From Rhodoferax sediminis (GTDB lineage: Bacteria; Pseudomonadota; Gammaproteobacteria; Burkholderiales; Burkholderiaceae_C): DNA of 64,000 nt. Positions 1-64,000 of this stretch are shown piece by piece; within the stretch, counting starts at the first letter, position 1, and each line of letters begins with the position of its first letter. The notes beneath the pieces are model-generated. The model saw only the letters and a program-made list of their open reading frames with translations, did no database searches and was not told the DNA's origin. The stretch lies in contig NZ_CP035503.1 of assembly GCF_006970865.1 (NCBI RefSeq), positions 2,989,001 through 3,053,000 on the forward strand, given 5' to 3'. The position numbers and the translations under genes are program-made.

Positions 1-432
1 GGCAACCTGTTCGACGGCATCAAGAAAACCGTAGCCCTGGCCGTGATCCGCCACAAGCTGGACGACAACACCTGGTACAGCCACGACGACCCGCGCGTCA
101 AGGCCGTGGTGGCCGAGGTGCCGTTCGCGGCGGACTTCGACATGCAATCACTAGCTGCGCCGCGCGTGCCGCTGGGCCTGGTGCGTGCGGGCCAGGATCA
201 TTGGCTGGTGCCGCGCTTTCACATCGACGCGGTGCGCTCGGCCTGCACCTCCTGCGAGATGGTGGCCGACCTGCCGAACGCGGGCCACGGCTCGCTCCTG
301 TCACCCCAGCCGGTGGGTTTGACGGGCCTGGCGGCCCAGTTGCTAGGCGACCCGCCGGGCTTTGACCGCCGCCAGGTGCCCGCGGCACACGCGCAGATCG
401 TGCAGTTCTTTCGCCAACACCTGCTGCCGTAA
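1..432 (+). CDS. alpha/beta hydrolase, 3' part only (5' end outside window)
   Basis: The frame is open from base 1, so the true start lies upstream; the GTG at 43 is internal. The 143 visible residues are the C-terminal part of an alpha/beta hydrolase of the dienelactone-hydrolase/secreted-esterase type. They contain a strand ending in a likely acidic residue (VRAGQDHWL) and, about 40 residues on, NAGHGSLLSP, whose His fits the catalytic histidine of the fold. The nucleophile elbow is not visible, so substrate cannot be judged. The stop is followed closely by the two-component operon. The family call rests on the His motif and overall pattern and is fairly safe; the function is open. Confidence 0.6.
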   Translation, partial: GNLFDGIKKTVALAVIRHKLDDNTWYSHDDPRVKAVVAEVPFAADFDMQSLAAPRVPLGLVRAGQDHWLVPRFHIDAVRSACTSCEMVADLPNAGHGSLLSPQPVGLTGLAAQLLGDPPGFDRRQVPAAHAQIVQFFRQHLLP

Positions 433-484
433 AGGGCTGCCCTAGAATGAGTTTTCCTGCCATGAACACCCCCCCAACACCCCC

Positions 485-769
485 TTGAGCCCCGACGAGA
501 TCGAGCGGCTTGCCACCCGGCGCGCCAGGGCCAAGCTCGGCTGGTACATGCACGCGGCCGTGTATCTGGTCGTGAATACGTTTTTGTTTCTGATGTCCAC
601 TTACGGCTTGCGCGAGCGCCACTGGGCCATCTACCCGGCGCTGGGCTGGGGCGTGGGTTTGGCGCTGCACTGGGTCTCTGTGTTCTTGCTCGGCAACGGC
701 AGCGGCCTGCGCGAGAGCATGGTGCAAAAAGAACGCGAGCGCCTGCAACGCCGGCGCGACGGCTTCTGA
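485..769 (+). CDS. 2TM domain protein, probable membrane partner of the downstream sensor kinase
   Basis: Short 94-residue protein: an acidic/basic N-terminal helix (SPDEIERLATRRARAKLG), two hydrophobic helices at about residues 20-40 and 48-70, and a basic C-terminal tail. This is the '2TM domain' pattern found alone or at the N-terminus of LytS-type kinases in proteobacteria. The only start in this frame is TTG at 485, which has no ribosome-binding site. An ATG at 462 in another frame reads MNTPPTPP and then stops at 486; one extra base in the C-runs at 470-484 would join it to this ORF. The true start may therefore be 462, with a sequence error or frameshift. It ends 8 nt before the kinase gene, so it is probably cotranscribed. 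Confidence 0.55.
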   Translation: MSPDEIERLATRRARAKLGWYMHAAVYLVVNTFLFLMSTYGLRERHWAIYPALGWGVGLALHWVSVFLLGNGSGLRESMVQKERERLQRRRDGF

Positions 770-777
770 GGCGGCCC

Positions 778-1905
778 ATGCAGCTCGCCTCCCCGGGAAC
801 GCTCGCGGCCCGCCGGATCGACGGCATTGCGCTGCTGCGCCACTACCTGCAGACGCTGGCCTTTTGCCTGGCGATTTCGGCCCTCCAGTATTTCGCCTCG
901 CCCGACAAGCCGTACGAAGTGCCGCTGGTGTATTCGCTGTGCATCGGCTCGGTCACCTGGGCCCTGATCGATCTGGGCCGCCACCTGTTCAACCCCAACC
1001 CCGAGACGGGCTGGCCCCACGGCTGGGGCGGAATCGCGCTGGCAACGCTCGGCGTTCTGGGCGGTTACTTCATCGGCACCTATGCGGCCGACGCCTGGTT
1101 CGGCTGGTCGTCGTGGCAGCAAAGCGTCGCCCAGCAGCGCGTTTCCTGGCTGATCACGCTGGCGGCCGGCGTGGTCATCAGCTACTACTTCTACACCCAG
1201 GGCAAGAGCCGCCACCTGCAAGGCCGGATGCAGCAGGTCCAGCGCCAGGCCACAGAGGCGCGGCTCAAGCTGCTGGAGACCCAGCTCGAGCCGCACATGC
1301 TGTTCAACACGCTGGCGAACCTGCGCGTGCTGATCGGCAGCGACCCGGCCCGGGCGCAGGCCATGCTCGACCACCTGATCGACTACCTGCGCGCCACGCT
1401 GGGGGCCTCGCGCGCGAGCGAGCACGCGCTGCAGACCGAGTTTGAGCGCCTGCGCGACTACCTGGCGCTGATGGCCGTGCGCATGGGCGCGCGCCTGCAG
1501 TACACGCTGGACCTGCCGCCCGAGCTGGCGAGTCACCCGGTGCCCACACTGCTGCTGCAGCCGCTGGTGGAAAACAGCATCCGCCACGGACTGGAGCCCA
1601 AGGTGGAGGGTGGCAGCGTCAGGGTCAGCGCGCGCCGCGAGGGCGACTGGCTGATGCTGGAAGTGACCGACACCGGCGTCGGTATCCAGCCCGGAATGGA
1701 AGGCCTGCCTGCGGCGCCCACGACAGCCGGCGGCTTTGGCGTGGCCCAGGTGCGCGAGCGCTTGGCCACCGCCTACGGCAACCAATGCACTATTGAATTG
1801 ATAGCTCCAAATGAAGGCGGGACAAGGGCTACACTGCGATTTCCTTACAAAAACCCGGCAACAACCCCAGTGCGCACCGATGCGCTACAAAATTCATCGC
1901 CCTGA
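778..1905 (+). CDS. LytS/YehU-type sensor histidine kinase
   Basis: 375 residues. Residues 20-140 hold about four hydrophobic helices (membrane sensor part). Residues 165-240 are the His_kinase (PF06580) region with LEPHMLFNTL and phospho-acceptor His173, a variant of the usual NPHFLFNTL. Residues 255-355 are the HATPase domain with N box LVENSIRH (Asn266), DTGVGI (about 298-303) and GFGVAQVRERL. The expected partner is the LytTR regulator at 2915, but a hydroxylase-like gene lies between them. The 3' end of the ATPase domain (residues about 337-357) is encoded by a copy of the dispersed repeat described at 1789. Signal and targets are unknown. Confidence 0.85.
   Translation: MQLASPGTLAARRIDGIALLRHYLQTLAFCLAISALQYFASPDKPYEVPLVYSLCIGSVTWALIDLGRHLFNPNPETGWPHGWGGIALATLGVLGGYFIGTYAADAWFGWSSWQQSVAQQRVSWLITLAAGVVISYYFYTQGKSRHLQGRMQQVQRQATEARLKLLETQLEPHMLFNTLANLRVLIGSDPARAQAMLDHLIDYLRATLGASRASEHALQTEFERLRDYLALMAVRMGARLQYTLDLPPELASHPVPTLLLQPLVENSIRHGLEPKVEGGSVRVSARREGDWLMLEVTDTGVGIQPGMEGLPAAPTTAGGFGVAQVRERLATAYGNQCTIELIAPNEGGTRATLRFPYKNPATTPVRTDALQNSSP
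1789..1850 (+). repeat. dispersed 42-bp-core repeat, copy A (inside kinase gene)
   Basis: The core is 1789-1830, beginning ACTA, with TAGC at core positions 14-17 and CAAGGGCT at 35-42, followed by a T-rich tail. It lies inside the coding end of the kinase gene and is read in phase 1, so the last part gives Thr-Arg-Ala. The first 17 nt can fold on themselves with two G-T wobbles. Confidence 0.75.
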
Positions 1906-1935
1906 CGATCGAATTTTCATGAAGAATCTGCTGCC

Positions 1936-2895
1936 ATGGCTGTGCTCATCCTGATCCTGAAAATCTCCGTGCTCGTGGTGCTGGCCGCCTCGCTCGCCGA
2001 GGCGCTGGTGCTGTCGTGGCGCCATGCACACCGTGGCGGCGCGGCCTACGACTGGAAGGCGGCCGGCGTCTCGGTGGTCGACTTCCTGGTACGCGAATAC
2101 CCGCTGCGCTGGCTGCTGCCCGCCACCGCCTTCTACCTCGGCGCGATGGACTGGCTCTGGCAGCACCGTCTGTTCACGCTGCCGATGGACGACTGGCGCG
2201 GCTGGACCGCGTGCTTCGTCGGACAGGAGTTCTGCTACTACGGGTACCACCGCGCGGCGCACCGGGTGCGCTGGTTCTGGTGCACGCATTCCATCCACCA
2301 TTCGTCGAACCAGCTCAACCTGTCGGCCGCCTACCGCTTCGGCTGGACCGGCCGGCTCACCGGCACGCTGGCGTTCTTCATGCTGGCGCCGCTGCTGGGC
2401 ATGCCGCCGCGCGTGATCCTGCTGATGCTCACGCTGAATCTGCTGTACCAGTTCTGGATCCACGCCACCTGGATTCCGCGCCTCGGTCCACTGGAATGGG
2501 TGCTGAACACGCCCTCGGCGCACCGCGTGCATCACGCGTCCAACCTCGAGTACCTCGACGGCAACTACGGCGGCGTGCTGATCGTGTTCGACCGCCTGTT
2601 CGGCACCTACATCCGCGAGCGCGCCGAGGTCCCCTGCCGCTACGGGCTGGTCACCCCGGTGGTCGGCCACAACCTGCTGCGCATCGAATTCGCGCCGTGG
2701 ATCGCGCTGTGGCGCGACCTGCGCGCGGCCCGCTCGCTGCGCGCCGTGGGGGGCCATCTGTTCAAGCCGCCGGGCTGGCGTGCTGGAGGGCCGGGCGAGA
2801 CCACCGAGGAACTGCGCGCACGCGCGGCCGTTGCGTCGCCGACCGCAGGCTCCGACCACGCGGTGGGATTGCCGCTGCGCACGCCGATGGCTTGA
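1936..2895 (+). CDS. sterol desaturase/fatty acid hydroxylase superfamily membrane protein
   Basis: 319-residue integral membrane di-iron enzyme family (PF04116). The histidine clusters are visible: HRAAH (105-109), HSIHH (118-122) and HRVHH (196-200), followed by NYGGVLIVFDRLFGTY (about 210-225), which is typical of the family C-terminus. Hydrophobic segments at about 3-25, 55-75 and 140-175 flank the clusters. The usual reaction is O2-dependent hydroxylation or desaturation of a lipid; the substrate here is unknown. It sits 30 nt after the kinase and 19 nt before the response regulator, an unusual position between two partner genes. No clear SD sequence precedes the chosen ATG, but the N-terminal hydrophobic segment fits it. 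Confidence 0.85.
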   Translation: MAVLILILKISVLVVLAASLAEALVLSWRHAHRGGAAYDWKAAGVSVVDFLVREYPLRWLLPATAFYLGAMDWLWQHRLFTLPMDDWRGWTACFVGQEFCYYGYHRAAHRVRWFWCTHSIHHSSNQLNLSAAYRFGWTGRLTGTLAFFMLAPLLGMPPRVILLMLTLNLLYQFWIHATWIPRLGPLEWVLNTPSAHRVHHASNLEYLDGNYGGVLIVFDRLFGTYIRERAEVPCRYGLVTPVVGHNLLRIEFAPWIALWRDLRAARSLRAVGGHLFKPPGWRAGGPGETTEELRARAAVASPTAGSDHAVGLPLRTPMA

Positions 2896-2914
2896 TGCAC
2901 CAGGCTGCGCCCGA

Positions 2915-3748
2915 ATGCACCCGCTGCCCCCGACCGCCCTGATTGCCGAAGACGAGCCGCTGCTGGCGCAGGCGCTGCAGGCCGAGCTGGCGCGCGCGTG
3001 GCCCGAGCTGCGCGTGCTGGCCAGCGTGGGCGATGGCGCCAGCGCCGTGCAGCAGGCCCTGCAGCTGCGGCCCGACGTGCTGTTTTTCGACGTGCGCATG
3101 CCGGGCCGGAGCGGCCTGGAAGCCGCCGCCGAGCTGGCCGACGAATGGCCGGCGTCCACGCCGTTTCCCGCCCTGGTGTTCGTGACCGCCTACGACCAGT
3201 ACGCGGTGCAGGCCTTCGAGGCGCAGGCGGTCGACTATCTGCTCAAGCCGGTGCAAACCGCGCGCCTGCAAAAAACGGTGTCAAAAGTGCAGCAAGCCCT
3301 TGCCCAGCGTGCACAGTCTGCTACCAATCTGGAAGCAAGCCTGGCCACCACGTTGAGCCAGTTGCGCCACTTGATGGACGCCACCGGCGCGCCGCCCGCC
3401 GCTAGCGCCGGTCCGCTCAAGGTGATCCAGGCCAGCGTGGGCAGTCAGATCCGCCTGGTGCCGATCGACGAGGTGATCTACTTCGAGGCGGCCGACAAAT
3501 ACGTGCGCGTGCTCACATCCGGCCCCGATGGCGGCCACGAGTACCTGATCCGCACCCCGCTCAAGGAGCTGCTGCCGCAACTCGACGCGCACACCTTCTG
3601 GCAGGTGCACCGCGGCACCGTGGTGCGCGCCGATGCCATCGACAGCGTGACGCGCGACGAGGCCGGCAAGCTGCACCTGACGCTGCGCGGGCGCGCCGAC
3701 AAGCTGCCGGTGAGCCGGCTCTATGCCCATTTGTTCAAGGCGATGTAA
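2915..3748 (+). CDS. LytTR-family response regulator
   Basis: 277 residues. N-terminal receiver (about 8-120): acidic pair EDE at 12-14, phospho-acceptor Asp59 in LFFDVRMPG, Thr91 in VTAYDQYA, and Lys111 in YLLKPV. A linker of about 50 residues follows, then a LytTR DNA-binding domain (about 170-277; VIYFEAADKYVRV and FWQVHRGTVV are typical). The frame is open further upstream, but the ATG at 2915 puts the first strand of the receiver right after the start. It is the presumed partner of the LytS-type kinase at 778. The linker overlaps an antisense copy of the dispersed repeat. The next gene starts 2 nt after its stop. Confidence 0.85.
   Translation: MHPLPPTALIAEDEPLLAQALQAELARAWPELRVLASVGDGASAVQQALQLRPDVLFFDVRMPGRSGLEAAAELADEWPASTPFPALVFVTAYDQYAVQAFEAQAVDYLLKPVQTARLQKTVSKVQQALAQRAQSATNLEASLATTLSQLRHLMDATGAPPAASAGPLKVIQASVGSQIRLVPIDEVIYFEAADKYVRVLTSGPDGGHEYLIRTPLKELLPQLDAHTFWQVHRGTVVRADAIDSVTRDEAGKLHLTLRGRADKLPVSRLYAHLFKAM
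3275..3336 (-). repeat. dispersed 42-bp-core repeat, copy B (antisense, inside response regulator)
   Basis: On the minus strand the core runs 3336 to 3295: GCTT, then TAGC at positions 14-17 and exact CAAGGGCT at 35-42. It lies in the linker between the receiver and LytTR domains, where an insertion would be tolerated. Core pairs 5/13 and 6/12 are both C-G here. Confidence 0.7.
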
Positions 3749-3750
3749 GC

Positions 3751-4425
3751 ATGCCCCTGCCCACCCAATCACCCGACGACCTCGCCGCGCCCGCCCATGC
3801 CGCGGCCATTCTCGACTTCTGGTTTGCCGACGGCCTGGCGCTGGGCTGGCCCAGCCGCGACCTGAGCGTGCAGTGGTTCGGCACGGACGCGGCACTGGAC
3901 CGGCAAATCGACCAGCAATTCGGCCCGTGGGTGCGGCTGGCGCAGGCTGGCGGCCTGCAAGACTGGGAGCAGGACGCCGCGCCCGGCGCCACGCCCGCCG
4001 GCATCCCGGGGGGCACGCGGCTGGCGCTGATCCTCCTGCTCGACCAGCTCAGCCGCAACATGTTCCGCGGCACGGCCCAGGCCTTTGCCGGCGACGCGCG
4101 CGCGCAGCGACTGGTCAGCAACGCGCTGGCGCAAGGCCTGGATGCGCGCCTGCCATGGATCGCGCGCGTGTTTTTGTATATGCCGCTGATGCACGCCGAG
4201 CACCTGGCGCTGCAGGACGAATGCGTGCGCCGCTTCAGCGCGCTGGCGGCCCAGGTGCCCGCCGCGCTGCAGGCCCGCATCGCGAGCCACCTGGACTTTG
4301 CGCGCCAGCACCGCGACATCATCATCCGGTTTGGCCGCTTCCCCTACCGCAACGCGGCACTGGGGCGCGCCAACACGGCGCAGGAGCAGAAGTTCCTGAA
4401 GAAAGGCCCGCGCTTCGGGCAATAG
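3751..4425 (+). CDS. DUF924 family protein
   Basis: 224 residues, the normal length for DUF924 (PF06041), a helical TPR-like family of unknown function that is common in proteobacteria. Family hallmarks visible are ILDFWFADG near the N-terminus, LLLDQLSRNMFRGT (about 92-105), FLYMPLMHAEH (about 145-155) and the C-terminal FGRFPYRNAALGR. The ATG is 2 nt after the response-regulator stop, so it is probably in the same transcript; whether it has a role in that pathway is unknown. A strong hairpin follows the stop by about 27 nt. Confidence 0.85.
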   Translation: MPLPTQSPDDLAAPAHAAAILDFWFADGLALGWPSRDLSVQWFGTDAALDRQIDQQFGPWVRLAQAGGLQDWEQDAAPGATPAGIPGGTRLALILLLDQLSRNMFRGTAQAFAGDARAQRLVSNALAQGLDARLPWIARVFLYMPLMHAEHLALQDECVRRFSALAAQVPAALQARIASHLDFARQHRDIIIRFGRFPYRNAALGRANTAQEQKFLKKGPRFGQ

Positions 4426-4452
4426 GCGGGTCGGCTCACCGCCCCACGACAA

Positions 4453-4483
4453 AAGGCCTGCAGACGGATCGTCTGCAGGCCTT
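4453..4483. terminator. perfect 14-bp hairpin between convergent genes
   Basis: Arms AAGGCCTGCAGACG and CGTCTGCAGGCCTT are perfectly complementary with a 3-nt loop (GAT). It lies between the DUF924 gene (+) and the secreted-protein gene (-). There is no run of T on either side beyond TTAA, so it may act as a bidirectional transcription end or an mRNA 3'-end stabiliser. Confidence 0.7.
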
Positions 4484-4507
4484 AATCACAACGGGCTGAT
4501 GAATGAA

Positions 4508-4888
4508 TTAGCGATCGCGGTCCCAGTGGCCACGGTCATGGTCGCGGCCATGGTGCTCGCGCCATTCCCCGCGACCGCGCCACCCTTGGCCGTAGTAGCC
4601 GGGGCGAACCCAGCCGGCGCGATAAACCGGATAAGGTGCAACCACCACCGGCGGCGCATAGGCGGGCCGCTCGTAATACGCCTGCGGCTGCACGTAAACG
4701 GGGGCCGGCTGGTAATACACGGGCGGGGGCGCCACATACACCGGTGCGGGGAACCCGAGGGCGATGCCCGGCAGGCCGATGCCCACGGACACGTCGACAT
4801 GCGCCTGGGCAGCGCTGGTGGCGCCGAGTGCAGCCACGGCGAGCACGGCCGCCGCGGCGGTGGCGTAAACAGAACGGTTGTTTTTCAT
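4508..4888 (-). CDS. small secreted Tyr/Pro/Val-rich protein with charged tail
   Basis: 126 residues from the ATG at 4888, which has a good SD (AGGAGA, about 6 nt upstream); the frame is open further up but without need. A signal peptide occupies about residues 1-29 (MKNNRSVYA, then an Ala/Val-rich core, cut after AQA). The mature part has low-complexity Pro/Tyr/Val repeats (VYVAPPPVYYQPAP, YYERPAYAPP) and ends in an Arg/His/Asp-rich tail. Proteins of this kind are common and uncharacterised in Comamonadaceae. A similar design is seen in the gene at 30411. Function unknown; export to the periplasm or cell surface is inferred from the signal peptide. Confidence 0.7.
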   Translation of the reverse strand: MKNNRSVYATAAAAVLAVAALGATSAAQAHVDVSVGIGLPGIALGFPAPVYVAPPPVYYQPAPVYVQPQAYYERPAYAPPVVVAPYPVYRAGWVRPGYYGQGWRGRGEWREHHGRDHDRGHWDRDR

Positions 4889-4987
4889 CGTTATCTCCTG
4901 AAGAGGGCGCAAACTGCCCTTGCCTTTATTTAAACGCACCAGCGCCCATCCCGACTACCGACTGCACAGTGAAGATCATTGCCAGAC

Positions 4988-5036
4988 GTAACAAACACGG
5001 CGGATAAGCGCTGTAACAGGCACAACGGTTACAAAT
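4988..5036. promoter_or_regulatory. cluster of GTAACA/TGTTAC-type sites between secreted-protein gene and glnS
   Basis: GTAACAAAC at 4988, TGTAAC at 5012-5017 and its inverted form GTTACA at 5028-5033 (10-nt spacer) lie in the divergent gap. A related palindrome, built on TTTGTAACAAA, lies upstream of the similar secreted-protein gene at 30854. A regulator of the OmpR class could read such sites, but that is only a guess. Confidence 0.3.
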
Positions 5037-5049
5037 CGACCGGCCCGCC

Positions 5050-5055
5050 TAGAAT
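5050..5055 (+). promoter_or_regulatory. -10-like TAGAAT close to the glnS start
   Basis: TAGAAT ends 6 nt before the glnS ATG at 5062. If it is the real -10 box, the transcript would begin at or next to the start codon, giving a leaderless or nearly leaderless mRNA. No convincing -35 is visible. Confidence 0.35.
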
Positions 5056-5061
5056 CAGGAC

Positions 5062-6867
<1,806 letters not shown>

Positions 6868-6968
6868 AATGACTCACTCCAAAATAGCCCGCCCAGTAAA
6901 AAATAGTGCATCAAGCCGCTCCACAACAACGCAAAACAAGATTAATCAAGCCTTGACACAAGCATCTA

Positions 6969-7005
6969 GTGTAGTGCGCCACACTGTTCTGTACTTATCT
7001 CGTTG
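6969..7005 (+). repeat. IS630 left terminal inverted repeat
   Basis: Starts GTGTAGTGCGCCA and ends near CTTATCTCGTT. Pairs with the right end; the first 13 bases differ from it at one position. Confidence 0.75.
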
Positions 7006-8077
7006 CCCCTGCCAACGCGGCTTTGGCCCGCGTGACCTTTGCCAGGATGTCCTTGGCGCTGGCGGTCCAGATGAAGGGCTTGGGGTGGGCGTTGTGATGC
7101 ACGACGTACAGGTCGATGGCCAACTCCAACTCCGCTACGCTGGTGAAGCTGTCGCGCCGGATGCGGTTCTCGGAGATGTCGCGAAAGAACCGCTCGACCA
7201 TGTTCAGCCAGGATGCGCTGGTCGGCGTGAAGTGCATGACGAACCTTGGGTGCTTGGCCAGCCAGGCCTGAACGTCTGGGTGGGTGTGGGTGCCGTAGTT
7301 GTCCACGATCAGATGCAACTGCAATTGCTTGGGCGTATTGCGCTGGATCAGGCGCAGGAACTTGAGCCACTCTTCGTGGCGGTGCTGCGGTTGGCACATC
7401 GAGATCACCGTGCCGTCCAGCGTGTTCAGCGCAGCGAACAGTGTCGTGGTGCCGTGGCGCTTGTAGTCGTGGGTAACGGTGCCGGCGCGCCCGGCCTTCA
7501 TCGGCAAGCCTGGCTGCGTACGGTTCAACGCCTGGATCTGGCTCTTCTCGTCGCAGCTGAGCACGAGCGCGTGCTCGGGCGGGTTCAAGTACAGACCCAC
7601 CACATCCAGCAGCTTGTCCTCGAAGCGCGGGTCGCGCGAGAGCTTGAAGCCTCGCTGCAGGTGCGGTTTAACGCCGTTGCGCTGCCACACGCGCCGGATG
7701 GTGGTGGCGCTCAAGCCCAGATGTTCGGCGAGCGTGCGCGTGCTCCAGTGCGTGCCCGCCACGGGCTTGGTGTGCAGCGTCACCTGAAGAATGCGCGAGT
7801 GCACTTCGGGGGTAAACGTGGGTGTGCGCCCCGAGCGCGGCGCGTCCTGGCGCAGCGCATCGATCCCGCCGCAGAGGAAACGCTGGCGCCACAGCGCGAC
7901 TTGGCGGCGATCCAGGTCAACCTGTGCCGCGATGTCCTTGTTCTGCCAGCCCTGGGCCGCCAGCAGGATCACGCGCGCGCGTTGTTGGAGTCTGGCTTCG
8001 ATGCGCCGCCGCTTGGACAGCGCGCGCAACTCGCGCTCGGTCGTGACATCAAGCTCAATCGTTTCGGCAACTCGCAT
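6995..8077 (-). CDS. IS630-family transposase (DDE type)
   Basis: 360 residues from the ATG at 8077; the frame stays open to 8272, but that stretch crosses the right end of the element. An N-terminal helix-turn-helix region (about 20-70, with DIAAQVDLDRRQVALWRQRF) binds the ends. A second winged HTH spans about 90-140. The catalytic acidic residues are Asp176 (LSCDEKSQ), Asp259 (HLIVDNYGTH) and Glu295 (WLNMVERFF), the DDE triad of the IS630/Tc1 group. Length is normal and all three are present, so the enzyme should be functional. An SD-like AGGAGG lies about 7 nt upstream of 8077. Confidence 0.95.
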   Translation of the reverse strand: MRVAETIELDVTTERELRALSKRRRIEARLQQRARVILLAAQGWQNKDIAAQVDLDRRQVALWRQRFLCGGIDALRQDAPRSGRTPTFTPEVHSRILQVTLHTKPVAGTHWSTRTLAEHLGLSATTIRRVWQRNGVKPHLQRGFKLSRDPRFEDKLLDVVGLYLNPPEHALVLSCDEKSQIQALNRTQPGLPMKAGRAGTVTHDYKRHGTTTLFAALNTLDGTVISMCQPQHRHEEWLKFLRLIQRNTPKQLQLHLIVDNYGTHTHPDVQAWLAKHPRFVMHFTPTSASWLNMVERFFRDISENRIRRDSFTSVAELELAIDLYVVHHNAHPKPFIWTASAKDILAKVTRAKAALAGATR

Positions 8078-8110
8078 CGGTCCAGCCTCCTGGGCGGTTG
8101 GAGTATGCCG

Positions 8111-8146
8111 GAACGAATAAGTTCTATAACTTTTGGCGCACTGCAC
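8111..8146 (-). repeat. IS630 right terminal inverted repeat
   Basis: Read on the minus strand it starts GTGCAGTGCGCCA and ends near CTTATTCGTT, matching the left end with some mismatches and a 1-nt gap. Confidence 0.75.
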
Positions 8147-8365
8147 TAGCCAGGCCCGAAAGCAGCTCATGGCGCAGGGGCTGAAGCTACCCACCCAGAA
8201 TTGGTCCTGCTCGGCCGTGCGCACCCCGGTTGTCTGAAATCCGGCCCTTTTCGCGATGTTTTCATCGCTCATGTGATCCGGGTCCCGGGTAAATTAAAGC
8301 GATAGTCACATGGCTTAAGCTTTCAATTTTCAAGCAACTACGCAGTAACGGGAGAAGCAATTCAA

Positions 8366-9082
8366 ATGGCAAAGTTTCTGAATACCAGCGCGACCAATTA
8401 TTTTCTCGAAGAGATGATCAAGGGTGCCGCTGACCGACTCATTCTGATCAGCCCGTTTCTTAAACTCAACGACCGAATGAAAGAACTGCTGGCCGACAAG
8501 AATCGGTTGAAGATCGATGTGCGCATCGTCTATGGCAAGAGCGAACTGCAGCCGCAGGAAATTGAGTGGTTGCGCAGCTTGACCTACATCCGCACGAGTT
8601 TCTGCAAAAACCTGCATGCCAAGTGCTACATGAACGAAGAGATGTGCATTGTCACCAGCCTGAATCTCTATGAATTCAGCCAGATCAACAACAATGAAAT
8701 GGGCATCCTCATTCAGCGCGCCGAGGATGCTCAGCTGTACAAAGACGCCTACGAGGAAGCTCAGCGCATCATTCGCATCAGCGACGAAGTGCGCATTTCG
8801 CTGGAACGGGTCACCACCGAGCCCGAGGCACCCGGCCAGGAGAACGACAAAAGTGCAGATGGCACCAATGGAGAGGACAAGCTGACATCTTCCAAGATAG
8901 GTCAGAAATTGGGGTTGAAGACCGGGCAGTTTCTGGATCGGGCCACGGAGCATGGCTATCTTGCACTGGACGGCGACAAACACATCTTGACTCCCAAGGG
9001 AGAAAAGGCCGGCGTGGAGTTTGTCGCCAAGTCGCGTTTCGGCCCCTACTTTTTGTGGCCGCAGGATTTTCAACCGACCTGA
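8366..9082 (+). CDS. phospholipase-D-fold protein with C-terminal winged helix
   Basis: 238 residues. The N-terminal 140 residues look like a single PLD/HKD repeat: ADRLILISPFL at the first strand and NLHAKCYMNEEM (82-93) with His84 and Lys86 of HxK. The expected Asp is Glu91, and the Gly-Ser of the motif is Thr-Ser before Asn100. An acidic linker (about 148-172) follows, then a winged-helix-like domain (SSKIGQKLGLKTGQFLDRA, about 173-191). Single-HKD proteins of this sort dimerise and act as nucleases or as inactive binding modules. Its place among TA and RM genes suggests a role in defence or DNA processing, but this is inference. GGAG lies 14 nt before the ATG. Confidence 0.65.
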   Translation: MAKFLNTSATNYFLEEMIKGAADRLILISPFLKLNDRMKELLADKNRLKIDVRIVYGKSELQPQEIEWLRSLTYIRTSFCKNLHAKCYMNEEMCIVTSLNLYEFSQINNNEMGILIQRAEDAQLYKDAYEEAQRIIRISDEVRISLERVTTEPEAPGQENDKSADGTNGEDKLTSSKIGQKLGLKTGQFLDRATEHGYLALDGDKHILTPKGEKAGVEFVAKSRFGPYFLWPQDFQPT

Positions 9083-9162
9083 GCAATAGTCTTGCAGCAA
9101 GTACCCGCGCTGCAAATCCCGGCGGCCGATGGCGTTTGAGAAATTATCAAAACCGATATAAT

Positions 9163-9489
9163 ATGAAGCGTATCCAATGGCTGGGAGCATCGCTCAATAC
9201 GGTACGCGAGTTTCCAGTGGATGCGCGTGCGCTCATAGGCCAGGAGCTTCGACTGGTGCAAAGCGGCTTGATGCCCAGTGACTTCAAGCCCATGCCCACG
9301 GTTGGTGCCGGAACCTACGAAATCAGGGTGCGTGCGGGCAATCAGTACCGTGTGATTTATGTGGCGAAATTTTCCGACTCGGTTTACGTGCTTCACGCCT
9401 TCATCAAGAAGACGCCAAAGACTGCGCAACCCGATTTGGAGATCGCCAAGAGCCGATACACCGCGCTGCTGAAGGAGAAAAAATCATGA
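9163..9489 (+). CDS. RelE/HigB-type toxin (Gp49-like family)
   Basis: 108 residues from the ATG at 9163. The order of elements matches the phage Gp49-like/HigB branch of the RelE-ParE fold: a helix (NTVREFPVDARALIGQEL), VGAGTYEIRVRAGNQYRVIYV as the core sheet with its Arg residues, and VLHAFIKKTPKT near the end. Such toxins usually cleave mRNA at the ribosome. It overlaps the antitoxin gene by 4 nt (ATGA), the usual toxin-first HigBA order. TATAAT at 9157-9162 abuts the ATG; if it were the -10 box, transcription would start inside this frame, so the promoter is unclear. No SD is visible. Confidence 0.8.
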   Translation: MKRIQWLGASLNTVREFPVDARALIGQELRLVQSGLMPSDFKPMPTVGAGTYEIRVRAGNQYRVIYVAKFSDSVYVLHAFIKKTPKTAQPDLEIAKSRYTALLKEKKS

Positions 9490-9782
9490 GCGAGAAACTG
9501 CATGTCGTTGTGGGCAGTGGCAATGTCTTCCGCGACCTGGGCTTCCCCGAAGCCGAGGCGCAAAACCTGTTGCTGCGTGCCGATCTGGTCGTGCACATTC
9601 GCAAGGTGATCGACAAGCTCGGCGTCACGCAAGCCGAGGCTGCCAAGCGCGCCGGCATCACCCAGCCGCGCATGAATGATTTGGTCAAGGGCCGCACCCA
9701 CAAATTCACGCTCGACGCGCTGGTGAATGTGGCAGCGCATCTGGGCTATCTGGTTCAGCTCAAGTTGAAGAAGGTGGCTTGA
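9486..9782 (+). CDS. XRE-type antitoxin, HigA-like
   Basis: 98 residues. It begins with the family stretch GSGNVFRDLGFPEAEAQNLL (about 10-29), then a helix-turn-helix (LGVTQAEAAKRAGITQPRMNDL, about 43-64) and a C-terminal strand region. This is the HTH_37 type normally paired with Gp49-like toxins. It should neutralise the toxin and repress the operon. The ATG overlaps the toxin stop as ATGA, giving translational coupling, and GGAG lies about 9 nt upstream. A copy of the dispersed repeat fills most of the gap to the next gene. Confidence 0.85.
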   Translation: MSEKLHVVVGSGNVFRDLGFPEAEAQNLLLRADLVVHIRKVIDKLGVTQAEAAKRAGITQPRMNDLVKGRTHKFTLDALVNVAAHLGYLVQLKLKKVA

Positions 9783-9825
9783 CGCTGGCCGCCGTGTGCC
9801 GCTCACACCTCACGCTTTTTCGTTT

Positions 9826-9887
9826 GCTATTACTTATATAGCCACTCTCGCCCACCCCACAAGGGCTAGCGTCATATTTCATTCATA
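9826..9887 (+). repeat. dispersed 42-bp-core repeat, copy C (intergenic)
   Basis: The core is 9826-9867: GCTA, TAGC at 14-17, exact CAAGGGCT at 35-42, then a T-rich tail. The outer five pairs of the 17-nt hairpin are intact (GCTAT/ATAGC). It fills most of the gap between the antitoxin and the restriction-modification gene and ends 9 nt before that start. Confidence 0.8.
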
Positions 9888-9896
9888 AAGCTACTC

Positions 9897-12683
9897 ATGC
9901 CCCTCAGCTGGAACGAAATCAAATCCCGCGCCCTGGCCTTCAGCCGCACCTGGGCCGATGCGGCCAATGAAGACAGCCAGGGCAAGCCGTTCTGGATTGA
10001 TTTTTTCGAGATCTTCGGCATCACCGACAAGCGCGTTGCCACTTTTGAGCTGAACGTCAAAAAGCTCGGCGGCGCGCAGGGCTTCGTCGATCTGTTCTGG
10101 CCGGGCATGCTGCTGGTCGAGCAAAAGTCGCGCGGCAAAAATCTGGATGGCGCGTTCAAGCAGGCACTGGATTACTTCCCCGGCATTGCCGAGCGCGATT
10201 TGCCGCAGATCATCATCGTGTGCGACTTTGCGCGCTTTCGCGTGCACAAGCTGGCCACACAGGAAACCATCGAGTTCGAGCTCAAGGATCTGCACAAGAA
10301 CATCAAGCTGTTCGGCTTTGTAGCAGGCTACAAGGCGCAAACCATCCAGCCGCAAGACCCGGTCAACATCAAGGCGGCCGAGCGCATGGGCCGGCTGCAC
10401 GATGCGCTGAAAAGCTCGGGCTACACCGGCCACCCGCTCGAAGTGCTGCTAGTGCGCTTGCTGTTTTGCCTGTTTGCGGACGACACCGGTATCTTCCAGC
10501 CCGCGCAGGCGTTTCGCACTTTCATTGAAGAACGCACCTCGCCTGATGGATCGGACCTGGGCGCGCGGCTGGCGCAGCTGTTCCAGGCGCTGAACCAGCC
10601 CGAAGTCAATCGCAGCAAGGCACTCGATGAACAAGTAGCCACCTTCCCCTATGTCAACGGCAAGCTGTTTGAAGAACCCCTGCCCATGGCTGACTTCACC
10701 AGTGCCATGCGCGAAGCATTGCTCGACGCCTGCGCGCTCGACTGGTCGGCCATCAGCCCGGCCATCTTCGGCAGTCTGTTCCAGAGCATCATGGACGACA
10801 AGGCGCGGCGCAACCTGGGCGCGCACTACACGTCTGAGGAGAACATCCTCAAGCTCATCAAGCCGCTGTTCCTTGACGAGTTGTGGGCCGAGTTTCGCAA
10901 GGTCAAGAGCAACAAGAACCGGCTGTTCGAGTTTCACAAAAAGCTGCGCCTGCTGACGTTTTTCGATCCCGCCTGCGGCTGCGGAAATTTTCTGGTCATC
11001 AGCTACCGCGAGCTGCGCCTGCTGGAACTGGAAGTGCTGCGCGCCGGCAACAGCGCCGGGCAGCTCAGCGTGGACGTGCACCAACTCATCGGCATCGACG
11101 TCGATCAGTTTTACGGCATTGAAATCGAGGAATTCCCGGCCCAGATTGCGCAGGTAGCCCTATGGCTGATGGATCACCAGATGAACCTGCGCGTGAGCGA
11201 GGAGTTTGGCCTGTACTTTGCGCGCATCCCGCTGCGCACCACGCCGCACATCGTGCATGGCAACGCGCTGCGGCTGGATTGGAACGAAGTGCTGCCGGCA
11301 CAGCGGTGCAGCTTTGTGTTGGGGAATCCACCATTTGTCGGCAAACAACATCAAAGCCCAGAGCAAAAAGTAGACGTAGCCTCAACCTATGCGCTGCTCG
11401 AAGGCGGCGGGGTGCTGGACTTCGTGGCAGCGTGGTACATCAAGGGCGCGAATTACGCGAAAGCTAACTCGAATGTGCGGGTAGGCTTTGTATCAACCAA
11501 TAGCATCGTGCAAGGCGAGCAGGTCGGCGTGTTGTGGGGCTGGATGCTGGCGCAAGGCATGCATATCCAGTTCGCGCACCGCACGTTTCGCTGGAGCAAC
11601 GAAGCCAGTGGCAAAGCTGCAGTGCACTGCGTCATTATTGGTTTCAGCCCCATGCAGCCTGAGCGCCCAACGATTTTCGAGTACGACGATGTGGACGGTG
11701 AACCTCACGCAGCGCTGGCCAACAACATCAACCCGTACCTGGTAGATGCGCCTGATATCGTGCTGCCATCGCGCCGCGACAGCATTTGTCCAGTGCCGCC
11801 CATCGTTTTTGGCTCTATGGCTAACGATGGTGGACACCTGTTAATGGATGACACAGAGAAAACAGCGCTACTGGCGGAGTGTCCTTCGGCCGCGAAATGG
11901 GTGCGCCCATTTCTGGGCGCAGATGAGTTCATCAACAATATTCCACGCTGGTGCCTGTGGCTGAAAGACTGCCCTCCATCGGAGTTGCGCATCATGCCAG
12001 CCGTGCTTATACGCATCAATAAGGTCAAAGCCCACCGCGAAGCTAGCACCCGCGCTGCCACCCACGCGCTAGCAGCGACTCCCGCATTGTTTGGCGAAAT
12101 CCGGCAGCCAACAGGCAGATATCTACTTGTGCCACGTCACTCGTCTGAGCGGCGCGAGTTCATACCCATCGGATTTTTGCCTCCTAACGTGATCGTTGGG
12201 GATGCGAACCTTTGCATCCCCGATGCGGCGCCATATCACTTTGGAATCATGACCTCGCGCATGCACATGGCGTGGGTGAAATACGTTTGCGGCCGGATCA
12301 AAAGCGATTACCGTTACACGAACCAGATCGTCTATAACAATTTTCCCTGGCCAGATTTTTCATTCAATCAGCCTGTAGCCCATACAGGACGTTCGCAAGC
12401 CGCTATCGAAACTGCAGCGCAAGCCGTTCTTGACACCCGCGCCCAGTTCCCCGATTCATCGCTGGCCGACCTGTACGACCCGCTCTCCATGCCGCCCACT
12501 CTGGTCAAAGCCCATCACCAGCTCGATGCCGCCGTGGATGCGGCCTACGCGCTGGGTGGCGGCAAGAAGAACTACAAGAACGACGCCGAGCGTGTGGCGT
12601 ATCTGTTCGAGCTTTACCAGCGCTACACCAGCCTGCTGCCCACTGACAAAGCCAAATCGAAGCGCCGGGCCAGGGCTGCTTGA
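9897..12683 (+). CDS. MmeI-type (type IIL) restriction-modification protein
   Basis: 928 residues, the usual size for single-chain MmeI-like enzymes that both cut DNA and methylate adenine. The nuclease part has Asp65 (FVDLFWPG) and Glu75-x-Lys77 (LLVEQKSRG), a D-x9-ExK site. A helical spacer follows. The methyltransferase has motif I DPACGCGNFL (about 355-364) and motif IV NPPF (about 476-479). The C-terminal 300 residues hold the target-recognition part (about 600-810) and a helical end. The frame is intact with all catalytic residues visible, so it should be active. No SD precedes the ATG; the repeat copy ends just upstream. It works alone, without a separate specificity subunit, and closes the islet. 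Confidence 0.85.
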   Translation: MPLSWNEIKSRALAFSRTWADAANEDSQGKPFWIDFFEIFGITDKRVATFELNVKKLGGAQGFVDLFWPGMLLVEQKSRGKNLDGAFKQALDYFPGIAERDLPQIIIVCDFARFRVHKLATQETIEFELKDLHKNIKLFGFVAGYKAQTIQPQDPVNIKAAERMGRLHDALKSSGYTGHPLEVLLVRLLFCLFADDTGIFQPAQAFRTFIEERTSPDGSDLGARLAQLFQALNQPEVNRSKALDEQVATFPYVNGKLFEEPLPMADFTSAMREALLDACALDWSAISPAIFGSLFQSIMDDKARRNLGAHYTSEENILKLIKPLFLDELWAEFRKVKSNKNRLFEFHKKLRLLTFFDPACGCGNFLVISYRELRLLELEVLRAGNSAGQLSVDVHQLIGIDVDQFYGIEIEEFPAQIAQVALWLMDHQMNLRVSEEFGLYFARIPLRTTPHIVHGNALRLDWNEVLPAQRCSFVLGNPPFVGKQHQSPEQKVDVASTYALLEGGGVLDFVAAWYIKGANYAKANSNVRVGFVSTNSIVQGEQVGVLWGWMLAQGMHIQFAHRTFRWSNEASGKAAVHCVIIGFSPMQPERPTIFEYDDVDGEPHAALANNINPYLVDAPDIVLPSRRDSICPVPPIVFGSMANDGGHLLMDDTEKTALLAECPSAAKWVRPFLGADEFINNIPRWCLWLKDCPPSELRIMPAVLIRINKVKAHREASTRAATHALAATPALFGEIRQPTGRYLLVPRHSSERREFIPIGFLPPNVIVGDANLCIPDAAPYHFGIMTSRMHMAWVKYVCGRIKSDYRYTNQIVYNNFPWPDFSFNQPVAHTGRSQAAIETAAQAVLDTRAQFPDSSLADLYDPLSMPPTLVKAHHQLDAAVDAAYALGGGKKNYKNDAERVAYLFELYQRYTSLLPTDKAKSKRRARAA

Positions 12684-12759
12684 ACGGTTTTGGCAACAAC
12701 GCCGTTCTCATCCTCAAACTTGACTTGCCCCCACTTGCATGTGGCATGCCTTGCCGGCG

Positions 12760-12765
12760 GATAAT
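12760..12765 (+). promoter_or_regulatory. -10-like GATAAT close to the yeeE-like start
   Basis: GATAAT ends 8 nt before the ATG at 12774, with TTGCAT at 12735-12740 as a possible -35 (19-nt spacing). It suggests a leader of only a few nucleotides. The same arrangement (GGATAATCCG then ATG) is seen before the gene at 20973. Confidence 0.35.
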
Positions 12766-12773
12766 CCGGCCTC

Positions 12774-13247
12774 ATGAACCTGTCTCTTTCTCTCTTCCCC
12801 CTCGGCTGGCAGCACTACCTGCTGGGCGGGCTGCTCGTGGGCGCGGGCACGGCGCTGCTGTTCGTGTTGACCGGCCGTATCGGCGGCATGAGCACACTGT
12901 TCTCTAGCACCTGGTCTTTCGTGGTGCGCCGGCCGTTTTTCCAGCAGGCGCGGTTTGTCGATTCGCGCAACTGGCGGCTGGTGTATGCGCTGGGCCTGAT
13001 CCTGGGCGGGCTGGTGTGGTGGCTGGGCTTTGCCGGGGGCGTGCGCGAGGCCACGAACGTGCCGGCATGGCAGCTGCTGGTGGGCGGTATTTTTGTGGGC
13101 TACGGGGCACGGCTGGGCAACGGCTGCACCTCGGGTCACGGCATTTGCGGGCTGGGCTCCCTGCAGTGGCCTTCGCTGATGGCGGTGCTGACCTTCATGG
13201 CGACCGCCTTCCTCACGGCCAACCTGGCGGCAAGGTGGCTGTCATGA
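12774..13247 (+). CDS. YeeE/YedE family membrane protein, first half
   Basis: 157 residues with about four hydrophobic helices. It contains the family signature NGCTSGHGICGLGSL (about 116-130) with Cys118 and Cys125. YeeE/YedE proteins carry thiosulfate or related sulfur species across the inner membrane; in many bacteria the protein is split into two short genes, as here. The second half overlaps by ATGA. The group is also called 'sulphur transport' (PF04143). A GATAAT element lies 8 nt upstream of the ATG. Confidence 0.85.
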   Translation: MNLSLSLFPLGWQHYLLGGLLVGAGTALLFVLTGRIGGMSTLFSSTWSFVVRRPFFQQARFVDSRNWRLVYALGLILGGLVWWLGFAGGVREATNVPAWQLLVGGIFVGYGARLGNGCTSGHGICGLGSLQWPSLMAVLTFMATAFLTANLAARWLS

Positions 13248-13702
13248 GCGTGACCAGCAAGACTCTCCCGCGCGCGCTGGCCACGCTGGTGGCGGGCGCG
13301 CTGTTTGGCTTCGGCCTGTCGCTGTCCACCATGATCCGGCCCGAAGTGGTGCTGAGTTTTCTGCACTTGAACGACTTCGGCCTCATGCTGGTGATGGGCG
13401 GCGCGGTGGCGGTGGTGGTGCCGGCCTACAAGCTGGCACCCCGCCTGCTGGGTCGCCCGCTGCTGGGCGACGTGTTTCGCAGGCACGCCAGCGTCTGGAA
13501 CCGCGACACGCTGGTGGGCGCGGCCCTGTTCGGTGTGGGCTGGGGGCTGTGCGGCGTATGCCCCGGCCCGGCCATTGCCGGCCTGGGTGCGGGCAACTGG
13601 AGCCTGCTGTGGGCGCTGGCCGGCATCGCGCTGGGTGCGCTGTTGCAGGGGCTGCGGTCGGATGCACGCCCCTACAACCAGCGCCTGACGCCCGACTTGT
13701 AG
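13244..13702 (+). CDS. YeeE/YedE family membrane protein, second half
   Basis: 152 residues, about four hydrophobic helices. The conserved cysteine stretch GVGWGLCGVCPGPAI (about 97-111) has Cys103 and Cys106. It starts at the ATG overlapping the preceding stop; the frame is open upstream but that part is a shadow of the first gene. It is expected to pair with the preceding protein to make one carrier. Its 3' end overlaps the convergent methyltransferase gene by 31 nt, so no terminator is possible between them. Confidence 0.85.
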   Translation: MSVTSKTLPRALATLVAGALFGFGLSLSTMIRPEVVLSFLHLNDFGLMLVMGGAVAVVVPAYKLAPRLLGRPLLGDVFRRHASVWNRDTLVGAALFGVGWGLCGVCPGPAIAGLGAGNWSLLWALAGIALGALLQGLRSDARPYNQRLTPDL

Positions 13703-14133
13703 TCTTCGTAACGGCTGCCGAACAGCTTGGACAGCGCCCGCTCTTCGGGCTGGATCTGGAAGCGGTTCATGTAGAGCACAAAGGCCACGGGCCCCAGCAG
13801 CGCCCAGGCGCACGACAGATACACGGCCCACGCCACAAGCACAAACACGAGGCCGACGTACATCGGATTGCGCGTCAGCCGGTACACGCCCGAGCACACC
13901 AGAGCGGCAGCCTTGTCCGGCTTCATCGGGTTGACGGTGGTTTGGCCGCGCCGAAACGCGACCACGCCCGACAGATCAAAGGCGGCACCCATCAGCGCCA
14001 GCACGACCGCCGCCGGCACCCGCAGGGCCGCGGGCACATCGACCAGCGGGGCCAGCACCGCGATGCCCCACATGGCGGCGGCAGCCAGCGCGGTAACGAC
14101 GGGGGGCGGGATCTTGAGTTCGAGGGCTTGCAT
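13672..14133 (-). CDS. isoprenylcysteine carboxyl methyltransferase-like membrane protein
   Basis: 153 residues with about four hydrophobic helices. The SAM-binding C-terminal motif of the ICMT/PEMT-like family is visible: GVYRLTRNPMYVG (about 87-99) and NRFQIQPEERALSKLFGSRYEDYK near the end. Bacterial members methylate unknown small or lipid substrates in the membrane. The start at 14133 gives an N-terminus directly before the first hydrophobic segment. Its last 10 codons overlap the 3' end of the YeeE-like gene on the other strand. It lies 11 nt downstream of the NYN gene, so the two are probably cotranscribed. Confidence 0.75.
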   Translation of the reverse strand: MQALELKIPPPVVTALAAAAMWGIAVLAPLVDVPAALRVPAAVVLALMGAAFDLSGVVAFRRGQTTVNPMKPDKAAALVCSGVYRLTRNPMYVGLVFVLVAWAVYLSCAWALLGPVAFVLYMNRFQIQPEERALSKLFGSRYEDYKSGVRRWL

Positions 14134-14144
14134 GCGAAGGCCCC

Positions 14145-14897
14145 TCAGCCGCCCTTCGAAGCCGAACCGGCCTTGCGCCGCACATGCAGTTGCACATGCG
14201 TGGAACCATCGCCCATCGGGACCTCCTTCACCTCCAGATAGCTCTGCTTGCGCATCAACTCGCCCAGCTTCGAGAAACCGTAGTTGCGCGGGTCGAACGA
14301 AGGATGGTTGCGCGTGAGCTGGCTGCCCAGCGCCGACAGGGTGGACCAGCCGTCGTCGCGCGCCGTGGCGTCCAGCGCCGTGAGGATCATGGGCCGCAGC
14401 TTGGGCAGGCCCGCCACCTCGGTGGCGACCTCGCGCGCCTTTTGCTCTTCGGGCTCGGCGCGCAAAATTTCCGTGTAGATGAACTTGTCGCACGCGGCCA
14501 CAAACGGCTCGGGCGTCTTGCGCTCGCCAAAGCCATACACCACCAGCCCCGCCTCGCGAATGCGCGTGGCCAGGCGCGTGAAGTCGCTGTCGCTGGAGAC
14601 CAGGCAGAAGCCGTCCACGCTGGCGGTGTGCAGCACGTCCATGGCGTCGATGATGAGCGAGGCGTCGGTGGAGTTCTTGCCGGTGGTGTAGCTGAACTGC
14701 TGGATCGGCTGGATGGCGAGCTTGTGCAGCACCTCCTTCCAGCCCTTGAGGTTCTGCGTGGTCCAGTCGCCGTAGGCGCGCTTGATGGTGGCGGTGCCGT
14801 AGCGCGACACCTCGGCCAGCAGTTCCTGGATGACGGACGCCTGGGCGTTGTCGGCATCGATCAATACCGCGAGTCTTTCGTTGTGGGTTGTTGCCAT
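14145..14897 (-). CDS. NYN-domain protein (LabA/DUF88 type) with C-terminal OST-HTH/LOTUS-like domain
   Basis: 250 residues from the ATG at 14897, preceded by a strong AGGAGG. The N-terminal NYN/PIN-like nuclease domain spans about 8-150: LAVLIDADNAQ (Asp14, Asp16), NSTDASLIIDAMD (about 76-88) and LVSSDSDFTRLATRIRE (about 99-115). These acidic residues would bind metal for RNA cleavage. The C-terminal 90 residues (DDGWSTLSALGSQLTR, FGFSKLGELM-like) resemble the OST-HTH/LOTUS RNA-binding domain. Proteins of this layout are found across bacteria and are thought to act on RNA; the target here is unknown. Confidence 0.8.
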   Translation of the reverse strand: MATTHNERLAVLIDADNAQASVIQELLAEVSRYGTATIKRAYGDWTTQNLKGWKEVLHKLAIQPIQQFSYTTGKNSTDASLIIDAMDVLHTASVDGFCLVSSDSDFTRLATRIREAGLVVYGFGERKTPEPFVAACDKFIYTEILRAEPEEQKAREVATEVAGLPKLRPMILTALDATARDDGWSTLSALGSQLTRNHPSFDPRNYGFSKLGELMRKQSYLEVKEVPMGDGSTHVQLHVRRKAGSASKGG

Positions 14898-15047
14898 GGA
14901 GCCTCCTGAATGGTGATGATCGTACACAGGCAGGCAAATCCGTGCGCACAACTGGCTACCCTTCTTTGCACGAACTGCCCGCGCTGGATACACAAAGGAC
15001 ACATGGGCGGCGCACCATCAAGGCTCATGAACACAAGGAGTCCCACC

Positions 15048-15512
15048 ATGAAAACCATGAAATCCACCACCATTGTTTGCGCGATTGCCGTCGCCAGCCT
15101 GGGGCTCAGCACGCTCTCGTTCGCGCAGGACAACGATTGGCGCAACGCACCCCAGGCGCGGCCGCAGGTTCAGCAGCAAGACCCATGGCATGGTGCACGC
15201 CCCGACCACAATCGCAATGTGCGCCCTATGGACAACCGCGGCGCCAACCGCTTTGACCGCTCTGACCGCTTTGACCATGGCGACATGCGCCGCAACGACC
15301 GTGGCAGCTACTACAACGCACGCGGCCCGGAATTCAGGCGCGGCGGCTACATTCCGCGCGATTTTCGCAACCGCCAGTACGTAGTGAACGACTACCGTGC
15401 CTACCACCTGAGCCGGCCCCCGCGCGGCCAGCAATGGGTGCAGGTGGGCAGCGACTATGTGCTGATCGCCATCGCCTCGGGCCTGATCGCCAACATCGTT
15501 CTCAGCCGCTAA
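15048..15512 (+). CDS. RcnB-like periplasmic protein
   Basis: 154 residues from the ATG at 15048, with AAGGAG about 7 nt upstream. A signal peptide spans about 1-26 (cut after SFAQ). The mature part is rich in Asn, Arg, Asp and His (DRSDRFDHGDMRRND) and ends with VVNDYRAYHLSRPPRGQQWVQVGSDYVLIAIASGLI, which matches the RcnB (PF11776) core. RcnB in E. coli is a periplasmic factor in nickel/cobalt homeostasis; no RcnA exporter is nearby, so the metal role is uncertain. It stands alone between the divergent NYN gene and terB. Confidence 0.75.
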   Translation: MKTMKSTTIVCAIAVASLGLSTLSFAQDNDWRNAPQARPQVQQQDPWHGARPDHNRNVRPMDNRGANRFDRSDRFDHGDMRRNDRGSYYNARGPEFRRGGYIPRDFRNRQYVVNDYRAYHLSRPPRGQQWVQVGSDYVLIAIASGLIANIVLSR

Positions 15513-15620
15513 AGAGGCGGCACAAGAAAGCCCGGGCGAGTCATGCGCGCCCCGGCTTTCGCGGGAACCAATGGCGCACGCGCTGCTCCATATATTCATA
15601 TTTACCGATGGACGCGACGC

Positions 15621-16103
15621 ATGCTGCAAATTCTCAAGGAATTTTTTGAAAGTCTGATGGCGCCGGCCGGCAGCCAGTCCCCACAGGCGCGCGAGCGCAC
15701 GTTGCAGCTGGCCACGGCGGTGCTGCTGGTCGAGGTGATGCGGGTGGATGGCAATACGCACGCCGCACAGCAAGTCACCATCATGACCGCGCTGCGCGAG
15801 CGCTTTGCGCTGCCCGATGACGCGCTGGCGCAGTTGGTGGAGCAGGCACGGCAGACGGCCGAAACGGCCAACGACTACTACCGCTTCACCAGCAGCATGA
15901 ACGAGGAGTTCACGCAGGCCCAGAAGATCCAGGTGGTGGAGGCCATGTGGCAGGTGGCCTACGCCGACGCCCGCCTTGACGAGAACGAAATCAGCCTGAT
16001 CGGCAAGATCGCCGATCTGCTCTACGTGACCCAGGGTGAGTACATCGGCGCGAAGATGCGCGCCAAGGAAGCGGCGCAGCTGGGCAGCAGCCAGGGCGCG
16101 TGA
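15621..16103 (+). CDS. TerB-family (tellurite resistance/DUF533-like) protein
   Basis: 160 residues, the usual size for TerB. It is all-helical, with two TerB-type acidic motifs: LLVEVMRVDGN (about 36-46) and MWQVAYADARLDENE (about 114-128), which in the family bind divalent metal. The start at 15621 follows an AT-rich stretch (ATATATTCATATTT, about 15590) that may hold the promoter. No other ter genes are near, so tellurite resistance should not be assumed; single TerB proteins are linked to membrane-stress or metal-sensing roles. Confidence 0.8.
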   Translation: MLQILKEFFESLMAPAGSQSPQARERTLQLATAVLLVEVMRVDGNTHAAQQVTIMTALRERFALPDDALAQLVEQARQTAETANDYYRFTSSMNEEFTQAQKIQVVEAMWQVAYADARLDENEISLIGKIADLLYVTQGEYIGAKMRAKEAAQLGSSQGA

Positions 16104-16185
16104 GGTCCGGTGTCTCCGGCGTGCCAAGTGACGGCGGCGCACAGCCACTAAACTGGGCGCCACCCACTATCCGGAGACTTTTCCC

Positions 16186-16827
16186 ATGATCACGCTTTGC
16201 GGCTTTCCCGTCTCGAATTACTACAACAAGGTCAAGCTCGCGCTGCTTGAAAAGGGCGTGCCGTTCACCGAGGAAACGGTGCTGACCGGGCGCACCGACG
16301 AGGCGGTGCTGGGCGCCTCGCCGCTGGCCAAGATCCCGTTCGTGCGCACGCCACAGGGCAGCCTGTGCGAGAGCGAGGCGATCGTCGAATACCTCGAGGC
16401 TGCCTATCCAAATCCGCCGCTGCTGCCGGCCGAGCCGTTTGCCGCGGCCAAGGTGCGCGAGCTCACCATCTTCATCGACCTGCACCTGGAACTGGTGGCG
16501 CGCGAGCTGTACCCGCAGGCCTTCTTTGGCGGCACGCTGAGCGAGTCCAGCCAGGCACGCATTCGCAAGCAGCTGGACAAGAACATTCCCGCCTTCAAGC
16601 GCCTGGCCAAATTCGCGCCCTATGTGGCGGGCGATGCCTTCACGCTGGCCGATTGCGCCGCCTTTGCCAGCCTGCCGGTGGTGGGCATGGCGACCAAGGC
16701 GATCTACGGCGAAGACCTGCTGCTCGCCGCCGGCGTAGACTACAAGCCCTACATCAAACTGGTCGGGGAGCGGCCCAGCGCGCAGAAGGTGCTGGCGGAC
16801 CGCAAGGCGTACTCCAGCAAGGTCTAG
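16186..16827 (+). CDS. glutathione S-transferase
   Basis: 213 residues. Thioredoxin-fold N-terminal domain (1-80): ITLCGFPVSNYYNKVKLALLEKG, KIPFVRT with the cis-Pro loop, and CESEAIVEYLEAAYP, whose Glu-Ser binds the gamma-glutamyl group of glutathione. Helical C-terminal domain (90-205) with FTLADCAAFASLPVV as the N-capping/hydrophobic staple region. GGAG lies 11 nt before the ATG. Class cannot be fixed; substrates unknown. It precedes trxC by 38 nt, so the two redox genes may be cotranscribed. Confidence 0.85.
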   Translation: MITLCGFPVSNYYNKVKLALLEKGVPFTEETVLTGRTDEAVLGASPLAKIPFVRTPQGSLCESEAIVEYLEAAYPNPPLLPAEPFAAAKVRELTIFIDLHLELVARELYPQAFFGGTLSESSQARIRKQLDKNIPAFKRLAKFAPYVAGDAFTLADCAAFASLPVVGMATKAIYGEDLLLAAGVDYKPYIKLVGERPSAQKVLADRKAYSSKV

Positions 16828-16865
16828 CACTTGCAAAGCCGCTGCCGGCCCCCAAAATGCAGCAA

Positions 16866-17303
16866 ATGAACGAATCACTGCACATCGTCTGTCCGCACTG
16901 CCACACCACGAACCGCGTGCGTGCGGACCAGCTCGGCAGTGCGCCGACCTGCGGGCACTGCAAGAAACCCCTGTTCGACGCGCATCCTGCCGCGCTGGAC
17001 GAGGCGGCGTTTGACAAGCACATCGGCCGCAATCAGATCCCGGTACTGGTGGATTTCTGGGCGCCCTGGTGCGGCCCGTGCCGCACGATGGCGCCGTGGT
17101 TCGAGCAGGCCGCCGCGCAACTGGAGCCGCGGGTGCGTCTGGCCAAGGTCGATACCGAGGCGGTACCCAACCTCGCCGCGCGTTTCAACATTCGCAGCAT
17201 CCCGACGCTGGCGCTGTTCGTGGACGGGCGTGAGGTGGCGCGCCAGGCCGGCGCCATGGGCGCGGCCGACATCGTGCGCTGGGTGCAGTCGCACGTGCGC
17301 TAA
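16866..17303 (+). CDS. trxC: thioredoxin 2 (zinc-ribbon thioredoxin)
   Basis: 145 residues. The N-terminal zinc ribbon has CPHC (Cys9, Cys12) and CGHC (Cys29, Cys32), which distinguishes TrxC from TrxA. The thioredoxin domain carries FWAPWCGPC with redox cysteines 69 and 72, and SIPTLALF with the cis-Pro. It reduces protein disulfides in the cytoplasm and is often induced by oxidative stress. An alternative ATG 9 nt upstream (16857) is in frame; 16866 gives the usual short N-terminus. The next gene converges, with a repeat copy filling the gap. Confidence 0.92.
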   Translation: MNESLHIVCPHCHTTNRVRADQLGSAPTCGHCKKPLFDAHPAALDEAAFDKHIGRNQIPVLVDFWAPWCGPCRTMAPWFEQAAAQLEPRVRLAKVDTEAVPNLAARFNIRSIPTLALFVDGREVARQAGAMGAADIVRWVQSHVR

Positions 17304-17305
17304 TT

Positions 17306-17367
17306 GCTACCGATTTCGTAGCTGCTCGCGCAGAACCCTCAAGGGCTCGCGGCTGTTTTCATCAAAT
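17306..17367 (+). repeat. dispersed 42-bp-core repeat, copy D (fills a convergent gap)
   Basis: The core is 17306-17347: GCTA, TAGC at 14-17, CAAGGGCT at 35-42, T-rich tail. It occupies nearly the whole 66-nt gap between the trxC stop and the stop of the convergent aspartoacylase-like gene. Confidence 0.8.
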
Positions 17368-17369
17368 AT

Positions 17370-18323
17370 CTAGGTCGCCAGCGGCCGCGACAGGTACACG
17401 CCCTCGCGCCCCACGATCGCCGTGCGCGCGGGCATCAGGATGGTGCAGTCGTCGCACGGCGCGCGGATTTCATCCGGGCCATCGGTGGCGATGAGTTCGT
17501 CCTTGGCGAACACCTCGAAGCCCACGCAGGGCCGGCTGAATTTGAATTCGGGCGTCTTGATCACATAGGTGCGCAGCAGCTCGAAGCGCCTGGGCGCGGC
17601 GGCGGACGCGGCATCCGCGTCGCGCTCCATCAGGCCAAAGTGGGCCAGGAAGCCGCGCGTCACGGCGATTGCCGTATCGCTGCTCGCCTGGCGGAAATGC
17701 TGGCCGCATTCGACCACCATGGCGGCGCCCGTGCCATCAACGCCGGCGAAGTGGCCGTACTGGATCAGCGGCGTGCCCGAACCCAGGCCATCGGGCATGA
17801 CCAGGTGCACCTGCGGGCGCCCGATCGCCAGCGCGACCTCGGCGTTGCGCGCGAAGCCGGGATAGACCCAGAAGGGTTCGACGTCCTGGCTGGTGGAGTG
17901 GATGTCGAGCAGGTGATCGGCTGCGGCGAGCACCGGGCGCAGCTCGCGCGCGCGCCGCAGCTCGGGGCTGTCCTCGGCGCCGTCCAGCCACTCGGGCGAC
18001 CAGATGCGGTTCAGGTTGTGCACCAGCAGGCGGCTCTCGAACGGCTGCGCCGGATCAAAGGTTTCGTACGCCGCCACGTTGGCAAAGCTGACCGTGAGCG
18101 TGCCGATCAGCGGGCGCACGCCGGCATCCAGCAGCTGCGTGGCCGCCACCATGCCGCAGAACTCGTTGCCGTGGGTGAGCGCGTTGACCAGCACGTGCGG
18201 CCCGGGCTTGCCGGATTCGAAGCGGTGCACATAGTCGATGCCCACGTTGCCGCGCCGATAGGCGGACAGGTCGCGCGGGAGGACTTCGAAGGTGGTGGAC
18301 GCTGGCGGAGAGGTTGGGTTCAT
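17370..18323 (-). CDS. succinylglutamate desuccinylase/aspartoacylase family protein
   Basis: 317 residues, zinc carboxypeptidase-like M14 fold. Zinc ligands are visible as His51 and Glu54 (ALTHGNEFCG) and His142 (LLDIHSTSQD); NLNRIW (about 103-108) supplies the substrate-binding Asn-Arg. The family hydrolyses N-acyl amino acids or related amides. No arginine-succinyltransferase operon is nearby, so AstE is unlikely and the substrate is open. The start at 18323 lies only 4 nt from repeat copy E, which therefore makes up its 5' untranslated region; no SD is visible. Confidence 0.75.
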   Translation of the reverse strand: MNPTSPPASTTFEVLPRDLSAYRRGNVGIDYVHRFESGKPGPHVLVNALTHGNEFCGMVAATQLLDAGVRPLIGTLTVSFANVAAYETFDPAQPFESRLLVHNLNRIWSPEWLDGAEDSPELRRARELRPVLAAADHLLDIHSTSQDVEPFWVYPGFARNAEVALAIGRPQVHLVMPDGLGSGTPLIQYGHFAGVDGTGAAMVVECGQHFRQASSDTAIAVTRGFLAHFGLMERDADAASAAAPRRFELLRTYVIKTPEFKFSRPCVGFEVFAKDELIATDGPDEIRAPCDDCTILMPARTAIVGREGVYLSRPLAT

Positions 18324-18327
18324 GTTT

Positions 18328-18389
18328 GCTACTTTTTTTATAGCTACTTGTGTAATACCCACAAGGGCTTGAGTCACATTCTACTCATA
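18328..18389 (+). repeat. dispersed 42-bp-core repeat, copy E (upstream of an acylase start)
   Basis: The core is 18328-18369: GCTA, TAGC at 14-17, exact CAAGGGCT at 35-42, T-containing tail. It begins 4 nt from the ATG of the minus-strand gene at 18323 and fills most of the gap to the SGNH hydrolase gene. Confidence 0.8.
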
Positions 18390-18421
18390 CCTTGCCAGAC
18401 CCGTCCGCACGGGATGAATGC

Positions 18422-19276
18422 TCAGGCGCCGATGGTGGCCTCGATCGTCTGCTGCCACAGCGGCGCCAGCTTGCGAAAGCCGCCTCGACTGGGGTGGATT
18501 TCGTTGAGCCAGTCGTTGCTCTGGCCGGTCGAACCGGGCACCGCGGGGGTCAAGGTGCCCACGGTGTCGACCACATGCACGTTGGGCAGGCCGAGCGAGC
18601 GGATCACGCCGCGCAGCCGGTCGATCAGCAGATCGGCCACAGGTTGCCAAAGCGCCGCGGGCACCTGGTGCACCTGCAGCGCGGGCAGCAGCCACGGCCC
18701 GAAGCCGGGCACGGCCGGCGCATCGCGCGGCGTCAGATGATCGTAGGTATGCACGAAGATGGGCGTATCGTGGTTCTTGATGCTGGCGGCGACAAAGTCC
18801 GAGATTTTTTTGAAATTGGCGCGCAGGTAGACCTCGAACTGGGCCCAGGCGGCCTCATGCAGGCAATCGGCCGCCGTGGCGGGCGGGCTGGTGGTCGAGC
18901 ACAGCCGCAGGATGCGCTGGTCCACGTACTGGTCGCTCACGGCATCGATCAGGTCGTTGCCGCCGCCGCTGAGCAGGATGGCGTCGAACTTCCAGGCCCG
19001 GTTGCCGTAGCTGCCGCCGTCGATGAGCGATGGGAAATTGCTGTCGCGCCACCAGTCGGCCATATGGTCCAGCGTGTCGCCGGGCATCGCCGTCTGAGTG
19101 ATCAGCGTACGGCGCGTGAGCCGCAAAAAATTGAGCTGGTTGAAGCCCAGCACGGAGCCGTACGCAAACCACGAATCGCCTTCGGCCAGCATGTGGCGCC
19201 CGTAGTCGGCAGGGCTGGTGCCGGCCTCGCCGTTGTTGAGTTGCCAGGGTGCAATGGTCACTACGGGGACGGACAT
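18422..19276 (-). CDS. SGNH/GDSL-type hydrolase
   Basis: 284 residues from the ATG at 19276 with a good SD (CAGGAG). Block I is AEGDSWFAYG (about 31-40) with Ser35 as nucleophile. Block III is SGGGNDLIDA (about 103-112) with the oxyanion Asn. Block V is WLNEIHPSRGG (about 259-269) with the catalytic His. These support an esterase/lipase-like hydrolase. There is no signal peptide, so it should be cytoplasmic. The substrate is unknown and neighbours give no hint. Confidence 0.8.
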   Translation of the reverse strand: MSVPVVTIAPWQLNNGEAGTSPADYGRHMLAEGDSWFAYGSVLGFNQLNFLRLTRRTLITQTAMPGDTLDHMADWWRDSNFPSLIDGGSYGNRAWKFDAILLSGGGNDLIDAVSDQYVDQRILRLCSTTSPPATAADCLHEAAWAQFEVYLRANFKKISDFVAASIKNHDTPIFVHTYDHLTPRDAPAVPGFGPWLLPALQVHQVPAALWQPVADLLIDRLRGVIRSLGLPNVHVVDTVGTLTPAVPGSTGQSNDWLNEIHPSRGGFRKLAPLWQQTIEATIGA

Positions 19277-19328
19277 GCTGGACTCCTGAAGACTGCTTGC
19301 CAATATAGCGGCGCCCCTGCCATCGCAC

Positions 19329-19385
19329 AATCCTAGACGGCAGCCTCTAGGATTCGGGCCGCTATTAGGTCGCACGCCCTAGGGC
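19329..19385. promoter_or_regulatory. two CTAG-centred palindromes upstream of the phasin-like gene
   Basis: AATCCTAGA (19329-19337) and TCTAGGATT (19346-19354) form a perfect 9-bp inverted repeat with an 8-nt spacer. GCCCTAGGGC at 19376-19385 is a perfect 10-bp palindrome. Both contain CTAG, a rare tetranucleotide in most bacteria. They lie 50-105 nt before the ATG at 19435 and look like regulator sites. Confidence 0.4.
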
Positions 19386-19434
19386 AAACGGGGAAAATTT
19401 ATTCATCAGATTTTCAACCTCTCAGGAACCTACC

Positions 19435-19956
19435 ATGACCGCAAAGAACCTCTCTACCGTCGTGACCGACTTGATCGAGTCCTACGGCAACACCTCCAAA
19501 AACGTGATCAACGCCTATCGCACGGGCGGCGAGCGTATCGTCGGCTTCGTGGAGCAGCGCTGGGACCGCGCCCTGGAAGCGTCCAGCCCGAAGCTGAGCG
19601 CCGACGTGGTGGAGAACGCCACCGCCGCGCAAAAGCTGGTCGGCAGCTACTACGCCCAGGGCCTGGCCCTGGCGACCAACAGCGCCGACACCCTGGTCAA
19701 CGAGATCGTCAGGTTCGCGGGCAAGGGCGTGCAGCAAGTGGCCGCCAACGCCGGCCGCTTTGAAGAAAAAACCGGCGTGCCCGCTCTCAGCAAGCTCGCC
19801 ACGGCTGCCGTGCCCGCCGCCGAGATGGTGAGCAAGCTGGCCGCCCAGCTGGAAGAGAAGTCTGCCGAGTTGGTGAAAAAGATCGCTGGCGACGACGCTG
19901 CCTCCGTCAAGCACGTCTCGCCGTTCAAGAAGGCGCGCGCCACCAAGGCCGCCTGA
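19435..19956 (+). CDS. phasin-like protein
   Basis: 173 residues, Ala/Val/Lys-rich and almost wholly helical with amphipathic heptad character (VVTDLIESYGNTSKNVINAY; AEMVSKLAAQLEEKSAELVKKI) and a basic tail (FKKARATKAA). This is typical of small granule-coating phasins (PhaP-like), which bind polyhydroxyalkanoate, but helical low-complexity proteins are easily confused and no PHA genes are nearby. A clear SD (CAGGAAC) precedes the ATG. A strong terminator follows the stop. Confidence 0.5.
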   Translation: MTAKNLSTVVTDLIESYGNTSKNVINAYRTGGERIVGFVEQRWDRALEASSPKLSADVVENATAAQKLVGSYYAQGLALATNSADTLVNEIVRFAGKGVQQVAANAGRFEEKTGVPALSKLATAAVPAAEMVSKLAAQLEEKSAELVKKIAGDDAASVKHVSPFKKARATKAA

Positions 19957-19976
19957 GCCTGAACCCGGCCTGCCTG

Positions 19977-20019
19977 GCCGCCCCGCTCACTTCGTCGAGC
20001 GGGGCGGCTTTTTCTTTTT
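19977..20019 (+). terminator. intrinsic terminator of the phasin-like gene
   Basis: A perfect 12-bp stem, GCCGCCCCGCTC with GAGCGGGGCGGC, 8-nt loop, followed by TTTTTCTTTTT. It is a textbook Rho-independent terminator for the plus strand. Its right arm and T-run also encode the Lys/Pro-rich C-terminus of the minus-strand GTPase. Confidence 0.92.
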
Positions 20020-20898
20020 GAGCTGCCGCTCGGCATCCACCTTCTGCCCCTCGGCCAGCCATGCGGCAAATTCCTCCGGGGTTTCCAGCGTGATGCGCCC
20101 CAGGTTGGCCGCGCGAAGGTCGTAGATCACGATCTCGGCGGCCTTTTGCAGGTTCACGCGCCCGCCGCTTTGCACCGCGCCGCGCTTGCGGCCAATGGCT
20201 TGGAGCAGTTGCTCATCGGTGAGGCCCGCCACATCCACGCTGTAGCGCGCGGCCGGCGCGCCGGGGTAGTGCCGGGTCAGATAGCCGAGCAACTCCAGCG
20301 CCACCTCTTCTTCATCGAAGGCGTTGCGGCCGATCGCGCCGCTGGCCGCCAGGTTGTAGCCGCTGCGGGCCACGATGATGCGCGGCCACAGCACGCCGGG
20401 CGTGTCGTACAGATAAAAGTCGTCGGCCAGCGCAATGCGCTGCTCCAGCTTGGTGATGCCGGCCTCGTCGCCGGTCTTGGCCGCGCGCTTGCCCGTGAGC
20501 GTGTTGATGAGCGTGGACTTACCGACGTTGGGAATGCCGCAGATCAGCACGCGCATGGGTTTGGCCATGCCGGCGCGACCGGGCGCGAGCTCGTGGCAGG
20601 CCTGGATCAGGCGCCGCGCGGGGGTGGCCTCGCTCGCGTCCAGTGCCAGCGCGCGCGTGGCGGGCAGCGCGTTGTAGTGCGCCAGCCAGAGCGCGGTGCG
20701 CGCCGGGTCGGCCAGGTCCTGTTTGTTGAGCACTTTCAAGCCGGGCTTGCCGCTCGTGAGCTCGGCCAGCATGGGGTTGGCGCTGGAGCCCGGCAGGCGC
20801 GCGTCGAGCAGCTCGATCACCACATCAATGTCCTTGATGCGCTCCTGGATGGCTTTTTTGGTCAGGTGCATGTGACCGGGAAACCACTGGATGGCCAT
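19987..20898 (-). CDS. ylqF: circularly permuted ribosome-assembly GTPase, YlqF/RbgA family
   Basis: 303 residues. The G motifs occur in the permuted order: G4 NKQDL (about 58-62), then G1 GIPNVGKST (about 120-128), then G3 DTPG (about 162-165). The start MAIQWFPGHMHLTKKAI is the hallmark of the family. In Bacillus, RbgA acts in late assembly of the 50S subunit; bacterial homologues are expected to do the same in the cytoplasm. The C-terminal tail (LKKKKPPRSTK) is encoded by the terminator of the opposite gene. Confidence 0.9.
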   Translation of the reverse strand: MAIQWFPGHMHLTKKAIQERIKDIDVVIELLDARLPGSSANPMLAELTSGKPGLKVLNKQDLADPARTALWLAHYNALPATRALALDASEATPARRLIQACHELAPGRAGMAKPMRVLICGIPNVGKSTLINTLTGKRAAKTGDEAGITKLEQRIALADDFYLYDTPGVLWPRIIVARSGYNLAASGAIGRNAFDEEEVALELLGYLTRHYPGAPAARYSVDVAGLTDEQLLQAIGRKRGAVQSGGRVNLQKAAEIVIYDLRAANLGRITLETPEEFAAWLAEGQKVDAERQLKKKKPPRSTK

Positions 20899-20972
20899 CG
20901 GGATGTTCTCTCTTGTCAGGGCTGGGTTGAAGGGGCGAGTGCGAATTGTCGCTGCATCGGATAATCCGCTCC

Positions 20973-21230
20973 ATGCCCCGACCCAACACCCTACCGCGCC
21001 CGCCCGACATCAAGGCCCACAAGGCGAACAACGAGCTGCTGCAAAAAGGCGTGCTGTGCGTGCTCATCGGCCTGGCCGTGCTGATCTCGCCCGCCTTCCT
21101 GACGTCGCCCGGCATGCGCAGCATCGTGGCCGCTTCGGCGCTGGTCGGCTGGTTCGCGCTGGTGCTGGGCTGTGCTTTTCTGGGGCTGTACATCCGCCGA
21201 CGTATGGCCGCCCGCAAGGCATGGCCCTGA
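20973..21230 (+). CDS. small two-helix membrane protein, hypothetical
   Basis: 85 residues: a basic N-terminus, two hydrophobic helices at about residues 28-45 and 52-74, and a basic end (YIRRRMAARKAWP). Both ends are predicted to face the cytoplasm. No family recognised. The ATG at 20973 is 7 nt after GATAAT (20960-20965), suggesting a very short leader. It stands between the divergent GTPase and the HPF-like gene. Confidence 0.6.
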   Translation: MPRPNTLPRPPDIKAHKANNELLQKGVLCVLIGLAVLISPAFLTSPGMRSIVAASALVGWFALVLGCAFLGLYIRRRMAARKAWP

Positions 21231-21389
21231 TGCCGGCGCTGCAATTGCCGAACCGGTCCTACATCCTTTCACCACGATAGGGGCCACACTGGGGATTCGT
21301 TCCGTCAAGCCGGCGGTTGACCGCTGCGCCAGCCGCCGCCCGACGGTATCCGGCAGCACGTGCCGCCACCATCGCACAAGGACACCCCT

Positions 21390-21749
21390 ATGCAAATTCA
21401 AGTGGACACCAGCAAGGGCATCGGCAACAAGGACGCGCTGGAGCGTTGGGCCGATAACGAACTGAATGAAAAACTGAACCGTTTCCGGGACGACATCACG
21501 CGCGTGGAGGTCTACCTGAGCGACGAGAATGGCGACAAGGGCGGCGCCAACGCCCTGCACTGCTCCATGCAGGCCCGCCTGGGCCACCACCAGCTCATTA
21601 CCGTGAACCACCATGGCACCACCCAGGACGAGGCGTTTCGGGGCGCGCTGGCCAAGCTGCTGGGCTCGCTGGAGACCACGCTGGGGCGGCTGAAGAACCA
21701 CCGCGACCGCGAATCCATCCGCAAGGATGGGGGGGTTGCCGGGCAGTAG
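21390..21749 (+). CDS. HPF/RaiA-family ribosome-associated protein
   Basis: 119 residues. It has the beta-alpha-beta3-alpha pattern of hibernation-promoting factor: MQIQVDTSKGI at the first strand, DITRVEVYLSDENGDKGG at the second, CSMQARLGHHQLITVNHHG at the third, and a basic C-terminal helix (ETTLGRLKNHRDRES). Short members bind the ribosome decoding region in resting cells. It lacks the long C-terminal domain of long HPF. AAGGAC lies about 10 nt before the ATG. It converges with gshA, and a hairpin spans both stops. Confidence 0.8.
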   Translation: MQIQVDTSKGIGNKDALERWADNELNEKLNRFRDDITRVEVYLSDENGDKGGANALHCSMQARLGHHQLITVNHHGTTQDEAFRGALAKLLGSLETTLGRLKNHRDRESIRKDGGVAGQ

Positions 21750-21766
21750 CGGAACAGACCCGCTAC
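21746..21766. terminator. hairpin containing both stop codons of convergent genes
   Basis: GTAGCGG (21746-21752) and CCGCTAC (21760-21766) pair perfectly around a 7-nt loop. Each arm holds the TAG stop of one of the two converging genes. There is no T-run, so strength as a terminator is doubtful. Confidence 0.4.
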
Positions 21767-23313
21767 GCGGCGCGCGGCAGGGCACCCGGCAGGCCCAGGC
21801 GCTCGGGCGACAGGTACTGCTGCAGGTAGATGTCGAAAGGCACGGTGTCAGCGGCCTCGATTCTTTTCTGGTCTTCGATGGATTGCTGCGCCATGGCGCG
21901 AAAGCGCGCTTGCATGTCGGCAGGAAAAGGCAGACTCAGCAGCGTGCGCCTGGTTTGCTGGGATTGTGCGCGGGCGAAGCGGATGAAGGAGTTGTCGAAC
22001 TCCCTGGCCATCACCTCCAGCACGCGCGCCGAAGGCAGTGTGCTGGCGTCCGCCAGCCCTGCCCGGGCGGCCACCAGCGCCTGGCTGTACTGCGCTCCGC
22101 CATGCACCGCGTCGAGTCGGGCTGCGATCGGCACGAACGCCTCCATCAGCTCCATGCCCCAGTCGGTCAGCAGCACCTCGCGCCCATCACGCTCCAGGCG
22201 CAGCCCCGGCTCGCGCCCGCGCGCGGCCACGCGGTCGCGGCTGTGCGAGGTTTCGGCAATTTCCTGCGGCGTGTCGAGTGGGCTGTCGGCCAGCAGGCAA
22301 TGCAGCAAAAACACATCGAGAAAGCGCATGGTCTGCGCCGTGATGCCCACGGGGATGAAGGGGTCGAGGTCCATCAGGCGCACCTCGATGTATTCGACAC
22401 CGCGTTCGCGCAGCGCGTGCAGCGGGCGCTCGCCCGGCTGAATCACGCGCTTGGGGCGGATGGTGCCGTAGAACTCGTTCTCGATCTGCAGCAGGCTGGT
22501 GTCGAGCTGGTTGTAGTCGCCGCCGGGATTGCGCACACCGATGGCTTCGTAGGCCGGATAGGGCCGGGTCAGCGCATCCTGCAGCGAGGCGCCATAGCCG
22601 TCGAGGCTGTTGTAGCTCACGGCGATGGAGGCCTGTGCGTCGCTCTGGTAGCCCAGGCGCCCCATGCGCAGCGAGGTGCCATACGGCATGTACATGGTGT
22701 GGTCGTTCAGCGTTTGAAGTTCGTGCGCGCGCCCGGCGAGAAAACTGGAACACACCGCGGGCGATGCGCCAAACAGGTACAGCAGCAGGAATGCATGGCG
22801 GCGGAAATTACGGATCAGCGCAAAGTAGGCTTCGCTGGAGACGTCCGGCATCGACCAGTTGTAGTGGATGCCCGAGATGGTCTGCATGCGCCGGCCATAG
22901 CGATGGCCGAGGCCCATGCGGTACACGCTCTTGGAGCGGCCGATGTTGGATGAGCCATAGCGGCCGATCGGGATGGTTTCGTCCGCGGGCAGGCCGCAGG
23001 GCATGCTCGAGACCCAGAGCATCTCGTCGCCCATTTCCTGCAGCACCTGATAAGTGAACTGGTGGGTCTGGGTGAGCTCTTCCAGGCACGCCTCGACCCC
23101 GGCATGCACACCGGTGATGAGTTCGACCTGCGACTCGCTGAAATCGGTGGTGATGTGCGGATGCGTGAGCGCCGAGCCGAGCGCGGCCGGGTGCGGCGTC
23201 AGGGCGAGCGCGCCATCGGCCTGCGCGCGCAGGCTTTCCTTTTCGATGCCGCGGCGAATACCTTTCAAGGTAACGGGGGAAAGCGCGCCCAGGCGCTCTT
23301 GCAAACTGCTCAT
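21763..23313 (-). CDS. gshA: glutamate-cysteine ligase
   Basis: 516 residues, the usual size of the proteobacterial GshA. It joins glutamate and cysteine, the first step of glutathione synthesis in the cytoplasm. Visible family stretches are GIEKESLR (about 22-29), TTDFSESQVELIT (about 55-67), MPCGLP, IGRYGSSNIGRSKSVYRMGL and SGIHYNWSMP (about 147-156), FGASPAVC and LDPFIPVGIT (about 318-327). The start at 23313 gives the normal N-terminus. A GST gene is encoded in the same window, but gshB is not. Confidence 0.92.
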   Translation of the reverse strand: MSSLQERLGALSPVTLKGIRRGIEKESLRAQADGALALTPHPAALGSALTHPHITTDFSESQVELITGVHAGVEACLEELTQTHQFTYQVLQEMGDEMLWVSSMPCGLPADETIPIGRYGSSNIGRSKSVYRMGLGHRYGRRMQTISGIHYNWSMPDVSSEAYFALIRNFRRHAFLLLYLFGASPAVCSSFLAGRAHELQTLNDHTMYMPYGTSLRMGRLGYQSDAQASIAVSYNSLDGYGASLQDALTRPYPAYEAIGVRNPGGDYNQLDTSLLQIENEFYGTIRPKRVIQPGERPLHALRERGVEYIEVRLMDLDPFIPVGITAQTMRFLDVFLLHCLLADSPLDTPQEIAETSHSRDRVAARGREPGLRLERDGREVLLTDWGMELMEAFVPIAARLDAVHGGAQYSQALVAARAGLADASTLPSARVLEVMAREFDNSFIRFARAQSQQTRRTLLSLPFPADMQARFRAMAQQSIEDQKRIEAADTVPFDIYLQQYLSPERLGLPGALPRAA

Positions 23314-23396
23314 GTCGATGGCTCTTGAATCTGTGCGGGCTGAAAGGTAACACAGGCTGCCAATGCCTGCCCGCCGCGGCTTTTAGGCGCGCTGTG

Positions 23397-24138
23397 TTAA
23401 AGCCGGACTGCCACCAGGCCCAGCGTAAGCGCAACCGAGGACGAAAAAATCATCAAGCCGACGAGCCGGCGCCGGCTGGTTTGCACCCACAGGATCACGC
23501 CGGAGAGCGACAGGAAGATCAGGCTGCCGGCCAGCGTGTCGATGAGCAGAATCCACGCCAGCGACATGCCGACACCCTTGTGCATGTTGGTCATGCGTCG
23601 CGATGAAGCCGTTGCTCGTGGTGGTGACGCCGACCGAGTGGTTGCCGCGCCAGTAGTCGGCCTGCACGATGGCGTTGGGCCCGCCGAAGTTGAACACCCA
23701 ATGCTCGGGCTGCATCAGCGCCTCTGGCTCCTGCGCATCGCCAGGCCCTGCATGGCTGCCCTTGCCGGCCCAGGCGACACGTTTGGCCGGTTCGACGCGC
23801 GTCGAATTCGGGGGCTGGGGAAGCGCCAGCGTCTTTTGCAGCCAGGCCGCCATCTCGGCAGCAGTTGCCGGCGCCGGATCCGGCAGCGTCAGTTGCGCGT
23901 TGACACGCTGCTGCGACATGGGCGGCAGCTTGAGCACGGCGCGGTGGTTCAGCCAGATGCCGCTGGTGCCGAAGATCAACCCGAGCAGCGCACCCCACAG
24001 GCCAAACCAGCCATGGGTCTTGCGCACCCAGCGCACGAAGGTGGCGCGGCGGTGGTGCGGGTGCGGGTGGTCAGCCGCGCCGCGCTGCGGCAAGGTGGCC
24101 GTGTCGTTGGGGGTCAGGGTCATCTCGCGCGCCATCAT
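23397..24138 (-). pseudogene. PepSY-associated transmembrane protein, frameshifted
   Basis: The first part runs from the ATG at 24138 (overlapping the piuC stop as TGATG): a hydrophobic helix at about residues 38-60 and a periplasmic part ending at SNGFIAT. One extra base near 23595 then shifts the frame; the expected continuation MTNMHKGVGMSLAWILLIDT and two further helices are found in another frame, 23594 to 23397. PepSY-TM proteins of this size accompany TonB siderophore receptors and are thought to help ferric-siderophore reduction or release at the inner membrane. Either a real inactivating frameshift or a one-base sequencing error explains this. Confidence 0.7.
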
Positions 24139-24824
24139 CAGGTGTCGCTCCATTTGCGCAGCAGGTTGTGATAGGTGCCCACCAGGGTGCGCCGCGCCAC
24201 AGTGTCGGCGCCGCTCTGGTTCAGGCGCTGGATGGCGTTGTCCATATCGAACAGCAAGGCGCGTTCGCCGTCGTCGCGCACCAGGCTTTGCACCCACAAA
24301 AAGCAGGCCACGCGCACGCCGCGCGTGATGGGCGTGACCTGATGCAGGCTGCTCGCGGGGTAGAGCACCATGTCGCCGGCTGCGAGCTTGGCGCTGTGCA
24401 TGCCGTAGGTGTCCTCGATCTGCAGCTCGCCGCCGTCGTAGCTGTCCGGATCGCTCAGAAACAGCGTGGCGGACAGGTCGGTGCGCAGCTTGGCACCGCT
24501 GTGCGGGTGCAGGCGCACGCCACCGTCGACATGCAGGCCGAAGGCCATGCCCGCGCTGTAGCGGTTGAACATGGGCGGGTACAGCACATTGGGCAACGCC
24601 GCGCTGATGAACAGCGGATTGCGCTCCAGCGCCCCCGCCACGATCTGCTGGCAGTCGCGCGCCACGCGGGATTGCTCGTCGATCTGCTGGTTGAACTTGA
24701 CCGGCGCGCCCTGATGGCCCGCGGTGACCCGGCCATCGACCCAGGCGTCGCCGGCCGCATCAAGCTGTGCACGGACCGTGGCCAGCTCGCTGGCGTCCAG
24801 TACTTGAGGGATGCAGATCAGCAT
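24138..24824 (-). CDS. piuC: PKHD-type Fe(II)/2-oxoglutarate hydroxylase
   Basis: 228 residues, matching the PiuC/YbiX family. The iron triad is visible as His98 and Asp100 (GLHVDGG) and His161 (SSLHQVTPITRG), with Arg171 as the 2-oxoglutarate ligand. FNRYSAGMAFG precedes the first His. These enzymes sit next to catecholate or xenosiderophore TonB receptors; their substrate is not established. The start at 24824 lies 22 nt after the receptor stop, so it is in the same operon and probably iron-regulated. The frame is open upstream but that overlaps the receptor gene. Confidence 0.88.
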   Translation of the reverse strand: MLICIPQVLDASELATVRAQLDAAGDAWVDGRVTAGHQGAPVKFNQQIDEQSRVARDCQQIVAGALERNPLFISAALPNVLYPPMFNRYSAGMAFGLHVDGGVRLHPHSGAKLRTDLSATLFLSDPDSYDGGELQIEDTYGMHSAKLAAGDMVLYPASSLHQVTPITRGVRVACFLWVQSLVRDDGERALLFDMDNAIQRLNQSGADTVARRTLVGTYHNLLRKWSDT

Positions 24825-24846
24825 GATGAATCGCGCCGCCCCAAGG

Positions 24847-27141
24847 TCAGAAACGGTAGGCGACCGAGACGGTGGCCGAGCGGCCCAGCCCCGGCACGGC
24901 ACGCCCGCCATCGGATGGAATCAGCGCATCGTAGTAGTTCGTGTTGAACAGGTTGAACACGTTCAGGCGAATATCGTATTTCGGTTGATGGTAGGCGAGC
25001 ATCGCGTCCCAGCGCGTGTAGGCGCCGACCTGCACCAGATTGGTGTTGTTGGCAAAGCGCGAGGAACTGTAGGTCGCGCCGGCGCCGACCTCCCACTGCG
25101 GCGTGATGGCGTAGGTGCTCCACAGGCTGGCGGAATCTTTCGGCGTATTCGCCGGCACCATGCCGTTCGTGCCCGGCGCGATGCCATCGACGATGGTGGC
25201 GTTGAGGTGGGTGTAGCCGCCAAAGACCTGCAGTCTGTCGGTGACGCGCCCCGCCGCCCCGGCGCGCGCGCCGGTCACACGCACGGTGCCGGTCGCCGAA
25301 TATGTGCCGTCCGGGTTCTGCGAGCGCGCGTTGTCCTGGGTGATCTGGAACGCTGCCGCCGACAGCGACAGGTCGCCCCCGTTCAGGTCCCACTTGCCGC
25401 CGGCCTCGTAGGCCTTGTTGGTCGTCGGCGGCAGCGGCTGCGAGCTGCCGGTGGTCGATACCAGTTGTTCCAGCGACGGGTTGAACGACGTGCTGTAGGA
25501 CAGGTAGTAGGACTGCGCTTTGGTCGGTTGCCAGAGGGCGCCGGCACGCACGCTGGTGAAGTTCACCACCTGGTTCAGGGACGCCGCCGCGGTCGCGGTC
25601 GGGATCGAGTTGCCGATGCTCGCGCTGTAGCGGTCCTGGCGCAGGCCGCCGACCAGCTTGAACTGCGGGCTCAGTTCCAGCGTGTCGTTGAAGTAGGCGG
25701 CCACGGTGGTGGCGCTCGCCGTTGCGAGATTGCCGGCCGCGCTCGGCGCGTTGCCGGGCGAGTTGGTCCGGGCCGGATCGAGCAGCGGCGTGCAGGCCAC
25801 ATAGCCGCTGGTGCCGCCCGCCGGATTCAGCGCCGTACCGTTGCACGAACCATTCCGGTAATAGGCCTGGTTGTTGTAGGTGTCGCGCCCCAGCTCAAAG
25901 CCCGCCAGCAGCGCGTGCCTGACCGCACCCGTCTCGAATTTGGCGTTGAACTCGGTCAGGTTGAACAGCGACGTGTCGTGAATGACGCGGTCGTGGCTTT
26001 GCTGGCGCACCCACAGCTGGCTCAGCGGCAGCGCGCTGGTGGCAGCGGCCGGAACGGCCGTGCTGCCGGTGGAAAGCGGCGTGTAGACGCCGCTGGCCGA
26101 GATCGTGCCGATGCCTTGCGGTGCCGTCTCGCGCGCATTGGTGGTGACGTTGTTGTATTGCGTCTGGTTGCGGATCGAGCTGGTGGGCGTGAGCTTGTGC
26201 TCGACCAGTGCGCCGAGCGCGCCGATGTCGGAGATGGTGCGGTCGTCGGTGAAGCCGTAGGCCGTCTTCGGGTTCACGTTGACCGGCGCACCGTTCAGCG
26301 GGGGCACGCCGTAGTCGGGCATGTCGCGGTTGTGCTGCAGCAGCCCCGTCAGCGTGATTTGTGTCGGCGTGCCGATGCCGAGCTTGAGCGACGGCGCGAT
26401 GCCGAAGTCCTGCAGCTTCGTCTGATCGCGCGTCGTGGCGTCGCCCTGTTGCCCCATCACGGCCACGCGAAACGCCGCGGTATCGGACAGCGGCTGGTTG
26501 TGGTCGAGCGTGGTGCGCACCAGCCCGGTGGTGCTGGCCGACACCTGCACTTCGTCCGCGGCTTTCAGCGTGGGCTTCTTCGTGACCTGGTTGATCACGC
26601 CGCCGGTGGAGCCGCGGCCGAACAGCATGGACGACGGACCCATGAGCACCTCGATGGAATCGAGCGCGAAGGTATCCCGGTAGTACTGGGCCCGATCGCG
26701 CGCGCCGTCCAGAAAGACATCGGTACGTGCCGAGAAACCGTTCAGGTTGATGTTGGTGCCGATCTGGCCGCCTTCGGCGCCGCCGATGGTCAGGCCCGGC
26801 ACGTTGCGCAGCGCGGAGGCCAGCGAGGTGGCGCCTTGCGACTGCATCACCGCCTGGTTGATGACCGTGACCGACTGCGGAATATCGCGCAGCTCGGCCG
26901 GCAGCCGGCTGACCGAGTTCGCGTTGGCGCCGAAGTCGTTGTCCTCGGCGCTGGCCTTGATTTGCACAGGGCGCAAAGTCTGCGGCACGACGGCACCGGG
27001 CGCCGGCTGGATCTGGGCAGAAGGGGTGACTGGCGCCTGCGGTGCGGCTTGCTGGGCAAAGGCTCCCGGCACCGAGAACAGGCCAAGCAAAGACAAGGCG
27101 ACGGGGGTGCGCGGGCCCGCCGGGCGATAGCTGCGATTCAT
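24847..27141 (-). CDS. TonB-dependent siderophore receptor
   Basis: 764 residues with a signal peptide (about 1-30, cut near AFAQQ). Plug domain at about 65-200: LRDIPQSVTVINQ, NLNGFSARTDVFLDGARD, and VLMGPSSMLFGRGSTGGVINQVTKK in stretches typical of catecholate receptors of the Fiu/PiuA type. A 22-strand barrel follows, ending in the aromatic SVAYRF. It takes up a ferric siderophore, or a catechol compound, across the outer membrane with energy from TonB. The start at 27141 follows AGAGAAAG; the in-frame start at 27186 is less likely. A Fur-like box lies 88 nt upstream. Confidence 0.92.
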   Translation of the reverse strand: MNRSYRPAGPRTPVALSLLGLFSVPGAFAQQAAPQAPVTPSAQIQPAPGAVVPQTLRPVQIKASAEDNDFGANANSVSRLPAELRDIPQSVTVINQAVMQSQGATSLASALRNVPGLTIGGAEGGQIGTNINLNGFSARTDVFLDGARDRAQYYRDTFALDSIEVLMGPSSMLFGRGSTGGVINQVTKKPTLKAADEVQVSASTTGLVRTTLDHNQPLSDTAAFRVAVMGQQGDATTRDQTKLQDFGIAPSLKLGIGTPTQITLTGLLQHNRDMPDYGVPPLNGAPVNVNPKTAYGFTDDRTISDIGALGALVEHKLTPTSSIRNQTQYNNVTTNARETAPQGIGTISASGVYTPLSTGSTAVPAAATSALPLSQLWVRQQSHDRVIHDTSLFNLTEFNAKFETGAVRHALLAGFELGRDTYNNQAYYRNGSCNGTALNPAGGTSGYVACTPLLDPARTNSPGNAPSAAGNLATASATTVAAYFNDTLELSPQFKLVGGLRQDRYSASIGNSIPTATAAASLNQVVNFTSVRAGALWQPTKAQSYYLSYSTSFNPSLEQLVSTTGSSQPLPPTTNKAYEAGGKWDLNGGDLSLSAAAFQITQDNARSQNPDGTYSATGTVRVTGARAGAAGRVTDRLQVFGGYTHLNATIVDGIAPGTNGMVPANTPKDSASLWSTYAITPQWEVGAGATYSSSRFANNTNLVQVGAYTRWDAMLAYHQPKYDIRLNVFNLFNTNYYDALIPSDGGRAVPGLGRSATVSVAYRF

Positions 27142-27228
27142 TGTTTTACTTTCTCTGGGTGATGAACGAACAGGCCCTGACGTCATGCTGGCGCTGTGCT
27201 GGCTGCGTTCAAGATCAGCAGAAAGTAT

Positions 27229-27249
27229 AAATGCGAATCAGTCTTATTT
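27229..27249. promoter_or_regulatory. probable Fur box upstream of the TonB receptor
   Basis: AAATGCGAATCAGTCTTATTT is an AT-rich imperfect palindrome. About ten of the 14 informative positions match the TGATAAT-N-ATTATCA core. It lies 88 nt before the receptor ATG, where Fur would block transcription when iron is plentiful. Confidence 0.55.
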
Positions 27250-27331
27250 GCCTCAACAATCCGGAAAATGTTGCTTTTGCCCAAAACCAGAGTCAGCGAC
27301 GACAGCATTGCCGCCGCAGCCCGGGCTCACC

Positions 27332-28246
27332 TCAGGTTTTGGCGAGTTGGGCCATGGCCTTGCCGACCTCGTTGGTGCCTTGCGCCGCACCACTCTGCGG
27401 CACGGTTTCGCCGGCCTGCATCGTCACCTCGGCCAGCCGCGCGGCCAGACGTTCGGGCGCCTGGGCATCGGTGCCGATCCACGCACCGGGGGTCAGTGTG
27501 ACGTGCGCCGCCTCGAAGGTGCCGGCACCGGCGCACAGGATGGTGCGGTTCGGTGCGTCACTCGACGCCAGCACCAGCATCGCGGGCACCACGGCTTCGG
27601 GCTTCAGGGCCCGCAGCACGGCCTCGGGCATCAGGCCTTCGGTCATGCGGGTCGCGGCAGTGGGCGCCAGGCAGTTGACGTGGATGTTGTTTTTGGCACC
27701 CTCGATCGACAGGGTCTGCATCAGGCCCACCAGCGCCATCTTGGCCGCCCCGTAGTTGGCCTGGCCGAAATTGCCGTACAGGCCCGACGATGAGGTCGTC
27801 ATCACGATGCGCCCGTACTTCTGCTCGACCATCAGCGGCCAGACCGCCTTGGTGCAATGGACCGCGCCCATCAGGTGCACGTCCATCACCAGCCGGAAGT
27901 CGTCCAGCGCCATCTTGGCAAAGCTCTTGTCGCGCAGGATGCCGGCGTTATTCACCAGGATGTCGATACGCCTCCAGGCATCGACCGCCTGCCGGACCAT
28001 GGCCTGCACGGCGCCGAAATCCGTCACGGACGCTCCATTGGCGATGGCCTCGCCACCGGCCGCGCGGATCTCGTCAACCACCGCCTGCGCCGCACCCGTC
28101 GAACCGCCGGCGCCATCGACGGCGCCGCCGAGATCATTCACCAGCACCCGTGCGCCGCGCGCCGCCAGCGCCAAAGCATGTTGCCGGCCGAGGCCGCCGC
28201 CTGCGCCGGTGACGATGGCCACGCGACCCTTGAAATCAATGCTCAT
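27332..28246 (-). CDS. short-chain dehydrogenase, MFE-2/HSD17B4-like
   Basis: 304 residues. N-terminal Rossmann motif TGAGGGLGRQHALALA (about 14-29), NDLGG (about 38-42), LVNNAGILRD (about 96-105), catalytic Tyr and Lys in ANYGAAKMA (about 162-170), and a C-terminal extension of about 60 residues. The 'NDLGG' and 'NNAGILRDKSF' features are those of the (3R)-hydroxyacyl-CoA dehydrogenase part of peroxisomal multifunctional enzyme 2, so it may oxidise 3-hydroxyacyl-CoA. It stands alone, divergent from a Nudix gene. Confidence 0.8.
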   Translation of the reverse strand: MSIDFKGRVAIVTGAGGGLGRQHALALAARGARVLVNDLGGAVDGAGGSTGAAQAVVDEIRAAGGEAIANGASVTDFGAVQAMVRQAVDAWRRIDILVNNAGILRDKSFAKMALDDFRLVMDVHLMGAVHCTKAVWPLMVEQKYGRIVMTTSSSGLYGNFGQANYGAAKMALVGLMQTLSIEGAKNNIHVNCLAPTAATRMTEGLMPEAVLRALKPEAVVPAMLVLASSDAPNRTILCAGAGTFEAAHVTLTPGAWIGTDAQAPERLAARLAEVTMQAGETVPQSGAAQGTNEVGKAMAQLAKT

Positions 28247-28358
28247 GTTTTTCTTCCTGTCATGTAAGTGATGCTCGCCCCGCCCGGCTTCTGGTAGCCT
28301 TTGCCGGGACAGCGCTGTACTTTAATTCATGAGGCGGCGGGTCGATAGAAAGCTGCCG

Positions 28359-29234
28359 ATGGAACTGAACTCCGAAGTCATCACCACTCCGCCCCGTGCC
28401 GCCGCCACGGTAGTGATGCTGCGCGACGCCGCCGCAGGGCTGGAAGTGTTTCTGCTCAAGCGCCACGGCCTGTCGGACGTGCTGGGCGGCGCCTATGTAT
28501 TTCCCGGTGGCAAGGTGGACGCGCATGATGCCGAGCTGGATATGGCGACCCGGCTGGACCAGACCCCGCAGCAACTGCACGCAGGCTTGAACGAGCCCGA
28601 CATCGACGTCATGACGGCAGCGAGCCTGTATGTGGCCGCCTTGCGCGAGGCGTTTGAAGAATCGGGCGTGCTGTTTGCGCAGGACGCCTCGGCCGCTCAC
28701 GCCACACGCGCCGGCGCCCTCTTGCGTGAAGGCTGCGCCTTCGATGCAGTCCTTGCGCAGATGGCGCTGCGCCTGCAGACCCGCAGCGTGGTGCCGTGGT
28801 CGCGCTGGATCACGCCCCGGGTGCCGTCGGTGATGAACAAGCGCTTTGACACCCGTTTCTTCGTCTCCGCGGTGCCGCTGGACCAGATCGCGCGGCATGA
28901 TGACCACGAAACGACCGAGAGCGTCTGGCTGCGCCCCCGCGCCGCGCTCGAGCAGTACCGGGACGGCCAGATCGAGCTGGCACCGCCGCAGATCATGAGC
29001 CTGGCGCACCTGTCGCACCACAGCACGGTCGACAGCGTGCTGCGGGAGGCGCGCAGCCGCAGGCCGCCGATCATCCAGCCGGAGTCGTTCGAGCAGGACG
29101 GCTTGCGGGTCATCTGCTACCCCGGCGACGAACGGCACTCGCTGCGCGAGCGCGCGCTGCCCGGCCCCACCCGGCTGTGCTATCACCACCAGCGTTTCGA
29201 GCCCCTGGAGGGCTTCGAGGCGCTATTCGCCTGA
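28359..29234 (+). CDS. Nudix hydrolase with split Nudix box (NUDT19-like)
   Basis: 291 residues. The Nudix box is interrupted: VFPGGKVDAHDAEL (about 48-60) is separated by about 30 extra residues from the REAFEESGVLF half (96-106), which supplies the metal-binding glutamates. The same kind of insertion is known in NUDT19/RP2p, coenzyme-A diphosphatases, so acyl-CoA or CoA cleavage is a reasonable guess. The downstream stretch ETTESVWLRPRAALEQY is typical of this group. The start may be 28359 or the in-frame ATG at 28329. Confidence 0.75.
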   Translation: MELNSEVITTPPRAAATVVMLRDAAAGLEVFLLKRHGLSDVLGGAYVFPGGKVDAHDAELDMATRLDQTPQQLHAGLNEPDIDVMTAASLYVAALREAFEESGVLFAQDASAAHATRAGALLREGCAFDAVLAQMALRLQTRSVVPWSRWITPRVPSVMNKRFDTRFFVSAVPLDQIARHDDHETTESVWLRPRAALEQYRDGQIELAPPQIMSLAHLSHHSTVDSVLREARSRRPPIIQPESFEQDGLRVICYPGDERHSLRERALPGPTRLCYHHQRFEPLEGFEALFA

Positions 29235-29364
29235 CGTTCGCGCAGGCGTGCCGTCCGTCACTGTCACTTTCGCTAACCCGCCCCGCAAGCCCCGTCGCTA
29301 CCATGCGTGCAGCGGCTGCCCGGCGCCCGCCATGCCCGAATCCAATTTGCAGGAGAACCCCCTC

Positions 29365-30408
29365 ATGTCCACACTTGCCACGCTCACCAATCACCAGATC
29401 CGCCTGGCCGCACGCCCGGTGGGCACCCCAACCCGCGCCAACTGGAGCACGACCACCGAAGCCGTCGCCGAGCCCGCCGAGGGCGGCGTGCTGGTCAAGA
29501 CGCTGGCCCTGTCGCTGGACCCCGCGATGCGCGGCTGGATGAACGAAGGCAAGAGCTACATCCCGCCCGTGGGCATTGGCGAAGTCATGCGCGCGGGGGG
29601 CATCGGCAAGGTCATCGCCTCAAAAAATCCGGCGTTTGCCGTGGGCGACGTCGTTTCTGCCGTGCTCGGCGTGCAGGAATACCTGCTGGTTCCACAGGCC
29701 GACCTCAAGCGCAGCAGCCTGGCCAAAATCGACCTGACGCTGGGCAGCCAGACGCAGTGGCTCAACGTGCTCGGCATGCCCGGCATGACGGGTTATTTCG
29801 GCCTGATGGACGTGGGCCAGCCCAAGGCGGGCGAGACCGTGGTGGTGTCGGGCGCCGCCGGCGCGGTCGGCCAGACGGTCGGCCAGCTCGCCAGGATCAA
29901 GGGCTGCCGTGCCGTGGGCATCGCCGGTGGCCGGGCCAAATGCGACTGGGTCGTGAAGGAGCTCGGCTTTGATGCCTGCATCGACTACAAGGCCGGCCCC
30001 AGCGCGGTCAGGGACGGCCTGAAGGAACATTGCCCGAACGGCGTGGACATCTACTTCGACAATGTGGGCGGCGAAATCCTGGACGCGGCGCTGGCGCGTC
30101 TCGCCCGCGGCGCGCGCATCATCATCTGCGGCGCCATCAGCCAGTACAACAACACCAGCGCGGTTCAAGGGCCTAAGAACTATCTGTCGCTGCTCGTGAA
30201 CCGGGCCCGCATGCAGGGCATCGTGGTGTTCGACTATGCCGATCGCTACCCTCTGGCCGTGGCCGAATTGGCGGGCTATCTGAAGGACGGCCGCATGAAG
30301 AGCAAGGAGGACATCGTAAAGGGCCTGGACACCTTTCCCGAAGCCCTCATCAAGCTCTTCACGGGCGAGAACTTCGGCAAGCTGGTGCTGCAGGTCGCCG
30401 AAGACTGA
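29365..30408 (+). CDS. zinc-free NADP-dependent oxidoreductase (CurA/LTB4DH-like MDR)
   Basis: 347 residues. The start at 29365 has AGGAG 9 nt upstream. The N-terminal GroES-like domain has SLDPAMRGWM (typical of this branch); there is no zinc-binding Cys/His set. The nucleotide domain has GMPGMTGYFGLMD (about 137-149) and VSGAAGAVGQTVGQLA (about 160-175), and later DIYFDNVGGEILD. Members reduce activated C=C bonds of enones or curcumin-like compounds using NADPH in the cytoplasm. The substrate here is unknown. Confidence 0.85.
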   Translation: MSTLATLTNHQIRLAARPVGTPTRANWSTTTEAVAEPAEGGVLVKTLALSLDPAMRGWMNEGKSYIPPVGIGEVMRAGGIGKVIASKNPAFAVGDVVSAVLGVQEYLLVPQADLKRSSLAKIDLTLGSQTQWLNVLGMPGMTGYFGLMDVGQPKAGETVVVSGAAGAVGQTVGQLARIKGCRAVGIAGGRAKCDWVVKELGFDACIDYKAGPSAVRDGLKEHCPNGVDIYFDNVGGEILDAALARLARGARIIICGAISQYNNTSAVQGPKNYLSLLVNRARMQGIVVFDYADRYPLAVAELAGYLKDGRMKSKEDIVKGLDTFPEALIKLFTGENFGKLVLQVAED

Positions 30409-30410
30409 CC

Positions 30411-30854
30411 TCAGTCGCGGTGGCCGTGGCCGTTGCCATGGCCGCGATCATTGTCCCGGTAGGCATGTTTGCCGTTGTCGCCGCGGCCGTCCCAGCCGCG
30501 GCGATCACGGTCCTTGAATTTGTACTTGCCCCGGCTGTCTACATTCACAAAATACACCTGCCGGCCACAGGCGTTGTACTGGGCGCAGTGTTTGCTCCAT
30601 TTTTTGGCGTGGCCCGGCGGCACATACAGGTACAGCGGCGGTTGCTGCACCTGCACTGCTGGCCGCGTAATGATCACCGGCTGTGCATACAGCACCGGCG
30701 GCGGCGGGGCATTGCCGATATTGATGCGGCCATAGACGCCGGGCGCCAAGATGCCATCCACGGTGGCATTGACGTAGGGCTGCGCCCGGGCCGCGGTGGC
30801 ACCCAGCAACAGCAGGGCTGCAGCGAGGGCAAAAATTCGGGTTTTCAACTTCAT
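30411..30854 (-). CDS. small secreted Pro-rich protein with His/Asp/Arg-rich tail
   Basis: 147 residues from the ATG at 30854 with AAGGAA 6 nt upstream. A signal peptide spans about 1-26 (cut after ARAQ). The mature part has a Pro/Val/Tyr-rich stretch (APPPPVLYAQP, QQPPLYLYVPPGHAKKW), two Cys residues (HCAQYNACGRQVYF) that may form a disulfide, and a charged His/Gly/Asp tail. Its design parallels the secreted protein at 4508. It converges with the oxidoreductase gene with only 2 nt between stops. Function unknown. Confidence 0.65.
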   Translation of the reverse strand: MKLKTRIFALAAALLLLGATAARAQPYVNATVDGILAPGVYGRINIGNAPPPPVLYAQPVIITRPAVQVQQPPLYLYVPPGHAKKWSKHCAQYNACGRQVYFVNVDSRGKYKFKDRDRRGWDGRGDNGKHAYRDNDRGHGNGHGHRD

Positions 30855-30934
30855 GGGATTCCTTGTGGTTATGCCGCCTGGCCAGCCGGAACCTCGGCGA
30901 TTCGAATCGCCACCGAGAACTCCTTTGAGCCAAG

Positions 30935-30955
30935 CTTCATTTGTAACAAATGAAG
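30935..30955. promoter_or_regulatory. palindrome containing TTTGTAACAAA upstream of the secreted-protein gene
   Basis: CTTCATTTG and CAAATGAAG pair perfectly around TAA. It lies 80 nt before the ATG at 30854 and about 54 nt from the stop of the upstream cupin gene, and could be an operator or a short terminator-like hairpin. The TGTAACA centre recalls the sites near 5012. Confidence 0.4.
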
Positions 30956-31008
30956 TGGAGCGCTTATGTAGGACGATGTGAAAGGTGTAAGCAAGATGCG
31001 TCCTACGC

Positions 31009-31509
31009 TCAGACTGCCCCGTGCGGATGCGTGGGATCGACCCACAACACCGTTTCGGGTTTCTCGGCCGGCTCGATCGCCAGATTGACCGCGACCGCCT
31101 CGCCGTCACTGCGGCACAGCACGCATTCCAGCGGCTCGGTGGGACTGGCATTGATTTCCTGGTGCGGCACATAGGGCGGCACATAGATGAAGTCACCGGG
31201 GCCGGCCTCGGCCGTGAATTCCAGGTGTTCGCCCCAGCGCATGCGCGCGCGGCCCTTGATGATGTAGATCACGCTTTCCAGATGACCGTGGTGATGGGCG
31301 CCGGTCTTGGCGTTGGCATGGATGGTGACGGTGCCGGCCCAGAGCTTTTGCGCGCCGACGCGCGCGAAATTGATGGCCGCCTTGCGATCCATGCCGGGCG
31401 TCTGGGCCGTGTTGCCGTCGAGCCGGTTCGCGGGGATCACGCGCACGCCATCGTGCTTCCATGGCGCATCGGCGTGATCGTGCGCATCGCGCAAGTCGTG
31501 GGTTGTCAT
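31009..31509 (-). CDS. cupin-domain protein
   Basis: 166 residues, a single cupin barrel. Motif 1 is visible as GAHHHGHLESVIYIIKGRAR (about 70-89), with His residues and Glu as metal ligands. Motif 2 is AGPGDFIYVPPYVPHQEIN (about 101-119), with the final metal-binding His. The C-terminal stretch ECVLCRSDGEAVAVNL resembles small bacterial cupins of the oxalate-decarboxylase-like group. The metal and substrate are unknown. Its start is 4 nt after the upstream serine-hydrolase stop, so the two are one operon. Confidence 0.8.
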   Translation of the reverse strand: MTTHDLRDAHDHADAPWKHDGVRVIPANRLDGNTAQTPGMDRKAAINFARVGAQKLWAGTVTIHANAKTGAHHHGHLESVIYIIKGRARMRWGEHLEFTAEAGPGDFIYVPPYVPHQEINASPTEPLECVLCRSDGEAVAVNLAIEPAEKPETVLWVDPTHPHGAV

Positions 31510-31513
31510 GGCA

Positions 31514-32719
31514 TCACTCCATCAAGGCCGCATACACCAGGTCGCGGAACAGCGGCCGGTAGTGTTCGCGCTGGTTCGGGGCCTGGATCATCATCAGCGC
31601 GAACAGGTCTTCGGCCGGATCGACAAAGAAGGTCGTGCCCGCAATGCCGCCCCAGAAATACGAGCCCACCGAGCCCGGCACCGCTGACAGTCCGGGCGCG
31701 GTGCGCACCGCAAAGCCCAGTCCGAAGCCGTGGCCCGGCGTGAGCAGCGTGGCCGAGCCGCTGTGCGGATTCACCGGAATGGTGCCGAGGTGGTCGGCCG
31801 TCATCCAGTCCACGATGCGCGGGCCCAGCAGGCGCACGCCGCCGAGTTCGCCCTTGTTCAGCATGAACTGCAGGAAGCGCGCATAGTCCATGGCGGTCGA
31901 GACCAGCCCACCGCCGCCCGACTCCATCTGCGGCCGTTGCCGCGCCTCGAACAGTTGCATCTGCACGCCGCCGTCGGGGTCGCGCGCAAACGGCTCGGCA
32001 ATGCGCCCATGGTGCTCGGGCGGCACCCAGAAGCCGGTCTCCCGCATGCCCAGTGGCTCGAAGATCTGCTGGTGCAGAAACTCGCCGAGCGGCTGGCCAC
32101 CGAGGACCTCCACCAGCCGGCCCAGCACATCGGTGGCGCGGCTGTATTCCCAGACGCTGCCGGGCTGCGCCATCAGGGGCAGCGCTGCGAGCGCCTGCGA
32201 GAATTCCGCGTTGCTGCGCTCCCGCGAGCCGATGCGGGCCGCACCATATTGCCGCTGCACGGCCGACAGGCCCAGAAACTCGTAGGTCAGGCCGGCCGTG
32301 TGGCGCAGCAGGTCCTGCACCGTGGCGCCCGGGGTCACGGGCTGCAACTCCAGGCTGCCGTGGCGCTCCACGGCCAGTTGTTGCTGCGCGTACTCGGGCA
32401 GGTATTTCGACACCGGATCGCTCAGCAGCAAACGCCCCTGCTCCAGCAGCATCATGACCGCCACCGATACGATAGGCTTGGTCATGGAATAGATGCGGAA
32501 CAGCGAGTCGCGCGCCATGGGCGTGCCGGCGGCAGGGTCCTGCTGCCCCAGTGCTTCGAACAGCGCCACCTTGCCGCGCCGCGCAATCAGTGCCACGGCG
32601 CCGGGCAGGCGCTGGCGATCGATCTCGGACTGCAGCACGAGCCGCAGGCGATCCAGCCGCTGGGCGCTCAGCCCGACTTCGGCCGGCTCCGCCGTGGGAA
32701 GGATGGGGGTTGAACTCAT
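31514..32719 (-). CDS. serine hydrolase, class C beta-lactamase-like (EstB-type)
   Basis: 401 residues, beta-lactamase fold (PF00144). The nucleophile motif SxxK is YSMTK at about 77-81 (Ser78, Lys81), inside LFRIYSMTKPIVSVAVMMLLE. The second motif is WEYSRA (about 189-194), where Tyr-Ser replaces Tyr-x-Asn. Near the C-terminus, FWGGIAGTTFF takes the place of KTG. No signal peptide is seen, so it is a cytoplasmic esterase or amidase of the EstB type rather than a resistance enzyme. It heads an operon with the cupin gene. Confidence 0.85.
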   Translation of the reverse strand: MSSTPILPTAEPAEVGLSAQRLDRLRLVLQSEIDRQRLPGAVALIARRGKVALFEALGQQDPAAGTPMARDSLFRIYSMTKPIVSVAVMMLLEQGRLLLSDPVSKYLPEYAQQQLAVERHGSLELQPVTPGATVQDLLRHTAGLTYEFLGLSAVQRQYGAARIGSRERSNAEFSQALAALPLMAQPGSVWEYSRATDVLGRLVEVLGGQPLGEFLHQQIFEPLGMRETGFWVPPEHHGRIAEPFARDPDGGVQMQLFEARQRPQMESGGGGLVSTAMDYARFLQFMLNKGELGGVRLLGPRIVDWMTADHLGTIPVNPHSGSATLLTPGHGFGLGFAVRTAPGLSAVPGSVGSYFWGGIAGTTFFVDPAEDLFALMMIQAPNQREHYRPLFRDLVYAALME

Positions 32720-32770
32720 ACCGCGTGTCGTCCTTTCTGGCTTTCAAAATCAACTGCCTGGCACCCCGTC

Positions 32771-32832
32771 AACTACAATTTTGATAGCTAACTGCGCAGA
32801 AGGGGCATGGGCCACAGGCACTTTTTACCGTT
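32771..32832 (+). repeat. dispersed 42-bp-core repeat, copy F (intergenic)
   Basis: The core is 32771-32812: ACTA, TAGC at 14-17 and CATGGGCC at 35-42 (two changes from CAAGGGCT), then CACTTTTT. It fills the gap between the serine-hydrolase start and the stop of the acyl-CoA synthetase gene, whose last codon lies in the repeat tail. Confidence 0.7.
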
Positions 32833-34567
32833 ACTTCGTCTGCTCCGCCTCTTGCAGCGTGCGCCACATCACCTTGCCGCTGCCGCTCTTGGGCAGCGCG
32901 TCGACGAACTGCACGATGCGCGGGATTTTGTACACGGCCATGTGCTCGCGGCACCAGTCGATGAGTTCCTGCTCGGTCAGCTTGCCCTTGTGGGACGCGC
33001 GCAGCACCACCACGGCCTTGACCGTCTCGCCGCGGTAGCTGTCCTTGGCCGAGATGATGCAGGCCTCCTGGATCGCGGGGTGCCGGAACATCAGGGCCTC
33101 GACCTCGGCCGGCCAGATCTTGAAGCCGGAGGCGTTGATCATGCGCTTGAGCCGATCGGTCAGGAAGAAATAGCCATCCTCGTCCACGTGCCCCAGGTCG
33201 CCGGAGCGAAAGAACTTTTTGCCTTCGAACTCGATGAAGGCCTCGGCCGTCGCGTCCGGCCGCTTCCAGTAACCCGCAAACACCTCGGGGCCATGGATGA
33301 TGATTTCGCCCTGCTCGCCCTGCGGCACTTCCTGCAGCGTGTCGGGATTGACGACGCGCGCATCGGTGCTCATGAAAGGGATGCCCAGGCACTGCTGCTT
33401 GGGCGCATCGGGCGGATTGCTGTGCGACGGTGCGGCGGTCTCGGTGAGCCCGTAGCCTTCGGCATAGCGCAGCCCGAACTGCTCGAACAGGCGCTGCGCG
33501 ACGGCCTGGGGCATCGCCGCACCACCCCCGCCGATGGCGACCAGGCTGGACAGGTCGTACTGGTCGAAGTGCGGGCTGGCGAGCAGGTCGATCACCATGG
33601 TCGGGATATTCGTCCAGTGGGTGACGCGCCACGCCGAGATGAGACGCCCGGCCAGATCGCGGTCCCAGCGCGGCATCACCACCATCGTGGCCGCGGCGTA
33701 GATGGCGGCGTGCATCTGGCTGACCATGCCGGTGATGTGAAACATCGGCACCACCGCGAGCGTGACGTTTTCCGGCGTGCCGGTGCCCCACAGGCAACTG
33801 GCGACCGTGTTGTGCATGATGCTGGCGTGCGTGTGCATGCAGCCCTTGGGCAAGCCCGTGGTGCCGCTGGTATAGGGCAGAATCGCCAGGTCCGCGGGCC
33901 CTGCCGTGTGCTGGGGCGCCTCGCCCGCGGCCGCCAGCGCATCGATCCAGGCGACCACCTGGCCGCCGCTCAGGCTTGGTGGCGCGTGGCGCGTCGTCAA
34001 CCACGCCATCCAGGCGGCGGGCGGCGCATTCTCGCCTTGCACTTGGGCGTCGAAGGCGTCGGTGAAGTGCGTCACGATCAGGTGCGACAAGCGCTCGGAC
34101 GCGGGCAGCGCATCGCTGGCCTGTGCCAGCTCATCCGCCAGGTCGGCCGTGGTGATGGCGACCTTCGCATCGGGATCATTGATGTAGTGCTTGAGCTCCT
34201 CGGCGCGGTTCATCGGGTTCACCGGCACCACCACGGCGTTGGCGCGCAGGATCGCGAAATGCGCGATCACGAGCTGCGGGCAGTTCTGCATGCACAGCAC
34301 CACCCTGTCACCCTTTTTCACTCCCAGCCCATGCAGGCAGGCCGCCAGGCGCTCTGCTTTTTGTAGCACCTCGGCATAGCTGAAGGTACGGCCGAAGAAC
34401 ACCAGAGCGGCCTTGTCGGGGTAGCGCAGCGCGCTGACCGCCAGGTTTTGCCACAGGGAGTTGGCCGGGGGCGTGAGCCGGTACGGCAGGCGCTTGGGCC
34501 AGAACCGGTAGTGCGCGGGTACTTTGGCGGCAGGCTGATCAGGTTGCGAGGACGTCACGGCGGTCAT
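32831..34567 (-). CDS. AMP-dependent acyl-CoA synthetase (medium/long-chain type)
   Basis: 578 residues from the ATG at 34567, preceded by AGAGGAAA. ANL-superfamily motifs: P-loop YTSGTTGLPKG (about 215-225), GYGLTETA (about 354-361), the hinge region YFFLTDRLKRMINASGFK (about 453-470), and Lys in GSGKVMWR near the end for adenylation. It activates a carboxylic acid to its CoA ester through an acyl-AMP. The chain length is not readable. No beta-oxidation genes are adjacent. It is divergent from the P1 peptidase gene. Confidence 0.88.
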   Translation of the reverse strand: MTAVTSSQPDQPAAKVPAHYRFWPKRLPYRLTPPANSLWQNLAVSALRYPDKAALVFFGRTFSYAEVLQKAERLAACLHGLGVKKGDRVVLCMQNCPQLVIAHFAILRANAVVVPVNPMNRAEELKHYINDPDAKVAITTADLADELAQASDALPASERLSHLIVTHFTDAFDAQVQGENAPPAAWMAWLTTRHAPPSLSGGQVVAWIDALAAAGEAPQHTAGPADLAILPYTSGTTGLPKGCMHTHASIMHNTVASCLWGTGTPENVTLAVVPMFHITGMVSQMHAAIYAAATMVVMPRWDRDLAGRLISAWRVTHWTNIPTMVIDLLASPHFDQYDLSSLVAIGGGGAAMPQAVAQRLFEQFGLRYAEGYGLTETAAPSHSNPPDAPKQQCLGIPFMSTDARVVNPDTLQEVPQGEQGEIIIHGPEVFAGYWKRPDATAEAFIEFEGKKFFRSGDLGHVDEDGYFFLTDRLKRMINASGFKIWPAEVEALMFRHPAIQEACIISAKDSYRGETVKAVVVLRASHKGKLTEQELIDWCREHMAVYKIPRIVQFVDALPKSGSGKVMWRTLQEAEQTK

Positions 34568-34716
34568 ACAAAAGTTTCCTCTCATCATGGGGTGGTCAAG
34601 CGCCACACCCGAGAATAGATTACCCCGCTTTCGGCAAAGGCCCTCCAGTGTCGCACCGGAGACCCCGGCGCAGACCGGGTCGCCATCCCTGTGCCGGCGT
34701 AGATAATCAAGCCGCC

Positions 34717-35805
34717 ATGACACGCCCTACCGCCAAAGCCCCCACTGCTGCCACCCATGCGATCACTTCCACCCCGACACCGCCCAGCCGCCGCGCACCG
34801 GGCAGCCTGACCCAGGTCGGTGGCATCGAGGTCGGCCATTTCACCGACGCGCGCCGCCCGACTGGCTGCACCGTGATCATCGCGCGCCATGGCGCGGTCG
34901 GCGGCGTTGATGTGCGCGGCGCCGCGCCCGGCACCCGCGAGACCGATTTGCTGCAACCCGGCAACCTGGTGGAGCAGGTGCATGCCATCGTGCTCGCCGG
35001 TGGCAGCGCCTGGGGTCTGGATGCCGCCGGTGGTGCGATGCGCTGGCTGGAAGAACAGGGCATCGGCTTCGACGTGGGCGTCGGCCTGGTCCCCATCGTG
35101 CCGGCCGCCGTGCTGTTCGACCTGCCGGTGGGCGATGCCCGCATCCGGCCCGATGCCGAAGCCGGCTACCGCGCCTGCGCGGCTGCCTCGCGCCAACGCC
35201 CGGCCGAGGGCAATGTGGGCGCGGGTGCCGGCGCAGTGGTCGGCAAGCTGTTCGGCCTGCACCGCGCCATGAAGGGCGGCATCGGAACGGCGTCGGTCAC
35301 GTTGCAGGGCGTCACGGTGGGCGCCCTCATCGCCTGCAACGCGCTGGGCGATGTGGTCGACCCCGACAGCGGCCGCGTGCTGGCCGGTGCGCGCACGGCG
35401 AACGGGCGCGCCCTGTTAGATAGCCGCCGCGCCATCCTGCGCGGCGAGCCGCTAAGCCCCCTGCTCGCAGGCACCAACACGACCATCGGCGTGATCGCCA
35501 CGGACGCCGTGATCAGCAAGACCCAGGCGCAAAAACTGGCCCAGCTGGCGCATGACGGCCTGGCGCGCAGCATCAACCCGGTGCATACCCTGTCCGACGG
35601 CGACACGCTGTTTGCGCTGGGCACCGGCCAGTCCGGCAAAACGCTGGGCATGATGCTGCTGGGCACCATGGCGGCCGAGGCCACGGCCAGGGCGGTGGTG
35701 CGGGCCGTGCAGGCGGCGCGCGGCATTAGTGTGGGCGCGCTGCACCTGCCGGCCGCGGCCGAGCTGGCGGCGCCGCGCGCGCGCGCGGCAGGCCCATCGC
35801 GTTGA
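34717..35805 (+). CDS. P1 family peptidase (DmpA/S58, self-processing aminopeptidase-like)
   Basis: 362 residues, Ntn-hydrolase-like DmpA fold. Family stretches are VGGIEVGHFTD near the N-terminus, VLAGGSAWGLDAAGGAMRWLEE (about 92-113), GNVGAGAGAVVGK (about 167-179) and GGIGTAS. NTTIGVIATDAVISK (about 254-268) contains the probable Thr nucleophile exposed by self-cleavage. Members are aminopeptidases or amidases. The start at 34717 is 9 nt after GATAAT, suggesting a short leader; the first 25 residues are Pro/Thr-rich and probably disordered. It ends 11 nt before the TAXI gene. Confidence 0.82.
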   Translation: MTRPTAKAPTAATHAITSTPTPPSRRAPGSLTQVGGIEVGHFTDARRPTGCTVIIARHGAVGGVDVRGAAPGTRETDLLQPGNLVEQVHAIVLAGGSAWGLDAAGGAMRWLEEQGIGFDVGVGLVPIVPAAVLFDLPVGDARIRPDAEAGYRACAAASRQRPAEGNVGAGAGAVVGKLFGLHRAMKGGIGTASVTLQGVTVGALIACNALGDVVDPDSGRVLAGARTANGRALLDSRRAILRGEPLSPLLAGTNTTIGVIATDAVISKTQAQKLAQLAHDGLARSINPVHTLSDGDTLFALGTGQSGKTLGMMLLGTMAAEATARAVVRAVQAARGISVGALHLPAAAELAAPRARAAGPSR

Positions 35806-35816
35806 GACCGCGCACG

Positions 35817-37145
35817 ATGCCACAGGCCATGCGCCACACCCTGCTCTCGCTGCGCGATCTGCTGGTTTCAGCCGGCCCCTTTGTGCTGCTGACGGTCGCC
35901 CTGCTGGCCTTCGCCTACTGGTGGCTCAACCCGAATCCACCCCGGCACGTCACGCTGGCCACCGGCCCGGCGCAAAGCGCCTACGACGAGTTCGGCAAAC
36001 GCTACAAGGCGGCGCTGGCGGTCAATGGCATCGACGTCACGCTGTTGCCCAGCGAAGGCTCCGCGGCCAACCTGCAATTGCTGCGCGATGGCAAGGCGGA
36101 CCTTGGCTTCGTGCAGGGCGGCAGTGGCGATGCGCAGGGCGACACGCAAAGTGCCCTGAGCTCGCTGGGCAGCCTGTTCGTGGAACCGATCTGGCTGTTC
36201 TACCGTGAAGACGCGGCGCGCAAGGTGCCCGGCACGACAGACGCGACGTTGTCGAACCTGGCCCAGCTCGCCGGTCTGCGCGTGAACGTGGGCACGCAGG
36301 GCAGCGGGGTACCCGCCCTGATGGACAAACTGCTGCAAGCCAACCGGATCGACCCCAAGTCGATCCAGCTGTCGCAGTTGGCGCAGACCCCGGCCACCGT
36401 CGCCTTTCTGGGCGGCGATCTCGATGCCATCGTGTTCGTCTCGGCCCCCGAGGCATTGATGGTGCAGATGCTGCTGCAGACGCCGGGCGTGAAGCTGATG
36501 AATTTTGCGCAGAGCGAAGCCTATTCGCGCCGCTTCGCTTTTTTGACGCCGGTCGTGTTGCCGCGCGGCGTGGTGGACCTGGCCGGCGACGTGCCGCCGC
36601 AGAACGTGCGGCTGGTCGCCACCACCACCACCTTGCTGGCGCGCGAGGACACGCACCCGGCCCTGCTGCAGTTGTTCTCGCAGGCCGCGCAGACGCTGCA
36701 CAGCGGCGCCGGCTGGTTCAACCGCGCGCACGAGTTTCCGAACGCGAACAACACCGAATACCCGCTGGCCAGGCCTGCCGACCGCACCTTGCGCAACGGC
36801 GCACCGCTGCTGCAGCGCTACCTGCCGTTCTGGCTGGCGAATCTGGTCGAGCGCATGTGGCTGGCGCTGGGCATCATCGTGGCCGTGCTGCTGCCGCTGA
36901 GCCGCATCGTGCCGCCGCTGTACCAGTTCCGGATCCGCTCGCGCGTGTTCCGCTGGTACGGCCGCCTGCGCGAAATCGAGCATCAACTGGAGTTGGAGCC
37001 CGCCTCATCGCCCGCACTGGTCGACGAACTCAATACACTGGAGCGCCACGTCGGCAAGGTCAGCATTCCGCTGTCTTATGCGGACGAGCTGTATGCCCTG
37101 CGCGATCACATCGAGATGGTGCGCAAGAAACTGCTCAAGACGTGA
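35817..37145 (+). CDS. membrane-anchored TAXI-family solute-binding protein
   Basis: 442 residues. An N-terminal hydrophobic segment (about 16-36) is followed by a TAXI-type binding domain (about 45-320): VTLATGPAQSAYDEFGKRY, LLPSEGSAANLQLLRDGKADLGFVQ and VNVGTQGSGVPALMDKLL. A second hydrophobic segment (about 345-370) and a cytoplasmic coiled-coil-like tail (REIEHQLELE, about 385-440) follow. TAXI proteins normally deliver solutes to TRAP carriers, but no TRAP membrane subunit is near and the double anchoring is unlike a free binding protein; it may be a sensor-like orphan. The last 11 nt overlap the convergent DUF1631 gene. Confidence 0.75.
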   Translation: MPQAMRHTLLSLRDLLVSAGPFVLLTVALLAFAYWWLNPNPPRHVTLATGPAQSAYDEFGKRYKAALAVNGIDVTLLPSEGSAANLQLLRDGKADLGFVQGGSGDAQGDTQSALSSLGSLFVEPIWLFYREDAARKVPGTTDATLSNLAQLAGLRVNVGTQGSGVPALMDKLLQANRIDPKSIQLSQLAQTPATVAFLGGDLDAIVFVSAPEALMVQMLLQTPGVKLMNFAQSEAYSRRFAFLTPVVLPRGVVDLAGDVPPQNVRLVATTTTLLAREDTHPALLQLFSQAAQTLHSGAGWFNRAHEFPNANNTEYPLARPADRTLRNGAPLLQRYLPFWLANLVERMWLALGIIVAVLLPLSRIVPPLYQFRIRSRVFRWYGRLREIEHQLELEPASSPALVDELNTLERHVGKVSIPLSYADELYALRDHIEMVRKKLLKT

Positions 37146-39408
37146 CGTCCACGCTGTTGCGCATGGCGGTTTGCGCGACGGCATCGAGTGCGCTGTCCAC
37201 CACCGCCTGATCCGAGAAAACACGCAGGGTGCCGTCCTGCAGCAGTTGATCGAGCGAATGCCGCGTCATCGAGTGGGTGCTGCCCTTGACCCCGGTGAAC
37301 ATGAACAGGTTGCCGCGCGGACTCGCCCAGGTCAGCTGCATCCGCGTCCAGCGCCCATGCACCTGCAGCTCCACCCAGGCGCCGAGGGAAACGCCGGGCG
37401 CCGGCGTCGCAGCGGCGGGCGCTGCGACAGGATCGTGCGACGCACCGGCCGGGCCGGGTGCAGGCTGTGCCGGCTCATAACGCGGCCTGGACAGCAGCGA
37501 GTCCGTCGCCTCGATAAAACCGGATTGCTGCGCCTCGGACGGCGCCAGCCACAGCCGGGCTTGGTCCGCGTCGCGAAACATCGCTTCCAGTTTTTCGCGC
37601 GCCAGCGTCTTGGCGTCGGCGGGCGCCGGGGCACCGGGTGCGGGCTTGAGCGCCTGCTGGTGCAGCGCCATCAACTGATTGAAAAAGAGGTCCGCCTCGG
37701 CTGCCGGGTACTCGATGCGCGCCAGGCCCTCGCGCAGCTGGCCGAGCAGGGGCGCAATCATGCCCGTCAGCCGGGCGATCTCTTTCTTTTCGAACCCGGG
37801 CTGGGTGCTCCACAGCAGGTTCTTGGCCACGGTGAGACAGCCCGCGGGATCCACCGCGCCGTGCGGGTCCGCCAGCCTCGCCTGCGCCACCACCTGGGCC
37901 CAGGGGCCGCACAAAAACATCATGACCGGCGCCGGTGCCAGCGCGGCCTCGGGCCGCTCGCGCATCTCCCTGGCAACGCCTCGCGCCATTTCATTGCGCT
38001 GCTCGGCCTGCGCCAGCACCTGCATCGCCATTTTTCGTTGCTCACGCTCGTGCTCTTCCTGCCGATCCCAGACCGCCTCCAGCGACTGGAGAGCGAATTC
38101 GAAAGGCTCGGCACTGTCGATCGACACACTCGACAGCGCATCGACCGCCTGGCGCAGGGGTTGCAAGAAGGCCTCGAATCCCGCGGCATCCGCCGCCCGG
38201 TAGGCCAGGCTGCGATGCGTCATCTGCTCGATCAGCCGCCGCGCCGGATGCTGCTTGTGGCTGAAAAAGCGCGGGTCGATCAGGGCCAGCCGCAACAGGG
38301 CGGGCTCGAGATCGCGCACCGCCTGCTGCACCGGGGCCAGCAAACGCGTGTCGCGCGTGATGTTTTCGACCATCAGGGCCACCACCTCGAGCCCCAGTGC
38401 CTGCCCCAGCCCGCGTGCCTGCTGTCGCAGCTGCTCGCTCACCGGCATCGCGGCTTGCGCTGCTGCTGGCACAGTCGGCGCGGAATCGCTGGCCCGCTGC
38501 GCCAGGCGCTGCATCACCTGATCCACCTGCTTCATTTCCTGCAGCGCTTCGAACGCAGCCGGCACGGTGTGGGCAAAGGCCGGCGGCAGCGGCTGCTTGC
38601 CGGAGGATTCGAACTCCCGTGCAAACCGGGCCGCGAACGAATTCTGATCCGCACCTGTGTCCAGCTCTCCGGCCAGCAGCCGGCGCAGCTGCGCCAGCGT
38701 CAGCCCGGCGGCATCCCGGCTCACCGAGGCGGGGCGGGACAAATCCGGTGTTTGCGTCACGGAGTACGCCGCCTGCGCCACGCCGTGGGCGCGCAGTGAT
38801 GTGCACAACGACGCATACACGGCGCCCAGCTCCTGTCCCAACGTCGCTCCCATGTGCTGCATCCAGCTCAACCAGACCAGCGCCGGCACGTCGGTCTGCG
38901 CCAGCTGGTTGCGCAGCGTGCGCACATAGAGTTCCGGGCGCACCGGATTGCGGTGGGCCTGAACCGTTCGCAAGCCCTGCGCCGCGCAAATCAGCGCATT
39001 CAGATCCGTCAGCTGGCTGTCGCTTGCGAGCAGTGCCACCTGCAGTGCGCGCGCGACTTCGACGCTCTCCTGAACCTGGGTCTCGTCCATCAGCTCCAGT
39101 TCGTCAAAACTCAGGGCCGCAACCATCGGTTTGACCTTCTGGCCGGCAACCTCTTCGGCAAAGGCCGCCTGCAAGGCCTGCGGATACCCGGCGCAGAGCC
39201 GGGCCTCATGCCTGGCGAGCAGCCGCAGCGATTCGGCCAGCGCATCGCGCTGCTGCGCCCCGGCGGTGCGAAGCTGCTGCTGCAGGGACAGCCGCAGCTT
39301 GCCCACCATCATCTCCATCAAGGATCCGCCGCCATCGGCCGCTTCGCGCAGGCAGCCGTCAAACAAGGCTGCGTAGGGGGCTGCCGGTTGCGCGTCTTGG
39401 GTGGTCAT
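37135..39408 (-). CDS. DUF1631 family protein
   Basis: 757 residues, matching the length of DUF1631 (PF07793), a family of large, mainly helical cytoplasmic proteins of unknown function in beta- and gammaproteobacteria. Visible features are LDELELMDETQVQESVEVAR (about 124-143), AQTDVPALVWLSWMQHMG in the middle, and a C-terminal beta-rich part (RWTRMQLTWASPRGNLFMFT) like the PilZ-type barrel reported at the end of such proteins. There are no membrane segments. It stands alone, 18 nt upstream of... the ettA stop lies beyond, and both point the same way with ettA upstream. Confidence 0.8.
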   Translation of the reverse strand: MTTQDAQPAAPYAALFDGCLREAADGGGSLMEMMVGKLRLSLQQQLRTAGAQQRDALAESLRLLARHEARLCAGYPQALQAAFAEEVAGQKVKPMVAALSFDELELMDETQVQESVEVARALQVALLASDSQLTDLNALICAAQGLRTVQAHRNPVRPELYVRTLRNQLAQTDVPALVWLSWMQHMGATLGQELGAVYASLCTSLRAHGVAQAAYSVTQTPDLSRPASVSRDAAGLTLAQLRRLLAGELDTGADQNSFAARFAREFESSGKQPLPPAFAHTVPAAFEALQEMKQVDQVMQRLAQRASDSAPTVPAAAQAAMPVSEQLRQQARGLGQALGLEVVALMVENITRDTRLLAPVQQAVRDLEPALLRLALIDPRFFSHKQHPARRLIEQMTHRSLAYRAADAAGFEAFLQPLRQAVDALSSVSIDSAEPFEFALQSLEAVWDRQEEHEREQRKMAMQVLAQAEQRNEMARGVAREMRERPEAALAPAPVMMFLCGPWAQVVAQARLADPHGAVDPAGCLTVAKNLLWSTQPGFEKKEIARLTGMIAPLLGQLREGLARIEYPAAEADLFFNQLMALHQQALKPAPGAPAPADAKTLAREKLEAMFRDADQARLWLAPSEAQQSGFIEATDSLLSRPRYEPAQPAPGPAGASHDPVAAPAAATPAPGVSLGAWVELQVHGRWTRMQLTWASPRGNLFMFTGVKGSTHSMTRHSLDQLLQDGTLRVFSDQAVVDSALDAVAQTAMRNSVDVTS

Positions 39409-39426
39409 GGAGAATGTGAACGGTGA

Positions 39427-41088
<1,662 letters not shown>

Positions 41089-41310
41089 CTGGTGCGTTAT
41101 CTCTTTGCTAGGGTGCTGGAAAGCATGAATTATCCCAGCATGCGACAATGCTAGTTGTTGCGGCGCTCCAGTTGCCCGCAATGTCAGCACTTTGCTGGGG
41201 CCAGAACCATGTGTTTAGCGCCCAACCCTGAATCCATCTGCCTTTGACTGGTGCGGTTGTTTGACACCCGCGACAGGCCGATATCCCAGCGCCCTGGATG
41301 GCGCAAAACT

Positions 41311-43029
41311 ATGAACTTTGAAGAATTAAACCTGGCTCCGGCCATCGTCAAGGCTGTGCACGAGCTTGGCTACGAGACCCCCACGGCCATTCAGGCACAA
41401 GCCATTCCGGTGGTGCTGGACGGGCACGACATGCTCGGCGGCGCCCAGACCGGCACCGGCAAGACGGCAGCCTTCGTGCTGCCCATGCTGCAGCGGCTGA
41501 GCGCGGCCGAGGCGCCCAAGAACAAGTTCGGCGGCAAGGGCATCCGCGCCCTGGTGCTGACGCCCACGCGGGAGCTGGCCGCGCAGGTTGAGGAATCGGT
41601 CCGGACCTATGGCAAATATCTGGAGTTGACCTCGACCGTAGTGTTTGGCGGCGTCGGCATGAACCCCCAGATCACGAAGGTCAAAAAGGGCGTCGACATC
41701 CTGGTCGCCACCCCGGGCCGTCTGCTGGATTTGCTGCAGCAAGGCGTGCTGGACCTCGGTCAGGTGCAGATCCTGGTGCTCGACGAGGCCGACCGCATGC
41801 TGGACATGGGCTTCATCCACGACGTCAAGAAAGTGCTGGCCGTGGTGCCCAAGGACAAGCAAAGCCTGCTGTTCTCCGCCACCTTCAGCGACGAGATCCG
41901 CGACCTGGCCGACACCCTGCTGAAGAATCCGCAGAGCATCCAGGTCACGCCGCGCAACACCACGGTGCAGCGCATCACCCAGGTGATTCACCCGGTCGGC
42001 CGCGGCAAGAAAAAGGCGCTGCTGGCGCACATCATCCAGGAACAGAACTGGAGCCAGGTACTGGTCTTCACGCGCACCAAGTTCGGCGCCAACAACGTGG
42101 CCGAGTTTCTGACCAAGAACGGCATCCAGGCGATGGCCCTGCACGGCAACAAGAGCCAGGCGGCACGCACGCAGGCGCTGAGCGGCTTCAAGAGCGGCGA
42201 CATTCGCGCGCTGGTGGCCACCGACATTGCTGCGCGCGGGATCGACATCGACGATCTGCCGCACGTGGTGAACTATGAAATCCCGAACGTCAGCGAAGAC
42301 TACGTGCACCGCATCGGCCGCACCGGTCGCGCAGGAGCCGACGGCGCCGCCGTGAACCTGGTGTGCCTGGACGAAGAAGGCTTCATGCAGGACATCGAAC
42401 GCTTCACCAAGCAGCAAATCGCTGTCAAGATCATCGAGGGCTTCATGCCGGAACCCGGCGAAAAAGCCGAGCCGATTGCCATGGGCCGCCAGACCATCTG
42501 GGGCGGCGCGGGCAAACCGCCGAGCCGCGACGTCATGCAGGCCGCGGCCAAGGCCGCGCGCAGCGAGATGATGCAGCGCGTGCGCGACAACAAGGCGACC
42601 CAGGGCGACCGCGGCGGCAACGGCAATGGCCGTGGCGGCCCGCGCGGCGGCCAGCGCAGCAGCGCGCCGCACAGTGACCCGGCAGCGCGCGGGCCGCGTC
42701 CTGCCCAGGGCCGCGGACGCTCGGGGGGTGGCAACGGCGGCGGTTACCGTGACGGCGCGGGCGCGGGCCAACCCGATCACAATCGGACGGCCAGCGGCGC
42801 CAACCTGAATCCGGCGCCGCGTGCGCCCCAGGGTGGCCAGCCGGACCCGATGCGCACCAGCGTGGACAGCATGGCGGAACAACGCGGCCGCAGGAGTGGC
42901 GGCGGTTTCGGTGGCGGCAATCGCAATGGAGGCTCTTATGGCGGATCAGGCGGCGGCACGGGTGGCTTTGGTGGCCGGGGCAACGGGTCTCGTGGGCCGG
43001 GAGGTTCTCGCGGCTCTTTTGGCCGATAA
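41311..43029 (+). CDS. rhlE: DEAD-box RNA helicase, RhlE type
   Basis: 572 residues. The Q motif is [28 protein letters not shown] at the N-terminus, read in two pieces. Then follow [11 protein letters not shown] (motif I, about 50-60), [19 protein letters not shown] (motif II, about 154-162), SATFS, and [10 protein letters not shown] (motif VI). After residue 400 a long Gly/Arg/Asn-rich tail (RGG-like repeats) provides loose RNA binding. It unwinds short RNA duplexes in ribosome assembly or RNA decay. The 3' end of the Gly-rich tail overlaps the next gene by 92 nt and supplies that gene's SD sequence. Confidence 0.92.
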
Positions 43030-43600
43030 GGCGTATTCAAAGGTTCACTGCGTGGGCCGCCGCGCCCCGCCTGTCACCCACCGCAAGCTGACTTGCCACA
43101 CGGTCGACCTCAAAGCCCTGCCGGCCCTGCCTCCTGTGGACGATGTCTACATCGCGCTGGGCACGACCATCAAGGTGGCGGGCAGCCAAGCCGCCTTCCG
43201 GGCCGTGGATTACGAGGCAGTTGTGGCTGTAGCCCAGGCTGCGCGTGCGTCTGGCGCTACTAAATTAGGAGTCGTCAGCGCCATGGGCGCGAACCCTCGA
43301 TCGGCTGTGTTCTACAACCGCGTCAAGGGTGAGATGCAAGAGGCTGTTTGCAAACTGGGCTTTGACTCCGTCGTGATCGTGCAGCCGTCTTTCATTGCGG
43401 GCGATCGCGGCAGCCTGCAGCAGCCAGGCCGCAGCGCCGAAGGATGGGCCCTGTCCGCCATGCGCTGGCTTGATCCACTGGTTCCCGCCAATTACAAGAC
43501 CATTCGAGCGGAGCAGGTCGCCCGCGCTTTGATCGGGGCCGTCAAGGCCGGGCAGCCGGGCGTGCAACGGATTCTCTCGGGCCGCATGCAGGCGCCTTGA
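42938..43600 (+). CDS. NAD(P)-binding oxidoreductase-like protein (HTATIP2/YwnB type)
   Basis: 220 residues from the ATG at 42938, which has a perfect GGAGG 5 nt upstream; an in-frame ATG at 42926 is possible. The Rossmann motif is [16 protein letters not shown] (about 12-27). [21 protein letters not shown] (read as two pieces, about 72-93) and [24 protein letters not shown] (with the Tyr-x3-Lys pair) are features of the atypical SDR group that includes HTATIP2. The redox substrate is unknown. The first 30 codons overlap the rhlE tail in another frame. An antisense repeat copy lies inside. Confidence 0.8.
43211..43272 (-). repeat. dispersed 42-bp-core repeat, copy G (antisense, degenerate)
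   Basis: On the minus strand the core runs 43272 to 43231: ACTC, TAGC exactly at 14-17, CCTGGGCT at 35-42 (two changes). Pairs 5/13, 6/12, 7/11 and 8/10 of the hairpin are all Watson-Crick. The tail is less T-rich. The encoded protein stretch is itself family-like, so chance similarity cannot be excluded. Confidence 0.45.
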
Positions 43601-43622
43601 GGCCCGTGAGGGCGGCGCGCGG

Positions 43623-44006
43623 TCAATCCCGCACGAACAGCGTCACCAACGGGTCGGGGCCGGCCTGACGGCTCGAGTGGCCGTGCACGGCCGCATCAAA
43701 ACTAACCCCCTCAGGTAACACATCGGCCGAATAAAAATGCTCGCCCGGCTTGAACACGCGCGAGCTGCCGTCCTGCAAACCAATTTCCATCTCGCCGCCC
43801 AGAATGAACACCCACTGCGGCGTGCCGGTGCAGTGAAACTGGCTGCGAAAGCCCGGTGGGCTGTGGCGCAATTGATAGCCCGCCGATGGCGACAGCGGCG
43901 ACAGCAGGGACTGCGGCGTGCCTTCGCTCAGGGCCACGGTTTCCTCGCGAAATTTTGCACGGCCGTCGGTATCGGTGAAGAGGATGACTTTGGTGAACAC
44001 GGTCAT
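43623..44006 (-). CDS. small cupin-domain protein
   Basis: 127 residues, one cupin barrel. Motif 1 is degenerate (QFHCTGTPQWVFILGGEMEIG, about 56-76, read in two pieces), with one His and no full HxHxE set. Motif 2 is FKPGEHFYSADVLPEGVSF, where the usual His is missing. It may therefore bind a ligand without metal or be structural. It is the last gene of the leftward sugar-acid operon, 26 nt after the dehydrogenase stop, so a role in sugar-acid metabolism is possible. Confidence 0.65.
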   Translation of the reverse strand: MTVFTKVILFTDTDGRAKFREETVALSEGTPQSLLSPLSPSAGYQLRHSPPGFRSQFHCTGTPQWVFILGGEMEIGLQDGSSRVFKPGEHFYSADVLPEGVSFDAAVHGHSSRQAGPDPLVTLFVRD

Positions 44007-44032
44007 GTTGTCGTCCTGAATGGAAGGGTCGG

Positions 44033-45079
44033 TCAGGCCAGCGCCTGATCAAAAGCGATCTGGACTTTCATGGACTGGCGCTTGTCGCCGGCAAGTTTAA
44101 AGGCCTCGGGCGCCCGATCAAAGGCCAGGGTGTCGCTGATCACCGGACGTGCGTCGATCAGGCGCTGGTTCAGAAACGCCACGGCCACGGCAAACTCGGC
44201 CTGAAAACGGAAGGTGCCGCGCAGGTCGATCTCCTTGCCCACCAGCACGTTGAGCGGCAGCGAAATATCGCCCCCCAGGCCGATGGTCACGATCACGCCG
44301 CGCGGCGCCACCACCTCCAGGCCGCTGCGCAGCGCCTTGTCGCTGCCCGAGGCTTCGAACAGCACGTCGAACTGCCCTTTGCCCGCTGCGTAGGGCGCCA
44401 GTGCGTCGGGGTTCTGCGCGAGGTTGATGGTTTTGTCGGCCCCCATTTTCAAAGCACAGGCCAACGGCAGATCGGCAATGTCGGCGGCCACGATCTCGGC
44501 CGCACCGGCGCGGCGCAATCCGGCAATCAGCAAGGCGCCGATCGGGCCGCAGCCGGTGACCAGCACGCGCTTGCCAAAGACCGAACCGGCCCGGGCAATG
44601 GCGTGCAGACCCACCGACAGGGGCTCGACCAGCGCCGCCTCGGACAGTGGCAAATCGTCGGCAATCGCATGGGCCTGGGTGGCGTCGATCACCAGCATCT
44701 CGCGAAACGCACCCTGCACGTGCGGAAAGCGCATGGCGCTGCCATAAAAGCGCATGTCCACGCAATGGTTGTGCAAGCCCTGCTGGCAAAACCGGCACAC
44801 GCCACAGGGACGCGACGGCGAGATCGCAATGCGCTGGCCCGGCTCGAAGCCGCCAACGCCGCTGCCCACCGCGGCCACGACGCCCGAGACTTCGTGCCCG
44901 AGAACCATGGGTTCCCTGATGCGCACGGCGCCAAAACCACCGTGCTGGAAGTAGTGCAGGTCGGAGCCGCAGATGCCGCCAAAGGCAACACGAACCTGCA
45001 ATTGCTGCGGCCCGGGCTCGTCCGCAGCAAAGGCATCCAGACGCAAATCGAGCGGGGCATGACAGACCAGTGCGCGCAT
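44033..45079 (-). CDS. zinc-dependent dehydrogenase, L-idonate 5-dehydrogenase-like
   Basis: 348 residues, medium-chain dehydrogenase. Catalytic zinc ligands: Cys37 in GGICGSDLHYF, and His-Glu in LGHEVSGVV. The structural zinc lobe is CGVCRFCQQGLHNHC (about 92-106). The NAD(P) motif is VTGCGPIGALLIAGL (about 174-188). CGSDLHYFQHGGFG and the FYGSAMRFPHVQGAFREM region are features of L-idonate 5-dehydrogenase. It would interconvert L-idonate and 5-ketogluconate, and the neighbouring SDR would then give gluconate. GGAG lies about 11 nt upstream. Confidence 0.8.
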   Translation of the reverse strand: MRALVCHAPLDLRLDAFAADEPGPQQLQVRVAFGGICGSDLHYFQHGGFGAVRIREPMVLGHEVSGVVAAVGSGVGGFEPGQRIAISPSRPCGVCRFCQQGLHNHCVDMRFYGSAMRFPHVQGAFREMLVIDATQAHAIADDLPLSEAALVEPLSVGLHAIARAGSVFGKRVLVTGCGPIGALLIAGLRRAGAAEIVAADIADLPLACALKMGADKTINLAQNPDALAPYAAGKGQFDVLFEASGSDKALRSGLEVVAPRGVIVTIGLGGDISLPLNVLVGKEIDLRGTFRFQAEFAVAVAFLNQRLIDARPVISDTLAFDRAPEAFKLAGDKRQSMKVQIAFDQALA

Positions 45080-45103
45080 GGGATTCTCCCCGGAGATTGA
45101 GGC

Positions 45104-45874
45104 TCAAAGGGTGGCGGTCACGCCGCCATCCACATAGAGGATATGGCCGTTCACAAAGCCGGCCGCGTCACTCGCCAAAAACACCGCCGCACCGGCGAGG
45201 TCTTCCACATCGCCCCAGCGCCGACTCGGGGTGCGCCCCAGCAGCCAGGCCGTGAACTGCTCGTCGGCCACCAGCTTTTCGGTCAGCTCGGTCTTGAAAT
45301 AACCCGGACCCAGGCCGTTGACATTGATGCCATGCGGCCCCCAGTCGATCGCCATGCCCTTGGTCAGCATCTTGACGGCACCCTTGCTGGCGGTATAGGG
45401 CGCGATGCCGGGCCGGCCCAGTTCGCTTTGCACCGAGCAGATGTTGATGATCTTGCCGCGCCCGCGTGGAATCATTTTGCGGGCCACGGCCTGGCCCACG
45501 AAAAACACGCTGTCCACATTGGTGCGCATGAGCTGGTGCCAGTCGGGCTCGGGGAAGTCTTGCAGCGGCCCGCGAATCTGCATGCCGGCATTGTTGACCA
45601 GGATTTCGATGGCCCCCAGCGTGCTCTCGATATCGTCCACCGCCGCCTGCACGGACGCAGCCTGCGTGACGTCAAAGACGCGGGTATGGACCTGCAGTCC
45701 TTCGCCGCGCAGCGCCGCAGCCGCCTGCTCCAGCTTGCCGGCATTGCGGCCGTTCAGTACCACGGTGGCGCCCGCCTGGCCCAGTCCGCGCGCCAGCGCG
45801 AAGCCGATACCCCCGGAGGAGCCGGTGACGAGGGCGATGCGCCCGTCCAGGCGAAAGGAGGTGGATGTGATCAT
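45104..45874 (-). CDS. short-chain dehydrogenase, gluconate 5-dehydrogenase-like
   Basis: 256 residues, classical SDR. Cofactor motif TGSSGGIGFALARGL (about 17-31), NGRN (about 41-44, an NADP-type Arg), NNAG (about 93-96), and catalytic Ser145 region, Tyr and Lys in YTASKGAV (about 158-165). The C-terminal NGHILYVDGG is normal. Together with the adjacent idonate-dehydrogenase-like gene it recalls the idnD/idnO pair (5-ketogluconate reductase). It overlaps the ABC ATPase stop by 4 nt, so it is tightly coupled to the transporter genes. Confidence 0.8.
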   Translation of the reverse strand: MITSTSFRLDGRIALVTGSSGGIGFALARGLGQAGATVVLNGRNAGKLEQAAAALRGEGLQVHTRVFDVTQAASVQAAVDDIESTLGAIEILVNNAGMQIRGPLQDFPEPDWHQLMRTNVDSVFFVGQAVARKMIPRGRGKIINICSVQSELGRPGIAPYTASKGAVKMLTKGMAIDWGPHGINVNGLGPGYFKTELTEKLVADEQFTAWLLGRTPSRRWGDVEDLAGAAVFLASDAAGFVNGHILYVDGGVTATL

Positions 45875-46941
45875 GCCAGCCGCGCGCCGCTGGTCTCATC
45901 GAAGAGATGGGCTTTGGCCGCATCAATTTCCAGACGGATGACGTCGTCAGGCCGGGCGGTGGTGCGACCGTGCATGACTACGATCACACGGGTGCTCCCT
46001 ACCTCCAGCAGCAATTCCGTTTCGGCGCCTGTCGGCTCGACCACGACGACCCTGGCTGGAATGCCCTGCCCCGACGTGGAGACGGCCAGGTCGCCTGGCC
46101 GCACTCCGTAGTGGATCGCCTGGCCATTCTGGCCCGCAGCCACCGGGCCCATCGGCCATTGCTGACCCTGCGCTTCCACCCAGCACCGGCCTTCGGATTT
46201 ACGCAGCGTGCCTTGCAAAATATTCATGGCGGGAGAGCCGATGAACTGGGCCACAAACAGATTGCCAGGGCGATCGAACAATTCGAGCGGCGTGCCGATC
46301 TGCTCGACGACGCCGTCGTGCATCACCACGATCCGGTCCGCCAGGGTCATGGCTTCGATCTGGTCGTGTGTCACGTACACCGTCGTCGTCTTGAGCCGCT
46401 GGTGCAGCGACTTGATCTCGGCGCGCATGGACACGCGCAGCTTGGCATCGAGATTGGACAGCGGCTCGTCAAACAGGAAAACCTTGGGGTCCCGCACGAT
46501 CGCGCGCCCCATCGCGACGCGCTGGCGCTGGCCACCCGACAGCTCCCGCGGGAAACGGTCGAGCAGGGGGTCGAGGTTCAGAATGCGCGCCGCATTGCCG
46601 ACCCGCTGCTCGGTCAGCGCCGCCTCGGCCCGGCGCAGCTTGAGGCTGAAGGCCATGTTGTCGCGCACGGTCATGTGCGGGTACAGCGCGTAGCTCTGGA
46701 ACACCATGGCAATGTCGCGGTCCTTGGACTCGACGTCATTCACCACCCGGTCATCCACGGCAATCTCACCGCCGCTGATGTCTTCCAGGCCCGCCAGCAT
46801 GCGCAGCAAGGTCGATTTGCCGCAGCCCGAAGGCCCGACCAGCACCACGAACTCGCCGTCGGCAATGTCGAAGCTGATGCCGTGAATGATCTTGGTCTTG
46901 TCGAAGTTTTTTTCGACACTGCGAAACGATACGGATGCCAT
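45871..46941 (-). CDS. sugar ABC transporter ATP-binding protein (UgpC/MalK type), leftward system
   Basis: 356 residues. Walker [10 protein letters not shown] (about 37-45), Q-loop [13 protein letters not shown] (about 80-92), signature [15 protein letters not shown] (about 134-148), Walker [17 protein letters not shown] and switch His in [12 protein letters not shown]-terminal TOBE-type domain (about 240-356) contains GVRPGDLAV. It powers the two permeases encoded just upstream. In MalK-like ATPases the TOBE part can mediate regulation. It ends with ATGA overlap into the SDR gene. Confidence 0.92.
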   Translation of the reverse strand: MASVSFRSVEKNFDKTKIIHGISFDIADGEFVVLVGPSGCGKSTLLRMLAGLEDISGGEIAVDDRVVNDVESKDRDIAMVFQSYALYPHMTVRDNMAFSLKLRRAEAALTEQRVGNAARILNLDPLLDRFPRELSGGQRQRVAMGRAIVRDPKVFLFDEPLSNLDAKLRVSMRAEIKSLHQRLKTTTVYVTHDQIEAMTLADRIVVMHDGVVEQIGTPLELFDRPGNLFVAQFIGSPAMNILQGTLRKSEGRCWVEAQGQQWPMGPVAAGQNGQAIHYGVRPGDLAVSTSGQGIPARVVVVEPTGAETELLLEVGSTRVIVVMHGRTTARPDDVIRLEIDAAKAHLFDETSGARLA

Positions 46942-46960
46942 GGGGCGGACCTCTTGTGGT

Positions 46961-47812
46961 TCAGCTCTTCACGGCGCCGGCCGTGAGGCCCGACACCATG
47001 TAGCGCTTGAAGGTGTAGTAAATCGCCACCGGTGGCAGTGCGTAAATCAGCCCCGTGGCCATGAGCAACTCCCAGGGCGAGTCGTCGGCCGACAGAAAAC
47101 TGCCCAGCGCCACCGCCAGCGTGATGGTGCGATCGTTGGACAACAGCAAAAACGCAAACAGGTACTCGTTCCACGCCAGCAGCAGCGCATAGGTGCCGAC
47201 CGCCACCAGCGACGGCACCATCAGCGGCAGGTACACGAGCCGGAATAGTTGCAGCGCCGACGCGCCGTCCATTTTGGCGGCCTCGTCCAGCTCAAAAGGC
47301 AACTTGTCAGAAGCCTGCTTGAGTACCCAGATGCAATACGGCGCCGCAATCGTCACCATGGCCAGAATCAGGGACCACTGGCTGTTCAACAAACCATAGT
47401 TGCCCATGGTTTTGTACATCGGAACTGCCAGGAAGGCGGCCGGGATGAAGTACGTGAACAGGGCCAGATTCATGACCGTTCGCCCGCCTCGCACCTTCAG
47501 GCGGCTGATGGCAAAAGCCGCTGCGGTCGACACAACCAGGGTCAGCAGGCCCACGGTGACCGCAATGAACAATGAATTCCAGAACTGCAGCCAGAAGTGA
47601 TTCAGGTAGAAATGCTGCTCCGTCAGCACGACCTCGAAGTTGTGCAGGGTCGGATGCGTGGGCCAAAGATGTCCCGAGGTCGCCGTGTCGCGCGGAGAAA
47701 TGGCGAACAGGACCATGTGATAGACCGGAATAATCGTCCACAGGAACAAGGGGATGCCAATCAGCAGCAGCTTGGCCTCGGTCGCGACTGCCTTGAATGT
47801 CAGTCGCTTCAT
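46961..47812 (-). CDS. sugar ABC transporter permease (MalG type), leftward system
   Basis: 283 residues, six hydrophobic helices expected. The EAA loop that touches the ATPase is visible as ELDEAAKMDGASALQLFRLVYLPL (about 195-218, given as ELDEAAKMDGAS then LVYLPL). N-terminal LFLWTIIPVYHMVLFAIS is the first helix. It pairs with the MalF-type permease; the start overlaps that gene's stop by 4 nt. Confidence 0.9.
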   Translation of the reverse strand: MKRLTFKAVATEAKLLLIGIPLFLWTIIPVYHMVLFAISPRDTATSGHLWPTHPTLHNFEVVLTEQHFYLNHFWLQFWNSLFIAVTVGLLTLVVSTAAAFAISRLKVRGGRTVMNLALFTYFIPAAFLAVPMYKTMGNYGLLNSQWSLILAMVTIAAPYCIWVLKQASDKLPFELDEAAKMDGASALQLFRLVYLPLMVPSLVAVGTYALLLAWNEYLFAFLLLSNDRTITLAVALGSFLSADDSPWELLMATGLIYALPPVAIYYTFKRYMVSGLTAGAVKS

Positions 47813-48681
47813 TTGGACAACCGTTTCATCATGAAATAAATCAGCGGCAGCACCAGCGGCATGGCCACGACGATGGACGCCATCGACAAATCCACCTGGT
47901 CCAGCCTCAGGTAGCGGATGCCCAGGGTCGCCAGCACATGCGTCAGATCAGCCGGCCCGCCCCCCGTGAGCAGGTACACGCTGTTGAAGTCGCCCAAGGT
48001 CCAGATCATCGACAAAATGGTGGAGGTCAGGTACAGCGTCCTCATGGAGGGCCAGGTGATAAATTTGAATTTTTGCCAGTTCGAGGCGCCATCCACCGAG
48101 GCGGCTTCATACTGCTCGGCCGGAATCGACAAGCGCCCCGCAATCAGGATCAGGGTCCAGAACGGCAGGGATTTCCAGATGTGCATCAGAATCGCGCACG
48201 TCAACGCAAGCAGCGGGTCGTTCAACCAGTTCGGGCCATCGGCACCGGTCAGGCGAAAGATCAGCGAATTGACCACACCCCAATCCGGATTGAGCATGAA
48301 ACGGACCGACAAGATGGTGGGGATCGAGGGCATCGCCCATGGCAGGATGAACAGCACCGAGAGCCACTTGATCCAGCTTCGGGTTTGCACAAAAAAACCG
48401 GACAAGGCCAGCGCGATCAACATCTTGATGTTGACACCGATGATCAAAAACACCAAGGTGTTGAGCACCGTGCGCACAAAAATGGGATCTTCAACCAGCT
48501 TGACGTAGCTGTGTGGATGACGCGCCAGCCACAAGCCGTAGCCCACGGGATAAATCACAAAGACAAGAAAAATCAGGAGATAGGGCACCACCAGCACCAG
48601 CCCCCAGAATTGCCATGAAGACATTCTCCGGGCTGCTGCTAGAGCAGGCGGCCGCCCCTGATCGAGAGTAATTGTGCTCAT
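47809..48681 (-). CDS. sugar ABC transporter permease (MalF type), leftward system
   Basis: 290 residues with about six hydrophobic helices, the first at about 25-48 (WGLVLVVPYLLIFLVFVIY). The EAA loop is EQYEAASVDGASNWQKFKFI (about 183-202). It forms the membrane channel with the MalG-type protein. A hairpin (48700-48721) lies in the 73-nt gap after the binding-protein gene and may lower expression of this gene relative to the binding protein. Confidence 0.9.
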   Translation of the reverse strand: MSTITLDQGRPPALAAARRMSSWQFWGLVLVVPYLLIFLVFVIYPVGYGLWLARHPHSYVKLVEDPIFVRTVLNTLVFLIIGVNIKMLIALALSGFFVQTRSWIKWLSVLFILPWAMPSIPTILSVRFMLNPDWGVVNSLIFRLTGADGPNWLNDPLLALTCAILMHIWKSLPFWTLILIAGRLSIPAEQYEAASVDGASNWQKFKFITWPSMRTLYLTSTILSMIWTLGDFNSVYLLTGGGPADLTHVLATLGIRYLRLDQVDLSMASIVVAMPLVLPLIYFMMKRLSK

Positions 48682-48699
48682 GGTTCTTGCATGGTTGCA

Positions 48700-48721
48700 G
48701 TCGCCCCACCGCAGGGGCGAC
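48700..48721. terminator. hairpin between binding-protein and permease genes, leftward ABC operon
   Basis: GTCGCCCC and GGGGCGAC pair perfectly around a 6-nt loop. There is no T-run on the minus strand. Position suggests a partial terminator or an mRNA-stabilising structure, as known between malE and malF in other bacteria. Confidence 0.55.
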
Positions 48722-48754
48722 CGATACGACTCTATCGTAGGTGGATGTTCTCGC

Positions 48755-50128
48755 CTAGCCAGCGATGGTCTTGATGCGCGCGATCATTTCATCAACGGCT
48801 TTGTCCACCGGAACCTTGTCGTTGACAACACGGTTCATGGCCTTGGCCCACACATTTTCGTTATTCACAATGGTGAACTTGTAGTTCTTGGTGAACTCAA
48901 AGTTCACCGTTCCGGCCATAAACTGGTTGTATACCGACAGGCGATGCCGATCGGCCTTCCAGAACGGGCTTTGCTGCGCCACCTTGGTGACCGGGAACCA
49001 GCGGCCCAGAGAGCCTTCCACATAAGGCGTCAGGTTTTCTTCCTGCAGCAGGAAACTGACGAACTCCTTGGCACGCGCCTTGTTCTTGGAGTCCTTGAAA
49101 ATCACGCCCGTTTTCACGGCTGCACGGTACTGCATCTTGCTGCCGTCCGGTTTGTTCGGGAAGCCGGCCGTGCGAATCAGCTCATAGTAGTTTTTCTTGG
49201 CGATGGCGCGCTGCTCGGGCTTGAGCGCTTCGTTGTTCATGTCGTCCAGCCATTTCGCCGCGATCGAAATCGTCGCGTTGTGCGTCATGATGGTGGTCTT
49301 GTTGTGGAAGGCCACATTGTTGTCCGGGTCCTTCCAGCTGGTGGACGACGGCGGGGTGCAGCCTTCAACGTAGGGTCGGGTGTAGTCGGTCAGCGCGCCG
49401 ATCAGGCCCGTGCGCACCTTCGGATCGTCCAGCAGCAGCTTGCCGTTGTCGTCGACCATATGCACGTTGTATGCATCAGCAAATGTCAGGAACGAGTAGA
49501 ACGAGTCGCTACTGTCAACGCCCATGGGCACGCCGATGCCGTAGGTGCGCGAACCGGTCTTCTTGCGGTAGGCGGGCTGCACCTTGTTGCACCAGAACGA
49601 CCAATAGCCTTTCCAGTCCGTCGGAATGTCGGATTCCTTGTAGCCGGCCTCATTGAGCATGTCGATCCAGTACTCGATGTGCATGGTCTGCTGCTTGAGC
49701 GGGAAAGCGTAGTAGGCCTTCTTCTTGGTGACGTTGTTGTAGAGATAGGTGGTCCCCAGCGCGCTGGGTTCAAACCTGTCCTTGATCGGGTTGATGACGT
49801 CGCTGATGTCCTCGAGCTTGCCGTCGTACGCCCATTTCCCGGTGACCTGAAAGTCGTAGACATCCGAATAGGCCACGTCGGGCGGGCTGCCCGAATCCAG
49901 TGCCGCCACCGTCTTGGGAATGGTGTCCTGTATCGCGTACTGGGAGAGCTCGACCTTGACCTTGGTCTTGGCCTCGAACTTCTTGATCGCGGCAAACAGC
50001 GCGTCGTCCTCGGATTTGTAAAACCCCTTGACCCACCATACGGTGAGCGTTTCCTGGGCGCTCGCATACCCGGACGCCATCAGCGCCGCGGTCATGAGCG
50101 CCGCAGTGGCAACTAGCTTGAACTTCAT
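48755..50128 (-). CDS. ABC transporter sugar-binding protein, leftward system
   Basis: 457 residues from the ATG at 50128, with AAGGAG about 8 nt upstream. A Sec signal peptide spans about 1-25 (LVATAALMTAALMASGYASAQ, cut after ASA). The mature protein has features of family-1 binding proteins: TLTVWWVKGFYKSEDDALFAA, SGSPPDVAYSDVYDFQ and AKEFVSFLLQEENLTPYVEG. It should capture a sugar or sugar acid in the periplasm and pass it to the MalF/MalG-type permeases downstream. The ligand cannot be read directly; the flanking enzymes suggest an aldonate or a related acid. Confidence 0.88.
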   Translation of the reverse strand: MKFKLVATAALMTAALMASGYASAQETLTVWWVKGFYKSEDDALFAAIKKFEAKTKVKVELSQYAIQDTIPKTVAALDSGSPPDVAYSDVYDFQVTGKWAYDGKLEDISDVINPIKDRFEPSALGTTYLYNNVTKKKAYYAFPLKQQTMHIEYWIDMLNEAGYKESDIPTDWKGYWSFWCNKVQPAYRKKTGSRTYGIGVPMGVDSSDSFYSFLTFADAYNVHMVDDNGKLLLDDPKVRTGLIGALTDYTRPYVEGCTPPSSTSWKDPDNNVAFHNKTTIMTHNATISIAAKWLDDMNNEALKPEQRAIAKKNYYELIRTAGFPNKPDGSKMQYRAAVKTGVIFKDSKNKARAKEFVSFLLQEENLTPYVEGSLGRWFPVTKVAQQSPFWKADRHRLSVYNQFMAGTVNFEFTKNYKFTIVNNENVWAKAMNRVVNDKVPVDKAVDEMIARIKTIAG

Positions 50129-50168
50129 CAGTGTCTCCTTTGTGGTTGTTGAGGGAAAACTTGTTTCG

Positions 50169-50930
50169 TCATACAGGTGCCGCCGCCTTGAGCTGCAGTG
50201 CGGGCCGGCCCAGGCGCGGCAGACGGCGGCGCGAGGCGAGCACCTGTTCGATATCCTGGTGTGCACCATCGATGAGCACCAGGATCGCCTGTTCGGCGCC
50301 GGGTGGGTTCCGGGCAATCACGGCATCGAGCACGGCACGGTGCAGCGGCAGGGAACGGCGCGGGCCGTTCTTCTTGCTGGTGGATATCTCGAAGCTGGTG
50401 CGCAGCAAGGCGCCCAGTGCCTTGCTCATCTGCACCAGCAGGCGGTTGTGCGAGGCGCGCAGCAATCCCTGGTGAAAACGCAGATCGAAGGTCACATAGT
50501 CCCCGCCCTGCAGCACAGCACGCTTCATGCCGGCATAGGCGTCTTCGATGCCCGCGATATCTTCGTCCGTGGCGCGCTCTGCGGCCAGCCGAACCGCGGC
50601 CGGCTCGACGACACGGCGCAGGTCCTGCAGGTCACGAATGAATTCACGGCTCAGCCCCACCCTGGATTGCCAGGCGATCACGTCCGAATCGAACCAGTTC
50701 CAGTCATCGGACGGCAGGACGCGGGTCCCCACCTTCGGGCCGGTGTGAATCAACCCCTTGGCCGCCAGCGATTTGACGGACTCGCGCACCACCGTGCGAC
50801 TGACCCCAAGCTCCTCGCACAGCAGAGGCTCGGGCGGGATCGAGCTGCCCACCGCATAGCGACCGGCCACGATCGCCTCGCCGAGAAAATCGACGGTGTT
50901 GCCGTGCACGTTCTTCATCATGGCCGTCAT
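50169..50930 (-). CDS. GntR/FadR-family transcriptional regulator (FCD domain)
   Basis: 253 residues. N-terminal winged helix (about 12-75): AIVAGRYAVGSSIPPE, LCEELGVSRTVVRESVKSLAAKGL, and HTGPKVGTRV as the wing. C-terminal FCD ligand-binding domain (about 95-235), with Asp and His residues in DLRFHQGLLRASHNRL that often hold a metal for carboxylate ligands. It should repress both arms of the locus in the absence of a sugar-acid inducer. The likely operator is the palindrome at 51911. The ATG overlaps the dehydrogenase stop by 4 nt. Confidence 0.9.
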   Translation of the reverse strand: MTAMMKNVHGNTVDFLGEAIVAGRYAVGSSIPPEPLLCEELGVSRTVVRESVKSLAAKGLIHTGPKVGTRVLPSDDWNWFDSDVIAWQSRVGLSREFIRDLQDLRRVVEPAAVRLAAERATDEDIAGIEDAYAGMKRAVLQGGDYVTFDLRFHQGLLRASHNRLLVQMSKALGALLRTSFEISTSKKNGPRRSLPLHRAVLDAVIARNPPGAEQAILVLIDGAHQDIEQVLASRRRLPRLGRPALQLKAAAPV

Positions 50931-51874
50931 TGCGGCACCGGTGTGAGCAGGGGCTGGCCCGCGAAATGGGCCTGCAAATTGCCAAAAGCCAGATCCGCCA
51001 TGGCGCGGCGCGTCTGCCAGGTCGCGCTGGCCACGTGCGGCGTCAGCACCACATCGTCGCGCGCGGCCAGCGCGGGCGGTACATTCGGCTCGTCTTCAAA
51101 CACATCGAGCGCCGCCCCGGCGATCTGCCCCTGCTCCAGGGCGTGGATCAACGCGGCCTGATCGACCACCGAGCCGCGCGCGACATTGATGAGGTAACCC
51201 TTGGGCCCGAGTGCCGTCAGCACTTGCGCATTGATGAGCCCGCGCGTCGCGTCTCCGCCCGGCGTGATGACCATCAGGAAGTCGACCTCGGCCGCCAGCG
51301 CCTGTGATGTAGGGTAGTAGCGGTAGGCCGTTGCCGGTTTTTCACGACGCGCCGTGTAGGCGATGCTCATGCCAAAGCCCTCGGCGCGGCGCGCAATGGC
51401 CTGACCAATGCGCCCAAGTCCGACGATGCCGAGCCGCGCGCCGCTGACCTTGCGGCCCAAAGGCGCCGGGCCGCCCGGCCACTGGCCGGCACGCACGAAC
51501 CGGTCCGCTTGCGGGATGCGCCGCGCCACAGCAAGCAACAGCGCCAGGCCCATGTCGGCCACGTCGTCCGTCAGCACGTCGGGGGTATGCGTGACCGGCA
51601 CGCCACGCTCGCGCGCTGCCGCCACGTCCACACCGTCGTAGCCCACGCCAAATACGGAGATGACCTCGAGCGCCGGCAACTGGTCCATCAGGCCCCGCGG
51701 TACTTTGGATTCGCCACTGGCGGCAATGGCACGGATGCGCGGCGCGGCCGCCGCAAAGGCGACCGGATCGGTCTGATGCAGGCGATCATGCACCACATAG
51801 GCGGCCCGCAAGGCTTCCATATAGGGTGGCCATAATTTCGCAGCGACCAGGATTTCGGGTTTTGACAAGGGCAC
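50927..51874 (-). CDS. D-isomer-specific 2-hydroxyacid dehydrogenase (GhrB/hydroxypyruvate-reductase-like)
   Basis: 315 residues. Rossmann motif GLGRIGQAIARRAEGFG (about 151-167), with Tyr-Thr-Ala-Arg-Arg (YTARRE) after it, favouring NADP. Catalytic Arg in INVARGSVVD (about 226-235), Glu in FEDEPNVP and His in VLTPHVASAT (about 276-285). Such enzymes reduce 2-ketogluconate, hydroxypyruvate or glyoxylate. It is the first gene of the leftward operon, so it is probably induced by the same sugar acid. A GGAG-like site (TTGGAGTG) lies 7 nt upstream. Confidence 0.87.
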   Translation of the reverse strand: MPLSKPEILVAAKLWPPYMEALRAAYVVHDRLHQTDPVAFAAAAPRIRAIAASGESKVPRGLMDQLPALEVISVFGVGYDGVDVAAARERGVPVTHTPDVLTDDVADMGLALLLAVARRIPQADRFVRAGQWPGGPAPLGRKVSGARLGIVGLGRIGQAIARRAEGFGMSIAYTARREKPATAYRYYPTSQALAAEVDFLMVITPGGDATRGLINAQVLTALGPKGYLINVARGSVVDQAALIHALEQGQIAGAALDVFEDEPNVPPALAARDDVVLTPHVASATWQTRRAMADLAFGNLQAHFAGQPLLTPVPQ

Positions 51875-51910
51875 ACTCCAATTGGCGCTTTACAGATCAC
51901 GGCAGATTGC

Positions 51911-51927
51911 TTATGGTATTACCATAA
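51911..51927. promoter_or_regulatory. probable GntR operator in the divergent control region
   Basis: TTATGGT-ATT-ACCATAA is a perfect 7-3-7 palindrome with the TGGT..ACCA core typical of FadR-subfamily GntR sites. It lies 37 nt from the leftward dehydrogenase start and 56 nt from the rightward dehydratase start, so one site could control both operons. Confidence 0.75.
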
Positions 51928-51982
51928 TACGATCACGCCCTCAGGGTATTCCCCAAAATTCAACTTTTTGAGTATTCACATC

Positions 51983-53719
51983 ATGAGCCAATCACCGAAG
52001 AAAAAACCCGAAGAACTCCGCAGCCAGCAATGGTTCGGCCGCCAGGACCGCGACGGCTTCAACTACCGCAGTTGGGTCAAGGGCAAGGGCGTGCCGCATG
52101 ACCAGTTCGACGGCCGCCCGGTCATCGGCATCTGCAACACCTTCAGCGAACTCACACCCTGCAATTCGCACTTCCGCACGCTGGCCGAGCAGGTCAAGAT
52201 CGGTGTGTACGAGGCCGGCGGCTTCCCGCTCGAATTTCCGGTCATGTCGCTTGGCGAGACGCTGTTGCGCCCGACCGCCATGCTGTACCGCAACCTGGCG
52301 TCGATGGACGTGGAAGAAAGCATTCGCGGCAACCCGCTCGACGGCGTGGTGCTGCTGATGGGCTGCGACAAGACCACGCCCTCGCTGGTGATGGGCGCGG
52401 CCAGCGTGGACCTGCCGACCATCGGCGTCAGCGGCGGGCCCATGCTCAACGGCAAATGGCGCGGCCAGGAACTGGGCTCGGGCACCGGCGTGTGGAGCAT
52501 GAGCGAGCAGGTGCGTGCCGGCACGCTCAAGCTGCAGGATTTCTTCGAAGCCGAGAGCTGCATGCACCGCAGCCACGGTCATTGCATGACCATGGGCACG
52601 GCGAGCACCATGGCCAGCATGGTGGAAGCGCTGGGCATCGGGCTGCCCGGCAACGCGGCCTATCCGGCGGTCGATGGGCGCCGCAACGTGCTGGCACGCA
52701 TGGCGGGACGGCGCGCCGTCGGCATGGTGCACGAAGATCTGAAGCTGTCGAAAATCCTGACGCGCGAGGCGTTTGAAAATGCCATCAAGACCCTGGCGGC
52801 GATCGGCGGCTCGACGAATGCCGTGATCCACCTGATTGCGATGGCCGGGCGCATCGGCGTGAAGCTGACGATCGATGATTTTGACCGGCTCGCGGGCGAG
52901 CTGCCGTGTCTGGTGAATCTGCAGCCATCCGGGAAATTCCTGATGGAGGACTTCTGCTATGCCGGCGGCCTGCCCGTCGTGCTGAAGGAGATCGCGCAGC
53001 ATCTGCACCTTGGGGCCGTCACGGCCAACGGCCTCACCATTGGCGAGAACATTGCCGACGCGCAGAACTACAACACCGAGGTCATCCGGCCGCTGGCCAC
53101 GCCCTTCAAGGAGAAGGCCGGCATCGCGGTGTTGCGCGGCAACCTGTCGCCGCGCGGCGCGGTCATCAAGCCCAGCGCCGCCACGCCCAGGCTGATGGTG
53201 CACAAGGGCCGCGCCGTGGTGTTCGAGAACATCGAGGACTTTCACCGGCGCATCGACGACGAGTCGCTCGACATCGACGAGAACTGCGTCATGGTGCTGA
53301 AGAACTGCGGGCCCAAGGGCTATCCCGGCATGGCGGAAATCGGCAACATGCCGCTGCCGCCCAAGATACTGCGCCGCGGCATTACCGACATGGTGCGCAT
53401 CAGCGACGGGCGCATGAGCGGCACGGCCTACGGCACGGTGATCCTGCACACCGCGCCCGAAGCCGCCGCCGGCGGGCCGCTGGCCGTGGTGCAAAACGGC
53501 GACATGATCGAGCTCGACGTGCCGCGCCGCGTGCTGCACCTGCATGTGAGCGACGAGGAACTGGCGCGCCGGCTGGCCCAATGGAAAGCCCCTGAGCCGC
53601 CCATGTCGTCGGGCTACTGGAAGCTCTATATCGATCGCGTGCTGCAGGCCGATGAAGGCGTGGACCTGGACTTCCTGGTCGGCCAACGCGGCTCCTTCGT
53701 GCCACGGGACAACCATTGA
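51983..53719 (+). CDS. IlvD/Edd-family aldonate dehydratase (arabinonate/gluconate dehydratase-like)
   Basis: 578 residues. Likely [2Fe-2S] ligands: Cys60 (SELTPCNSH), Cys128 (LMGCDKTTPS) and Cys201 (SHGHCMTMG); their spacing and the total length agree with the sugar-acid branch typified by L-arabinonate dehydratase rather than IlvD itself. ISDGRMSGTAYG (about 474-485) holds the catalytic Ser. It removes water from an aldonate to give a 2-keto-3-deoxy acid, the substrate of the kinase downstream. The ATG at 51983 is chosen over the TTG at 51968. Confidence 0.9.
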   Translation: MSQSPKKKPEELRSQQWFGRQDRDGFNYRSWVKGKGVPHDQFDGRPVIGICNTFSELTPCNSHFRTLAEQVKIGVYEAGGFPLEFPVMSLGETLLRPTAMLYRNLASMDVEESIRGNPLDGVVLLMGCDKTTPSLVMGAASVDLPTIGVSGGPMLNGKWRGQELGSGTGVWSMSEQVRAGTLKLQDFFEAESCMHRSHGHCMTMGTASTMASMVEALGIGLPGNAAYPAVDGRRNVLARMAGRRAVGMVHEDLKLSKILTREAFENAIKTLAAIGGSTNAVIHLIAMAGRIGVKLTIDDFDRLAGELPCLVNLQPSGKFLMEDFCYAGGLPVVLKEIAQHLHLGAVTANGLTIGENIADAQNYNTEVIRPLATPFKEKAGIAVLRGNLSPRGAVIKPSAATPRLMVHKGRAVVFENIEDFHRRIDDESLDIDENCVMVLKNCGPKGYPGMAEIGNMPLPPKILRRGITDMVRISDGRMSGTAYGTVILHTAPEAAAGGPLAVVQNGDMIELDVPRRVLHLHVSDEELARRLAQWKAPEPPMSSGYWKLYIDRVLQADEGVDLDFLVGQRGSFVPRDNH

Positions 53720-53823
53720 CCGGATGCGACGTGTGGGACTAACACGTTGGTTGATGCTGATGACATTCTGATTCTTTCATGCTACAAAGGTTCAGGGTTC
53801 AAGAAAGCCTCATCAAGGAGAGC

Positions 53824-54900
<1,077 letters not shown>

Positions 54901-54963
54901 GTGTTTGACGGCGCCCGGTGGCGCCCGGTTCTTGTTGCTTGACCCAAACTAAAGGAGACGTCC

Positions 54964-56283
54964 ATGTCCGGTTTCAATCGTCGTAAATTCCTCAAGAAAA
55001 CATCGGCAGCGGCCAGCGCCGCCGCGGTCGCGCCCATGCTCTGGCCACTACCGGCCCGGGCCCAATGGAACAACCAGCCCGAAAAGGGCGCCAAGTTGCG
55101 GGTGCTGCGCTGGAGCCAGTTCGTGCAGGGCGACATCGACGCCTACATGGTCAACGTCAAGAAATTTATCGATAAAACCGGCATCGAAGTGCGTGTCGAC
55201 AGGGAAGGATGGGAAGACGTGCGTCCGAAGGCGGCAGTCGCCGCCAACACCGGCGCCGGGCCCGACATCATTCTGTCGACCAACGACGACGCCAACCTGT
55301 ACCCCGAGAAGCTGCTCGACGTCACCGACCTGTGCGAATACCTCGGCAAGAAATACGGCGGCTGGTACCCGGTGTGTGACGCCTTCCTGCGCCCCGACGG
55401 CAAGCACTGGATCGGCGTGCCGCTCGGTTCGGCGGGCTCGATGATGGTCTACCGCGGGAGCATGTTGAAGGCGGCGGGCTTCGACAGTTTCCCGAAGGAC
55501 ACGGACGGTTTCCTGAAGATGTACAAGGCGCTGAAAGAAAAGGGAACCCCCGGCGGCATGGCGCTCGGCAACGCGACTGGCGACGGCCTGTGGTGCAACT
55601 GGCTGGTTTGGGCGTTCGGCGGCAAGCTCGTCGACACGAACAACAAGGTGGTGATCGACAGCCCCGAGACGATCAAGGCGCTCGAGTATGGCCGCGAGCT
55701 GTACGCCAACTTCATCCCCGGCACCTTGTCGTGGCTGGACCCGAACAACAACAAGGCCTTCCTGGACGGCCAGATCAGCGTCACCAACAACGGCATCTCG
55801 ATCTACTACGCGGCGAAGAACTCACCCGACCCGAAGCTCAAGGAGATGGCGCTCGATATCCAGCACGCCTCGTTCCCCATCGGCCCGGTCGGCGTGCCGA
55901 CCGAGTCACAGCTGTTCTTCAACCAGATGATCATGAAGTACACCAAGTACCCGAAGGCGGCCAAGGAGTTCCTGCGCTTCATGATGGAGCAGGAACAGTA
56001 CGACCCCTGGCAAACGGCCGCCGGCGGCTATGTCGCGCCGGCGCTCGCGGCCTACGCGAAGGGCGCCGTCTGGACCTCCGATCCGAAAAACACGCCTTAC
56101 CGCGATGCGGTCAAGAACATGCGCCCTGCCGGCTACGCCGGCAAGCTCGGCTATGCATCGGCCGGTTCGGCGGCCGACTTCATCGTTGTCAACATGGTGG
56201 CTGAAGCAGCGAGCGGCGCAAAGACGCCAAAGGAAGCGGCAGAGCGTGCGCAAAAGCGTGCCGAGCGCTATTACAAGGTCTGA
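54964..56283 (+). CDS. ABC transporter sugar-binding protein with Tat signal, rightward system
   Basis: 439 residues. The N-terminus NRRKFLKKTSAAASAAAV is a twin-arginine signal (RRKFLK), followed by a cleavage site near PARAQ (about 30-34). It should thus be exported folded, unlike the Sec-type binding protein at 48755. The mature part has LRVLRWSQFVQGDIDAYM, GAGPDIILSTNDDANLYPEKL and WTSDPKNTPYRDAV. AGGAGAC lies 5 nt before the ATG. It is followed by a 15-bp hairpin. Confidence 0.9.
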   Translation: MSGFNRRKFLKKTSAAASAAAVAPMLWPLPARAQWNNQPEKGAKLRVLRWSQFVQGDIDAYMVNVKKFIDKTGIEVRVDREGWEDVRPKAAVAANTGAGPDIILSTNDDANLYPEKLLDVTDLCEYLGKKYGGWYPVCDAFLRPDGKHWIGVPLGSAGSMMVYRGSMLKAAGFDSFPKDTDGFLKMYKALKEKGTPGGMALGNATGDGLWCNWLVWAFGGKLVDTNNKVVIDSPETIKALEYGRELYANFIPGTLSWLDPNNNKAFLDGQISVTNNGISIYYAAKNSPDPKLKEMALDIQHASFPIGPVGVPTESQLFFNQMIMKYTKYPKAAKEFLRFMMEQEQYDPWQTAAGGYVAPALAAYAKGAVWTSDPKNTPYRDAVKNMRPAGYAGKLGYASAGSAADFIVVNMVAEAASGAKTPKEAAERAQKRAERYYKV

Positions 56284-56323
56284 CGGCGCGTGCCTGTTGA
56301 CACCCCTTTCACCGAGAATCCGA

Positions 56324-56357
56324 CAACCCAGGCTGCCCGGGCGGGCAGCCTGGGTTG
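56324..56357. terminator. perfect 15-bp hairpin between binding-protein and permease genes, rightward operon
   Basis: CAACCCAGGCTGCCC and GGGCAGCCTGGGTTG pair perfectly around GGGC. No T-run follows. It lies 41 nt after the binding-protein stop and 48 nt before the permease ATG and probably tunes the ratio of binding protein to permease. Confidence 0.75.
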
Positions 56358-56405
56358 CAGGATGATTCGCCTTTCTCTTCCCGGCAGGAACGACTGAACG
56401 CCGCC

Positions 56406-57308
56406 ATGCTGCAAAAACTGCAAAACAGCCGCAACGCCCTGGGTTTCATTTTCATGCTGCCGGCCGCACTATTGCTGGTGTTGTTCCTGACGTATCCGCT
56501 CGGACTGGGCATCTGGCTGGGCTTCACCGATGCCAAGGTCGGACGTCCCGGCGGCTGGATCGGCCTCGAGAACTACAAGTTCCTGCTCGGCGACAGCGTC
56601 ACCCAACTTGCCCTGTTCAACACGCTGTTCTACACGACGGTCGCGTCGGTGTTCAAGTTCTTTCTGGGACTGTGGCTCGCGGTCCTGCTGAACCGCAACA
56701 TCCGCTTCAAAACCTTCTTCCGCGCTGTCATCCTGCTGCCCTACATTGTGCCGACGGCGCTGTCGGCGATCGCCTTCTGGTGGATCTACGACTCGCAGTT
56801 CTCGATCATCAGCTGGGCGCTGGTCAAGATGGGGCTGATCGATCACTACATCGACTTCCTCGGCTCGCCGTGGAACGCGCGCTTCGCCGTCATCGCTGCC
56901 AACATCTGGCGCGGCGTGCCCTTCGTCGCGATCACGCTGCTGGCGGGCCTGCAAACGATCTCGCCCTCATACTACGAAGCATCGGCGATCGACGGCGCCA
57001 CGCCGTGGCAGCAGTTCCGCCATGTCACGATCCCCCTTTTGACACCGATCATTGCCGTGGTGATGACCTTCTCGGTGCTGTTCACCTTCACCGATTTTCA
57101 GCTGATTTACGTGATCACCCGCGGCGGCCCGCTGAATGCGACGCACCTGATGGCGACGCTCGCGTTCCAGCGCGCGATCAATGGCGGTGCGCTCGGCGAA
57201 GGCGCGGCGATCGCGATCTCGATGGTGCCGTTCCTGCTCGCTTGCATCATGGTCAGCTTCTTCGGTCTGCAGCGCCGGACCTGGCAACAGGGAGGGACCG
57301 ATAAATGA
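56406..57308 (+). CDS. sugar ABC transporter permease (MalF type), rightward system
   Basis: 300 residues, about six hydrophobic helices, the first at about 13-32 (LGFIFMLPAALLLVLFL). The EAA loop is SYYEASAIDGATPWQQFRHV (about 189-208). The ATG at 56406 has only a distant AGGAA (17 nt); the alternative TTG at 56355 lies in the hairpin and is unlikely. It overlaps the next permease gene by ATGA. Confidence 0.88.
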   Translation: MLQKLQNSRNALGFIFMLPAALLLVLFLTYPLGLGIWLGFTDAKVGRPGGWIGLENYKFLLGDSVTQLALFNTLFYTTVASVFKFFLGLWLAVLLNRNIRFKTFFRAVILLPYIVPTALSAIAFWWIYDSQFSIISWALVKMGLIDHYIDFLGSPWNARFAVIAANIWRGVPFVAITLLAGLQTISPSYYEASAIDGATPWQQFRHVTIPLLTPIIAVVMTFSVLFTFTDFQLIYVITRGGPLNATHLMATLAFQRAINGGALGEGAAIAISMVPFLLACIMVSFFGLQRRTWQQGGTDK

Positions 57309-58186
57309 GTACTGCCACCACCGCCGACGTCGACTCCGCCGGCATGAGCTTTCTGGAATCCATACCGCGCCGCGCGGTAACGGTGTATCTGCCGCTGCTC
57401 GTATTCCTGTTCGTGCTGCTGTTCCCGTTCTACTGGATGGCCATCACCTCGGTGAAGCCCGATGCCGAGCTGCTCTCGCGCGAAGGCAACCCCTTCTGGG
57501 TAGTTGGCGCGACCTTGACGCACTTCCACAAGCTGCTGTTCGAGACCTCGTTCCCCGCATGGATGTGGAACACGGTACTTGTATCTGTCGTGGCGACCGC
57601 CTTTTCACTGGCGGCGGCGGTGCTCGCTGCCTACGCCATCGAGCGGCTGCGCTTTCGCGGCTCCAGGCACGTTGGGCTGGGGATCTTCCTTGCCTACCTG
57701 GTGCCACCGACCATTCTGTTTATCCCGCTGGCCAATGTGGTGTTCAAACTCGGTCTGTTCGACACGCGCCTGGCGCTGATCCTGACGTACCCCACCTTTC
57801 TGATTCCGTTCTGCACCTGGCTGCTGATGGGCTACTTCCGCTCGATTCCGTACGAGCTCGAAGAGTGTGCACTGATCGACGGCGCCAGCCGCTGGCAGAT
57901 CCTGGTCAAGATCGTCCTGCCACTGGCGGTGCCGGGGTTGATCTCGGCCGGCATCTTCGCGTTCACGCTGTCGTGGAACGAGTTCATCTACGCGCTGACC
58001 TTCATTTCGTCGTCGGAGATCAAGACGCTGTCGGTCGGCGTCGTGACCGAGCTGGTGCAGGGTGATGTCTACCAATGGGGTCCGCTGATGGCGGGCGCCT
58101 TGCTGGGTTCCCTGCCCGTGGCCATCGTCTATTCCTTCTTCGTCGAATACTACGTTTCCGGCATGACAGGCGCAGTCAAGGAATAA
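57305..58186 (+). CDS. sugar ABC transporter permease (MalG type), rightward system
   Basis: 293 residues with about six hydrophobic helices (first LPLLVFLFVLLFPFYWMAI, about 25-43). The EAA loop is ELEECALIDGASRWQILVKI (about 196-215). SREGNPFWVVG is typical of this subfamily. GGGAGG lies about 9 nt before the ATG. Together with the preceding permease it forms the channel powered by the ATPase at 53824. Confidence 0.9.
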   Translation: MSTATTADVDSAGMSFLESIPRRAVTVYLPLLVFLFVLLFPFYWMAITSVKPDAELLSREGNPFWVVGATLTHFHKLLFETSFPAWMWNTVLVSVVATAFSLAAAVLAAYAIERLRFRGSRHVGLGIFLAYLVPPTILFIPLANVVFKLGLFDTRLALILTYPTFLIPFCTWLLMGYFRSIPYELEECALIDGASRWQILVKIVLPLAVPGLISAGIFAFTLSWNEFIYALTFISSSEIKTLSVGVVTELVQGDVYQWGPLMAGALLGSLPVAIVYSFFVEYYVSGMTGAVKE

Positions 58187-58217
58187 GAGTGCACAGCGTC
58201 AAGGGCAAGGCTCTGTC

Positions 58218-59123
58218 GTGAAACATTTGCTCGCCGTCGATTGGGGCACCTCATCGCTGCGCGGCGCGCTGCTGGACAGGCACGGCAAGGTGTTGCAGGA
58301 GCGAACGTTTGCACGCGGCATCCTGACCGTGCCACCGGGTGAATTTGCTACAGTATTTGAAGCATGCTTCGAACCGTGGACAAGGGCTGCAGGCACTTTT
58401 TGCCTGATATCCGGAATGGCCGGCAGCCGCCAGGGCTGGGTCGAGGCGCCCTACTGCGCCTGCCCTGCGGGGCTCGACGACATCGCACGCCAACTGGTCT
58501 GGGTGACGCCGGGGTGCATCGCCATTGTGCCGGGCCTGCGCTGCGAACAGGACAGCATCCCTGACGTCATGCGCGGCGAAGAAACCCAGGTGTTCGGTGC
58601 GCTGCAACTGCTGGACCTGCGGGACGCCGTGCTGGTGCTGCCGGGCACGCACAGCAAGTGGGTGCGCGTGGCCTCCAACCGCATGGAGCACTTCACCACC
58701 TTCATGACCGGCGAGTTCTATGCGCTGCTGCGCCAGCATTCCATCCTCGCGCGCACCCTGCCCGGCGATGACGGCGACCTCGACGTGGACGCGTTCAACC
58801 AGGGCGTCGCGCTCGCCTTGCATAGCGCCAGCCTGCTGCAAACCGCCTTCAGTGCGCGCACGCTGTCACTGTTTGAACGCCTGCCCGCAGCGGCGCTGCC
58901 CAGCTACCTGTCGGGGCTGGTGATTGGCGAAGAATTGCGCACGCAGCCGCTGGAGGCCGGCGCGCAGGTGGTCCTCGTGGGCGCCGACACACTGACCCAG
59001 CGTTACGAGCTGGCGCTGGCGCAGCGCCGCGTGCCGGTGCGGCGCGTCGGCCAGGACGCCGCCTGGCGCGGGCTGTGGGCCATTGCCAGCGCCCTGTCGT
59101 CCTCTCCCACAGGAATACCATGA
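58218..59123 (+). CDS. dgoK: 2-dehydro-3-deoxygalactonokinase
   Basis: 301 residues from a GTG start at 58218. N-terminal LLAVDWGTSSLRGALLDR (about 4-21) is the phosphate-binding part of the DgoK family; LISGMAGSRQGWVEAPY (about 63-79), MRGEETQVFGAL and VLPGTHSKWV (about 140-149) are further family hallmarks. It phosphorylates 2-keto-3-deoxygalactonate (or -gluconate) at C6 with ATP. It overlaps the aldolase gene by ATGA. The stretch encoding about residues 44-64 is a repeat copy read in frame, between two conserved motifs. Confidence 0.9.
   Translation: MKHLLAVDWGTSSLRGALLDRHGKVLQERTFARGILTVPPGEFATVFEACFEPWTRAAGTFCLISGMAGSRQGWVEAPYCACPAGLDDIARQLVWVTPGCIAIVPGLRCEQDSIPDVMRGEETQVFGALQLLDLRDAVLVLPGTHSKWVRVASNRMEHFTTFMTGEFYALLRQHSILARTLPGDDGDLDVDAFNQGVALALHSASLLQTAFSARTLSLFERLPAAALPSYLSGLVIGEELRTQPLEAGAQVVLVGADTLTQRYELALAQRRVPVRRVGQDAAWRGLWAIASALSSSPTGIP
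58347..58408 (+). repeat. dispersed 42-bp-core repeat, copy H (inside dgoK)
   Basis: The core is 58347-58388: GCTA, AAGC (one change) at 14-17, exact CAAGGGCT at 35-42, then GGCACTTTTTGCC. It is read in phase 1 in dgoK, so its end gives Thr-Arg-Ala as in copy A. Hairpin pairs 5/13 (C-G) and 6/12 (A-T) are kept. Confidence 0.7.
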
Positions 59124-59758
59124 ACGCCCACGATAAATTCACGCACGCGCTGCGCGCCCTTCCCCTGGTCGGCATCCTGCGCGGCCTGTCGCCGCACGAA
59201 GCCCTGCCGATCGGCGAAGCACTCACGGGTGTGGGCTGGACGCTGATCGAGGTTCCCCTCAATTCCCCGCAGCCACTGCAAAGCATCGAAGCCATGGCCA
59301 GCGCCTTTCCGAACGCCCTGGTCGGCGCGGGCACCGTGCTCAGCCCGGGCGATGTGCGCAACGTTCATGCGGCCGGCGGCCGGCTGGTGGTAGCCCCCAA
59401 TTTCAATGCCGCAGTGATCCAGGAGGCGGTGCGCCTTGGCATGGTCTGCCTGCCCGGCGTGATGACCGCCACCGAAGCCTTTGCCGCGCTGGACGCGGGC
59501 GCCACCGGGCTCAAGCTGTTTCCGTGCGAGATGATCACGCCCGCGGTGGTCAAAGCGCTGCGCGCCGTGCTCCGCACGGACACCCTGCTGCTGCCGGTCG
59601 GCGGCATCACGCTGGACAATATGGGCGCCTACCGGGCCGCCGGGGCCAGCGGCTTCGGCATCGGCTCGGCGCTGTACCAGCCCGGCATGGCGGCCCTCGC
59701 GGTCCGGGAGAATGCTATGAACTTCATAGCTGCCTACGAGGGTACCATCAGGGCATGA
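59120..59758 (+). CDS. dgoA: 2-dehydro-3-deoxy-6-phosphogalactonate aldolase
   Basis: 212 residues, class I KDPG/KDPGal aldolase barrel. LVGILRGLSPHEA (about 15-27) with the Arg-Gly of the KDPGal type, Glu in IEVPLNSPQP (about 43-52), GAGTVL (about 70-75), the Schiff-base Lys in GLKLFPCEM (about 129-137), and LPVGGITLDNM. It splits the phosphorylated keto-deoxy acid into pyruvate and glyceraldehyde-3-phosphate. The ATG at 59120 overlaps dgoK and has AGGAA 5 nt upstream. The final residues (about 199-212) are encoded by a repeat copy. Confidence 0.9.
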   Translation: MNAHDKFTHALRALPLVGILRGLSPHEALPIGEALTGVGWTLIEVPLNSPQPLQSIEAMASAFPNALVGAGTVLSPGDVRNVHAAGGRLVVAPNFNAAVIQEAVRLGMVCLPGVMTATEAFAALDAGATGLKLFPCEMITPAVVKALRAVLRTDTLLLPVGGITLDNMGAYRAAGASGFGIGSALYQPGMAALAVRENAMNFIAAYEGTIRA

Positions 59759-59775
59759 GCACTATTTCTTCACAA
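59714..59775 (+). repeat. dispersed 42-bp-core repeat, copy I (dgoA end and SDR start)
   Basis: The core is 59714-59755: GCTATGAACTTCATAGC is a perfect 8-bp palindrome around one base; TCAGGGCA at 35-42 (three changes). It is read in phase 1 at the dgoA end. The last core base is the A of the ATG of the next gene, and the T-rich tail forms that gene's first codons. Confidence 0.65.
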
Positions 59776-60537
59776 ATTTCGTTCGGGCTGCAAGGCCGGG
59801 TGTGCATCGTCACTGGCGGTGCGCAGGGCATCGGCGAGGCCTGCGCCCGCCGCTTCGCGCGCGAGGGCGCCCTGGTCGTGATCACCGATGTGGACGACAC
59901 ACGCGGCCAAAAACTGGCGCAGGAACTCGGCGCCCTGTATGTGCATTGCGATGTCGGCGACAAGGCCCAGGTGGATTCTCTGGTGGCGCAGGCCATGGCC
60001 GCGCATGGCCGCATCGACGTGCTGGTCAACAACGCGGGCATCTTCAAGGCCGCGGAATTTCTGGACGTCGCCGAGGCGGATTTCGATGCCGTGCTGCGCG
60101 TCAACCTCAAGGGCTCGTTCCTGGTCGGGCAGGCCGTGGCCCGCGAGATGGCCAGGGTGCGCCGGGGCAACATCGTCAACATGAGCTCGGTCAACGGCGT
60201 GCTGACCATTCCCACGATTGCCAGCTACAACGTCAGCAAGGGCGGCATCAATCAGCTGACACGCGTGATGGCGCTGGCGCTGGCCGACCAGGGGATTCGC
60301 GTGAACGCCGTGGCGCCCGGCACCATCGCCACCGAACTCGCGGCCAAAGCCGTGCTGACCAGCGAGGAGGCCAGGGCCCGCATCATGAGCCGCACGCCGA
60401 TGAAGCGCCTCGGCGAGCCCTCGGAAGTGGCCGACGTGGTCGCGTGGCTTGCCAGTGATGCAGCCAGCTACGTCACCGGCGAGATCGTCACCGTGGACGG
60501 CGGGCGCATGACGCTGAACTACACCGTGCCGGTGTAG
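59755..60537 (+). CDS. short-chain dehydrogenase (glucose/galactose dehydrogenase-like)
   Basis: 260 residues, classical SDR: TGGAQGIGEACARRFA (about 19-34), Asp in VITDVDD (about 41-47, NAD-type), NNAG (about 90-93), catalytic Ser in NMSSVNG, Tyr and Lys in YNVSKGG (about 159-165), and the SYVTGEIVTVDGG end. In such operons these enzymes oxidise the aldose to its lactone or interconvert aldonates. It overlaps the aldolase stop as ATGA. Its start codon lies at the end of a repeat copy, and no SD is evident, so translational coupling is likely. Confidence 0.82.
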   Translation: MSTISSQISFGLQGRVCIVTGGAQGIGEACARRFAREGALVVITDVDDTRGQKLAQELGALYVHCDVGDKAQVDSLVAQAMAAHGRIDVLVNNAGIFKAAEFLDVAEADFDAVLRVNLKGSFLVGQAVAREMARVRRGNIVNMSSVNGVLTIPTIASYNVSKGGINQLTRVMALALADQGIRVNAVAPGTIATELAAKAVLTSEEARARIMSRTPMKRLGEPSEVADVVAWLASDAASYVTGEIVTVDGGRMTLNYTVPV

Positions 60538-60553
60538 CGCCCCAAGGGCCCGC

Positions 60554-60922
60554 ATGCCGCCTGCGAACCCCGCTGAACTGGAAGGTATGACGCCCTATTG
60601 CATCGTTCTCACCACCGTCTCCGGCGAAGTGCAGGCGCAAGCGCTGGCGCGCCAGATCGTCGAAGCGCGGCTCGGCGCCTGCGTGCAGATCGACCGCGTC
60701 CAGAGCGTTTATCGGTGGGAGGGCCAGCTGTGCAGCGAGCCGGAATGCCGCTTGACCATCAAGACGCGCAAGGCCTGCTTTACGGCACTGGCGCAATTCA
60801 TCCGCGCGCACCACGCCTATGAGGTCCCCGAGATCGTGCAGATTCCGGTAGCCGCCGGGTCCGCGGATTATTTGCGGTGGATCGATGAGGGCACGCAGTC
60901 AGGCGACGACCCGCCGCGCTAG
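60554..60922 (+). CDS. cutA: divalent-cation tolerance protein CutA
   Basis: 122 residues (or 111 from the in-frame ATG at 60587). Family features: IVLTTVSGEVQAQALARQIVE, LGACVQIDRVQSVYRWEGQL, ECRLTIKTRK, and HAYEVPEIVQIPV near the end. CutA1 forms tight trimers with a ferredoxin-like fold, originally tied to copper tolerance in E. coli; its biochemical role remains unclear. It lies 16 nt after the SDR but is probably not functionally part of the sugar-acid operon. Confidence 0.9.
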   Translation: MPPANPAELEGMTPYCIVLTTVSGEVQAQALARQIVEARLGACVQIDRVQSVYRWEGQLCSEPECRLTIKTRKACFTALAQFIRAHHAYEVPEIVQIPVAAGSADYLRWIDEGTQSGDDPPR

Positions 60923-61007
60923 CCGCGCTTCGGCGAATGGATCTGCGCCGCATTCGTGAAAGAACAAGCGATCTTCTTCGACCTGGCCAGAGATGACTCC
61001 CCCTTGT

Positions 61008-62315
61008 TCATGAGGCGCTTCTGACGGGGTTGACTGTCGCCATTGGCGCTACCGAGGGCCGGCGCATCGCCATCACGGCGATCGCCGCCAGCAGGCAGGC
61101 GCCGCCGGCGGCATACAGCGCCGGGGTGTAGGTCAGCAGCAGCGTGCGCGTCAGCCCCGCGCCATAGGCAGCGGTGGCGGCGCCGATTTGATGCGCCGCA
61201 AAAATCCATCCGAAGACGAGACCGACACGCTCCTTGCCAAAGCTCGCACCGGCCAGCTTGACGGTGGGCGGCACCGTGGCGATCCAGTCCAGGCCGTAAA
61301 ACATGGCAAAAATCGACAGGCCGTAGAGCGTAAAGGTGGAATGCGGCAGCCAGAACAGCGAGAGGCCGCGCAACCCGTAGTACCAGAACAGCAGCTTGCG
61401 GTTGTCGTAGCGGTCCGAGAGCCAGCCCGAGAGGATGGTGCCGAAAAAGTCGAAGGCGCCCATCATCGCCAGCACCGATGCCGCAGGCACCGCCGTGAGG
61501 CCGTAGTCGGCGCACAGTGACACGAAGTGCGTCTGCACCAGGCCGTTGGTGCTCAGGCCGCAGATAAAGAAAGTACCGAACAGAATCCAGAACGTGCGGC
61601 TGCCCGAGGCTTCGCGCAACGCCACAAAGGGCGTGCGAAATGTCATGGCCGCCGCAGCGACGGGTGTGCTGCCGGGCACGAACGCCTCCCCGAGCGGCGC
61701 CAGTCCGATGTCGCAGGGCCGGTTGCGCACGAGGCACAGCGCGAGCAGCGCCACCAGCGCGCTGCCGATAAAGATCGGAATCACCGCATAGCGCCAGCCC
61801 GCGTGCTCGATGATCCAGGCGGCCAGCGGCAGGAAAGCCAGCTGCCCGGTGGCCGAGCTCGCGGTCAGCATGCCAATCACCAGCCCGCGCCGGGCGGTAA
61901 ACCAGCGATTCGCCACCACGGCTCCCAGCACCAGCGCCGTCAGGCCGGTGCCCAGGCCCAGCATCAAACCCCACAAGATGAACAACTGCCAGAGCTGGGT
62001 CGCCAGCGTGGCCAGCGCCATGCCGCCGCCGACCAGCGCCAGTCCGGTGCACATCACGGCGCGCAGCCCCCAGCGCTCCATCAGCACGGCGGCAAACGGT
62101 CCCATCAGGCCATACAGTGCAAAGCGCAGCGCCAGCGCGGAGGAGATCTGCTCGTTGGTCCAGCCGAACTCGTGGCTCAGCGGCTGCAAGATCACGCCCG
62201 GCAGGCCCAGCGCGGCCGACATGGTGAGCATGGTGAGAAAGGTGACGGCCGCCATGACCCAGCTGTAGTGAATGCCGCGGCGTTGCAGCCAGATGGAGAC
62301 TTGTTGGGCGAACAT
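61008..62315 (-). CDS. major facilitator superfamily transporter (monocarboxylate-type)
   Basis: 435 residues from the ATG at 62315, with GAGGA 7 nt upstream. Twelve hydrophobic helices expected; loop motif GWLSDRYDNRKLLFW (about 303-317) corresponds to the MFS motif A repeat. The N-terminal half has GLPGVILQPLSHEFGWT (about 37-53), and GLMLGLGTGLTALVLG, typical of the oxalate/formate and monocarboxylate group. It probably moves a carboxylate across the inner membrane. The MarR gene lies 52 nt upstream in the same direction. Confidence 0.82.
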   Translation of the reverse strand: MFAQQVSIWLQRRGIHYSWVMAAVTFLTMLTMSAALGLPGVILQPLSHEFGWTNEQISSALALRFALYGLMGPFAAVLMERWGLRAVMCTGLALVGGGMALATLATQLWQLFILWGLMLGLGTGLTALVLGAVVANRWFTARRGLVIGMLTASSATGQLAFLPLAAWIIEHAGWRYAVIPIFIGSALVALLALCLVRNRPCDIGLAPLGEAFVPGSTPVAAAAMTFRTPFVALREASGSRTFWILFGTFFICGLSTNGLVQTHFVSLCADYGLTAVPAASVLAMMGAFDFFGTILSGWLSDRYDNRKLLFWYYGLRGLSLFWLPHSTFTLYGLSIFAMFYGLDWIATVPPTVKLAGASFGKERVGLVFGWIFAAHQIGAATAAYGAGLTRTLLLTYTPALYAAGGACLLAAIAVMAMRRPSVAPMATVNPVRSAS

Positions 62316-62367
62316 GCTCGTCCTCGTGAAGATTTTTTGGGAACTACGGATGCACTGCAGCGATGGG

Positions 62368-62847
62368 CTACGCTTGGGCGTTGCCGGAATCAACGCTAGA
62401 GAGCAGGTCGATCGACTCATCGATCAGGCCGTGCAGCGCCAGCACCCGCTGCGTGCCCAGCAGCCGGTTCAGGCTTTGCTGCGCCGCCCTCCAGTGATGC
62501 TGGGCCTCGGCGCGCTTGGCGCGCCCCTGCGCGGTGATGGTGACACTGCGGCTGCGCGCATCGCTGCCGGCAGACAGCTCGACCCAGCCGGCATCGACCA
62601 GCGGTTTGAGGTTGCGCGTCAGCGTGGACGCGCCCAACTGCATGGCTTTGGCAAGCTCGGTGGGGCGGACCGGCCCCAGCTTGAGGACGTGCGACAACAG
62701 CGAATACTGCGTCGTCCTGAGACCTACCTTGGCCATCTCAAGGTCGTAATGCTGGCCGACGTGCCGCATCAGCTGGCGCAGGCGCAGATTGGTGCAGCCC
62801 AGTGTTTTGAGAGCCGCCTGCGGGGACGGATCGAGTACAGCATTCAT
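62368..62847 (-). CDS. MarR-family transcriptional regulator
   Basis: 159 residues from the ATG at 62847 (62871 also possible). Winged helix (about 50-125): LGPVRPTELAKAMQLGASTLTRNLKPLVDAGWVEL, given in the HTH order (PTELAKAMQLG then ASTLTRNLKPL), and the wing SDARSRSVTITAQG. N- and C-terminal helices make the dimer. It should bind the palindromes just upstream and repress itself and the divergent thioesterase gene until a ligand binds. Confidence 0.88.
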   Translation of the reverse strand: MNAVLDPSPQAALKTLGCTNLRLRQLMRHVGQHYDLEMAKVGLRTTQYSLLSHVLKLGPVRPTELAKAMQLGASTLTRNLKPLVDAGWVELSAGSDARSRSVTITAQGRAKRAEAQHHWRAAQQSLNRLLGTQRVLALHGLIDESIDLLSSVDSGNAQA

Positions 62848-62869
62848 GGGATGAGTCCGGAGTTCATGC

Positions 62870-62903
62870 ATTATACTTGTATCTACAAGCATTGTATATG
62901 CAA
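62870..62903. promoter_or_regulatory. marR promoter and two MarR-type palindromes
   Basis: On the minus strand TATAAT (62875-62870) is a perfect -10, with TATACA 17 nt upstream as a weak -35. CTTGTA-TC-TACAAG (62876-62889), a perfect 6-2-6 palindrome, sits in the spacer. TTGTATATGCAA (62892-62903) is a second, imperfect palindrome 15 nt on. This fits MarR autorepression and shared control of the divergent gene. Confidence 0.65.
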
Positions 62904-62921
62904 CTAAAAAGGACTGCTGCC

Positions 62922-63503
62922 ATGGACACTGCAACAAAGATGGGCACGACGGAATCGGACGCCGAACAGGCCCTGGCCCGGTGGAACAACCAGTTGAACG
63001 AAGTGCGTGGCCACATGCTGGCCGGCGGCGGCAAACCGGGCCTCGCCAGCCCGTCCATGGTCGCTGGCAAAACCGGCCTGGAAATCATGCAGGCCATGCT
63101 GGCCGGCGAACTGCCCTACCCGCACATCGCCGAGACGCTGGATTTTGCGCTGGTAGAGGTAGGTCCCGGTATGGCCGTGTTCCAGGGCACGCCGCAGCTC
63201 AAGCACTACAACCCGCTGGGCAGCGTGCATGGCGGCTGGTACGCCACGCTGCTCGATTCCGCCGTGGGCTGCGCCGTGCACACCATGATGCCGGCCGGAC
63301 GCGGCTACACCACGGCCGAGCTCAGTGTCAACATCGTGCGCGCCGCCTCCATCAAGTCAGGGCCGCTGCGCGCCATCGGCAGCGTGATCCATTGCGGGCG
63401 CCAGCTGGCCACGGCGGAGGGCCGCATCGTCGGACCCGACGGCAAGCTGTACGCCCACGCCACCACGACCTGCCTGGTGTTTGAGTTGCCGAAGCAGGGC
63501 TAG
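62922..63503 (+). CDS. PaaI-family hotdog thioesterase
   Basis: 193 residues from the ATG at 62922 with AAGGA 8 nt upstream. The hotdog fold is seen in LDFALVEVGPGMAVFQGTP and the catalytic/substrate loop NPLGSVHGGWYATLLDSAVG (about 100-119), with the HGG of acyl-CoA thioesterases. YTTAELSVNIVRAA follows. It hydrolyses acyl- or aryl-CoA esters in the cytoplasm. It is divergent from the marR gene and presumably controlled by it. The N-terminal 50 residues are longer than in minimal PaaI proteins. Confidence 0.85.
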   Translation: MDTATKMGTTESDAEQALARWNNQLNEVRGHMLAGGGKPGLASPSMVAGKTGLEIMQAMLAGELPYPHIAETLDFALVEVGPGMAVFQGTPQLKHYNPLGSVHGGWYATLLDSAVGCAVHTMMPAGRGYTTAELSVNIVRAASIKSGPLRAIGSVIHCGRQLATAEGRIVGPDGKLYAHATTTCLVFELPKQG

Positions 63504-63598
63504 TTTGGCCCCCGCCCGCTCACAGCATGGATTTGCCCTGAGCGAGGACCTTGTTGCAGACCCGCTTCGTGACCTTTGGCTTCAGGCCGCCACGCTGG

Positions 63599-64000
63599 TC
63601 ATCGCGAGTTGCCCAGCGATTCCACGTAGCTCGCCACGGCCACCATGTCCGCTTCGGACAGGTTGTGCGTGACGCCTTCCATGATGGCGCCCCGGGGCCG
63701 CTGGCCTGTCAGCTTGAACACTTTGAGCTGCCGGACCACATAGTCCGCATGCTGGCCGGCCAGGCGTGGAAACTGGCCATTCCCATCGCCGCCTGCGCCG
63801 TGGCACGCACTGCACTGCGTCACGCCCTGCTCGGGCAAGCCACTGCGAAAGATCAGCTCGCCACGTGCATTCGGCGCCGTTTTGCCGGCTGCAGCATGCA
63901 TGGGCTGCTGGCTTGAAAAATAATCGGCCAGTTCATTGATCTGCGTGGGAGTCAGATGCGTGAATCCCCACATGTGCTGGACTCCGGCGGGGTCGCTTCT
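63599..64000 (-). CDS. c-type cytochrome, 3' part (5' end outside window)
   Basis: The frame is open to the right edge. The visible 133 residues contain the end of a first domain (MWGFTHLTPTQINELADYFSSQ) and a complete second cytochrome c domain: haem-binding CSACH followed by GAGGDGNGQFPRLAGQHADYV, and the axial Met in AIMEGVTHNLSE. This two-domain pattern is that of cytochrome c4/c553-like diheme electron carriers in the periplasm. The N-terminus and any signal peptide are not visible. Confidence 0.85.
   Translation of the reverse strand, partial: RSDPAGVQHMWGFTHLTPTQINELADYFSSQQPMHAAAGKTAPNARGELIFRSGLPEQGVTQCSACHGAGGDGNGQFPRLAGQHADYVVRQLKVFKLTGQRPRGAIMEGVTHNLSEADMVAVASYVESLGNSR

Follow-up and report, generated by a model that had tools for sequence, protein, structure and literature searches.

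A dispersed sequence motif of about 66 bp as a probable DNA uptake sequence of the Comamonadaceae

The 64-kb window analyzed here (the whole stretch of DNA under study, from Rhodoferax sediminis) carries copies of a motif family that is probably a new and unusually long DNA uptake sequence of natural transformation in the Comamonadaceae. Under this reading, each copy would be a double-stranded DNA recognition site of approximately 66 bp. A DNA receptor on the cell surface, most probably a minor type IV pilin, would favor fragments bearing the motif, which would be imported and then recombine at homologous loci. Better-matching alleles would displace poorer ones, a molecular drive through which point substitutions would build up the motif both within and between genes. 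We infer that the transformation machinery is the recognizer, which pilin would serve it, and that the spread is by drive; the reading is drawn from the gain of the motif in place, its absence from a 307-kb stretch, its dialects, and its patchy presence, all of which match DUS and USS spread by molecular drive.

A preliminary description of this DNA had listed nine copies, all of which are present, ungapped and at the sites given, except that position 32771 should read 32772; the core CAAGGGCT is exact in six of the nine, as it had claimed. Its 42-bp core with a vague T-rich tail had to be redrawn as a conserved block of approximately 66–68 bp (columns about −3 to 66). This block consists of a 17-bp dyad (GCTAY-N7-RTAGC), a central GYGCA, the core CAAGGGCT, and two A/T tracts approximately one helical turn apart; A/T tracts lie at columns 8–10, 51–54 (either TTTT or AAAA), and 61–64. 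The information content of the motif is 50 bits, far above the need for marking ~500 places in 4.4 Mb. A search of the window for the pattern GCTA-N9-TAGC-N17-CAAGGGCT with up to three mismatches returned 11 matches, compared to a mean of 0.41 in shuffled sequence (0 of 100 shuffles reached 11). The matches include eight of the nine listed copies; the ninth, with its core at 43231–43272 (−), needs more than three mismatches. When scored by an independent PWM (71 columns, trained only on copies outside the window), the nine copies reached 38.7–61.6 bits, and a tenth, previously unlisted copy was detected at 12377–12418 (−) with 48.6 bits. The two leftover matches are a weak one at 34326 (−; 17–19 bits) and one below 8 bits at 39681 (+).

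The copies lie both in genes and in gaps, and several are conserved in place in relatives. The copy at 1786–1853 (+; 57.3 bits) is in a histidine-kinase gene (ORF 778–1905), at the C-terminal end of the HATPase domain, and is found at the same place in the relatives G002 (55.2 bits), G004 (50.5 bits), G001 (45.0 bits), and, weakly, G006 (17.7 bits). The copy at 3272–3339 (−; 48.6 bits; core 3295–3336) is found in G002, G004, and G006; G001 lacks the motif but has an identical 68-bp spacing. Directly upstream of a methyltransferase-like gene (ORF 9897–12683) is the copy at 9823–9890 (+; 61.1 bits), and inside the same ORF, on the opposite strand, is the tenth copy (12354–12421, −; 52.5 bits once window copies are included in the PWM); the flanks of these two copies were not found in the compared stretches of five relatives. 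The copy at 17303–17370 (+; 63.9 bits) occupies the gap between two convergent genes and is shared with G002 and G004 but missing in G001 (157-bp gap) and G006 (33-bp gap). The copy at 18325–18392 (+; 64.5 bits) overlaps the start of ORF 17370–18377 (−) and is retained in G001 (47.1 bits), G005 (34.4 bits), and G006 (55.9 bits) despite diverging flanks. At the 3′ end of an acyl-CoA ligase gene (32831–34723, −) is the copy at 32769–32836 (+; 59.3 bits), also present in G002, G004, and G005, and within ORF 42821–43600 (+), encoding an NAD-binding protein, is the copy at 43208–43275 (−; 41.8 bits), also present in G002 (34.9 bits). The last two are at 58344–58411 (+; 51.7 bits), in the 2-keto-3-deoxygalactonokinase gene (ORF 58218–59123), and at 59711–59778 (+; 48.3 bits), where the KDPG aldolase gene (ORF 59075–59758) ends, a position shared with G002. 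A doubtful match inside the acyl-CoA ligase gene (34303–34370, −; 19.1 bits, or 16.7 bits without window copies in the PWM) is probably not a working copy, its score being far under the main peak.

The family extends genome-wide, as had been proposed: in a 464-kb sample (the window and 20 further 20-kb stretches), the whole-family PWM at ≥16 bits found 61 copies, compared to none in a Markov-1 control and none in the reversed sequence. Pattern matches on the two strands numbered 263 + 266 with up to three mismatches (44 + 52 in the reversed control) and 158 + 154 with up to two (2 + 5 in the reversed control). We estimate a genome-wide total of 430–530 copies, and the density is approximately 11.5 copies per 100 kb (≥30 bits, empty stretch excluded), or about one per 8–9 kb. 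By a gene rule that misses some genes, 26 of 62 copies are fully inside predicted genes, 6 partly, and 30 outside; 13 of the in-gene copies are on the same strand as the gene and 13 on the opposite strand. Copies occur in ligA, dnaG, and dnaX. Many intergenic copies are close to gene ends, and some copies form overlapping inverted pairs. Sampling of stretches from around the whole chromosome (~1/5 of the genome) showed copies on both strands with no ori/ter pattern by eye, which speaks against a replication-strand bias and terminus exclusion. One 307-kb stretch (3.146–3.453 Mb), picked after its emptiness was noticed, has 0 copies compared to 35.4 expected and looks like acquired DNA; for a 20-kb sample of it, sister species give only weaker, scattered matches. 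A tRNA search in four stretches (L179–L181 and L195) gave none. Not all accessory DNA is free of the motif, since the copies at 9823 and 12354 are in a stretch whose flanks were not found in relatives. Spacing over the 464 kb is uneven (CV 1.47), mainly because the sample includes the empty stretch.

How the motif arises is best seen at ligA, where 109 of 110 aligned ortholog loci show no net change in length across the motif site. After removal of four duplicates, 39 orthologs score ≥22 bits, 6 score 0–22 bits, and 61 score below 0, and the motif is at one and the same position in all 39 carriers. Third-position A/T content of carriers is 0.593 in the motif versus 0.201 elsewhere in ligA; the corresponding values in 48 non-carriers are 0.204 at the motif site and 0.170. 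Third-position identity among carriers rises only moderately in the motif (0.625 versus 0.552), with 8 of 123 gene windows equally high. Because carriers, intermediates, and non-carriers align at ligA with a single exception without net indel, the motif was built in place: it arises by point substitution, largely synonymous in ligA. The gapped ligA matches found in G015 and G016 were set aside, as the gaps could not be tied to the motif. Pfam match lengths reveal no 22-residue insertion in dgoK, glutathione synthetase, the Na/H antiporter, or the AMP-binding C-terminal domain; for example, residues 8–289 of the dgoK product align to positions 1–281 of PF05035, which leaves no room for such an insertion. 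Among 70 sampled copies, nearest-neighbor identity over 71 columns has a maximum of 0.77 and a median of 0.61.

The motif functions at the level of DNA rather than RNA, since its arms do not covary, TTTT and AAAA interchange, and in-gene copies are strand-balanced. At columns 5/13, the 70 copies have C-A (24), T-A (23), C-G (14), T-G (8), and C-T (1), so that no compensatory change was found in this palindrome stem, the two columns being independent; columns 51–54 read TTTT in 27 copies and AAAA in 7. Some dialects differ by symmetric changes in the second palindrome, which a protein dyad would also explain. Rfam matches were absent from the window at the gathering threshold and from L006, L008, L016, and L046 at E ≤ 1.

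The remark in the preliminary description that similar sequences are scattered through the Comamonadaceae is borne out: the motif is present in 78 of 299 genomes of the family, in at least 36 genera and at least five dialects (cores). A. delafieldii has 336 pattern matches compared to 14 in the control. Across 47 species of its genus, CTAGCGCT and CAAGCGCT are nearly exclusive, whereby four species have 110–176 CTAGCGCT and 19–25 CAAGCGCT, 23 others have 60–268 CAAGCGCT and ≤8 CTAGCGCT, and one is mixed (31 and 57, respectively). Further cores were found in G026 and g139, and ACAAGCGCT is the core in many Acidovorax-type genomes. Carriage varies inside genera (in g173, for example, 202 and 247 versus 0 and 0; g188, g198, g15, and g216 likewise include both carriers and non-carriers), and some close relatives show no excess, such as Polaromonas sp. 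CF318 (9 matches versus 23 in the control).

The genome encodes ComEC and 13 pilin-like genes above the cut-off. Its minor pilin at 1584–2042 (−) of L246 matches PF16732 (ComP_DUS) with 53 bits (cut-off 27.3), which makes it a candidate receptor for the motif; PF16732 is also matched by ordinary minor pilins, and a PDB sequence search with this ComP-like pilin ranked major pilins first and listed no ComP. ComEC was matched in 58 of the 60 genomes covered, this one among them, motif carriers and non-carriers alike, and thus has no discriminating power. A 2014 report describes selective transformation in two members of the same family (PMC4212676). In Verminephrobacter eiseniae, transformation depends on the pilus, and inhibition curves obtained with salmon DNA give evidence of selective uptake; Acidovorax temperans, in data mentioned there as "not shown", accepted DNA of its own species only, and A. 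delafieldii DNA failed to transform it. This evidence of specificity is indirect, and the A. temperans result might be explained by sequence divergence alone. The accessible text of the report names no signal sequence (PMC4212676). In the open-access literature, no paper was found on an uptake sequence of Comamonadaceae or Polaromonas, and no title or abstract opening among the papers listed describes the motif.

The main alternative, which we consider unlikely, is that the copies are sites of a nucleoid or chromosome-organizing protein that wraps ~six helical turns of DNA and are kept by direct selection. The dyad with an A/T center, the fixed spacing, features every ~10–11 bp, and DNA-level conservation at orthologous places would suit such a protein; however, copies on both strands all round the chromosome in the sampled stretches follow no ori/ter pattern by eye, the 307-kb stretch does without them, some close relatives such as Polaromonas sp. 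CF318 show no excess, and a core switch at more than 100 sites in a few species is hard to explain without drive. Another DNA-level drive or signal, either a recombination hot spot or a defense system reading self, is very unlikely: the self-marking pattern and dialects would suit any self/non-self reader, but selective transformation published in the family supplies a direct one, and we know of no recombination or defense reader of 66-bp sites.

We regard it as slightly more improbable again that the copies are decayed repeats of the MITE or REP type, once mobilized by a RAYT or another transposase. Their interspersion, partial palindromes, hundreds of copies, and overlapping inverted pairs resemble such repeats, but the ligA site, without net indel in 109 of 110 orthologs, with its mostly synonymous build-up, the closest sampled pair being just 77% identical, and the window loci compared, which show no clean empty site, all speak against it. 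The suggestion in the preliminary description of selection or mobilization as a unit divides: the fixed length, unlike that of transposon ends, agrees with selection or drive, while mobilization disagrees with the lack of net indels and the low identity. The test for empty sites in orthologous gaps that it proposed gave no clean case: at 17303, the only intergenic site found empty, the gap measures 33 or 157 bp in relatives versus 68 bp here, which is no clean 66-bp difference. The least probable reading is that the copies act as structured RNAs or as regulatory elements, such as terminators, attenuators, or small RNAs, as two short palindromes and the many intergenic copies by gene ends might suggest; the independent stem columns, interchangeable T and A tracts, strand symmetry in genes, and the negative Rfam searches of the window and four loci argue otherwise.

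The uptake-sequence reading would offer a concrete candidate for the missing signal of selective transformation in Comamonadaceae, for which one competition assay suffices as a test. If it is true, the family would become a new group for studying how uptake specificity arises, changes dialect, and disappears; motif absence would flag acquired DNA, the motif would predict which Comamonadaceae species exchange genes, and a partly palindromic 66-bp site would constrain models of how the pilus tip grips DNA. To our knowledge, uptake sequences are known only from Pasteurellaceae and Neisseriaceae, and no DUS or USS is as long as ~66 bp. We lean, with some reserve, toward the fuller claim that uptake sequences arose independently a third time in the Comamonadaceae, where a composite 66-bp signal of dyad, core, and phased A/T tracts, the longest known, would be read by a minor-pilin complex and form a species barrier to transformation.

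Among known systems, the USS is ~30 bp long, and the ACAAGCGCT core of Acidovorax-type genomes presumably resembles the Apl-type USS core. The Pasteurellaceae USS combines a core and two A/T tracts with DNA-shape effects, many copies within and between genes, scarcity in newly acquired DNA, and an explanation by molecular drive (PMC7811141). The motif likewise has a core and two A/T tracts, many copies in genes and gaps, and scarcity in an acquired-looking stretch; it differs by its length of ~66 bp, an extra 17-bp dyad, a lower density (about one per 8–9 kb, below that of Haemophilus or Neisseria), and a different bacterial class. The DUS is a sequence of 10–12 bp that in Neisseria is enriched in genome-maintenance genes. 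Studies of Neisseriaceae describe DUS dialects as barriers between related species (PMC3630211) and atypical DUS distribution as a means to find acquired elements (PMC7371117). The motif resembles the DUS in having dialects, and the pilin found here matches ComP_DUS, the Pfam family named after the DUS receptor, but no sequence relation between motif and DUS was seen. Like REP/BIME and MITE, the motif is interspersed, partly palindromic, and present in hundreds of copies; unlike these elements, which are inserted and copied, it arises in place without net indels.

The preliminary description reported nine short repeats without gaps, and we confirmed all nine at their places in the window and found a tenth copy at 12377–12418(−). 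The genome of Rhodoferax sediminis is one contig of 4,387,497 bp, and its nearest named relative by ligA (95%) is Polaromonas sp. C04 (L096), a member of a genus included in the Comamonadaceae. Across this genome, the 42-bp pattern gave 158 + 154 matches with at most two mismatches, compared to 2 + 5 for the same pattern read backwards (reversed control); with at most three mismatches, the counts were 263 + 266 and 44 + 52. A PWM scan of 464 kb revealed 61 copies of at least 16 bits, and Markov-1 and reversed controls of the same scan gave none. The scores were nearly bimodal, since 53 of the 68 places with at least 8 bits reached at least 28 bits. The 62 copies of at least 30 bits in 537 kb outside a motif-free stretch, taken with the pattern counts, suggest a genome total of approximately 430–530 copies. 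The earlier observation of a repeat family is confirmed and extended.

Alignment of 58 copies delimited the conserved block sharply, at roughly columns −3 to 66, beyond which information drops to background; this corrects the previous description of a 42-bp core with a T-rich tail. The block contains GCTAY (columns 1–5), an A/T centre (8–10), RTAGC (13–17), GYGCA (23–27), the core CAAGGGCT (35–42), a weaker rCAGGC after the core, and two A/T tracts (51–54 and 61–64). Information sums to 50.2 bits over the motif (62 copies), with 1.2 bits at columns −3 to 0, 20.6 at 1–17, 7.4 at 18–34, 10.8 at 35–48, and 10.3 at 49–67. Among 70 copies, the first tract reads TTTT (27), ATTT (12), AAAA (7), or AAAT (5), and overlapping copies with a common dyad occur as inverted pairs, for example, 2116(−)/2141(+) at locus L035. 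The motif appears to act as DNA and not as RNA. An RNA stem was considered and rejected, as columns 5 and 13, its would-be partners, show C-A as often as T-A (C-A 24, T-A 23, C-G 14, T-G 8, C-T 1; n = 70). Twenty-six copies lay wholly within predicted genes (13 along the gene and 13 opposite), which is an undercount because the simple codon-composition rule used for gene prediction, by which 0.74 of the sequence was called coding, overlooks some genes, such as the ORF at 42821–43600, which contains copy 43208 and matches a Pfam NAD-binding protein. A single codon phase took 8 of the 13 same-strand copies, and one phase took 11 of the 13 opposite-strand copies; we infer that TAG within the motif would act as a stop in one frame.

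We compared the window copies with orthologous places in five congeners. In G002 and G004, the flanks were exactly 68 bp apart wherever both could be placed. Copy 3272 is missing from G001, where the 68-bp spacing is unchanged, and the intergenic copy 17303 is missing from G001 (gap 157 bp) and G006 (gap 33 bp); none of the window loci compared showed a clean empty site. Around copy 18325, the flanks have diverged and the motif columns are kept in G001, G005, and G006. In the fetched stretches of the five congeners, neither flank of copy 9823 and a single flank of copy 12354 were found. Pfam profile matches run across copies without 22 extra residues in dgoK, glutathione synthetase, a Na/H antiporter, and an AMP-binding C-terminal domain. 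The DUF3418 helicase-like protein has 633 residues vs 580 in the profile, and because of these 53 additional residues an insertion in its gene is possible.

The strongest insertion test was the ligA copy (L043, 18161–18228). The site was readable in all 110 ortholog loci (30 + 80), and 109 of them had no net indel, which speaks against the earlier suggestion that the repeat is mobilised as a unit. With four duplicates removed, 39 loci scored at least 22 bits, 6 scored 0 to 22 bits, and 61 scored below 0 bits. The Ala344 codon is GCT in 39/39 carriers vs 3/48 in a narrower set of non-carriers; Leu347 is TTG or TTA in 34/39 carriers and CTG in 34/48 non-carriers; and residue 348 is ATA or GTA in 38/39 carriers and mostly GTG in non-carriers. 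Third-position A/T in carriers was 0.593 within the motif vs 0.201 in the rest of the gene, and in non-carriers 0.204 vs 0.170 (Mann-Whitney p = 1.4e-15, which is only indicative because the sequences share ancestry). Third-position identity among carriers was moderately higher in the motif (0.625 vs 0.552), a level equalled or exceeded by 8 of 123 ligA windows. The ligA matches of G015 and G016 (L075, L077, L080) break near query residues 472–477, with extra DNA between.

A pattern search of 60 genomes (our own, 6 congeners, 29 others of the family, and 24 of other families) revealed a clear excess over the reversed control in all six congeners and 12 of the 29; a thirteenth family genome, G012, had 10 matches vs 2. 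The 24 genomes of other families had at most five matches each, and the highest count among 195 genomes from other families of the order, these 24 included, was six. Counting by hand as carriers the genomes that had at least 13 matches and exceeded their control threefold or more, we obtained 78 of 299 family genomes (our own included), spread over 36 of 126 genera, in agreement with the earlier statement that similar sequences are scattered through Comamonadaceae; the remaining 221 had at most nine matches each. Counts also vary within genera (202 and 247 vs 0 and 0 in g173; 243 and 168 vs 3 in g188; 163 and 198 vs 9 in g198). Acidovorax delafieldii had 336 matches (control 14), Polaromonas C04 338 (26), AER18D-145 343 (19), YR568 (L115) 62 (11), and CF318 (L114) 9, below its control of 23. 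CF318 and YR568, set against the two Polaromonas with 338–343, would provide a natural series in a search for the putative receptor. Counts were also under their own control in Curvibacter, two Caenimonas, Rhodoferax lacus, two Ramlibacter, Limnohabitans, and two Variovorax genomes. The exact 42-bp pattern (Polaromonas type) was present in 19 viral contigs (L216–L234), which could be prophage or host DNA.

The dialects have the dyad in common, a feature that the search patterns demanded with mismatches allowed, whereas the core differs: CAAGGGCT in the genome of the window, CAAGCGCT in many members of the A. delafieldii genus as well as G009 and G010, CTAGCGCT in A. delafieldii itself, CAACGGCT in G026, and CGACGGCT in genus g139. 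In the A. delafieldii genus, sites were counted in 47 species. Four of them have 110–176 CTAGCGCT and 19–25 CAAGCGCT sites, and 42 have at most 8 CTAGCGCT and 0 to 268 CAAGCGCT sites (at least 60 in 23 of the 42), several being nearly without both cores. One species, G249, is mixed (31 CTAGCGCT, 57 CAAGCGCT) and is possibly in transition between dialects.

The motif-free stretch spans 3,146,001–3,453,000 (L180–L195), at least 307 kb with bounds set after its emptiness was seen, and has 0 copies of at least 18 bits, where 35.4 of at least 30 bits were expected. When a 20-kb sample (3,293,001–3,313,000) was compared with five congeners and G008, the 40 candidates scored per genome included scattered pieces only, the longest at 66–70% identity, and no long match in synteny; the window matches G002 and G004 in long blocks at 90–96%. 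In two sampled stretches, pieces matched plasmid sequences (71–87% in the best matches); these are catabolic-type genes, transport genes, and an IS5 transposase. No tRNA was found in the four stretches scanned (L179–L181 and L195). The region looks like acquired catabolic DNA. That acquired DNA lacks the motif is not a simple rule, since two window copies sit in DNA whose flanks were not found in the relatives: one lies within and another upstream of the gene at 9897–12683(+), though this region seems accessory. That gene encodes a 928-aa methyltransferase-like protein and has a lower GC3, with relatives at other loci in G004 and G005. The window also carries an IS630-family transposase at 6995–8272(−) (264.7 bits, cut-off 100), with related copies elsewhere in G002 at about 80% identity.

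Judged from these comparisons, the motif most likely represents an unusually long uptake sequence, a signal by which competent bacteria prefer their own DNA. Uptake biased to motif-bearing DNA, followed by recombination, would drive its accumulation, a molecular drive of the kind described in PMC7811141. Such a process fits a 50-bit motif that arises in place by substitution while proteins stay in frame, a newcomer region and some sister species without the motif, and a core that differs between other sister species. It is also possible that the copies are nucleoid-protein sites maintained by direct selection at some 500 places; however, such selection explains the dialect switches and the sister species without sites less well than biased uptake does.

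The genome of the window has ComEC and 13 pilin-like genes above cut-off. A minor-pilin cluster at L246, adjoining a large PilY1-like ORF, encodes a 152-residue minor pilin (1584–2042, −) that matches ComP_DUS (53 bits, cut-off 27.3) and a GspH/FimT-like pilin (1015–1620, −). Both are candidate DNA receptors; the ComP_DUS match makes a pilin a candidate only, because this family takes in ordinary minor pilins too.

Selective transformation has been described in the same family, on evidence that is indirect and partly given as 'not shown', with no signal sequence named in the available part of the report (PMC4212676). According to that part, Verminephrobacter eiseniae has type IV pilus-dependent transformation, and there is evidence that its uptake is selective; in Acidovorax temperans, only DNA from the same species gave transformation, and DNA from A. 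facilis, A. defluvii, or A. delafieldii did not (PMC4212676). As far as our searches show, an uptake sequence of the kind proposed here would be new for Comamonadaceae.
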